Both the position numbers and the translations under genes were made by a program. Positions 1-33,699 of a DNA stretch of 33,699 nucleotides are shown here, piece by piece (the first letter of the stretch is position 1; each line of letters begins with the position of its first letter). The notes beneath the pieces were generated by a model, which was not told where the DNA came from, ran no database searches, and saw nothing but the letters and a program-made list of their open reading frames with translations. The DNA lies in the IMG/VR virus record IMGVR_UViG_3300034109_000706, positions 1 to 33,699 of that record; one strand, written 5' to 3'. The stretch is from a virus.

Positions 1-242
1 ATGAAAGATTTAATGACGATTTCCTTAACTATTCTAAAGTGAGGTTTAAGATTAAATCTAAATCAAATAACTCTAATGCAGTTGATATACGTGGGTTTAA
101 TCCTAAAGAAGAAGAGGTTATATTTAAATCAGGAACTAGCTTTAAAATAAATAACATTAAACAACATGAGTTTACTTATGAAACTAGATCAAATAAAAAC
201 AAACTCTGGAAAGGTTATGAAATTGAAATTGAAGAAGTCTAA
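1..242 (+). CDS. C-terminus of a phage head protein with ADP-ribosyltransferase-like end (partial)
   Basis: The reading frame is open from base 3 at the left edge, so this is the end of a longer gene; the GTG at 39 is only an internal codon. The visible tail contains NPKEEEVIF followed by a GTSFKI strand and an acidic YEIEIEEV end. That arrangement (a Glu-x-Glu motif, a hydrophobic strand, then a basic/acidic beta end) is typical of the last third of ADP-ribosyltransferase domains. Such domains are often fused to SPP1 gp7/Mu gp30-type minor head proteins, which would enter the cell with the DNA. The catalytic Glu pair would lie near bases 108-116. The head-morphogenesis part is outside the window, so the fusion is inferred. 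The family call is moderate because only about 80 residues are visible. Confidence 0.55.
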   Translation, partial: ERFNDDFLNYSKVRFKIKSKSNNSNAVDIRGFNPKEEEVIFKSGTSFKINNIKQHEFTYETRSNKNKLWKGYEIEIEEV

Positions 243-281
243 GTCTACTAGATTTGATTTTCCAATTGGGTTAATTAAAAG

Positions 282-680
282 ATGAACAACAACTACACTA
301 AACCATCATTAAGAGAACGTATTAAGTCACGCATTAAGAATAGTAATGTAGGTGGTACTGCATCTGGTAAATGGAGTGCTAGAAAGAGTCAGATGTTAGT
401 TAAACAATATGAACAATCTGGAGGTAGTTATAAAGGTAAGAAAAATAAGGAGCAGAAGTCCTTAGTGAAATGGGGTTCAGAAAGGTGGGCTACTAAATCT
501 GGCGAACCTAGTAGTAAAACTGGAGAACGTTATCTACCAAGTAAAGTAATAGATAAGTTATCTCCACAACAATATGCGGCAACTTCGCGCAGCAAAAGAT
601 CAGCTAATAAACAAGGTAAACAATACTCAAGTTACTCACCTAATTTAAATCGAGTTATGAGAAGTAGTGGTATTTATTAA
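282..680 (+). CDS. DUF5872-like basic protein
   Basis: This 132-residue, strongly basic protein has a half from about residue 60 onwards (LVKWGSERWATKSG, then GERYLPSKVIDKLSPQQYAA and a Lys/Arg/Ser-rich stretch) that matches, from memory, the DUF5872 family. That family is found in phages and large viruses and has no established biochemical role. The many Lys and Arg residues suggest nucleic-acid binding. The gene lies directly after the minor head gene and ends 4 bases into the convergent gene at 677-1480. The ATG at 282 is preceded only by an A-rich stretch and no clear Shine-Dalgarno sequence. An internal DNA-binding virion protein is possible but not shown. Confidence 0.75.
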   Translation: MNNNYTKPSLRERIKSRIKNSNVGGTASGKWSARKSQMLVKQYEQSGGSYKGKKNKEQKSLVKWGSERWATKSGEPSSKTGERYLPSKVIDKLSPQQYAATSRSKRSANKQGKQYSSYSPNLNRVMRSSGIY

Positions 681-1480
681 CTATTAACTAACTTACGAAA
701 ACACATATCTAACATAGGAATCATTTCAACTTCATAAGCTGATGTATTAGGTCTATATCTACCTTTACCTAACTTAACGTTAATTTTAGTTGGATTATTA
801 CCTGTAGTTGTTTTATAAGTATCGGCAACTAAATTAGCGAATCTGTGCATTGTGGATTTATCTGCAACAAAACCCTTACTCTTAATATAGTCACTTAAAA
901 TGACATATCCATTATGAGTTGTTAGTTCCGTAGTTACAGTTAACTCATTTAACATTACATCAAGATTAGGAAAGTTAGTTATTGTTGCATTTCTAAGTTG
1001 TTTATATTCTGTAGTTATATTAGATAATTCATCTACTTTATCGCTAAGTAACTTAAGTGAATTAAGTATGGCTTTATTATCATCATTAACAACAGCACCA
1101 GTTAAATCCTTAACCCAATTAACGAAACCATATTGAGCTAACTTACGATAAGTATTACGTGCAGTAACATTAGCAGCTTTAGATTCATACGAGTAATACT
1201 CAACAAACATAGTTACTGCAATTGAACTTACTATTTTTGCACCATTAATTCCTTCAACCCCCAGGTTAAAAGTCTTATCCCGTAAAGGTTCTAATGATTC
1301 TGGAACTGTTTTACCCCCAGCATCAGATAAGTTGTTAATAACCTCACGAATGGTACTTCTATCAACACCACATAATCGAGCCAATCCACTAATACTAACA
1401 CCAGCATCCCGTCCATCTGGAGTAATGTAAAACTCAACATCATTAATAACAGAGGGTTGTACAATAATTTTATCTGACAT
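677..1480 (-). CDS. Regulator-like protein with predicted N-terminal HTH (paralogue of 16072-16902)
   Basis: This 267-residue protein has an N-terminal block VEFYITPDGRDAGVSISGLARL followed by CGVDRSTIREVINNL, which looks like a helix-turn-helix (about residues 27-52). A middle segment with FVEYYSYES and ARNTYRKLAQYGFVNWV follows (about 95-125), then a separate C-terminal segment beginning YIKSKGFVADKSTMHRFANL. The same order is found in the protein at 16072-16902, so the two are paralogues. I remember similar proteins from cyanobacterial genomes and prophages, without proven function; an antirepressor or transcription regulator is an inference. The gene runs against the surrounding structural operon and has a good ribosome site (AAGGA) upstream of the ATG. 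Its upstream region carries a TATAAT box and a perfect inverted repeat. Confidence 0.8.
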   Translation of the reverse strand: MSDKIIVQPSVINDVEFYITPDGRDAGVSISGLARLCGVDRSTIREVINNLSDAGGKTVPESLEPLRDKTFNLGVEGINGAKIVSSIAVTMFVEYYSYESKAANVTARNTYRKLAQYGFVNWVKDLTGAVVNDDNKAILNSLKLLSDKVDELSNITTEYKQLRNATITNFPNLDVMLNELTVTTELTTHNGYVILSDYIKSKGFVADKSTMHRFANLVADTYKTTTGNNPTKINVKLGKGRYRPNTSAYEVEMIPMLDMCFRKLVNS

Positions 1481-1509
1481 GACTAATTCATCCTTAATTA
1501 ACTACACTT

Positions 1510-1553
1510 GACTTAGATACAAACTAACTAACTATCTAAGTCACCTCATTATA
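1510..1553 (-). promoter_or_regulatory. Candidate promoter -10 and palindromic operator for the 677-1480 gene
   Basis: On the reverse strand a TATAAT box (complement of 1548-1553) is followed within a few bases by a perfect 10-bp inverted repeat: GACTTAGATA at 1510-1519 and TATCTAAGTC at 1533-1542, separated by 13 bases. The half-site centres are about 23 bp apart, roughly two helical turns, which fits dimer binding at or just after the transcription start. I see no convincing -35 box. There is no T-run, so a terminator is less likely. Autoregulation by the downstream HTH-like protein is an inference. Confidence 0.5.
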
Positions 1554-1643
1554 ACTGATAAATAGTTAAAATACATAACATTCTCCTTTTTTCTTACAAG
1601 TTAAACATTTCCAATTATAATTAAGTAAACTACATTAATTAAT

Positions 1644-1949
1644 ATGGCATTTAAATTACCATCATTTAATCTACTTAGAAAAGCTGCTTCTAAACGTGTT
1701 CCTGGTGTTGCAGGATCTAAAGTTGGATCACTTGGTAATAATAGAACTGGAGTTACTAAAACCTATGCAACTAGAGGTGCTGCACGTAAAGCTAATCAAC
1801 TTGGACTATTAAGTAGACTTAAACCACGTCAACCTGTTAAACCACTTCAACCATCTCAACCTAAAGGACTTAGTAATCGAGCATTTGGAGCAAGTAGAAC
1901 ACCTAAAATTCGTGAATCATTTGGTAGTTACAACAAACGAGTTAAGTAA
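1644..1949 (+). CDS. Small basic protein of unknown function
   Basis: I do not recognise this 101-residue protein. It is very basic and rich in Lys, Arg, Ser, Gly and Pro, with few acidic residues. A Pro/Gln/Leu-rich linker (KPRQPVKPLQPSQPKGL, about residues 60-76) lies near the middle, and the protein is probably largely disordered. It starts the rightward unit after the divergent regulator gene and stops one base before the next gene. Its position beside virion genes and its charge resemble small DNA-associated or scaffold-like virion proteins, but nothing proves that. Confidence 0.65.
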   Translation: MAFKLPSFNLLRKAASKRVPGVAGSKVGSLGNNRTGVTKTYATRGAARKANQLGLLSRLKPRQPVKPLQPSQPKGLSNRAFGASRTPKIRESFGSYNKRVK

Positions 1950-1950
1950 T

Positions 1951-2733
1951 ATGACAATAACTAAGCAACAACTTATAGATAAATACAATGAAGTTTATGC
2001 AGCAGATAATGGTGTTAATAAGACCTTCGTTGAATTAACTAAAGATGAGAAGGTAGAAGCATTACTACAATTCGTAACTGCTATTAGTGGTGGATCTGGT
2101 GGTGACGCTAGTGCCACTAATCAAACAGCCGTTCAAGCTAATCCAGGAAGTGATGCAACAAAAGCAGTAGCAGTACAAGGTGTAACAGGGGGTAAATCTA
2201 TTCCAGTTACAGGTACATTTTTCCAAAATATTCAACCTGTCAGCATGACTGCTGCACCTGCGGGATTAGCTTACGCATCCTCAACCACAATTACTCGCGC
2301 TGCTAACACCACAACTTATACTGCTTCTGCACCAAACTTTGATGTTTATGGCGGTCTATTCCAACTTCAAAATATAGGCGAAGCTGGTAAAGGTATATTC
2401 CTTTCTTATTTTGAAATATCTCTCAATCTATCTTCTGTACCAGCAGGTATGACTTCTTTTGCGGTACACTTATACCCTACAGCACCTACAAATATTGCAG
2501 ATAATAGTATCTGGACAATTGGTTCTGACCCTGTTCTAGACCCTGTAGGTTTCAATGTACCTATGAGTTTAGCTAAAGGAGGGGGTAAGGTTGTTGGCGT
2601 TATTAGAGACTTAAATCAATTGTTTATTTTAACCAGTTCAAGTTTGTGGGGATATCTGGTTACTAACGGTGCAATTGTCCCGGCTGCTAACTCAGAAACA
2701 GGGACTATACGCGCTAGGAGTTTTGCACCATGA
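1951..2733 (+). CDS. Conserved phage virion beta-sandwich protein (decoration or fibre-associated)
   Basis: The preferred start is the ATG at 1951, directly after the stop of the previous gene. An in-frame start at 1885 would overlap that gene by 65 bases and has no other support. The product is 260 residues. After a short helical start comes a Gly/Ser/Ala linker with SATNQTAVQANPGSDATKA, a phrase typical of phage fibre and decoration proteins. A C-terminal domain of about 160 residues follows (FDVYGGLFQLQNIGEAGKG to SSSLWGYLVTNGAIVPAANS), which I recognise as a recurrent phage structural domain of unknown exact role. Its stop overlaps the next start (ATGA at 2730-2733), so the two are translationally coupled. 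It probably forms part of a surface module with the next two genes. Confidence 0.75.
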   Translation: MTITKQQLIDKYNEVYAADNGVNKTFVELTKDEKVEALLQFVTAISGGSGGDASATNQTAVQANPGSDATKAVAVQGVTGGKSIPVTGTFFQNIQPVSMTAAPAGLAYASSTTITRAANTTTYTASAPNFDVYGGLFQLQNIGEAGKGIFLSYFEISLNLSSVPAGMTSFAVHLYPTAPTNIADNSIWTIGSDPVLDPVGFNVPMSLAKGGGKVVGVIRDLNQLFILTSSSLWGYLVTNGAIVPAANSETGTIRARSFAP

Positions 2734-3569
2734 GAACTTCTACTAGAATGGTGGTGTTGGGTCGTTTTAAAGGTGTTCTTGATTTAATTCTGGCTATCGC
2801 CTCTGTCGCTTATGGATTAAGACGGCTTTCCAGGTTTTGGACTGGCGCAGCTATAAGAGTAATGAGAACTAGTGATAACTCAGAATTAGATATAGGTTTT
2901 ATTGGAGAGGATTTAGATGTAGTTACATTATTAGCATTTGTCGGTTCTGGCAGCGGCTTTGTTACCACTTGGTATGACCAATCAGGCAACGGGCGCAATG
3001 CCACGCAGACCACGGCAGGAAGCCAGCCGCAAATTGTGGTCAATGGGGTGGTGCAAACGCAAAACGAAAAGCCCGCAATCAGGTTGCAAACTTCACAGTT
3101 AGACATAACTGGGATTACGTCATTCACGAGCGGTTACGTTGGTGCTATCGCCTCTGTCGCGGCTGCTGATGATAACGCTCCCGTGGTTTTGTATTCAAGC
3201 GGCGCATTTCTTGGGTTTGGGAGTGGTGGTAGCCAGGTCAGATTTCGCAATCGAAATCCAGACCCAGCCTTTACGACCCCGCCCAGTCCGTACGCCGTCA
3301 GTAATCCCATCAATACCAATACGTTGATGTCTTACACGACCGATGGCGTTGCTAATATCAACAATTACCTTAACGGTGCGCTGGTATGGCAGGACACTTC
3401 GGCAGCGTCATTTAATCCTGTGATAGGCATTGGCGGAAATCATTCTGTTCAAACTATCACAAACGGCAAGGTGCAAGAGGTTGTGATTTTCAACACCACA
3501 TTCTCCACTACCGATCGCCAAACGCTTGAGCGCAATCAGGGATCTTATTACAACATCACAGTAGCTTGA
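2730..3569 (+). CDS. Lectin-like tail/surface protein (arabinofuranosidase-catalytic-type or LamG-like fold)
   Basis: The 279-residue product contains the signature TGAAIRVMRTSDNSELDIGF, then FVTTWYDQSGNGRNATQ (about residues 82-98). This resembles the domain usually named arabinofuranosidase B catalytic in phage tail proteins, a concanavalin-like jelly roll. Binding of host surface sugars is the likely role, and actual glycosidase activity is uncertain. Base composition jumps inside the gene. Up to about 2935 it looks like the AT-rich neighbourhood; from about 2940 to 3560 it is much richer in G+C (one row near 3001 is about 60%). This suggests a mosaic gene that received its distal part from a different source. 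It is coupled to the upstream gene by an ATGA overlap. A 17-bp direct repeat encoding AIASVA lies within it. Confidence 0.75.
   Translation: MRTSTRMVVLGRFKGVLDLILAIASVAYGLRRLSRFWTGAAIRVMRTSDNSELDIGFIGEDLDVVTLLAFVGSGSGFVTTWYDQSGNGRNATQTTAGSQPQIVVNGVVQTQNEKPAIRLQTSQLDITGITSFTSGYVGAIASVAAADDNAPVVLYSSGAFLGFGSGGSQVRFRNRNPDPAFTTPPSPYAVSNPINTNTLMSYTTDGVANINNYLNGALVWQDTSAASFNPVIGIGGNHSVQTITNGKVQEVVIFNTTFSTTDRQTLERNQGSYYNITVA
2793..3160 (+). repeat. 17-bp direct repeat pair inside the lectin-like gene
   Basis: GCTATCGCCTCTGTCGC occurs exactly at 2793-2809 and again at 3144-3160. Both copies are in the same reading frame and encode AIASVA. One copy lies in the AT-rich part of the gene and the other in the GC-rich part. 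Confidence 0.8.
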
Positions 3570-3600
3570 GGAAAATCATATTAGTGGATAATTAAAAACC

Positions 3601-4032
3601 ATGACAAAACAACAATGGCTGCTTTCTCAAATTGAACAATTCCCTGAACTATCTCCCAGGGAATTAACTTCATACCTCAACGATAAAGTATTAGTAGATA
3701 ATCCAGTGCCAATAGGACAAGTATCTGTGACAACTACCTTAGAGGAAGTATCTGCGGTGGTTGCTGACAATGAAGTATTAGCTATAGCTGAGAGTCCAGT
3801 CTATTTAAGGATATTAGATGCTATTGTCCAAAAAAGACCTGATTGGATTATTGGAAATTTAACTACTTTAAAACGTGGGGGTAAACTAACCCAAGCTCAC
3901 TTTGATGCCATCATAGCGTTACTTCAAAGGACTCAACCAGACCCTAGCTATCAAGAGCAAATATTGATAAGCCCTGCCGAGTTGGCAGGATATGGGGCTA
4001 TTTTAGTTGGTGATGTTGAGGAATTAATTTAA
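3601..4032 (+). CDS. Conserved phage protein accompanying tail/lectin genes
   Basis: This 143-residue protein has an N-terminus WLLSQIEQFPELSPRELTSYLNDKVLVDNP and a distal helix pair ending RTQPDPSYQEQIL. The layout resembles a recurrent phage hypothetical protein found next to fibre or lectin genes, in which a similar D-P-x-(Y/W)-x-x-Q-I motif occurs. The N-terminal and central segments are predicted helical. No enzymatic motif is visible. A purine-rich GAGGAAAA lies just after the stop of the previous gene, about 30 bases upstream, so the ribosome site is weak. A role in the virion surface or tail module is inferred from position only. Confidence 0.65.
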   Translation: MTKQQWLLSQIEQFPELSPRELTSYLNDKVLVDNPVPIGQVSVTTTLEEVSAVVADNEVLAIAESPVYLRILDAIVQKRPDWIIGNLTTLKRGGKLTQAHFDAIIALLQRTQPDPSYQEQILISPAELAGYGAILVGDVEELI

Positions 4033-4067
4033 TGTTATTATTAACTTAACCAATTACCGTAACAACT

Positions 4068-4421
4068 ATGTCTATCTCATCTTCATTCAACCGTGAGAAA
4101 CTAAATCCTACATTATCTAAAGCATTATCATTTACTGGTGCTATTGCTCAAGGTACAGGTGAATTTATTGTTGATATTAACTTAACTATTACTAAGGATG
4201 ATACAACTACAGTAGTTAAAACCGTTCAACGTATCGTTATTCCACTTAATATTCTCAATAACACATTAACTGTTATTCCTAAACAATATGTATTTCCAGG
4301 TAGTGCCACTACTTATTCTAGTGGTGGTACAACTCCATTATTAAGTGCTGGCACTATTGGTAATATAATTGATTTAAATACATTCTTAACTCAAGCTGGT
4401 GATACACCAGAAAACTCATGA
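4068..4421 (+). CDS. Unknown protein at the head-connector boundary
   Basis: I do not recognise this 117-residue protein. It is rich in Thr, Ser, Ile and Val, with beta-type alternation (GEFIVDINLTITKDDTTTVVKTVQRIVIPL) and little charge, so it is probably a beta-sheet structural protein. It opens the uninterrupted block of small genes leading to the tail tube. Its stop overlaps the start of the next gene by 4 bases (ATGA at 4418-4421). A decoration or connector role is possible. Confidence 0.6.
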   Translation: MSISSSFNREKLNPTLSKALSFTGAIAQGTGEFIVDINLTITKDDTTTVVKTVQRIVIPLNILNNTLTVIPKQYVFPGSATTYSSGGTTPLLSAGTIGNIIDLNTFLTQAGDTPENS

Positions 4422-4702
4422 ACTTAACAACTAAAGTAACTTTAATTCAACAATACATGGATCGTAATGGTAACATCTATCCAGCTAACTTACCTTATCT
4501 CTATGGTCAGTTACCAGAAGACATTAGAGATAATGGTGCTTATGTTAAATCACTTGAAACAGTTGAGATTACATTAGAACCATATCAAATGATTAACGTA
4601 GATGAAATAGATGCTGGTACTGCTAATCGTCCAGAGAGAGTTAAGAAGCAAGTAGTTAAACAACGTGACTTAATTGAGACAACTGAAATAACTAAGGTGT
4701 AA
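4418..4702 (+). CDS. Small unknown virion-module protein
   Basis: This 94-residue protein is coupled to the previous gene by an ATGA overlap. It contains MDRNGNIYPANLPYLYGQLPEDIRDNG, where the start YMDRNGNIYP looks like a short beta hairpin, and a charged C-terminus (ERVKKQVVKQRDLIETTEI). I recognise no family. Its place between the head-side gene and the connector genes suggests a small structural or assembly protein. Confidence 0.6.
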   Translation: MNLTTKVTLIQQYMDRNGNIYPANLPYLYGQLPEDIRDNGAYVKSLETVEITLEPYQMINVDEIDAGTANRPERVKKQVVKQRDLIETTEITKV

Positions 4703-4703
4703 T

Positions 4704-4973
4704 ATGTTCCTAATGACAGATATCAATAGGAGTGCTGTCATTAGAACAGCTAACTTCAAACGCGGTCGAGATAAAGTTAAGCGTAAGAAAAAAAAGGGAA
4801 TCAACTACAAAGAAACTAAAGATACAGTTAAAGTAGGTCAAAAGTTAGCATCAACTGGGACTAATATAAGTCGTGAACTTCGTGGTTGGCTCAAATTAGT
4901 AAATCGCACGAAAGATGACCTTCGACGACTTAATTTCCTCAGAGCAGCTAGAAAAATAGCTAAAGGTGAATAA
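4704..4973 (+). CDS. Small basic protein sharing an N-terminal tag with 14229-15002
   Basis: This 89-residue protein is very basic. The start at 4704 is chosen because its first residues, MFLMTDIN and then RGRDKVKRKKKKG, parallel those of the protein at 14229 (MFILNDVN, then RGRDRVKRKSRG). This points to a shared N-terminal segment. The rest is helical and Lys/Arg-rich (KVGQKLASTG, then RELRGWLKLVNRTKDDLRRL), compatible with nucleic-acid binding. An internal start at 4713 is possible. One base separates it from the upstream stop, and it ends directly at the next ATG. One copy of the dispersed GTAAGAAAAAA motif lies in its Lys run (4783-4793). Confidence 0.65.
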   Translation: MFLMTDINRSAVIRTANFKRGRDKVKRKKKKGINYKETKDTVKVGQKLASTGTNISRELRGWLKLVNRTKDDLRRLNFLRAARKIAKGE

Positions 4974-5564
4974 ATGACCTATACACCTATCTACTGCAAT
5001 AAGGAATCAATCGGGCGCAAATTGAAGGCGCGACTTAATATCAAACCAAGTCAATATCAATCTGCACCATATAGTAGTCTACCTAGTAATGAAGTTGATG
5101 ATGTTCTGGTTGATGAAGTTATCGAACAACAAGAGGAGTTCCTTAACTTAATACTCAATCAGATATATGAGTTACCGCTAATCAATAATCACTCAATACT
5201 AACTACTATTGTTGATGATCTAGTAATAGCGGAGTTACTGCGTATCCACTTCATAGGAACTGGAATGGCGCAACTAGGTGGTGATGTGGCGGGAACTAGT
5301 ACAGATACTAAGTTACACGCATACAGTCTACTGGCGATGTTAACTACTGGTCATAACATATACATTCCCGGTATGCCTCTAGTAGCAACTAATGTTGGAG
5401 TTGCACAACCTCAACCAATTAGATTAACAGGTGAAGTTAATAGAAGTAGTTATGACGATACTATAACTCGACTTGAAGTGTACGTTACAACTAGACCTAA
5501 GTTAGCAGCACTTCGTGATGTTGAGTTTATTAATGAAACAGGTAAAGGAGATATATACTGGTGA
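4974..5564 (+). CDS. Probable head-tail connector / adaptor protein
   Basis: The 196-residue product has a mainly helical N-terminal half (VDDVLVDEVIEQQEEFLNLI, then a helix with TIVDDLVIAELLRIHFIG). Its C-terminal half is beta-rich and ends RDVEFINETGKGDIYW. Multi-helix proteins of this length, placed shortly before the tail terminator and tail tube, are typical of gp6/Mu gp36-like connector proteins that close the head below the portal. The assignment rests on position and general layout, not on a recognised motif. Its stop TGA overlaps the GTG start of the next gene. Confidence 0.5.
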   Translation: MTYTPIYCNKESIGRKLKARLNIKPSQYQSAPYSSLPSNEVDDVLVDEVIEQQEEFLNLILNQIYELPLINNHSILTTIVDDLVIAELLRIHFIGTGMAQLGGDVAGTSTDTKLHAYSLLAMLTTGHNIYIPGMPLVATNVGVAQPQPIRLTGEVNRSSYDDTITRLEVYVTTRPKLAALRDVEFINETGKGDIYW

Positions 5565-5788
5565 AGATAAACAGTGATAAGTTAACTGAGTTAAGTAATC
5601 AATTTAAAACGATGAGAGATTACACAGTTGGAGATCGTGATATTGCGCCACTTATATTAGATGAAGTTAGTTATCCAATTAAACTTAGAGTTAATCAAGG
5701 TATTCCTAACGTAGCGAAGTTATCTAGACCTACTACTAAATACGAAGAGTTAATTAAGTCTATAGTTAAGGTGTTGCTGAAACCATGA
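5561..5788 (+). CDS. Small probable head-closure or tail-completion protein
   Basis: This 75-residue protein starts with GTG at 5561, overlapping the previous stop (GTGA), and ends in an ATGA overlap with the next gene. Both junctions support it as a real coupled gene. The sequence is mixed charged (RDYTVGDRDIAPLILDEVSYPIKL) with a helical C-terminus. I recognise no family. Its position between the probable connector and the probable tail terminator suggests a role in joining head and tail. Confidence 0.55.
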   Translation: MKINSDKLTELSNQFKTMRDYTVGDRDIAPLILDEVSYPIKLRVNQGIPNVAKLSRPTTKYEELIKSIVKVLLKP

Positions 5789-6234
5789 TTAATGAAGATT
5801 ACTTAACTGGACATATAGCTAACTATCTTAAACGTGAACTTAATAGACGTGCTAATGACGAAGGATTAACTGTACCTATTATTAATAGCTATCGTTTATA
5901 TGATGCGTTTAATGTACCTGTGCAAGACTTCCCACTAATTAAAGTATTTAGAACTAGTTCACAATACACTGTTAGTAATAAACGACTTAGCTCTATTCAA
6001 GTTCACTATTCATTAGTGTTACCTAATCTAGAGGTATTATTACCTTATTTAAATTGGGTTGATTATAATATTAATGAGGTACTTAGTTTTGCATTACATG
6101 ATATAACTGTATTTATAGAACCAACTTCTAAACGTTGCGAATACAGAACATTAATGAATGAGTTAGGAACTCCTATTTATAGTTTCCTCCGTTTCTCCTT
6201 CAACGTAACAGAAGGTCAACCTACTATTTGTTAA
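5785..6234 (+). CDS. Probable tail terminator / tail completion protein
   Basis: This 149-residue protein has an N-terminal helix (GHIANYLKRELNRRANDEG) followed by beta strands and a central segment LVLPNLEVLLPYLNWVDYNINEVL. It lies immediately before the probable tail tube gene. In siphovirus tail operons this slot (lambda gpU/gpZ equivalents) is the tail terminator, which stops tail polymerisation and docks to the head. Length and alpha/beta character fit, but I see no diagnostic motif, so the name rests on synteny. It overlaps the upstream gene by ATGA. Confidence 0.5.
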   Translation: MINEDYLTGHIANYLKRELNRRANDEGLTVPIINSYRLYDAFNVPVQDFPLIKVFRTSSQYTVSNKRLSSIQVHYSLVLPNLEVLLPYLNWVDYNINEVLSFALHDITVFIEPTSKRCEYRTLMNELGTPIYSFLRFSFNVTEGQPTIC

Positions 6235-6244
6235 GGCTACAATT

Positions 6245-7036
6245 ATGACAATCGGTAAATTATACGACACTATTAAAGGCGTTGCTAATTTAAAGTTAAC
6301 TCGTCTATCTGATGGTGCATTATTACATCTACCTACTCCAACTGGATTTGTAATTGATAACGGTATTGAAGAAAAGATTCAAACAACTCAAAATAACCAG
6401 GGTGAAATGACTCGTTCTGGTAGTTACATTACTGGACGTATGCCAGTTCTGCGAGTTGTCTATTCCTATATGCAACCAGAGATCCTGCAATTTAAAATTG
6501 GCAATCAATTTGATGCTAAGACTGGCACATTAGATGTAGTTAAGAGTTATCAAGTAACTCAGAATAACTATGCGGCAGTTACAACTGGTTTTCTAGGTTA
6601 TGGTGTTGCACTTAACGCTCCTAGTAAAGCATCTGTTCAACGTAATAATCTCTCAGTTCAATTAACTCAAGTTAGTATTGCGAGTTTTAGTGCAACTACA
6701 GATGATACATTTGCAGTTGGAGCATCTCTCAATGTTAAGTTCTCTAATAATCTCGTTACCGCAAATGAAACAGTTAGTTTAACTACAACTGAAACATTTA
6801 CTGGAACTGGTATTAGTGATAACGTAGTTGGCGCACATAAAGTTAGTGCATTACTAATTACGAAGGCTAATAAAGTAATTCACTTTAAATGTGATAACGT
6901 AACACCTAGTTACACGGGATCTACACTTGATCCGAAGGCAGATGCAATTGAAATACCATTCTTCATTAATGATGTTCCAGGTGTCTGTTTCCCTTATGAA
7001 TGGAATTATGTACCTATTCAAGTTGGTTGTAACTAA
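6245..7036 (+). CDS. Probable major tail tube protein
   Basis: The 263-residue product is Thr/Val/Asn-rich and beta-type (GNQFDAKTGTLDVVKSYQV, then FSATTDDTFAVGASLNVKF). It precedes the frameshifted chaperone pair and the tape-measure gene, which is the canonical place of the major tail protein in siphoviruses. The length is in the normal range of 200-300 residues. Hundreds of copies would form the tube around the tape measure. No tail sheath gene lies next to it, which supports a non-contractile tail. A clear ribosome site is lacking (AAGGCTACAATT before the ATG). Confidence 0.65.
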   Translation: MTIGKLYDTIKGVANLKLTRLSDGALLHLPTPTGFVIDNGIEEKIQTTQNNQGEMTRSGSYITGRMPVLRVVYSYMQPEILQFKIGNQFDAKTGTLDVVKSYQVTQNNYAAVTTGFLGYGVALNAPSKASVQRNNLSVQLTQVSIASFSATTDDTFAVGASLNVKFSNNLVTANETVSLTTTETFTGTGISDNVVGAHKVSALLITKANKVIHFKCDNVTPSYTGSTLDPKADAIEIPFFINDVPGVCFPYEWNYVPIQVGCN

Positions 7037-7054
7037 TTAATGTAATAATAGTAG

Positions 7055-7525
7055 ATGAATAATCTACTATTTAAATCTATGAATAACTTTGATATAACAT
7101 ACAGTGACGGAACTATAGATACAGTTAAGCGTGTAACTCGCACTAAGTTAAAGGACTTAATTGTACTACAACAGAAACTCCTCTACTTTTTTCTTACTCA
7201 TAATGCTAATGTCGGGGCTTGTGTTGCTGATGATGCGTGTTGGAGTGTAATTGAAACTACATCTAAATTACTAGCAGTAGTTGGAGATGGAGCAGTCAAG
7301 TTAGAGTTACTTGAGGATAATTTAGAACAGTTAAGTAATATATTCTTCACTACATCTACACCTGAAGAAATAGCTCAATACACTAATATCGGTAAGATGA
7401 TTGAAGCTGAAACATGGTACAAGCCATCTCTCATCAGTCAGTTACATCAACTTAATTATCGAGGAGATAGTGGTGAAGCAATAAAAAAAATGACACAGGA
7501 ACAACCAGAAGTTCCTACGCTATAG
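7055..7525 (+). CDS. Tail assembly chaperone, short form (gpG-like)
   Basis: The 156-residue product is helical and acidic and sits between the tail tube and tape-measure genes, the usual place of gpG-like tail-assembly chaperones. These proteins bind the tape measure during tail assembly and are absent from the finished virion. Near its end the codons read ATA AAA AAA ATG across an A8 run (7483-7490). Ribosomes that slip back by one base there would make the longer form ending at 7770. Without slippage translation stops at the TAG at 7523-7525. The annotation depends on synteny and the frameshift rather than on sequence motifs. Confidence 0.7.
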   Translation: MNNLLFKSMNNFDITYSDGTIDTVKRVTRTKLKDLIVLQQKLLYFFLTHNANVGACVADDACWSVIETTSKLLAVVGDGAVKLELLEDNLEQLSNIFFTTSTPEEIAQYTNIGKMIEAETWYKPSLISQLHQLNYRGDSGEAIKKMTQEQPEVPTL

Positions 7526-7770
7526 ATTTAGCGGCATTAATTGAGATATATGGTGGTGTTGAGAATGCACTACTACTAGTTAACTCACTAGATGATCTGG
7601 AGATACATGATCTGATTAATCAGACAACTGAGTTACGTAAAGATCCATCAGTTCGAGATGCTGAGGAAGTAGAAAGAGATTGGAATGATTATGTTATTAA
7701 TAATGATCTAGATCAGGAGATAATCGTAGACGGTAAGAAAACAAGTATAAATCAATTAATGGGGTTCTAA
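7055..7770 (+). CDS. Tail assembly chaperone, -1 frameshift long form (gpGT-like)
   Basis: After slippage on A AAA AAA (7483-7489), the -1 frame continues without a stop to the TAA at 7768-7770 and adds about 93 residues. This added part has coding character (SYAIDLAALIEIYGG, then NALLLVNSLDDLEIHDLINQ, ending KTSINQLMGF). It has no start codon of its own apart from an ATG two codons before the stop. Its stop overlaps the tape-measure ATG (TAATG). This is the arrangement known from lambda G/GT, where the T extension recruits the tail tube protein to the tape-measure-chaperone complex. The total length is about 238 residues. The frequency of slippage is unknown. Confidence 0.75.
7483..7490 (+). 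promoter_or_regulatory. Programmed -1 ribosomal frameshift slippery site (A8)
   Basis: Eight A residues, read in the zero frame as the end of ATA and then AAA AAA A, form a homopolymeric slippery heptamer of the X XXY YYZ type. A second open frame lies directly downstream. I did not identify a convincing stimulatory hairpin or an upstream Shine-Dalgarno-like stimulator. Confidence 0.7.
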
Positions 7771-10700
7771 TGGATCAATATAATCAAGACGTTAACATTA
7801 ACTTCCAAGGTGAAGATAATATAAGTGGAGTTATTGATAAAGTTAATGAGAAAGTTGGTCTATTACAGAACTCCGTAATGGCGGCTAATTTCGGGTTAGG
7901 TGCATTTGGTAAACAGTTATTTACTAACTCTGATAACTTAGCTAAGTTTACTAAGGTTCTTGGTACAACTGATGTTCTATTAAATAAGACATTTGCAGTA
8001 ACTGGAGTAGTTAAAGTATTCTCAATACTAGGAACTGGTATTAATGATGCGAAAGCTAACTTAGATGGATTTAATGATGGATTGAAAGCAATGCAAGCTA
8101 GTGGACTTGATATTGGCATTATTACGCAATTCACGCAATTACAAGATGCAGTATTAGGAAGTCGTAATGCTCTAGATTCATTTAGTTTAACTGCATTAAC
8201 TACATTTAATAGATTCAATAAAGTTAAATCAGAAGTAGCTACATTGTTTCCTGAGAATGATCCATTTATTAAGAATCTATCTACTAGTATTCAGAAACTA
8301 GTTAATGAGGATCTTAAAAATGCAGTAACTAGTATTGACGCATTAAAAGCTAGTTATGAAGCTGCGTCGTCTGGTTTTACTGAAGCTGCTGATAACCAAG
8401 CTGTAATGACAGCAGGACTTAAATTAGCTAAAGCTGGTGGTGCTGATACTGGAGCAACTATGAAGGTACTTGCTCAAACTATTAGTGCTTATAATCTGAG
8501 TGCTGGTGATGCAACTAAAGTTAGTGCAGTTCTAAATCAAACTGTACAATTAGGTATAACTACAATACCAGAATTAAGTAATGGTTTTGCTCAAGCAGCA
8601 GTAACAGCTAACGCAGCTAAGATTAAATTGCAAGAGTTAGGTGCTGCTGTAGCAACATTAACATTAAAAGGTTTTGACACAAACAGTGCATTAACAGGTA
8701 TTGAATCATTATCGCGCGTAATTATCAGCAAAACTCCTCAAGCTGCTGCTGCATTGCGAGAATTACGTGATGAAGGTGGTAAACCAATTAGATTTGACGT
8801 TAGTGAAATAAAAGCTAAAGGTCTTACTAAAGCAATACAGGATTTAAATATAGCAGCTAAGGGTAACGTTGAAGTAATTCGTGAAATAATTGCAGATTCT
8901 ACTTCTTATAATACTTTCTTAGCATTAGCAGCTAATAACTCTGAGAAATTGGGTGAATTTACTCAGAAGATGTTTGATGTTAGTAAAACAGGTGAAGTTG
9001 CACGTAAAGCATTAGATAGTGTATTTGGAATTAAATTAAATAACCAAGCTGAAACATTCGATGCAATTGTAAATAGAATAACTGAACAATTCATACAATT
9101 TGGTGAACAGTTAGCTCCATTCTTTGACACTGGAGTTAAAGCATTAGAAACGTTCACTAAAACATTATCTGGAATTAGTCCAGAAATGAAGAAGACTATA
9201 GCATCAATATTGCTAGGTCAATTAGCATTTAATAAAGTAACTGATACTATTGGTATTTTAGTTGGAACTATAACTAAAGCATTCTTAGCATATCAAGGTT
9301 TGCGAGTAACCTTGATGTTCATGAATGGAACTATAGGTGAACAGTTCAACTTAATTAATGGATTAATTAAAACTAAAGCAGGATTAGTTCCCGTAATTAA
9401 ACAGTTAATGGGATTTGATCAATCACATCTATTAATACAAACTAAATTAAATACAGTTACTAAAACTAGGGGTGAATTGCTTAAAGCTGTATTTACTGGA
9501 GAAGGTGATAGATTAACTAACCTTAAACAATTAGTTGGTTTAGAGAAACAATATGAACTTAATGTAGGTGAGTTAAACAAAACATTAGATGGTAGAAATA
9601 AGATACTTGATAATCAAGTAGATAAAGTTAATGGAGTTATTAAAGCAACGGCTAAAGTAAAGGATGCTGAAGCTACAGCTAACTCTATTAAACAAGAAGG
9701 TCTACAACTATTAGATGAGTTAGAGATATCTAATGCTAAACAACTTGATATTAAAACTAAATTAATTAAGGTAGAAGATGATCTTAAATTAGGTGGTTCT
9801 AATACTGTTGCATTACAGAAGGAATCAATACTACTTAATAATCAATTAACTAATTCACTTGATGAACAACAACAACTACAAGAGTTAATTAACGTAAATA
9901 ACGTTAAGTATGGTGATGCAACTAAAGCATTAGTAACATCAGAACTCGCACTTGATTCAACTAGACTTGCAGCTAAGGAAAGACTTAGTGTTATAGTTAC
10001 TAAACAATTAGCTATTGAACAACTGCAAGCTAACTTAACTATCTATAATGAGAAAGCAGTTAAGTTATCTACTGCTGCTGAGTTATTAAGAACTAAAGCT
10101 AAAGTTGATTCTGCCAACGCTTCTATTTTCTTACAACGTGCAGAGTTTCTACAAACTAAATCAACTGAATATGCAACGTTAGCAACTACAACTCAAACTG
10201 CTATTATCGCTGGTAATGCAGAAGTTAGAAAACTTAAAATAGCAGCATCATTAGCAGAACAAGTTGCTGATGGTAATTTAATTAAAGTACAAGTAGGTTT
10301 AGGTACTAGTTACATTGCTAATAGTTTACTAACGAGAATACTGTTCTTCGATATTACTAATTTAGCTGGAGCTACTAAAGCAGCTAGTGTTGCAGGAACT
10401 GGATTTGCAGGTGTAATTGGTGGTTTATGGACAACATCAATTGGTATAGCTAGTGCAACATTAAGATTCCTAGATGCTCAACTTACAACACTGTATCTTA
10501 AATTAGCTCCATTTACATTAGCGTTAGCTCCCATAGCAGTAGCATTAGGATTAATTGGTACTATTGGTTATGAAGCATTCTTCGGAATGACAGGTCAATT
10601 AAATAACTTAAATAAAGAATTAAAAGAATTAGATAAACAAGGACAACTTAATTTAATACGTGAATTAGATAAATTACAAATTAATAAACAACTTAATGAA

Positions 10701-13700
10701 TCAGAACAGAAGAGATTACAACTATTGAAAGAATCAGTAAGTGTAGCTAAAGAAGCTGATGAAAGTTCTAAAGGTGTTATGGATCGTGTGGGCGATTTTA
10801 ATAATACTATAGAAAAGTTTAATGCAACTAAAATTATATTTAATGGTATTATCAGTGGATTTGGTAAAGTTATTAATTTATTTAGAGCAGATGCTGTAGT
10901 AAAAGTTCTTGATGATATAGATGTTGCATCATTAAAAACTCGTGATTCTATTAATGAATTAACTAAATCAACTAAGAAACTTCAATTGGGATTTACTGGA
11001 ATTGAAGAAGTAGATAAATTAATTAAGCAAGGTAAAATACTTAGCGCAACAGACATAGATAAAATTGCTAATGAAGCTAAAGTTGCAACTAAGAGAACTG
11101 AATTAGAAATATCAATTAATGAAAATAAAATTAAGGCAGTTAGTGAACAACTTAAAGATTTCGATAAGTTAAGTATTGAAGAACGTAAACAAGCTAGTGA
11201 CCACGAAAAACAATTAGATACACATCGTACAATATTAGAAACTGCTAATGATAAATTGAAAGACGTACTAAGTAAGAAAAAAGAGATAGATAAGGCGCGA
11301 ATAGAATATCAAACTCAACAGAACATATTACTTAAGCGCGTATTAGATAATAATCTGGAAATAGAAAAAGGTAGCACTACTATAGAAGGTGATCAAGGAG
11401 CTAACGCACTTCAAACTAGAATGAAGAAGGGACTTAGATTGGCGCAAACTGATCTAGAACAATATCGTCGTCAAGTTAAAGCAACATTAGATGGAACTGG
11501 TGAATATCTTGATGCTAATAATAAGAAGGTTAAAATTGACGTAACTGATATGACTGATTACGTTAATAAATTTGACACTAATGTTAATGGAGTTATTAGT
11601 AGTATTGATCAGTTATATCAAGTTAATGGTACTAGTGCAACTGAAGCAGCTAAAACACTTAAAGCTGTATTAGATACTAATAAACAAGAGATGAATATAA
11701 CTGATTATATTAATGGAATTAACCAAGCTATAGGTTACATGAGAGATGGAAGTAAAGTAACAATAGACTTACTTAACTTAGAAGGTGAAACTCGACGGGC
11801 TATGTTAGATAGTGGAGTTACATCAACTAGAGAAACAAATGCTGCGATACGTAAGTTAAATGCAGCTAAGTTAGAAGAGGAAATTAATAATCAGAAACAA
11901 CTAATTGAATTTACTAAAGCTACATCTGGTGCAGATCAGAAGAAGTTAGATGCTGCTAAGTTAAAGTTACTTGAACAACAACTAGCTGCACAACAACGTG
12001 ATAATCTTAAAGCTGAATTAGATGAAAGATTTAAACAACAACAAGTAGCATTAGATAGAGAACAAGAGCTAATTAAGTTAGATAAAGCTAAACGTCTTAT
12101 TAGTGAAGAAGAATATAACAATAAGATAGCTGAGGATACTAAACGTAACTTAGATTTAAAACGTAAACAACTACTACAGGAACTAGAGTTAAATAAAAAT
12201 GATTTAGAGAAAACTAAGTCTATTAATAATCAATTACTAGGAATTGATGTACAACAACAAGAGTTAATAACATCTAATTTAGAACGTGCAATTAATGTAC
12301 GATCTAAAAAACGTGAATTAGAGTTAACTAGAGAACAAGCTTTAGTTGTTTTGAATAGAAGTAAGTTCTTAACTACTGAAGAACAATCTATCAGAGATAT
12401 AGATGTGGTAAGAAAAAAGGAGATATTAAATAAACAACTATCTCTTAATGAACAACTTAAGTTAGTTGAACATGATAAAACTAAACAGACGGAAATACAG
12501 AATCAATTACTTAATCTACAGTTAGATTATCAGAAGATAATAACTGATAATTTAGAACGTGAGTTTACTAAACGTAGTAAACTCATTGAAAATGCCGCGA
12601 ATAGAACTAAGTTAGTTTACCGTGAATTAACTAACACCATTGATAATAATGTAGCATCACTTAACGAAGAGAATAAGATAATAGATAGTCGTAATAAGTT
12701 AACATCATCTACACTTGAAAATGAAAGTGCGCGATTAACTAACTCACTTAAAGTAACTAACGATATTGAGAAACGTGCTGCTATTGAAACTAAGATAGCT
12801 CAACTGCGCGAATCTAATCGTGTAGTTACAGATGCTACTGAACAACGTAGTTTAATTAATCAACAGAAGTTAATTGAATTATCATTGCAGAAACAACAAA
12901 TAGAGTTAGATAGTCGGCGCAATGATGCTAATAATAACAGTAAGTTAATACAACTTGAGTTAGAGAAAGCTATTAAACAGAAGAGAAATAAAGAAGATAT
13001 AGATGCAATTAAAATTAGATTAGATGCTAATAAACAAGAACAATTAGCTATCACTAAACAGAATGAGTTACTAGATGTAACTAAACGTAATCAAAGTGAG
13101 ATTAATAGTAATGCAAGTAGAGAACTAGAGATTAGACAACGTATAGGTAGAGAAGGTGGATTGCTCGATCTAGAGATAACTAAACAAAATGAGAAAATAG
13201 CTAGGTATGAGAAGATTGCACAACTGGCAAATCTAGAAGCTACAATTGCAGAAACTAATGCTAATAAAATGCAATTAGCTGGTGATCTACAAATTAAAAA
13301 TTACCAAATGCGATTAGACCTTCTTAATAAACAAGCTGAATTAGAACAACAGCATCAAGATAATACACAACGTATGTTTAAGATGGCTGAGGGATTAGCA
13401 GTAAGTGATTATCAGAAACGTAAGTTAGCAGAACAAGCTGCTAAACAAGAGTTACTTAACCTTAATAAGAAACATCAAATAGAACGTGATATATTAGCTA
13501 TTCAAATTAAGATGAATGAACTAGCTCTAATTAAAAGTGAGTTAGATCAAAAGAGTGCCGAAAAGAAATTAGCAGCAGAACTTAAAGTACAAGAAGCTGA
13601 AACAGCTAAAGTATTAAAGAGTAGAACTGCAACTGATGAAGAGAAGAAAGGATCATTAGCAACATTAGATGCTAAGAAGTTTGCATATCAAGCTAAGTTA

Positions 13701-14195
13701 GAAGAACGTCCTATATTAGAACAGCAAGCAGAATTAAATAGATATACTAATACTATTCAAAAGGCTGCATTAGATAATAAACAACGTAATGAAACTCAAG
13801 ATAAGACCGTTGCAGTTGCTAAATCTACATTTACTACTGCTGATGATCGTGCCATTTATCGGGCATTAATGAATAATCTAAGAGGAGATAGACGTGAGTT
13901 AGATAACACTCGTATTAATTTCAGTCAGGAGAAGTTATCCAACTTATTTTCTTACCCTAATAGTAATGTCAACTTAGAAAGACCTAACTTTGATTCAAAT
14001 AGTGGTAAGTCTAAATCAAGTAATAGTAAGTTAAATAAAGATGTAGTTATTAACTTTAATCCAACTACTAATATTGAAGTTAAAGGAAGTGCTGATGTTA
14101 AGGAGTTCTCTAAACAACTTAATAGTGAAAGTGATAAGTGGATTAAGGGACTTCATGAAACACTTCGTAAAGTTAACACTGAATTAGGTAACTGA
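7770..14195 (+). CDS. Tail tape-measure protein (TP901-type)
   Basis: This is the longest gene, at 2141 residues. About residues 190-345 (ASYEAASSGFTEAADNQAVM to SALTGIESLSRVIISKTPQ) resemble the TP901/PhageMin_Tail core domain. A hydrophobic region with several membrane-like segments follows at about 845-945 (GFAGVIGGLWTTSIGIASATLRF and APFTLALAPIAVALGLIGTIGY). Then come more than 1000 residues of Lys/Glu/Gln/Leu-rich coiled coil. No lytic transglycosylase or peptidase domain is recognisable. The protein sets tail length and helps DNA pass into the cell. By the usual 0.15 nm per residue it predicts a tail of roughly 320 nm if not processed. Its ATG overlaps the chaperone stop. The dispersed motif occurs twice in the coiled-coil part (11272 and 12408). 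Confidence 0.92.
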   Translation: MDQYNQDVNINFQGEDNISGVIDKVNEKVGLLQNSVMAANFGLGAFGKQLFTNSDNLAKFTKVLGTTDVLLNKTFAVTGVVKVFSILGTGINDAKANLDGFNDGLKAMQASGLDIGIITQFTQLQDAVLGSRNALDSFSLTALTTFNRFNKVKSEVATLFPENDPFIKNLSTSIQKLVNEDLKNAVTSIDALKASYEAASSGFTEAADNQAVMTAGLKLAKAGGADTGATMKVLAQTISAYNLSAGDATKVSAVLNQTVQLGITTIPELSNGFAQAAVTANAAKIKLQELGAAVATLTLKGFDTNSALTGIESLSRVIISKTPQAAAALRELRDEGGKPIRFDVSEIKAKGLTKAIQDLNIAAKGNVEVIREIIADSTSYNTFLALAANNSEKLGEFTQKMFDVSKTGEVARKALDSVFGIKLNNQAETFDAIVNRITEQFIQFGEQLAPFFDTGVKALETFTKTLSGISPEMKKTIASILLGQLAFNKVTDTIGILVGTITKAFLAYQGLRVTLMFMNGTIGEQFNLINGLIKTKAGLVPVIKQLMGFDQSHLLIQTKLNTVTKTRGELLKAVFTGEGDRLTNLKQLVGLEKQYELNVGELNKTLDGRNKILDNQVDKVNGVIKATAKVKDAEATANSIKQEGLQLLDELEISNAKQLDIKTKLIKVEDDLKLGGSNTVALQKESILLNNQLTNSLDEQQQLQELINVNNVKYGDATKALVTSELALDSTRLAAKERLSVIVTKQLAIEQLQANLTIYNEKAVKLSTAAELLRTKAKVDSANASIFLQRAEFLQTKSTEYATLATTTQTAIIAGNAEVRKLKIAASLAEQVADGNLIKVQVGLGTSYIANSLLTRILFFDITNLAGATKAASVAGTGFAGVIGGLWTTSIGIASATLRFLDAQLTTLYLKLAPFTLALAPIAVALGLIGTIGYEAFFGMTGQLNNLNKELKELDKQGQLNLIRELDKLQINKQLNESEQKRLQLLKESVSVAKEADESSKGVMDRVGDFNNTIEKFNATKIIFNGIISGFGKVINLFRADAVVKVLDDIDVASLKTRDSINELTKSTKKLQLGFTGIEEVDKLIKQGKILSATDIDKIANEAKVATKRTELEISINENKIKAVSEQLKDFDKLSIEERKQASDHEKQLDTHRTILETANDKLKDVLSKKKEIDKARIEYQTQQNILLKRVLDNNLEIEKGSTTIEGDQGANALQTRMKKGLRLAQTDLEQYRRQVKATLDGTGEYLDANNKKVKIDVTDMTDYVNKFDTNVNGVISSIDQLYQVNGTSATEAAKTLKAVLDTNKQEMNITDYINGINQAIGYMRDGSKVTIDLLNLEGETRRAMLDSGVTSTRETNAAIRKLNAAKLEEEINNQKQLIEFTKATSGADQKKLDAAKLKLLEQQLAAQQRDNLKAELDERFKQQQVALDREQELIKLDKAKRLISEEEYNNKIAEDTKRNLDLKRKQLLQELELNKNDLEKTKSINNQLLGIDVQQQELITSNLERAINVRSKKRELELTREQALVVLNRSKFLTTEEQSIRDIDVVRKKEILNKQLSLNEQLKLVEHDKTKQTEIQNQLLNLQLDYQKIITDNLEREFTKRSKLIENAANRTKLVYRELTNTIDNNVASLNEENKIIDSRNKLTSSTLENESARLTNSLKVTNDIEKRAAIETKIAQLRESNRVVTDATEQRSLINQQKLIELSLQKQQIELDSRRNDANNNSKLIQLELEKAIKQKRNKEDIDAIKIRLDANKQEQLAITKQNELLDVTKRNQSEINSNASRELEIRQRIGREGGLLDLEITKQNEKIARYEKIAQLANLEATIAETNANKMQLAGDLQIKNYQMRLDLLNKQAELEQQHQDNTQRMFKMAEGLAVSDYQKRKLAEQAAKQELLNLNKKHQIERDILAIQIKMNELALIKSELDQKSAEKKLAAELKVQEAETAKVLKSRTATDEEKKGSLATLDAKKFAYQAKLEERPILEQQAELNRYTNTIQKAALDNKQRNETQDKTVAVAKSTFTTADDRAIYRALMNNLRGDRRELDNTRINFSQEKLSNLFSYPNSNVNLERPNFDSNSGKSKSSNSKLNKDVVINFNPTTNIEVKGSADVKEFSKQLNSESDKWIKGLHETLRKVNTELGN

Positions 14196-14228
14196 TATAA
14201 TGAAGGTAATTAATAAGTGATTAAAAAT

Positions 14229-15002
14229 ATGTTTATTCTAAATGATGTTAATTTAAGTAACTATGGTAGAGGTAGAGATCGTGTTAAACGTAAAAGTAGA
14301 GGTAACTTATTACGTAATGCTGCAATTGGAGTTGGTGGATTAGCAGTTGCAGGTGGATTAGGTTATATGGCATTAAAAGGTAAAGGTAAATCAGTAACTC
14401 AACCTAGTATAACTAAACCTAGTATAAGTTCTCCTGTAACTAGTAATACTGAAATAGTAAAGAAAGCTTCAAAATCAGAAGCTAATTTAAGCGATGAACA
14501 AGAAAAATGGTTAAAAAATACTTTAGCTGAAATAGAAAGAAAAAGTAATATTCAAGCTAGAAAAACCTATCTCGGTTCAGTTGAACTAGCTGAGAATACT
14601 GGTAATATTAGTGCAATAGAAAGAATATTAAAAAACGAGGGATTAGAAGTTAATAGACGTGAATTAAATAACAACATGATTAGAGGTAGAAAGAGCGATT
14701 TAGGTTGGGGTTATGATGGTGATGATACTTATAATGGTATGACGGTAGGACAAATAATGAGAGACAATGGAGGATTAAAAACAATAAAAGATAAGAAACT
14801 AAGAAAGAAAGTTGCGAAATATTTAGTTAATACTACTGTACCTAAACAGAGAGATAAATATGAGAACTTACGTAGTTTATCTAGAAAACAAAGAATACTA
14901 GATATGATTGAAGGTAAAAAACCAGGAATCGGTAGAGAAAGATATGAAGTAGCTGAACAACGTGCTTGGTATAGGAGTCATAATAGAACAAACAACTTTT
15001 AA
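14229..15002 (+). CDS. Unknown basic protein with membrane-like segment and shared N-terminal tag
   Basis: The ATG at 14229 is preferred because its first residues, MFILNDVN and then RGRDRVKRKSRG, match the N-terminus of the small protein at 4704. The GTG at 14217 has a better ribosome site (GAAGG) and would add four residues. The product is 257 residues. A Gly/Ala-rich hydrophobic stretch (AAIGVGGLAVAGGLGYMAL, about residues 30-48) could be a membrane segment or a glycine-zipper helix. A Ser/Thr/Pro linker and a charged, mainly helical C-terminal domain with DLGWGYDGDDTYNGMTVGQI follow. I recognise no enzyme. Being next to the tape measure, it may be a tail or DNA-ejection protein, which is inference. 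Confidence 0.6.
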   Translation: MFILNDVNLSNYGRGRDRVKRKSRGNLLRNAAIGVGGLAVAGGLGYMALKGKGKSVTQPSITKPSISSPVTSNTEIVKKASKSEANLSDEQEKWLKNTLAEIERKSNIQARKTYLGSVELAENTGNISAIERILKNEGLEVNRRELNNNMIRGRKSDLGWGYDGDDTYNGMTVGQIMRDNGGLKTIKDKKLRKKVAKYLVNTTVPKQRDKYENLRSLSRKQRILDMIEGKKPGIGRERYEVAEQRAWYRSHNRTNNF

Positions 15003-15035
15003 TTTGACAACGTAAGAAAAATAGGATAACTAATC

Positions 15036-15659
15036 ATGTATCAATTTAGTATTTCAATTCCTCTAATTAAATGTTACGTTCGCAATGAATATCTATTTAA
15101 CTTAGAATCTGGTTATGGTGAATTTACTCCAGTTGTTGTGTTCGGGTTAACTAGTTTAACTGGACGTGCAATTGGATTTCACATAATGACTAATGGTGGC
15201 GCACAAATAGCACGAGTTCCAATTAGTGCATTAGTTAGTAGAGTTGATGCAAATAACTTAAATCTTGATTGGTTACAATTATGGGATTGTTTCAGTTATC
15301 AAACTCAAGTTGTTTCTTACGATTATCTGAAGGAAATGAAATGTAAGGTTCTACTTAAAGATAAGAACTGGTATCAAGGTGAATATGTATTTACTATTGA
15401 TTGGATAGGTGGTGATTGGGCAGAAGAAGCTAGTGATTATAAATGTGGACATCTAATTAAATTAGATAATGGATGTTATGCAATTCAACCTAATAATCGT
15501 ATCTATTGGTTAGGTGATCCATCATTCATAACAGAACCATTAACTGAGTTTCCTGGTTATAAGATTAATACTCATAATTGGAAGTGCGAGAATCAAGATA
15601 AATGGGTAACTGAGAATACAGATAATTATTTTTATCATATTGACAAAGTTGAAGAATAG
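15036..15659 (+). CDS. Conserved phage protein of unknown function
   Basis: This 207-residue protein is rich in aromatic residues and mostly beta. It has a conserved-looking distal block (CGHLIKLDNGCYAIQPNNRIYWL, then DPSFITEPLTEFPGYKINTH). I recall similar phage proteins with the pattern QPNNRIxW...DPSF, annotated only as hypothetical. A good ribosome site (AGGATAAC) stands before the ATG at 15036, and a ten-base match of the dispersed motif (GTAAGAAAAAT) lies immediately upstream at 15012-15022. It ends the tail gene block before the non-coding and tRNA region. Confidence 0.65.
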   Translation: MYQFSISIPLIKCYVRNEYLFNLESGYGEFTPVVVFGLTSLTGRAIGFHIMTNGGAQIARVPISALVSRVDANNLNLDWLQLWDCFSYQTQVVSYDYLKEMKCKVLLKDKNWYQGEYVFTIDWIGGDWAEEASDYKCGHLIKLDNGCYAIQPNNRIYWLGDPSFITEPLTEFPGYKINTHNWKCENQDKWVTENTDNYFYHIDKVEE

Positions 15660-15680
15660 AGTTATAGTAACTAATGTTAG

Positions 15681-15743
15681 ACGTAGGTACTCCTTGATAT
15701 ACTAGCAGAATATCCGACCCTACGTTATGATATTACTAGGAGT
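15681..15743 (+). ncRNA. Possible structured RNA (two crossing stems)
   Basis: ACGTAGG at 15681-15687 can pair with CCTACGT at 15719-15725. ACTCCT at 15689-15694, inside that loop, can pair with AGGAGT at 15738-15743, outside it. The two stems cross, which gives a pseudoknot-like or switching topology. The 156 bases between the upstream gene and the tRNA hold no coding frame that I can support, and a small hairpin AACTC-AAA-GAGTT follows at about 15752-15764. No known RNA family is recognised. It could be a leader, a tRNA precursor structure, or chance pairing. Confidence 0.3.
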
Positions 15744-15815
15744 TAATTACTAACTCAAAGAGTTATCAAGTTATCATAACTGTTAGTCGGTGAAACATTA
15801 AGGATAACTCTCCAA

Positions 15816-15889
15816 CCAAACCTGGGCTAATGGTAAGCCGCCTCTTTTGGGAAGAGGACATCATGAAAGTTCAATTCTTTCGGTTTGGA
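15816..15889 (+). tRNA. tRNA-Pro (anticodon UGG)
   Basis: All four arms fold. The acceptor stem is CCAAACC (15816-15822) with GGTTTGG (15882-15888), and the C1-G72 pair is usual in bacterial tRNA-Pro. The D arm is GGCT-AATGGTA-AGCC (15825-15839). The anticodon stem is CCTCT/AGAGG with the loop TTTGGGA, giving UGG at 15848-15850 followed by G37. The T arm is GAAAG-TTCAATT-CTTTC (15865-15881). The discriminator is A15889 and CCA is not encoded. The variable loop of 7 bases is slightly long. The tRNA reads CCA, which appears to be the most frequent Pro codon in the phage genes. A strong terminator follows 26 bases later. Confidence 0.9.
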
Positions 15890-15914
15890 TTGTTTGTGAC
15901 ATATATTGCCTCCT

Positions 15915-15944
15915 AACTCAAGTATTAGCGTACTTGAGTTTTTT
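15915..15944 (+). terminator. Rho-independent terminator after tRNA-Pro
   Basis: AACTCAAGTA (15915-15924) and TACTTGAGTT (15931-15940) form a perfect 10-bp stem with the loop TTAGCG, and the T-run reaches 15944. It would end transcripts from the tail operon and tRNA before the next promoter. Confidence 0.85.
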
Positions 15945-16012
15945 ATTATCCAGTTACATCAAGCTAATAACACTTTAATAGACCCGCAACTAAAAGTAGT
16001 TTTTATTAACTG

Positions 16013-16040
16013 TTGACAAACTAAATAAATATGTTATATT
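16013..16040 (+). promoter_or_regulatory. Sigma70-like promoter for the 16072-16902 gene
   Basis: A consensus -35 box TTGACA (16013-16018) is followed after 16 bases by TATATT (16035-16040), about 32 bases before the ATG at 16072. It directly follows the tRNA terminator, so the gene is probably transcribed independently by host RNA polymerase. Confidence 0.75.
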
Positions 16041-16071
16041 AGTAAGGTAGTTAACAAACGAGACATCTAAT

Positions 16072-16902
16072 ATGTCAGTTATCGAAAAAGTAAAACCGAT
16101 TGTTGTTGATGGTGTTGAATTTTATGTATCTAACGATGGTAAAGAATCTGGAATGAGTATTTCAGGATTAGCTAATTTTTTATCATTAGACCGAAAAGCT
16201 ATTAGTTATATGGTTGATAAGCTGTTATCTGATGATGGGAACGGAGAGCTACCAAAATGCCTGAAACCCTTTACTGGTATGGGTTTCATGGTGGGAATAG
16301 TCGGAAATAATAATGCAAAAATTATTCCTGCTAGATTATGTGAAGGATTACTTTACTATTATGCTTATGAATCAACAAATGTTTCTGATGAGGTAAGAAA
16401 AAAAGCTACTGATATACATAGACAAGCCGCACAAGTTGGTTTACATGAAACGTTTAAAAAAGTATCTGGTTATATTGAAGAGAATAATGAAACTAAGTTA
16501 TTAGAACAATTTAAACAGTTATACTCAGAGCTTAAATCATTAAATGAATTTGCAAGTGAATATAAAGCAATTAAGAATACTACAACTACATTTATGCCAG
16601 GTTGTGCAGAACTATTAGATGACATAGTTACTAATGATGACAACTTATTATTACCAACTGAAACTGGAGCATTATCAATTGAAGGTTGGTTGCATAGCAA
16701 AGGTATTACATTAACTGCAACTAAGTTTAGACAACTTGCTCATATGACTTCTGCTACATTTAAATCAATGGTTAAACAAGATCCTGGTAGAACTCACTTT
16801 AAATTAGCTAATGGTAAAACTAAATATAATGTTAGTGTTTATGAACCACAGCATTTTGCTATAATTCAAATGTGTTTAGGTAAAATATTACATGATGATT
16901 AA
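16072..16902 (+). CDS. Regulator-like protein with predicted N-terminal HTH (paralogue of 677-1480)
   Basis: This 276-residue protein matches the product of 677-1480 over its whole length. It has VEFYVSNDGKESGMSISGLA with a helix-turn-helix-like LSLDRKAISYMVDKLL (about residues 20-58), a middle YYYAYES segment and an R-K-K-A-T-D-I-H-R-Q-A-A helix. Its C-terminal domain runs from SIEGWLHSKGITLTATKFRQ to KYNVSVYEPQHFAIIQMCL. Such C-terminal domains occur, from memory, in cyanobacterial prophage-like proteins of unproven function. The gene has its own near-consensus promoter and is bracketed by terminators, so it can be expressed apart from the late operon. A lysogeny, superinfection or host-takeover role is inference. 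The dispersed motif occurs at 16393-16403. Confidence 0.8.
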   Translation: MSVIEKVKPIVVDGVEFYVSNDGKESGMSISGLANFLSLDRKAISYMVDKLLSDDGNGELPKCLKPFTGMGFMVGIVGNNNAKIIPARLCEGLLYYYAYESTNVSDEVRKKATDIHRQAAQVGLHETFKKVSGYIEENNETKLLEQFKQLYSELKSLNEFASEYKAIKNTTTTFMPGCAELLDDIVTNDDNLLLPTETGALSIEGWLHSKGITLTATKFRQLAHMTSATFKSMVKQDPGRTHFKLANGKTKYNVSVYEPQHFAIIQMCLGKILHDD

Positions 16903-16933
16903 TAACGACACTTTAAATAAATAGATAAAACTA

Positions 16934-16961
16934 AATCCACTAGCAATCAAGTTAGTGGATT
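16934..16961. terminator. Hairpin terminator candidate between convergent units
   Basis: AATCCACTA (16934-16942) and TAGTGGATT (16953-16961) form a perfect 9-bp stem with a 10-base loop. It lies between the end of the regulator-like gene and the convergent reverse-strand operon. The T-run after the stem is interrupted, so efficiency is uncertain. The A-rich left flank could allow action in the other direction. Confidence 0.6.
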
Positions 16962-16970
16962 ATTAGTATG

Positions 16971-17006
16971 TTATTTACTTCGTTATTTACTTCGTTATTT
17001 ACTTCG
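16971..17006. repeat. Three tandem copies of a 12-bp repeat
   Basis: TTATTTACTTCG is repeated exactly three times at 16971-16982, 16983-16994 and 16995-17006. It lies in the non-coding stretch between convergent transcription units. It could be a protein-binding iteron or a replication-slippage product. There are no spacers, so it is not a CRISPR array. Confidence 0.9.
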
Positions 17007-17065
17007 TTTAAGTCTTACTATTAACAGTAGATAAACTAATCTAGATATACCGTTATATCTCATAT

Positions 17066-17254
17066 TTAGTGACTCATCCTAACTAAGTTACGTAAATCAA
17101 ACAGTAGGTTAACTAACTCACTTAACTTAGTTACAGAATGGGTGCGGATCTCAGGACTAATTAATAAACTAGTTACATTAGGAGTATTAGTAACTGTAGT
17201 TGCTGCAAATGTAGATAATCTTCTGTTAGCTAATGCTTCTTTAATCTTATTCAT
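17066..17254 (-). CDS. Small unknown protein at the end of the MazG/ClpP operon
   Basis: This 62-residue protein has a basic N-terminus (MNKIKEALANRRLSTF) and a helical C-terminus (KLSELVNLLFDLRNLVRMSH). No family is recognised. The main evidence is the 4-base ATGA overlap with the stop of the MazG-like gene (17251-17254), the same coupling used throughout this operon. It is the last gene of the leftward unit before the repeat region. Confidence 0.6.
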   Translation of the reverse strand: MNKIKEALANRRLSTFAATTVTNTPNVTSLLISPEIRTHSVTKLSELVNLLFDLRNLVRMSH

Positions 17255-17730
17255 CTATTGTCACCACTACCTTTTAATGTGTTGTTTACATCACGTTTAG
17301 TTAACTTAGCTACGTTAATCTCAATTAACTCTTCTATAGTTAAGTTAAGTTGTTTTAATTCATTTATTATAAAGTCATGATAACTAAGCAGTGTAAATAC
17401 ACAATCAGTTGTATTATTATCACCTCTATATAGTCGCTTTAAAAATCCCGCTAACTGCAATGATAATTCACTAACTGATAATAAATTATCAAACTCAAAT
17501 TTTAAAGCTGATTTTAATGGAGGAAATCCTACTTTATTTAATGCTAATACTAAATAAGCTAGTAAATCACCTAACTCTTTTTTCTTACCTTCAACAGTAT
17601 CTGCTAAATTATATTCATTAAGTTCTTCTATTAATCCTGCAATATAAACAGTCAATTTGCTTCGCTCATCTGCAATTGCATATTTATCGCTAAAGTTAAT
17701 TAACCAAGTTGAGTATTCATTTAGATTCAT
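17251..17730 (-). CDS. MazG-like nucleotide pyrophosphohydrolase
   Basis: The 159-residue product carries the MazG/all-alpha NTP pyrophosphohydrolase signature: EELNE (residues 35-39) on one helix and KELGD (E52, D55) on the next. These acidic residues bind Mg2+ in the family. Residues 22-62 form the core, and the C-terminus has the usual NVAKLTKRD-type end. Phage MazG proteins hydrolyse (d)NTPs or related nucleotides and may alter the host nucleotide pool or the ppGpp response; the substrate here is unknown. The gene is coupled by ATGA overlaps on both sides, to the ClpP-like gene and to the small downstream gene. It carries the dispersed motif at 17578-17588. Confidence 0.85.
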   Translation of the reverse strand: MNLNEYSTWLINFSDKYAIADERSKLTVYIAGLIEELNEYNLADTVEGKKKELGDLLAYLVLALNKVGFPPLKSALKFEFDNLLSVSELSLQLAGFLKRLYRGDNNTTDCVFTLLSYHDFIINELKQLNLTIEELIEINVAKLTKRDVNNTLKGSGDNR

Positions 17731-18233
17731 ATAATTTCACTAATAAGTCCTAATTCTAAAGCTTGTTGTGCAGTTAAATATGTATCTTTCAACATCATAT
17801 TGCTAGTTAACTTAGTGTCTTTATAACACTCCATACAATATGACTCTAATTTATCCCACCAATCAATTACATTCTTAGTTCCAGTTAAATCATGATTAAT
17901 ACTACCTCTTAATTCATGTACCATAAATGTTGTATAACTACTACACTTACTAGTAGCTGCACATAATAATAATGTACCACCACTAGCTACATAACCTTCT
18001 GCAATAATAGTTATATTAAGTGAACTACGTTTAATAACTTCATACATCTTAAGTGAACTAGTTACACATCCACCATAACAATCTAGATAAATAGTAATTG
18101 ATTTATCAGCAGATGATTTTAAATTAGATTCTAATTCACGCAATAGATAAACAAACTTAGTTGATGATAAGTTATTAATGTTTCCAGTAAAATATAAATC
18201 AGTACCTTTATAGAAGCATTCAAATTCGGACAT
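17727..18233 (-). CDS. ClpP-like serine protease
   Basis: The 168-residue product shows the ClpP fold landmarks: ITIYLDCYGGCVTSSLKMYEVI (about 46-67), then IIAEGYVASGGTLLLCAATSK with the probable nucleophile Ser84, then TTFMVHE with His106, and MLKDTYLTAQQALELGLI with Asp150. The order and spacing of Ser, His and Asp fit ClpP. Phage members act as prohead proteases or as accessory or modified ClpP subunits. No capsid gene is adjacent, so a prohead role is not supported by context. The gene is coupled by ATGA to the MazG-like gene and overlaps the small gene upstream. The length is close to a ClpP core without its N-terminal loop region. Confidence 0.85.
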   Translation of the reverse strand: MSEFECFYKGTDLYFTGNINNLSSTKFVYLLRELESNLKSSADKSITIYLDCYGGCVTSSLKMYEVIKRSSLNITIIAEGYVASGGTLLLCAATSKCSSYTTFMVHELRGSINHDLTGTKNVIDWWDKLESYCMECYKDTKLTSNMMLKDTYLTAQQALELGLISEII

Positions 18234-18321
18234 TATCTACCTCATTTATTAACTTAGTTAACTCATCTTCAGTTAGGACTACACTACTATCATCACCTAC
18301 TTTAATCAACTGATATATCAT
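18220..18321 (-). CDS. 33-residue coupled small protein
   Basis: The ATG at 18321 overlaps the stop of the DUF551-like gene (ATGA at 18318-18321). The 33-residue product MIYQLIKVGDDSS... LTEDELTKLINEVDNVRI ends 14 bases inside the ClpP-like gene. It therefore bridges what would otherwise be an 84-base gap in an operon whose other genes all overlap. The distal part looks like a single amphipathic helix (TEDELTKLINEV). No function can be assigned. Confidence 0.6.
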   Translation of the reverse strand: MIYQLIKVGDDSSVVLTEDELTKLINEVDNVRI

Positions 18322-18590
18322 AGACGTAATAAAACAGGGAGATTGGCGAAATTAGGACAATAACACCATTCAATTACAGGTGTATTAATTAAACTTGCAG
18401 GTATTTGTTGATTTATGTAAAATTCTCGATCTTTAAAGTTATAATTTCCATTATTAATTACTAATTTACCAGCACGCCATATTACCTTAATTAATAAATT
18501 TTTACTATAAGGATAACTACTATAGTTATCATCAGGTAACATCTCATCTACACTAAACCATTCTAATTCTATTACTTGTTTCTTACTCAT
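18318..18590 (-). CDS. DUF551-like protein
   Basis: The 90-residue product begins with EWFSVDEMLPDDN, continues with a strand of the type LLIKVIWRAGKLV, and ends with VIEWCYCP. This is the W-x-S-V-x-x-x-L-P ... V-x-x-W-x-x-x-P layout of DUF551, a small family common in phages and without known function. It is the first gene of the leftward operon. It faces the rightward tail gene at 18635 across a 44-base gap that must hold both promoters. I could not define those promoters confidently. Confidence 0.7.
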   Translation of the reverse strand: MSKKQVIELEWFSVDEMLPDDNYSSYPYSKNLLIKVIWRAGKLVINNGNYNFKDREFYINQQIPASLINTPVIEWCYCPNFANLPVLLRL

Positions 18591-18634
18591 ACTTGTTACA
18601 CTTGTAATTGACGGAGTTATACACTTTAATTAAC

Positions 18635-19120
18635 ATGACTTGCGAATTATCAACAACTAGTTTAATCAAGAATCTATATATAGAATGTCAAACACCTATA
18701 TTAGATCAATTCAGCATAACTAATAGAGCTACATTTAGTAGTGTTAGTTATTTAGTTATTCCAGTTATATCATCTAATTATACTAGATTATTAACCGAAC
18801 GATCAGAATTAGTAGATACATTAAATACCGCATTTATTAGACCTAAACCTGTGCGAGTTGGATTTACTGTACGTATAGTTAACAATGATTGGAATGTACA
18901 TCGTTGTCTAGAGTTTCTAGCTATTAGTAGTGTTACTAGTAGTTACAATAACTATATTCCAGTAACTGTAATTGATTATGTGCGACCTGAAGTAACTGAT
19001 GCTACTGCTACAGTTCGTAAAGGTATGCTAACTTTATCTGCTGGTAATGGTAGAACTGGTAACTATACTGAAGATTATGAGATTACATTTAATGAAATAA
19101 CTAAACGAGTGATAATGTAA
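18635..19120 (+). CDS. Probable tail protein upstream of the hub
   Basis: The ATG at 18635 (MTCELSTTSLIKNLYI) is preferred. A TTG at 18608 would add nine residues but lacks a ribosome site. The product is 161 residues, beta-rich in the middle (VRVGFTVRIVNNDWNVHRCLEF) and ends EDYEITFNEITKRVIM. I recognise no named family. It lies directly upstream of the large hub-like gene. In siphoviruses that position often holds a distal-tail or tail-tip adaptor, so such a role is plausible by synteny only. Confidence 0.55.
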   Translation: MTCELSTTSLIKNLYIECQTPILDQFSITNRATFSSVSYLVIPVISSNYTRLLTERSELVDTLNTAFIRPKPVRVGFTVRIVNNDWNVHRCLEFLAISSVTSSYNNYIPVTVIDYVRPEVTDATATVRKGMLTLSAGNGRTGNYTEDYEITFNEITKRVIM

Positions 19121-19137
19121 AGGACAAAGTCAACATT

Positions 19138-21801
19138 ATGTTTATTCTTACTAATACAGATTTACCGGAATTAGCAACTACATACTATAACAGTTGTATT
19201 AATAGCATTCTTAAACAATCAACTAGTTTAACTAATAGTGGTTTAATATCGAAGCTATTTAGTAATGTAACTACAACTATTACAACTGTAACTGCGGGAA
19301 TTAATGGAACATACGAATTAACTACTGATACATTACCTGATTTAATAACAACTACAAATGGAACATTCACATTAGCTAAGGATATTAATAACCCTGTTAA
19401 TGGTGAGTTTATTTACATTAATAATAAAGTAGTTATTTATAGTGCAGTTAATTTAATTAATGTAACTGTATTTAGTTCACCAATAGTTAATTCACTTAGA
19501 ATACCTACTATAAATGGATTAGCAGGATTGCCAGTTCTATCTAACATAACTATTAGTGAATCATTTCAAGATCATCCAACTGCATCTATTAGTTTAGTTA
19601 CTAGCGTTAATTACATTGCTCAAGTTAGAAGTCTATTTAGAGTAAGTAGTTTATTTAATCTCAGTAAATATCAGTTTGTAGTTAATAGTTATAATGAAGA
19701 GTTATCTAGTGATGATGATATATTAAGAGTTAATATTAACCTACGTGGTAAATGGGATAACTATGTTAATTATCCAATAGCACTTAATAATACAACTGAT
19801 ATTAACAATAACTTTCAAGATCCAGAATGTTCAATTGATGCAACTGAAATAGCTAAAACTAAGAAGTACGTAACTATTAATGAAGTTGCTGCTAAAAGTG
19901 GAGCTAGGATAACTGGCATTGAAGGAACTGTAATTGTAGATAAATCAGATAATAATGCAACTGTAACATTAGGTAGTTTAATTAATGAATACCTTGATAT
20001 TAATTCTGCATTTGTTGATTACAATAAACCTGATGTAATAGTATGTAGAAAACTTAATGCTGTTACTAGTTGGACATATAATAGTGATAAGATATTAAGT
20101 AACTTTAATACTACTATTAATCGTAATTTACCATTACCAATTAACGGTAGTTACGGATCAATCAATAACAACATCAGTTACACATCGTTAGTTCCAACAA
20201 CTATAACTAATCGTGTAACATCACTAACTGCTGAAAATACATTTATCATTCCATATCCAACTATCTACAATTACACAACTCCTGATAACTTTAATGACGC
20301 TGGTAATATAGTTATTGAGGAAGCAACTAAGAATATTCAATCTAAGTTTGAAAATCGTAAACCAGTTAAACGTACTTATATTAAAGGTGATTTAGATGCA
20401 GCAACTTGTCCATCTAACATAACTAGACTTAAAACACTTGATCTTAATCATGATAAGAGTGGTGTAACTAAAACTATTATAGATATAACTGAAGAAGATA
20501 ATAATCCAATAAGTGAAGTTACGCGACGTTATGGATTTGCATATACATCATGGGATATCACATTAATTAGTGGTGGAAGTATTGAATTAGATAGTGCTGC
20601 TACTAATTGGTGGACACTAATTGAAGAAACTAAAACTACATATAACTATGATAATAAAACTGGATATCTACTTGGTTATGATTTAACTGGACGTAAACTA
20701 ATTCGCGCCAATATAGAAGGTGATGATAGATATACTCAAGAATATCAACTTGCAGTTAACGATGGTGAAACTCCATCTAGTGCGGATACTGCAACTTATA
20801 ACACTTATCAATTTAAGTTTGTTCGTGTTACAGGAGCTAAGAGATATGAGTTAGCTCAACATAGAGATTACTATCGTCAATTTGGACAACAATCTAAGTT
20901 TATTAAACAATGCAATAAAGATGGTTCTAGTAGTTATGTAGCAGATCCAACTTATATTGAACCTATGTTTGTAATAGCTGAAGCAGAACAATATAGTTGT
21001 TTCTTAAGTGTTGATAATCCACTTAATTTAGAACGCGAATCAGGAGATCCAGTTGAACCACCATTAACTAGTGGTCAGGAGACATATAATAGAACATTCC
21101 TTAAAATACTACCATCTAAGAATAGTGCTAAACAACAGAACTTCCGTAGTGACTATCAAGGTGAAGACACTTATATCTCATATACAAGTAACTTTACATC
21201 ACAAGATCCTGGATTTCGTGCAGTTACTGAAGAAACAAGTAGTTCAACTAATACAGGAATACCACCTGTACATACTCGTAAACCACCTAAATATGAATTA
21301 ATTGAACCTAAGAAAGAAGAAGATAAAGTTACTAATAATTATAGATATGTTTATTGGACAACCCCTTATACTGGTGGTTATCCTAGAACTGGTAGTTATA
21401 ACTTCGATAAAGCTAAGAATATAAGTGAAGTAACTGCTGCTGTTAATAATCAACTTAGAATAGATGATATTAGAAATACATTAACATCAACTATGACTAT
21501 TCCATATAACGGTAGTATTACAACTGGAGATAAAGTAACTGTTATATTTAATGGACTTCAATGTTATAGAAGAGTAGTTAGTATAACTCATTCTATAATA
21601 CAAGAGTTTACTAATGTTGGTATTGAAACTACAGCAGTAACTAATTTAACTATGGGTATTGATAGAGATATTAGTGTTAGTAGTAAAAAAGAAAAGATAG
21701 TTAAACCCGTTAAACCAACACCTAAAACCCCATCTGATGTTTATGCTGAAGGATTTAAATTAGGTTCATTATTACCAAATACACTAGGACGTGGATCATG
21801 A
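19138..21801 (+). CDS. Probable tail hub / tail tip protein
   Basis: The 887-residue product starts with MFILTNTDLPEL and has a good ribosome site (AAAGGACAAAG). About residues 120-230 (LAGLPVLSNITISESFQDHP to LRVNINLRGKWDNYVNYPI) and the C-terminal stretch about 780-840 (TSTMTIPYNGSITTGDKVTV, then RRVVSITHSI) resemble hub-domain strands of tail baseplate/tip proteins. In those, a beta domain with GDKVTV and a following R-V-V-S-I-T-H-S-I is usual. No lysozyme or peptidase domain is seen. It probably forms the distal ring that binds the fibres encoded downstream. The next small gene overlaps its stop by ATGA. Confidence 0.6.
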   Translation: MFILTNTDLPELATTYYNSCINSILKQSTSLTNSGLISKLFSNVTTTITTVTAGINGTYELTTDTLPDLITTTNGTFTLAKDINNPVNGEFIYINNKVVIYSAVNLINVTVFSSPIVNSLRIPTINGLAGLPVLSNITISESFQDHPTASISLVTSVNYIAQVRSLFRVSSLFNLSKYQFVVNSYNEELSSDDDILRVNINLRGKWDNYVNYPIALNNTTDINNNFQDPECSIDATEIAKTKKYVTINEVAAKSGARITGIEGTVIVDKSDNNATVTLGSLINEYLDINSAFVDYNKPDVIVCRKLNAVTSWTYNSDKILSNFNTTINRNLPLPINGSYGSINNNISYTSLVPTTITNRVTSLTAENTFIIPYPTIYNYTTPDNFNDAGNIVIEEATKNIQSKFENRKPVKRTYIKGDLDAATCPSNITRLKTLDLNHDKSGVTKTIIDITEEDNNPISEVTRRYGFAYTSWDITLISGGSIELDSAATNWWTLIEETKTTYNYDNKTGYLLGYDLTGRKLIRANIEGDDRYTQEYQLAVNDGETPSSADTATYNTYQFKFVRVTGAKRYELAQHRDYYRQFGQQSKFIKQCNKDGSSSYVADPTYIEPMFVIAEAEQYSCFLSVDNPLNLERESGDPVEPPLTSGQETYNRTFLKILPSKNSAKQQNFRSDYQGEDTYISYTSNFTSQDPGFRAVTEETSSSTNTGIPPVHTRKPPKYELIEPKKEEDKVTNNYRYVYWTTPYTGGYPRTGSYNFDKAKNISEVTAAVNNQLRIDDIRNTLTSTMTIPYNGSITTGDKVTVIFNGLQCYRRVVSITHSIIQEFTNVGIETTAVTNLTMGIDRDISVSSKKEKIVKPVKPTPKTPSDVYAEGFKLGSLLPNTLGRGS

Positions 21802-21968
21802 ACGACTATATGAAGTTACTAGAAGATGAGTTAAGAAGACTAGTTAAGAATAAGGTTACAGTTAATGTAGTTAATAGTAATTATGTTATTGATGTTAGAG
21901 GTAAACAAATAACTGTACCTCTAACAAATACAACAACCGTAAGAAAAAATAGTATTAAGAGTAAGTAG
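21798..21968 (+). CDS. 56-residue protein coupled to the tail hub gene
   Basis: The ATG at 21798 overlaps the hub stop (ATGA at 21798-21801). The product MNDYMKLLEDELRRLVKNKV... is 56 residues and ends KNSIKSK. It has a charged N-terminal helix followed by beta-type residues (VTVNVVNSNYVIDVRG). Its last 14 bases overlap the convergent gene 21955-22374. It carries a copy of the dispersed motif at 21939-21949. It may be a small tail-tip or chaperone protein; the role is unknown. Confidence 0.6.
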   Translation: MNDYMKLLEDELRRLVKNKVTVNVVNSNYVIDVRGKQITVPLTNTTTVRKNSIKSK

Positions 21969-22374
21969 CGTCCTCGTATTTAAACCTACTATAATAACGT
22001 TCCTCTACTATATGTTTCTCACTATTTAATACACCATGTAATTTAATATTTCCCTCTTTAATTTGTTGATCTAATGCTAATTTAAGTAAAACTAAATCTA
22101 TGTTATGTTTAGTAACTAGTTCATCTAAGGTATAACCTTTAGGTAAACTAGCTTCTTTTAACTGTAATTTAAATAGATCAAGTAATACTGGTTGCACATA
22201 ATCACTATGGCGTAATAAATAGGCGCGATTAATTGATTGTTCTATTTCTAATTTAAGCGTCTCTTCTTTTTTCTTACATTCATAAAGTTCATTTAATTGA
22301 GTTAAATAAACTGGTTTATTATCAACTAACATTAGTTGAAGTAGTTCATTGATTGCTTTATCTAGATTATTCAT
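21955..22374 (-). CDS. Unknown helical protein
   Basis: This 139-residue protein is strongly helical and charged: DKAINELLQLMLVDNKPVYL, then a Cys-Lys-Lys-Lys-containing helix and LLDLFKLQLKEASLPKGYTL. I recognise no family. It is the last of three leftward genes joined by ATGA overlaps and converges with the small hub-linked gene. It carries the dispersed motif in its Lys run (22267-22277). Regulatory or host-interaction roles would fit a reverse-strand accessory gene, without direct evidence. Confidence 0.6.
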   Translation of the reverse strand: MNNLDKAINELLQLMLVDNKPVYLTQLNELYECKKKEETLKLEIEQSINRAYLLRHSDYVQPVLLDLFKLQLKEASLPKGYTLDELVTKHNIDLVLLKLALDQQIKEGNIKLHGVLNSEKHIVEERYYSRFKYEDATYS

Positions 22375-22622
22375 AGTGCGTTAAGTATGTCAAGGTAACT
22401 AACAAGTTTAATATCAGTAATAACATCTGGTAGATCACAGAATCTCACATTTAAATAATCTTCAACTAATCCATAATAACGTACTGTATTATAACCATTA
22501 GCTTTTAAATAAATACCAATATTGTGTAGTGTAGCTGTTCTATCAGGTGATCCTTCTAATGGTGGTAATTTACCATTTAAAACATTATTAATAACGTCTC
22601 TAACTTGTTGTTTAGTTATCAT
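22371..22622 (-). CDS. Small protein, paralogue of 22619-22867 at its C-terminus
   Basis: This 83-residue protein begins MITKQQVRDVINNVLNGKLP and ends VSYLDILNAL. The neighbour encoded at 22619-22867 has the same overall pattern (an initial helix, a central strand-turn region with RL/AT and Y, then SYLDIL at the end) and a nearly identical 3-prime DNA sequence. Both overlap their neighbours by ATGA. No known domain is recognised. The two probably arose by duplication. Confidence 0.6.
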   Translation of the reverse strand: MITKQQVRDVINNVLNGKLPPLEGSPDRTATLHNIGIYLKANGYNTVRYYGLVEDYLNVRFCDLPDVITDIKLVSYLDILNAL

Positions 22623-22650
22623 AGTTTATCTAATATGTCAAGGTAACTAA
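22386..22650 (-). repeat. 17-bp repeat at the 3-prime ends of two adjacent paralogous genes
   Basis: TATGTCAAGGTAACTAA occurs exactly at 22386-22402 and at 22634-22650, in each case encoding the (V/L)SYLDI end of a small gene on the reverse strand. Confidence 0.85.
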
Positions 22651-22867
22651 GTTGTGGTAATTCTTTAACAGCAGATAGATTTATTATTTCTACATTACAA
22701 GTTTTCTCTAACCAAGCTATTGTAGTCATATTAAATGGGTTAGCTATAGCGGACATTTGATTATAAGTACGTCCACTTAATCTAATTGATGTAGGTCTAT
22801 TACCACTTTCTTTATAAAAACATCGAATTAAATTGCGGATATATGATTGAGCTTCTTGTAAGTTCAT
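22619..22867 (-). CDS. Small protein, paralogue of 22371-22622 at its C-terminus
   Basis: This 82-residue protein begins MNLQEAQSYIRNLIRCFYKE, followed by GRTYNQMSAIANPFNMTTIAWL and the end LSYLDILDKL. It is the first gene of the three-gene leftward set and faces the fibre gene across 36 bases, which should contain divergent promoters. A reverse-strand TTGTCA with TATATG 17 bases further is a weak candidate. No family is recognised. Confidence 0.6.
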   Translation of the reverse strand: MNLQEAQSYIRNLIRCFYKESGNRPTSIRLSGRTYNQMSAIANPFNMTTIAWLEKTCNVEIINLSAVKELPQLSYLDILDKL

Positions 22868-22903
22868 ATATTATAATTACTCATATACACTATTTTCTTA
22901 CTC

Positions 22904-25900
22904 ATGACAACAACCTATAGTTCGGGTAAATTACAACTTACATTTAATTCAGGTAATGTATCTGTAGTTAATGGTTCAGGTAACTTAGGAGTTACAGGAA
23001 CTTACTATATCTCTATTCAAGGTCGGAATCTAATTGGACTTAATCTGAATAGTACATTAGTTCCAGTTACTTTAACTACAACATCTACATTAACTATAAC
23101 ATTACCATCATTAGCTAGTGGTGAAACTTGGTCTGACATAGTTATATCAGCATCAACTACTAATAACGTATCTGCCTTAACTCAAGTAATGGTAGTTAAT
23201 AGTGCTGATTTTAATTCGCCAGTTATATTAACTAGTGTTGAGTTGTTCAAGCTAACTACACTTGCTCGTACTGTAGCTAACTCTGCTGCATTACCAGCAA
23301 CACCAATTCAGGGACTTATAAGATACATAACTAACCTCAACTACTACTATGAATACGATGAATACAGTACAGCAACTGTAGATAACTTAACTGTATTAAC
23401 TGCAACTACTGGTAGATGGCTTAGAGTAGGTGCAATTAGTACGTATATAACTGATACTACAGCTACAGATGGATGTGATCAAGATGTTCGCACACCTAAT
23501 CTAATTGTTAATGCACCATCATATACTTGTGATGGTAGTAAAGGTGATGGAGTTACCTTCTGGTTACGTAATGAATTTAGCACTATTATTTCAAGTGGAA
23601 CTAGAATTAGTTGTACTGTGCGATTATTTGAGGAAGATAAATCTCAATTGTTCGATAGTCTCCTAATACTAGAACTACTTGGTTATGTTAATTTAATAAC
23701 TGGAGTATTAGATGCTTCAGTTAGTAGTGGTGAAGTAACTTATCAACCTCGTAGTCAATGGTTAACATTACCAGAGGATCTCGACATTGGTTATGCTGCT
23801 GTAGTTAGAGTTAGTCCTAAATTCACCATTACTGATTTAGATAACAATGTTCCATATCTAGCTAACTTAACTACATACGTTACATTTGCTCCAACTAGCG
23901 GTATCTATACTCCTGGTGTATTCGGCAACTTAATTTACAACGAATATGATAAGTGGCGCATTTATTCTGATGTTGGACTTAGTGTAATTAAGAGTAAGGG
24001 TAGTGGAATAGTTAATAATTATGAACTTAATGATATATCCGCCGAAACTATAACAGGGTTAAGTTCTAATACCGCCAACCAGTATATTTTTCTTACTAGT
24101 AATGGTACTTCGTTCGCATCAACTACTAGTTCATTCGTTAGTGCAGTTAAGCGATGTGTAGTTAGTACAGTTAATGGTATAGGAACTCCAGTTAGTTATG
24201 GTAGCTTCGCGTTAAATAACACTAAGAAGTTATCTGTAACTGTTAATTATCCAACTAGTGTTAGAAGTAATTATCCTGATGCTCTTATTGCAGGTTCTAG
24301 TAAAGGTAAGTTTAATGCAACTAATGTTGTTATCTATATTAAGAATAGTAGTAATGCCGTATTCGTAACTGAAGTTAACATAACTCCATCTGCTAGTAAT
24401 GATGTTTATGTACTTAATTATAGTGACTTTACTAGTTCTACATTAGCAACACCATCTAGTAATTATGGTTTATATACACCATTAAGTGTAACTACTTCAA
24501 CTCCATCTAACAGTAGTACATTTCCTACTGGTAGTTATGAAGTGTTTGTTGCATTTAAATACACTGGAGTTGTTACAGTTATTGATCATAGTGTTAGTGA
24601 GTTATATGAGATAACAAGTAACCTGAGTGAGTTATTCTCAACTAGTGCAACAGTATGGTATAGCGATAATGGTGTTCCTAGTAGTTTAATTGGTGAAGAT
24701 GGTTCATATTATCTTAATTATGATAATGCTAATATTTATAAGAAGGTTAATGATACTTGGAGTTTAGATGGAAATATTAGTGTTATTTCACCTTCATTTA
24801 CTACTATTGCAGTTAGTGGACAAAGTAATGTAGTTGCAGATCAAACTAATGATAGTTTAACTCTAGTTGCAGGAACTGGTATTACATTAACTACTAATGC
24901 CACAACCGATGCTATTACTATTACTGGAACTAGCGTCACTAATACATTTAGTACAATAACTGTAGCTGGACAATCTGATATAGTTGCTGATAATGGAACT
25001 GATACATTAACTATTGCTGCTGGTAGTGGTATTACCTTAACTACAAATTCTGCAACTGATACATTAACTATCGCAGGAACTGCTGTTAGTAATACATTTA
25101 GTACAATTGCAGTTAGTGGTCAATCTGATGTAGTAGCTGATAGTGCTAGTGATACTATTACGTTAGTTGCTGGAACTGGAATGACTATTACAACTAACAC
25201 CACTACAGATACTATTACTTTTGAAAGTAGTGGTGTTAATGTTGATGTTACGCGAACTTCTACAATGTCTAATAGTATTGGAACTGGTAGTAAGACGTTT
25301 ACTTATACTGCTAGTTCTAACTTAGGATGGTTAGTTAGTACGAGATTGCGTGCTGCGTATGATGTTTCTAACTATATGGAAGGTGTAGTTACTGCTGTTA
25401 GTAGTACCTCAGTTACTATTACATCAGATAATGCAGTTGGTAGTGGAACTTATACTAGTTGGAACATAACAATAGCTGGAGATAAAGGTTCTACTGGAAG
25501 TGCTGGTAGTTTAAATGCCGCATCTGGATTTATATTAACTCCTGTTGGAAGTCCCATTACTACATCAACTAACGAAGTTGGTTTCTATGTCGATAGCACT
25601 GATAACTTATTTAAAACTAGAGACGTTAATAATGGTACAGTTAGAACATTAGCATCATTAAATAGAGTTCAAGCATTTACTCAAACACAATATGCTACAC
25701 CTGTTATTAATAATTCTGCTACTGGGACAGTAACTTTAGACGGTAGTGCTAGTAATGTTTTCATACTAACTCTAACTGGAAACCTGACTCTGACCATGAA
25801 CAACATTCAAGTTGGAGCAACTTATATCATCTACTTAATTCAAGATGAAACTGGTAGTAGAACTATTACACTTGATGCTATATTTAAACGATTAACTGGT

Positions 25901-26005
25901 GATACAACTACAGTTAATACAACAGCTAATAAAGTTAATATGTTAACTGGAGTAGCTAGATCATCTAGTGCAATTACATTAGCTCCTATATCAGTTGAGG
26001 TTTAA
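22904..26005 (+). CDS. Large tail fibre protein with internal repeats
   Basis: The 1033-residue product is very rich in Thr, Ser, Asn, Val and Gly. Three repeats of about 50 residues lie at about residues 627-780, each with the pattern F(S/T)TI(A/T)VxGQSxxVAD, xDxLTxxAGxGI and TLTTNxxTDxxxI. This is a known motif of phage fibres that fold as trimeric beta structures. A VTRTSTMSNSIGTGSKTFTY unit and a short GDKGSTGSAGS collagen-like link follow. The C-terminal domain beginning SATGTVTLDGSASNVF resembles a conserved fibre end. The N-terminal part probably attaches to the tail tip. The protein is likely the main receptor-binding fibre, and it precedes a LamG-like gene. Confidence 0.85.
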   Translation: MTTTYSSGKLQLTFNSGNVSVVNGSGNLGVTGTYYISIQGRNLIGLNLNSTLVPVTLTTTSTLTITLPSLASGETWSDIVISASTTNNVSALTQVMVVNSADFNSPVILTSVELFKLTTLARTVANSAALPATPIQGLIRYITNLNYYYEYDEYSTATVDNLTVLTATTGRWLRVGAISTYITDTTATDGCDQDVRTPNLIVNAPSYTCDGSKGDGVTFWLRNEFSTIISSGTRISCTVRLFEEDKSQLFDSLLILELLGYVNLITGVLDASVSSGEVTYQPRSQWLTLPEDLDIGYAAVVRVSPKFTITDLDNNVPYLANLTTYVTFAPTSGIYTPGVFGNLIYNEYDKWRIYSDVGLSVIKSKGSGIVNNYELNDISAETITGLSSNTANQYIFLTSNGTSFASTTSSFVSAVKRCVVSTVNGIGTPVSYGSFALNNTKKLSVTVNYPTSVRSNYPDALIAGSSKGKFNATNVVIYIKNSSNAVFVTEVNITPSASNDVYVLNYSDFTSSTLATPSSNYGLYTPLSVTTSTPSNSSTFPTGSYEVFVAFKYTGVVTVIDHSVSELYEITSNLSELFSTSATVWYSDNGVPSSLIGEDGSYYLNYDNANIYKKVNDTWSLDGNISVISPSFTTIAVSGQSNVVADQTNDSLTLVAGTGITLTTNATTDAITITGTSVTNTFSTITVAGQSDIVADNGTDTLTIAAGSGITLTTNSATDTLTIAGTAVSNTFSTIAVSGQSDVVADSASDTITLVAGTGMTITTNTTTDTITFESSGVNVDVTRTSTMSNSIGTGSKTFTYTASSNLGWLVSTRLRAAYDVSNYMEGVVTAVSSTSVTITSDNAVGSGTYTSWNITIAGDKGSTGSAGSLNAASGFILTPVGSPITTSTNEVGFYVDSTDNLFKTRDVNNGTVRTLASLNRVQAFTQTQYATPVINNSATGTVTLDGSASNVFILTLTGNLTLTMNNIQVGATYIIYLIQDETGSRTITLDAIFKRLTGDTTTVNTTANKVNMLTGVARSSSAITLAPISVEV
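24791..25240 (+). repeat. Three direct repeats of about 150 bp in the fibre gene
   Basis: The fibre repeat is visible at DNA level with a 150-base period; for example AATACATTTAGTACAAT recurs at 24941 and 25091. The copies are diverged but in frame. Confidence 0.8.
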
Positions 26006-26007
26006 TC

Positions 26008-26775
26008 ATGTTTACTTTTCCAGTTGGTTTTTTTAATCCTATTGTTAGTGGTGGTGTAGATCCTTTTGCCGCAAACGTAGCTCTATTTCTTAAAGGCAAT
26101 GGCACTAATAATACGAATATTGTTGATAATTCTAGTTTTAATCATTCAATCATGAACCAAAACGGAGTAATCAACACAATTAACCCTAAAAAGTATGGTC
26201 TTGGTAGTTTGTTTTTTTCGGGTGCTAACCACCTTATTCTAGGTTCTGATTTTGTGTCTAATTTTGAACCCTTTGCAGGGAGCAAAAAAACTATAGATTC
26301 TTTGATCAAAATAACAGAACCAGCGACATATTGGGTATCAGGCATAATCGGGAATTATAGAGCTGTAGCGGCTAATGGTCGCTGGCGAATGGGTTATACT
26401 ACTTCATCTTCATTAATAAATCCAAATCCCACGATATCCCTACACTTCACTTGGACTACAAGCCAAGGTACTGAGACTGAAGTAGTTTTTACTCAACCTT
26501 ATGTAAATGATTTCAATCATTTAGCCGCTTGCATAGATTCTACAATACCTCAAGCAACTATTATCTATCTTTGCATTAATGGAGTAGTTCAAGCTTTTAA
26601 CAATAATAACTTTGCAAGTCAAACAACTTTATACAATGCCCATGCCCATACTATTGGCGGAGGCATGGATTACACAACTGCCATAAAAGCTCATGTAAAT
26701 GTTTTGAGGCTTACAAAAAACGTCAGGTACACAGCCAACTTTAATGTTGAAACTGACACTTACTTGAATGTTTAG
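26008..26775 (+). CDS. LamG/concanavalin-like lectin, tail-associated
   Basis: The 255-residue product has the layout of Laminin-G-type phage lectins: ALFLKGNGTNNTNIVDNSSF, then KYGLGSLFFSGANHLIL, a central W-containing strand pair (LHFTWTTSQGTETEVVF), a FNHLAACID strand, and the end HTIGGGMDYTTAIKAHVNVLRL with KNVRYTANF. The final R-Y-T-x-x-F is typical of this group. It follows the fibre gene after 2 bases and probably binds surface glycans. Its base and codon use is less TAGT/ACTA-rich than its neighbours, and several A or T homopolymers are present. This fits later acquisition. Confidence 0.75.
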   Translation: MFTFPVGFFNPIVSGGVDPFAANVALFLKGNGTNNTNIVDNSSFNHSIMNQNGVINTINPKKYGLGSLFFSGANHLILGSDFVSNFEPFAGSKKTIDSLIKITEPATYWVSGIIGNYRAVAANGRWRMGYTTSSSLINPNPTISLHFTWTTSQGTETEVVFTQPYVNDFNHLAACIDSTIPQATIIYLCINGVVQAFNNNNFASQTTLYNAHAHTIGGGMDYTTAIKAHVNVLRLTKNVRYTANFNVETDTYLNV

Positions 26776-26777
26776 TT

Positions 26778-26816
26778 ATGAAATTTGCTCAACAACTACT
26801 ATCTAACTTATTATGA
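26778..26816 (+). CDS. 12-residue leader-like reading frame
   Basis: ATG at 26778 to TGA at 26814-26816 encodes MKFAQQLLSNLL and overlaps the next start by ATGA. It may be a coupling leader or the remains of a gene displaced by the lectin gene. The evidence is only the junction. Confidence 0.3.
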   Translation: MKFAQQLLSNLL

Positions 26817-28129
26817 ACGAACGTAAATTAATAGATGAAATTAAACGCTTAGTTAACAATGATGTAATTATTGGTTACTATAATGGAACTACATTTACTG
26901 ACGATAATGGTAAAACATACGCTTCCAGCTATTTAGTAACTAATAATTCTCCTATTGGTAGAGGATTCATAGTTCCATATGAAGGTAAATGGTTAGTTGT
27001 AGTAGCTAATAATAATCAAGAGGTAAGAAAAAATATAATAACTAGTAGAAAGAAGATAAGTATTGAAGATAAATCTAAACCTTTAATTGATTATTTATTA
27101 ACTAAAGAAATAAGTTCAACAACTAAGATTAGATTTATATGTGATACATCAGGTTCTCTTGATTATTTTCTTGAGGACTACGACATAATTTTTGCAAATA
27201 TTAAAGAAACCTTAACAGTAATTTATGAAGATACTATAGATACTTATGTGACTAATATCTATTTAGATAATGAACGTTGGTTAAATTGGATGATCCCAAC
27301 TAGTGATAATGAAATTGTTATTGCATTTATTAATGAATCTCATTCAGTATACCATTTACCTTCATATTTAGAGACAGCTGAATTTAACGCTGATAGACGT
27401 AATTTTGAAACAGCATATAATAATAGATATCTAGACCGAAAATTTAAAGGTTTTGTCTATGCTATTGAACCGTTAGCTAACTTTGATAACCATATAACTT
27501 TTGTTTTTGAGAAATACAATCTTGCTAATTATAATCTAAGTTATAAATTTGTTGATAGCGGTATCAGTGCTGGTGCAGTAGAACAAGATTTTCTTGAGTT
27601 TATCATACCAGTAAATAACACATTTTATACAATTAGAGATAACAAATGGAAAAAGTATGAATTACCAGAAACAGTAGTATTAAAAGACTTAAATTATTAT
27701 ATTGATAGTAACTATGTTGTTATAAAAGGTGATCAAAAGGATAAGAGATTTAATCAATTAACCGTTTTAAAAGATGACGTATTTACAACCTATACATATC
27801 CAGAAGAACTTCCTGTATTAAAAACATGGCGCAAAGATGTTTATAATACTTATGATGTTATTGATAACATTTATAATAATAAGCTAGTTACAGTGCATCA
27901 AAATAAATTATACAAGATAATAAATTTACCTGACATTAAAGAACAATTAAGTTTAGGACAATCTATTAATATGGTAAATATTAATAAATGTAGTTTTACT
28001 GAGGATGAAATTATTAGTTGTAGGAGAGAATTTAATAAATTGAAAAGTCCTAAATTAGATACTGATATTATCTCTCCTGAAGAAGTAAAAAAACAAACTA
28101 TTTTTAGCACTTATATTAAATTTCAATGA
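26813..28129 (+). CDS. Conserved cyanophage/prophage-type protein of unknown function
   Basis: The 438-residue product starts with VNNDVIIGYYNGTTFTDDNG, then SSYLVTNNSPIGRGFIVPYEGKWLVV and a basic RKNIITSRKK. I recall proteins with this beginning from cyanobacterial prophages and phages, always hypothetical. Several short beta-repeat-like segments follow (NNTFYTIRDNKWKKYELP, and NKLVTVHQNKLYKIINLP), so a beta-propeller-like or fibre-associated structure is possible. It sits between the lectin gene and the portal gene, and both its ends are ATGA overlaps. It carries the dispersed motif at 27023-27033. A virion role is likely from position. Confidence 0.65.
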   Translation: MNERKLIDEIKRLVNNDVIIGYYNGTTFTDDNGKTYASSYLVTNNSPIGRGFIVPYEGKWLVVVANNNQEVRKNIITSRKKISIEDKSKPLIDYLLTKEISSTTKIRFICDTSGSLDYFLEDYDIIFANIKETLTVIYEDTIDTYVTNIYLDNERWLNWMIPTSDNEIVIAFINESHSVYHLPSYLETAEFNADRRNFETAYNNRYLDRKFKGFVYAIEPLANFDNHITFVFEKYNLANYNLSYKFVDSGISAGAVEQDFLEFIIPVNNTFYTIRDNKWKKYELPETVVLKDLNYYIDSNYVVIKGDQKDKRFNQLTVLKDDVFTTYTYPEELPVLKTWRKDVYNTYDVIDNIYNNKLVTVHQNKLYKIINLPDIKEQLSLGQSINMVNINKCSFTEDEIISCRREFNKLKSPKLDTDIISPEEVKKQTIFSTYIKFQ

Positions 28130-29367
28130 ATAACCATTATCTGTCATCTCAAATAACTGGATTAACTACTAACATTGTTCAAGAGTTAGTAAGTCCACAT
28201 AAACACACAATCCGCGATTATGAATCCATACTTCGTAATCCCTGGGCTAAGGAATGCTGTAATATTAAATCACTTAGAGCAACTGTAACTATAGGTGATT
28301 ATCAGAATAAGAATAAAGAACATCAGGACTTCATACTTGATGCTATAGCTAATATGGATGGCACATTATCTGACATAGTAGGACGATTATGTAGTGCTAT
28401 GCCATTTGGACATAGCAGTGCTGAAATAGCATTTAAACCAATACGTTCATTTGGTAAGACTCGCTACACACTGAAGGGAATTAATCTACTCGATCCTAAG
28501 AGAGTGCGTTATGCTGGTGCTGCTGGTAAATTAACTCATATTCGATATAACGATGGGATTCGTGCATTATGGATTCCTTATAACAAGTGTCTTCATATTA
28601 CTAACGGATTAGTTACTAACTATAACGAACGTACTGCTTATGGTGATCCAGAGTGCGAAACAGCCTATCCATACGTCAAACTATACGAGATTATATTCAG
28701 TGAAATGGCGGTTAGTGCTAAGACACTTGCGGTAGGTATATTACTAGGTCGTGCTGATACTGAGAATACTGTTTACTTACAAAATAAAGATGGTAGTCAA
28801 TACATAGACGTTAGAACTGGTAAACCTGTAGCTATTAGTGCTGTAGCTAACCTAGCTGAACAGTTTCAGAACCTTGAAACTCACAGTCATATAGTTACCG
28901 ATAAACGTAATGAAGTTAGTGCCTTACAGATACCAGCAGGTGAACAGTTCTGGAATCTCGCAGAATCTATGTTGCGTAAGAATATATTTGCTGCATTTGG
29001 TGTACCTAGTATGGTGCTTGACGAAGGTAGTGGCGGTATTGCAACTGCTACACTCAGTGTTAAACATTTGTCAATTCTAGATAGTACAGTTGAAGCAACA
29101 GTTAAGAAGATTAGAGATCAACTGATTGAGAAAGTTATACGTCCACTTATTATATGGAACTATGGTGTTCAAGATGATTATGGTAGCTTCGCAGTTACTA
29201 ATGTTAATGATCCGACTCAGGAGAGCGCACAGATACAAAACTTCATAACTGCATTTACTACACAAGTAATACCCATGACTGATCTAGAAGCAATGAATAA
29301 GTTTCGTGAGTTGATGAAATTATCACCAACTACAGAAGTTAGTCAGCCGGAGACTCAAAGCTATTAA
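28126..29367 (+). CDS. Portal protein, DUF935 / Mu gp29-like
   Basis: The 413-residue product matches the Mu gp29-like portal group: an early charged helix with the ILRNPWAKECCNIKSLRATV region, CSAMPFGHSSAEIAFKP, LDPKRVRYAGAAGKLTHIRY and WIPYNKCLHITNG. The typical YGDPECETAYPYVKLYEII helix (about residues 182-200) follows, then VPSMVLDEGSGGIATATLSV. It would form the dodecameric ring through which DNA is packed. It is the last rightward gene of the block, about 28 kb from the head gene at the left edge, whereas portal and gp7/gp30-type genes are usually adjacent. Its 3-prime end overlaps the first convergent gene by 29 bases. Confidence 0.85.
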   Translation: MNNHYLSSQITGLTTNIVQELVSPHKHTIRDYESILRNPWAKECCNIKSLRATVTIGDYQNKNKEHQDFILDAIANMDGTLSDIVGRLCSAMPFGHSSAEIAFKPIRSFGKTRYTLKGINLLDPKRVRYAGAAGKLTHIRYNDGIRALWIPYNKCLHITNGLVTNYNERTAYGDPECETAYPYVKLYEIIFSEMAVSAKTLAVGILLGRADTENTVYLQNKDGSQYIDVRTGKPVAISAVANLAEQFQNLETHSHIVTDKRNEVSALQIPAGEQFWNLAESMLRKNIFAAFGVPSMVLDEGSGGIATATLSVKHLSILDSTVEATVKKIRDQLIEKVIRPLIIWNYGVQDDYGSFAVTNVNDPTQESAQIQNFITAFTTQVIPMTDLEAMNKFRELMKLSPTTEVSQPETQSY

Positions 29368-29539
29368 CTAAACTTTGCTTCTTACTTAATTTATTATTTA
29401 ATCGCTCATGTAGATCATTTATAGAATCTTTATAAAATTTAAGTTCGTCCTTAAGTGAATCTACTGTATCCTGGGTATCCTGAATATTATACATACTTAT
29501 AACCTTGTTTAATTGCATATTGAGCAGTTGCATAACCAT
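29339..29539 (-). CDS. Small coiled-coil protein
   Basis: This 66-residue protein has a long heptad-like helix (DTVDSLKDELKFYKDSINDLHERLNNKL) and a good ribosome site (AGAAGGAATTAG) before the ATG at 29539. It is the last gene of the leftward early block and overlaps the end of the portal gene. The function is unknown; coiled-coil oligomerisation is likely. Confidence 0.6.
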   Translation of the reverse strand: MVMQLLNMQLNKVISMYNIQDTQDTVDSLKDELKFYKDSINDLHERLNNKLSKKQSLVNSFESPAD

Positions 29540-29552
29540 CTAATTCCTTCTA

Positions 29553-29672
29553 TCATGAGTTCCATCTCCTATCAATATAACTCCTTATTCTTTCAAAACT
29601 CTGACCAACGTAGAATCTAAGTGCTTCACGTAATTGATCAGGAGTTATATTAGGTATTGTTGATATAACCAC
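29553..29672 (-). CDS. 39-residue small protein (GTG start)
   Basis: Between the P-loop kinase gene and the coiled-coil gene lies a frame starting with GTG at 29672, two bases after the kinase stop. It ends with TGA at 29553-29555. The product contains ITPDQLREALRFYVGQSFER, an amphipathic helix with coding-like composition. No ribosome site is evident. It fills an otherwise unexplained 135-base gap. Confidence 0.45.
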   Translation of the reverse strand: MVISTIPNITPDQLREALRFYVGQSFERIRSYIDRRWNS

Positions 29673-29674
29673 AT

Positions 29675-30475
29675 TTATAAAATACCAAGAGCTACTAGTT
29701 CATTGTATAACACTTCTATATTACATTGATAATAAGTATAGTGAGAACCACTTCCACCATAATAGTCATCTTCATGAATTTCACCCATTGAGCAGCTAAT
29801 CGCATATAACTTCTTATAGGTAAGAAAACTAATGGTCGGATCTATGCTAGTAATGAGATTATCAAATTGCTCAAAATTAGCTAATGGTTCATCGCCATCG
29901 TAGTATGTAATTTCATCATTCCAACAGTTACCCCTACTACCACCAGTAGACCAACTATCTGATTTGAGATATGGTTGATTGATAGTACAACCTAAATTAT
30001 ATTTATCAGAGAATACTAACCAATCTGGTTTAACTGCAACTTTATGTAACTTCATAGTAGTATTCTCAAATAACAATTTAAGTTCATCTAAGTTAGGTAC
30101 ATCTAGAGTTAATGTCTTAATGCTAAACGCACTAGAGATATCACGTCTATTAACATCATTAATTAAACACTGATTACGATTCTCTTCCCAGTAATGTATC
30201 TCTATCTCAGTTAACTCTTTATTCTTAACTAGTGCATTAATAACTAGAGTTAATTGTTCATTAGTGTGAATTAAACCATCAATGATAAATGTATTAGTTA
30301 TATAACGAATATAGTTATCTAACCTAGTTAACTTATTAACTGCATTCTTCTTATAACGTTTAAGTAGATCATCAAAATCAATATGTCTAATAAGTTTATT
30401 ATTAGATGATTCTAGTTCCTTCGCAAATGTAGTTTTCCCACTACTCGGCAATCCCATCAATATTAATACTTTCAT
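29675..30475 (-). CDS. P-loop kinase, polynucleotide-kinase-like
   Basis: The 266-residue product opens with MKVLILMGLPSSGKTTF; GLPSSGKTT (residues 8-16) is a Walker A motif of the AAA_33/polynucleotide kinase type. It continues with a HIDFDDLLKRY segment (strand plus Asp pair) and EIEIHYWEENRNQCLINDVNRRD, a typical Walker B/lid-like region with E-x-N-R-x-x-C-L-x-N-D. The C-terminal 110 residues form a separate Tyr/Asp/Gly-rich domain that I do not recognise. The substrate may be a nucleic-acid 5-prime end or a nucleotide. Its start lies 35 bases inside the resolvase gene. Confidence 0.75.
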   Translation of the reverse strand: MKVLILMGLPSSGKTTFAKELESSNNKLIRHIDFDDLLKRYKKNAVNKLTRLDNYIRYITNTFIIDGLIHTNEQLTLVINALVKNKELTEIEIHYWEENRNQCLINDVNRRDISSAFSIKTLTLDVPNLDELKLLFENTTMKLHKVAVKPDWLVFSDKYNLGCTINQPYLKSDSWSTGGSRGNCWNDEITYYDGDEPLANFEQFDNLITSIDPTISFLTYKKLYAISCSMGEIHEDDYYGGSGSHYTYYQCNIEVLYNELVALGIL

Positions 30476-30926
30476 CTTTAATGTATGTAATTACAATAGC
30501 TGTTGCATCTGCACTATGAGAACTCGTAAACTTAGTAGTAGTTCCTAGATACTCATTAACTGAGTTACTAATCATAGCTTTATCAGCTTTACCAGTTCCA
30601 GTTACTACTAACTTAATATGTTTAGGAGTGTAACTATAAATAGACATGGATTTTAGTCTACTTAATACTTCAAATATACCAATGGCGCGATTTAGGCGTT
30701 CTCCATTGTTACCGCGACCTAGAAATACTGGTGCTTCGTATATCAGAGTATCTGGTGAATGCTCCGTCAATAACTTCTGATATTGGTGATAAATATGAAC
30801 TAACTTATCGGAATCATCAGGTTGAGTTGCTGTTATTTCTCCAGTAGAGATAATCTTATTAACATCGGTATCGAATACACAATAACCGATGTTAACAATG
30901 CCGGGATCTATGCCAATTAATATCAT
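30441..30926 (-). CDS. RuvC-like Holliday junction resolvase
   Basis: The 161-residue product has the RNase H-like RuvC catalytic set: GIDPG with Asp7, LIYEAP with Glu64, and SSHSADATAI with His137 and Asp140. The order and spacing fit RuvC (about 160-170 residues), with His in place of the third Asp as in several family members. It would cut four-way or branched DNA during recombination, or debranch DNA before packaging. In this block it lies between a metallophosphoesterase gene and the P-loop kinase gene, and the kinase start overlaps its end. Confidence 0.9.
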   Translation of the reverse strand: MILIGIDPGIVNIGYCVFDTDVNKIISTGEITATQPDDSDKLVHIYHQYQKLLTEHSPDTLIYEAPVFLGRGNNGERLNRAIGIFEVLSRLKSMSIYSYTPKHIKLVVTGTGKADKAMISNSVNEYLGTTTKFTSSHSADATAIVITYIKDESINIDGIAE

Positions 30927-30943
30927 GATTATAGTTAACTTAA

Positions 30944-31426
30944 CTACATCAATAATAACTCTATATTAACTGGAGTGTAGTTAACGCATTCTACAGATAC
31001 ACATTTAAACAACTTAGAGTCGTGTGTAGTTATTGAGTTATGAAGATGTCCATGTACATTGATGAAGTTAACTCTACTTACTGGTTTGTGAGTTAGAAGT
31101 ACATTAGTTAAGTTAACCTCTAGTTCTAACTCATTATAGACATCGAGGAAACCAACATTCTTAAACCATGTATTAGTGTGACCTTTATCATGATTGCCAC
31201 GAATTAGATACTTACTGCCATTTAGTTGATCCATTATTAACTTAGTGTCGCGGAATCCAGCAAACGTAACATCACCTAAGTTATATACTATGTCATCATC
31301 ATTAACTACACTATTCCAATTGCTGATAATTACATCGTGCATATCACCAGTAGTTAGAAATGGTCTATTGCAATACTCAATTACCTTATGATGAAATAGA
31401 TGTAAATCACTAATTACGTAAATCAT
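30944..31426 (-). CDS. Calcineurin-like metallophosphoesterase
   Basis: The start at 31426 (MIYVISDLH) is preferred over one 9 bases upstream because the family begins close to the DxH motif. Motifs seen in order are SDLHLFHH (Asp7, His9), VYNLGDVTFAG (GD), YLIRGNHDKG (GNHD), LLTHKPV and INVHGHLH (GHxH). All metal ligands of the family are present in a product of 160 residues. Such phage enzymes are phosphodiesterases or phosphatases, and the substrate is unknown. The gene overlaps the end of the dihydrofolate reductase gene by 17 bases. Confidence 0.88.
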   Translation of the reverse strand: MIYVISDLHLFHHKVIEYCNRPFLTTGDMHDVIISNWNSVVNDDDIVYNLGDVTFAGFRDTKLIMDQLNGSKYLIRGNHDKGHTNTWFKNVGFLDVYNELELEVNLTNVLLTHKPVSRVNFINVHGHLHNSITTHDSKLFKCVSVECVNYTPVNIELLLM

Positions 31427-31889
31427 AATCTGCAAACGTTATGTTATCTAATTTAACTTGATTAATTAATGTCCAGTTACTCCAATCCAAATTAAGATAT
31501 CTATCACCATTAACTACATTATAAGTATGAGTAATAAATAACTTAGTTACATGAGGTAACAGCGTAGCATAGATACTAGATCCACCTATTATCCAGATAG
31601 GTTTGTTATATGATCTAGCTACACTGATTGCAGTATTAATATCACTGATGAAGAATGTCTCAGATTCGTTAGTAGTCAATCCCTTGTCGCGCGTAATGAT
31701 GATATTAACGCGGTTAGGAAGCTTCCTAGAGCGTAGATCACCTCTGAAGGTATTAGCTCCCATTATGACTACTCCACCTGTTGTGAGTGCCTTAAAACGC
31801 TGCATATCGGCACAGTCATAATTAACTAATTTGCCGCCATTACCAATGCAGTTATTGAGAGATATATTAGCTATTAGATTCATAATCAA
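31410..31889 (-). CDS. folA: Dihydrofolate reductase
   Basis: The 159-residue product has the normal bacterial length. NLIANISLNNCIGNGGKLV forms the first strand and Met20-type loop. YDCADMQRFKALTTGGVVIM then MGANTFR gives the catalytic Asp and the T-x-G/MG-x-x-T pyridine-nucleotide region, RVNIIITRD follows, and IWIIGGSSIYATLLP is the NADPH-binding GG motif. It reduces dihydrofolate to tetrahydrofolate with NADPH, supporting thymidylate synthesis during phage DNA replication. A thymidylate synthase is not in this window. The ATG overlaps the upstream ATPase stop by ATGA. An ATG two codons later (MNLIAN) is also possible. Confidence 0.9.
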   Translation of the reverse strand: MIMNLIANISLNNCIGNGGKLVNYDCADMQRFKALTTGGVVIMGANTFRGDLRSRKLPNRVNIIITRDKGLTTNESETFFISDINTAISVARSYNKPIWIIGGSSIYATLLPHVTKLFITHTYNVVNGDRYLNLDWSNWTLINQVKLDNITFADYDLRN

Positions 31890-32806
31890 TTCCTTTGTCT
31901 AGTTATCCACTGTAATATTGTATTAATTTTAGTATCAGGTTCTACAGCTTTAATTAAATCAGCAATATCTTTATTTGATAAACTTACATTTTCATCATAA
32001 ATCTGTTTTCTTACCTCTGATTTATTTTTATATTCATTAGGATCTACTTGCCATTCAATACTTCCATTTTCTAATTTAAAGATGTAATTTGTTTCATCTA
32101 TTTGTTCAATGTTATTTTTAATTTGATATAAGCGTTTAATTTTCTTATTAGGAGATGGTTGATCTAATGCCCAAATAATTTCAGGATATTGAACTATACC
32201 ACTAAAACCGCGTACCGATCTAGTAGTGTATTTATTATCCTTAATTTCACTCTTGTTAACTAATTGAGTAAATACAACTGCAATATTATATTTAAGAGCG
32301 ATAGTAGCAAACCATTGTAGACAAGGTAGAACTTGACACGTATTTTCATCAACAATATTAAATCCAGATAACGAATCAACTATTAATAGTTCAATGTTTT
32401 CTGATTCAATAATCTTTTCAATTAATTCAATATCATCACTAACGTTATATGTAACTATCTCTAGTGGATTTTTAGGTGTAATGTAGTTGTTTCTACTACC
32501 ACCTAATAAATCAATACGTTTAACGAATGATTTAATACGACCTTCTGTATCAATAATTAATACTCTACCTGTATCTTTAATTTCATAATCTTCTCTAGGT
32601 AAAAATGGTATATTACTAGTTATTGATAAACTAGCACCAACTAGACACCAACTTTTACCAATACCACCTTCAGCAACTACAGCACTAACACGACCTTTAG
32701 GAAATAAACCTCCTATATATTCAACTTCTACATTTTCAACTTCAAGATTCATAACAGTGTGTCCTAAACTTGGAATATATAGACTTTCAACAAATACATC
32801 ATTCAT
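31886..32806 (-). CDS. RepA/AAA_25-like ATPase
   Basis: The 306-residue product has IGGLFPKGRVSAVVAEGGIGKS with Walker A AEGGIGKS (45-52), RVLIIDTEG (82-89), and Walker B ELLIVDSLSG (139-148). AVVFTQLVNK then TTRSVRGFSG is typical of RecA-fold AAA_25 proteins such as plasmid RepA-type helicases and phage recombinase-like ATPases. The C-terminus NKDIADLIKAVEPDTKINTI...QWITRQRN looks like a winged helix for DNA binding. It probably acts in replication or recombination as a helicase or loader. It is the ATGA-coupled neighbour of the dihydrofolate reductase gene. Confidence 0.85.
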   Translation of the reverse strand: MNDVFVESLYIPSLGHTVMNLEVENVEVEYIGGLFPKGRVSAVVAEGGIGKSWCLVGASLSITSNIPFLPREDYEIKDTGRVLIIDTEGRIKSFVKRIDLLGGSRNNYITPKNPLEIVTYNVSDDIELIEKIIESENIELLIVDSLSGFNIVDENTCQVLPCLQWFATIALKYNIAVVFTQLVNKSEIKDNKYTTRSVRGFSGIVQYPEIIWALDQPSPNKKIKRLYQIKNNIEQIDETNYIFKLENGSIEWQVDPNEYKNKSEVRKQIYDENVSLSNKDIADLIKAVEPDTKINTILQWITRQRN

Positions 32807-32903
32807 CTTATTAAGGGTTTATATGTTGTATATGATTAATTATAAACTACAACATTGTCAGGGGTGGATAGGAAATGTTGTAAATAAAATAATTAAGTAT
32901 TAT

Positions 32904-33056
32904 TTAAGATTCATAATCCATAACAATACAGGTAAGTAAGAAAAAAGGTAGGGCGATTTCAACACTTGTATAATCTGATGCTAAGTATCTATCCGCCACT
33001 CCAAACATGAATCCGCCAGTTAGTAATGTGAAACTAATCCATCTCAGTTGTTTCAT
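32904..33056 (-). CDS. 50-residue probable membrane protein
   Basis: ATG at 33056 to TAA at 32904-32906 encodes MKQLRWISFTLLTGGFMFGV..., with two hydrophobic segments (about residues 6-20 and 34-46, the second ALPFFLLTCIV) separated by a short charged turn. This looks like a small two-span membrane protein. It lies in the 358-base region between the ATPase gene and the acidic protein gene. A holin-like or host-membrane role is possible but unsupported by context. The dispersed motif (32936-32946) lies within it, antisense to the gene. Confidence 0.5.
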   Translation of the reverse strand: MKQLRWISFTLLTGGFMFGVADRYLASDYTSVEIALPFFLLTCIVMDYES

Positions 33057-33060
33057 CTGA

Positions 33061-33168
33061 TTAATGTATCCAATCTAATAATTCATTACAAGTAATAACA
33101 CCGTTACATTGATAAACGTAGTTAAGTTATCTAAAGTACCACTTAACTTACATCAAGTTATCTATCAT
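33061..33168 (-). pseudogene. Possible degenerate small gene with two in-frame TAA codons
   Basis: The ATG at 33168 overlaps the stop of the 33165-33575 gene (ATGA). The frame reads MIDNLM, TAA, VKWYFR, TAA, then LNYVYQCNGVITCNELLDWI and H before a third TAA at 33061. The last stretch has coding character, while the two internal stops suggest decay or chance. No start codon lies in that last stretch. Confidence 0.3.
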
Positions 33169-33575
33169 AGTGCATTTAATATTGATTCATATGTAACAGG
33201 TGTATCATCATCATCATCTAATTCATTATCACCATCAAAGTCATCTAATATTTTTTCTAATTCAGCATACATATTATGATATTGATCGTAATCTTTATTA
33301 TGTTTAGCTGCTTTTAGTAAATCATAGAAACTAGTGTATTTAGAATTAATAACATAGTCTACATAATCATAAGCCTCACTATCATCATTTAACCATTCTC
33401 GTAATTCATCATAACTATAATTATAACTATCGTAAGTACCGACATTAGCAATAATATCAAGCATTCTATCATCTGAATCATAGAATGATATATTACTAAC
33501 TAATTGATAATATAACTCTTGTGCTTTATCAGTAGATCTACTAGATAAATATGCTGCAAATTCATAAATGTCCAT
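33165..33575 (-). CDS. Acidic protein of unknown function
   Basis: This 136-residue protein is highly acidic and rich in Asp and Tyr (SYDELREWLNDDSEAYDYVDYV and ELEKILDDFDGDNELDDDDDTPV). A strong ribosome site (AGAGGTAATAAC) precedes the ATG at 33575. The run of Asp near the C-terminus and the many Tyr-Asp pairs could mimic DNA charge, as some small phage inhibitors do, but this is speculation. It is the first gene of the leftward block inside the window and has an inverted repeat just upstream. Confidence 0.6.
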   Translation of the reverse strand: MDIYEFAAYLSSRSTDKAQELYYQLVSNISFYDSDDRMLDIIANVGTYDSYNYSYDELREWLNDDSEAYDYVDYVINSKYTSFYDLLKAAKHNKDYDQYHNMYAELEKILDDFDGDNELDDDDDTPVTYESILNAL

Positions 33576-33596
33576 GTTATTACCTCTAATTAAAAT

Positions 33597-33622
33597 AACC
33601 CTAGTTAATGTTAACTAAGGTT
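33597..33622 (-). promoter_or_regulatory. Inverted repeat upstream of the leftward early block
   Basis: AACC, C, TAGTTAA (left arm) and TTAACTA, A, GGTT (right arm) around TG form a 12-position inverted repeat with one mismatch, 22 bases before the ATG at 33575. It may be an operator or a leader hairpin. No T-run follows on either strand. Confidence 0.4.
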
Positions 33623-33699
33623 ATATGATGTCTATTTAAGTGATGTTATTTAAGTCGTTCTGCTACGCGAAGTTGATTAATATCCTCCTACCACTGTAA

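Follow-up and report, generated by a model that had tools for sequence, protein, structure and literature searches.

The virus represented by the analysed stretch (33,699 nucleotides of IMG/VR record IMGVR_UViG_3300034109_000706, hereafter the window) carries a dispersed 11-mer, GTAAGAAAAAA, which is almost certainly a real signal. It belongs to a family of words found in large viruses related to cyanobacterial phages, in which about 100 copies occur per genome and the version of the word differs by lineage. In four of these genomes, copies on the same strand avoid each other, and copies on opposite strands are placed independently. The explanation that we favour, at slightly less than an even chance, is that the words mark where discontinuous DNA synthesis is primed and that the phage's own primase reads them.

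The window contains 11 exact copies of GTAAGAAAAAA, as stated in the preliminary description. A further 11 copies match it at ten bases; only three of these had been counted. The 22 matches with at most one mismatch compare with a mean of 2.55 and a largest value of 6 in 100 dinucleotide shuffles. For the exact 11-mer, the Markov expectation in the window is 0.02-0.09, in agreement with the earlier estimate of well under one copy by chance. The core proved to be shorter than the 11-mer reported earlier: GTAAGAAA occurs 22 times (1.7-2.8 expected), with 11 copies on each strand. The flanking GT, described as nearly constant, precedes AAGAAAAAA in all 11 occurrences in the window. The positions 3' of the core are patterned as well (A/C/T, then A/T, then purines).

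Within genes, both sense and antisense copies were found; some of the latter had been noticed already. Sense copies on the plus strand are GTAAGAAAAATAAGG (436..450, in ORF 282-680), GTAAGAAAAAAAAGG (4783..4797, ORF 4704-4973), GTAAGAAAAAAGAGA (11272..11286) and GTAAGAAAAAAGGAG (12408..12422), both in the tape measure gene (7770-14195), GTAAGAAAAAAAGCT (16393..16407, ORF 16072-16902), and GTAAGAAAAAATATA (27023..27037, ORF 26813-28129). Those on the minus strand are GTAAGAAAAAAGAGT (17574..17588, ORF 17251-17730), GTAAGAAACAAGTAA (18572..18586, ORF 18318-18590), GTAAGAAAAAAGAAG (22263..22277, ORF 21955-22374), and GTAAGAAAACAGATT (32000..32014, ORF 31886-32806). Antisense copies were located on the minus strand at 7183..7197 (GTAAGAAAAAAGTAG, ORF 7055-7525), at 10120..10134 (GTAAGAAAATAGAAG) and 13941..13955 (GTAAGAAAATAAGTT) within the tape measure gene, at 15306..15320 (GTAAGAAACAACTTG, ORF 15036-15659), and at 24082..24096 (GTAAGAAAAATATAC, ORF 22904-26005). 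One antisense copy is on the plus strand (GTAAGAAAACTAATG, 29820..29834, ORF 29675-30475) and has the full core with two mismatches to the 11-mer. The intergenic copies are GTAAGAAAACAAGTA (7733..7747), GTAAGAAAAATAGGA (15012..15026), GTAAGAAAAAATAGT (21939..21953), and GTAAGAAAAAAGGTA (32936..32950) on the plus strand, and GTAAGAAAAAAGGAG (1583..1597) and GTAAGAAAATAGTGT (22887..22901) on the minus strand.

The enrichment also holds in the rest of the genome. In G002, a 111.6-kb contig of the same species as the window, 87 copies of GTAAGAAAA were counted versus 1.3-2.8 expected; they lie on both strands, and within genes as well as between them. Of 100 copies of GTAAGAAA in this contig, 79 are within genes (46 sense, 33 antisense) and 20 between genes; the near balance of sense and antisense copies does not support an RNA-level signal. 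The sense frames of the word encode GKK, SKK or VRK, so that it might simply reflect codon usage, base composition or lysine-rich proteins, but such an origin can be practically dismissed. The coding sequences of G002 hold 71 copies of GTAAGAAAA (42 sense, 29 antisense) versus a mean of ~10 and a maximum of 20 in 200 codon-preserving shuffles. In another word-bearing genome, G406, 52 copies of its word lie in coding sequences versus at most 9 in 100 such shuffles, and 49 lie outside. The shuffles, together with the intergenic copies, uphold the earlier statement that lysine codons do not explain the word. A comparison of strains revealed 2 variable positions over the 11 bases of the motif, where 28 were expected, with the depletion at offsets 0-10. 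These data support the conclusion that the motif is a phage DNA signal under selection.

The exact word is not retained across relatives: PA-SR01 and Pam2 contain only 2 and 3 copies of GTAAGAAAA, respectively, yet both carry another word of the same build. The words of related phages are GGCAGAAAAR, GTCCGAAATAA, CCRTAGAAR, and GTTAGAAA. All consist of a lineage-specific 4-base block followed by GAA and an A- or purine-rich tail of about 9 bases, which gives a footprint of about 15 bp. At least five versions occur across the phages, and G002, G406, and G408 have about 85-100 copies per genome. The relative L193 (8.8 kb, major capsid protein 73% identical) has one GTAAGAAA with 1.2 expected and no clear word of its own, and a search for further members of its lineage found none. 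Nodularia phage 2AV2 is without a word of this build. The score of the best 8-mer alone was rejected as a means of separating motif phages from controls, because the controls LMM01, L244, and L242 (56, 149, and 79 per 100 kb) reach or exceed the motif-bearing G407 and PA-SR01 (45 and 39). Only strand balance and same-strand avoidance separate the two groups.

The avoidance, which exact words also showed, was assayed with PWM sites as the ratio of observed to expected pairs within 600 bp, with the use of 5000 label permutations per genome. For same-strand pairs, it was 6/26.3 in G002, 13/35.1 in G406, 3/20.8 in G408, and 10/31.1 in G407, whereas the opposite-strand pairs gave 27/26.9, 40/35.7, 26/20.5, and 37/31.6, respectively. 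None of the 5000 permutations yielded a same-strand count as low in any of the four genomes, which carry three different words and have mean same-strand spacings of 2.2, 1.9, 2.7, and 2.2 kb in the same order. As a control, 15 top words from five control records were analysed, and none of them avoided the same strand (lowest P 0.29). Of the 13 genomes tested, the remaining nine had weak avoidance or none. Within the GGCAGAAAA clade, PA-SR01 gave P 0.014 at 1000 bp, Pam2 0.052, and the other six 0.08-0.42; at 600 bp, no avoidance was seen in Pam2, G401, and G402. It was also absent from G409 (6/5.4 observed/expected). From this contrast between same-strand and opposite-strand pairs in G002 and three divergent relatives, we conclude that the word acts strand by strand.

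In G002, orientation is not tied to transcription (56 of 100 copies run with it, P 0.27), so that a transcription signal, one of the roles suggested in the preliminary description, is not supported. Orientation is roughly balanced in each quarter of the contig, with no polarity along the genome. Neighbouring copies are in opposite orientation in 71 of 99 cases. Pairing was rejected as the reason for this alternation, because a strand-shift control still averages 62.8 switches (P 0.03 for GTAAGAAA and 0.37 for GTAAGAAAA); most of it results from the same-strand spacing. It seems improbable that a regulatory or other DNA-binding protein of the phage binds the words throughout the genome, in the manner of mycobacteriophage stoperators or of a BstA/BRO-type protein. 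Stoperators are asymmetric 13-14-bp words with 20-30 copies per genome and lineage-dependent motifs, according to the available part of PMC6550527, and BstA/BRO-like proteins are encoded in the window (677-1480 and 16072-16902). However, stoperators follow the direction of transcription, repression fails to explain an avoidance limited to one strand, and BstA-like genes were not detected in the word-bearing G408, G409, and G398. On the last ground, a BstA/BRO-like protein was also set aside as the reader.

Priming sites for discontinuous synthesis would account for the strand-specific spacing as follows. The asymmetric ~15-bp signals, of which these phages maintain approximately one per 2 kb of each strand, would be used whenever their strand becomes the lagging-strand template. 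The phage's T7/DnaG-like primase would then read the complement of the motif, and DNA copying would be restarted again and again at the words. The 4-base block (GTAA in the window phage) would remain unprimed as the 3' flank that the zinc domain contacts, and GAA with the A-/purine-rich tail would be copied to give a primer of about 12 nt. The candidate templates are the complements of GGCAGAAAARAAA and GTAAGAAAAAAGG. The lack of orientation polarity along G002 counts against this reading, under which both strands must serve as the lagging template and forks would probably cross the genome in both directions. In the T7 system, the available part of PMC12839067 describes Okazaki fragments of about 1-6 kb, none of them shorter than 1 kb, an influence of 10 nt of the 3' flank on the primase, and a possible contact of the zinc domain with this flank. 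The mean same-strand spacing of 1.9-2.7 kb in the four genomes is compatible with Okazaki fragments. A selected signal of 9-15 bases would be unusually long for a primase, since the same part of that source describes DnaG-type enzymes as needing a core of only 3-5 bases. The weak avoidance in the GGCAGAAAA clade, the lack of it in G409, and the missing word in L193 also speak against priming sites.

A T7/DnaG-like primase with a zinc ribbon and a TOPRIM domain is encoded next to a helicase and is the candidate reader of the word. Its sequence contains a CxxC...C..C zinc motif, EGEKCA, and DND, and its Pam2 ortholog is annotated as DNA primase. A low-confidence structural model (pLDDT 48.8 overall, about 61-85 in the TOPRIM part) gave the T7 primase 1nui as the top Foldseek match (E 7.2e-6). 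A sequence search against solved structures gave no match, and Pfam reported Toprim only, below the cut-off. A scan with the primase found two new full-length matches, G406 and G407, both of which were found to carry a word of this build; at eight other loci with weaker partial matches, no such word was present among the top words (11 of the 56 loci were examined). Nine proteins were then sought in eight genomes (seven motif-bearing ones and 2AV2). Each of the seven motif-bearing genomes had a detectable primase, helicase, TerL, MCP, and RuvC; 2AV2 had none of these five. The link between the primase and the word is therefore nonspecific, as TerL and RuvC co-occur with the words equally well; the same applies to the helicase and MCP.

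The same search bears on a Chi-like role, which we regard as unlikely, though still a serious rival. In this reading, the oriented word would halt or switch a recombination enzyme or a helicase-nuclease, and phage DNA broken in either polarity would be rescued over a distance of about 2 kb. Chi is asymmetric and active in one orientation, and same-strand spacing would likewise result if selection favoured a single site in each interval and orientation. Apart from RuvC, an exonuclease was detected in G002, G406, G408, G407, and G409. Against this, the exonuclease and the Sak4 recombinase were not detected in the word-bearing PA-SR01 and G398, and both were rejected as readers. A host Chi should also be enriched in the host; among 386 cyanobacterial genomes, which may not include the true host, none approaches the phage density of the exact 11-mer. 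A few of them are 2- to 3.5-fold above the reversed control (22 vs 8, 14 vs 4, and 15 vs 6). In addition, the available part of PMC5101192 states that recBCD is less conserved in cyanobacteria, where larger genomes often lack it, and quotes Chi words of 5 and 8 bases, shorter than the footprint found here. The host search also does not bear out the earlier suggestion that the word is shared with the host genome. Of the roles proposed in the preliminary description, those of host sharing, uptake, and transcription were not supported; a selected phage DNA signal was, with replication as the best fit.

Programmed single-strand nick sites of the phage T5 kind, made or sealed in replication or packaging, would fit the strand-specific action and the spacing, but we give this reading little credence. 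Nicks in T5 are confined to one strand, while the words are on both. The T5 nicks have a consensus according to the record annotation, but it is unlike the word. As to an enzyme, two products of G002 could nick DNA, a GIY-YIG nuclease and a protein that weakly matches HNH (E 1.6e-4); family scans covered about 34 of the 147 ORFs of this contig.

How a primase chooses a few active sites among many candidates is called still elusive in the available part of PMC12839067. If the words are priming sites, the answer is written into these genomes in at least five versions, and matched primase-word pairs can be tested at once. More tentatively, the genomes may bear a strand-autonomous replication grid, in which a lineage-private word about every 2 kb per strand is selected despite the turnover of positions and is read by the phage's own primase. 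In that case, a natural genome would encode its lagging-strand initiation sites as addresses instead of relying on chance short words, and the word would be a replication identity tag separating phage lineages. Even with another enzyme as the reader, the word is selected, strand-autonomous, and self-spacing, with a copy about every 2 kb of each strand, and our literature search found no description of such a genome-wide signal. The word probably also restricts the choice of synonymous codons, and it may hinder recombination between lineages of these phages.

Several known systems resemble these words in part. Uptake sequences of Neisseria and Pasteurellaceae similarly reach about one copy per kb and are found on either strand, within genes as well as outside them. 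DNA uptake is indifferent to strand, whereas here only same-strand copies avoid each other, so the uptake-like word proposed in the preliminary description is not supported. Chi sites of RecBCD/AddAB are also dispersed, asymmetric, and orientation-dependent words, but here no searched cyanobacterial genome is at phage density, the footprint is about 15 bp, and same-strand copies avoid each other, which to our knowledge has not been described for Chi. HIP1 of cyanobacteria (GCGATCGC) likewise reaches the order of one copy per kb, with 98 copies in Nodularia phage 2AV2 versus 1.2 expected. The phage word cannot be equated with HIP1: the word is asymmetric and GCGATCGC is absent from G002, whereas HIP1 is a palindrome of host genomes (PMC5101192, available part). 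Stoperators of cluster A mycobacteriophages are similarly asymmetric, dispersed, and lineage-specific, but in the available part of PMC6550527 they are transcription-oriented and number 20-30, while the words here are balanced, about 85-100 in number, and mostly in genes (79 of 100 in G002). The priming sites of T7 gp4 and DnaG share strand specificity, a single-stranded template, and a 3' flank, and a TOPRIM primase structurally similar to that of T7 is encoded here. The lagging-strand region of T7 contains 504 copies of 5'-GTC-3', of which only a few are active sites (PMC12839067, available part). Unlike in T7, it is here the long word itself that is under selection and recurs about every 2 kb on both strands.

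The 11-mer GTAAGAAAAAA was found in the window, a 33.7-kb IMG/VR virus record, in 11 exact and 11 one-mismatch copies (2.55 expected from dinucleotide shuffles). For exact copies, the expectation under Markov models (orders 1-4) was 0.02-0.09. The preliminary description had counted the exact copies correctly and undercounted the ten-base matches; the nearly constant GT that it had seen flanking AAGAAAAAA precedes all 11 occurrences of this string in the window. The core, GTAAGAAA, has 22 copies, 11 per strand. A search with the portal gene yielded five further contigs, each 100% identical in portal protein. The 11-mer occurs 25, 35, 11, 16, and 1 times in these contigs (68.7, 111.6, 31.7, 60.1, and 14.8 kb), and the reversed control word 1, 0, 0, 0, and 0 times. 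In the 111.6-kb contig, G002, GTAAGAAA is present in 100 copies versus 6.4-9.6 expected, split 50/50 between the strands, and GTAAGAAAA in 87 versus 1.3-2.8, which confirms the enrichment in the rest of the genome. None of the 21 words obtained from the 11-mer by one base change within its first seven positions occurs in G002. The information spans about -1 to +14: A or G and GTAAGAAAA, followed by A/C/T, A/T, and purines, with G at +14.

Other features of these genomes were recorded as well. G002 contains two further unexplained words, TAAACGTA (43 versus about 10-12) and GGCGCGAT (11 versus 0.2). Several diverged BstA/BRO-like proteins are encoded in the window at 677-1480 (minus strand; phrog_6287) and 16072-16902 (plus), and in G002 at 25130-25948, 40470-41324, and 63711-64562; both window proteins align with each of the three from G002 (28-83% identity). 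The window also carries a tRNA-Pro gene (TGG anticodon; 15816-15889, plus). In G002, the DNA polymerase is apparently split into adjacent ORFs (71547-72983 and 72980-73774), both matching phrog_1252. Further G002 genes (66348-68552, 65710-66351, 77848-78576, 84987-85835, and 85826-86902) encode a ribonucleotide reductase of the B12-dependent type together with a cobalamin adenosyltransferase, and a set resembling RNA repair (Thg1, PNKP, T4-type RNA ligase).

Simple ORF calling gave 147 ORFs that cover 89% of G002. Among the 100 copies, 46 run in the sense and 33 in the antisense direction of a gene, 20 are intergenic, and 1 sits at the edge of a gene. When synonymous codons were shuffled within genes (200 shuffles), the coding sequences held about 10 copies of GTAAGAAAA and at most 20, compared with the 71 observed. 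A coding origin of the word was therefore rejected, in line with the initial view that lysine codons do not explain it. Selection was assayed with the use of 28 contigs and loci of the species group, including the window, which are 0.1-12% diverged and were aligned to G002. Variable positions made up 3.1% of the 100,465 covered. At motif offsets 0-10 of 87 covered sites, there were 2 variable positions versus 28.2 expected; within the core, third codon positions and non-coding positions together had 0 of 355 variable versus 12.1. The flanks varied as expected (96 versus 101.1). A cruder count, in which some sites were counted twice, gave 136 of 139 words kept versus 1654 of 2045 permuted words. 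This data indicates that the word is under selection.

The host of the phage is probably a cyanobacterium because its relatives infect Pseudanabaena and Nodularia. The highest count of the 11-mer noted among 386 cyanobacterial genomes, sampled evenly from a larger set, was 25, in a 7.2-Mb genome where the reversed control gave 61; a few genomes exceeded the control 2- to 3.5-fold (e.g., 22 versus 8, 14 versus 4, and 15 versus 6). The density was near or below 0.012 per kb versus 0.31 in G002. The early suggestion of a host-shared word found no support in these genomes, where the 11-mer does not stand out as a host word. In the Nodularia phage 2AV2 (L060-L062), the cyanobacterial host-type palindrome HIP1, GCGATCGC, occurs 98 times versus 1.2 expected, and the top words are HIP1 and its parts; HIP1 is absent from G002 and from the Pseudanabaena phages PA-SR01 and Pam2. 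Some palindromes are strongly depleted in G002 (L016-L021; AGATCT 10 versus 114, CTTAAG 32 versus 127) and in the phage record G407 (L352-L358; ACATGT 22 versus 87). The depletion resembles avoidance of restriction sites and may give a hint of the host.

PA-SR01 and Pam2 are relatives (portal 23% identical). The exact word GTAAGAAAA is not enriched in them (2 and 3 copies), while a word of the same build, CAGAAAA, is: 133 versus about 43 in PA-SR01 and 132 versus about 42 in Pam2. Its copies lie on the two strands and exceed the numbers given by codon shuffles. The expected enrichment in relatives was therefore seen for the build and not for the exact word. Six more IMG/VR records of this clade (76-88% nucleotide identity in the alignable part) have GGCAGAAAARAAA as their common consensus. 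A primase-alignment scan added, among the matches listed, G406 (111 kb; GTCCGAAA 101 times versus 2.2, inside GTCCGAAATAAWARG) and G407 (132 kb; the degenerate ACCRTAGAARARAAR); 8 of the 11 loci inspected, weaker partial matches, had no same-build word among their top words. A helicase-alignment scan gave G408 (GTCCGAAA, 85 versus 1.6), G409 (GTTAGAAA, 80 versus 11.0), and the 10.8-kb L368 (GTAAGAAA, 10 copies, 5 per strand, 1.2 expected), whose primase is 42% identical to that of G002. Fourteen further loci with remote helicases lacked a same-build word in the top six. When the words are aligned at GAA, the preceding block is GTAA, GGCA, GTCC, CRTA, or GTTA, and an A- or purine-rich tail mostly follows. 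PA-SR01 shares 62 of 104 aligned CAGAAAA sites with G399 of the same clade (12 permuted words, 77 of 281) and 77 of 111 with Pam2 (permuted words, 178 of 339). G406 and G408 (68% identity, 24.8 alignable kb) share only 4 of 16 sites. Individual positions turn over while the word persists.

The best non-palindromic 8-mer per 100 kb scored 34 in T5 (50 kb), 56 in LMM01 (50 kb), 149 in L244, and 79 in L242 as controls, and 158 in G002, 260 in G406, 45 in G407, and 39 in PA-SR01; enrichment of a single 8-mer alone is not decisive. Strongly enriched words were also noted in L393, L315, L325, and L244 (GTAGGGGCG 12 versus 0.1, GTCAGCGAAA 7 versus 0.1, GGTTGCCAGG 11 versus 0.1, and ATTCTCAA 20 versus 1.8). 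The first three could be repeats; that of L244 is clustered and strand-biased.

Spacing was then analyzed strand by strand. Within 600 bp, GTAAGAAAA in G002 forms 4 same-strand pairs versus 19.9 expected and 19 opposite-strand pairs versus 20.3; the values for GTCCGAAA in G406 are 4 versus 27.0 and 34 versus 27.5. Permutation of strand labels at fixed positions gave P 0.0014 (600 bp) and 0.00035 (1000 bp) for G002 and 0 of 20,000 for G406 (600 bp). A single PWM procedure was applied to 13 genomes. At 600 bp, it showed strong same-strand avoidance in G002 (6/26.3 observed/expected), G406 (13/35.1), G408 (3/20.8), and G407 (10/31.1), with opposite-strand pairs at 27/26.9, 40/35.7, 26/20.5, and 37/31.6. 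Avoidance was moderate in PA-SR01 (P 0.014, 1000 bp) and marginal in Pam2 (0.052); G398-G403 leaned the same way at 1000 bp, singly not significant (P 0.08-0.42). None was seen at 600 bp in Pam2, G401, and G402, or in G409 (6/5.4). In five control records, no top word among the 15 scored showed avoidance (lowest P 0.29), and several of these words were clustered or strand-biased. Same-strand copies lie on average 2.2, 1.9, 2.7, and 2.2 kb apart in G002, G406, G408, and G407, and 1.9 to 5.1 kb apart in the other genomes, where the value varies with the number of degenerate sites passing the threshold. Since avoidance in those four genomes is confined to the same strand, the function is exerted on a single strand at a time, and a nearby second copy on that strand is not kept. 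The words may be Chi-like signals, as first proposed among other roles, or nick sites; the reading that we favor is priming of DNA synthesis.

What the data establish is the signal and its strand logic; a reader protein and a primer are inferred. Nine candidate proteins were searched in eight genomes by tblastn (E 1e-4). Primase, helicase, TerL, MCP, and RuvC were detected in all seven word-bearing genomes and not in 2AV2, which encodes its own terminase. BstA-like protein, exonuclease, Sak4, and the G002-type DNA polymerase each went undetected in one or more of the word-bearing genomes. The primase of G002 (76624-77457, minus) has CxxC...C..C zinc-ribbon and TOPRIM signatures and adjoins a DnaB/RecA-like helicase. 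For the G406 ortholog, the structural model has low confidence overall (pLDDT 48.8) and fair confidence in the TOPRIM part (about 61-85); its top structural match is T7 primase.

It is plausible, if somewhat doubtful, that the words are sites where the phage primes DNA synthesis with a primase of its own. Against this reading, TerL and RuvC match the primase in their co-occurrence with the words, same-strand avoidance is not universal, L193 (an 8.8-kb relative, MCP 73% identical) has neither enriched GTAAGAAA nor an evident word of its own, and shorter words are usual for primases according to the passages covered of PMC12839067. Literature listings for over-represented sequences, primase recognition, and the letters of the word itself gave no description of it; a term search of the PA-SR01 paper (PMC10286775) matched its reference list only, and the passages covered of the Pam2 paper (PMC9382816) do not mention such words. 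The priming reading draws on T7, as described in parts of PMC12839067: its primase uses a short core with a 10-nt 3' flank, the distal part of which the zinc domain might read, and its Okazaki fragments are about 1-6 kb, with none below 1 kb. The lineage-specific block would lie where the unprimed 3' flank is expected, copying would start at the constant GAA, and the tail would be about primer length. The words recur about every 2 kb per strand. Their balanced orientation would require that, at every location, the two strands can each act as lagging template.
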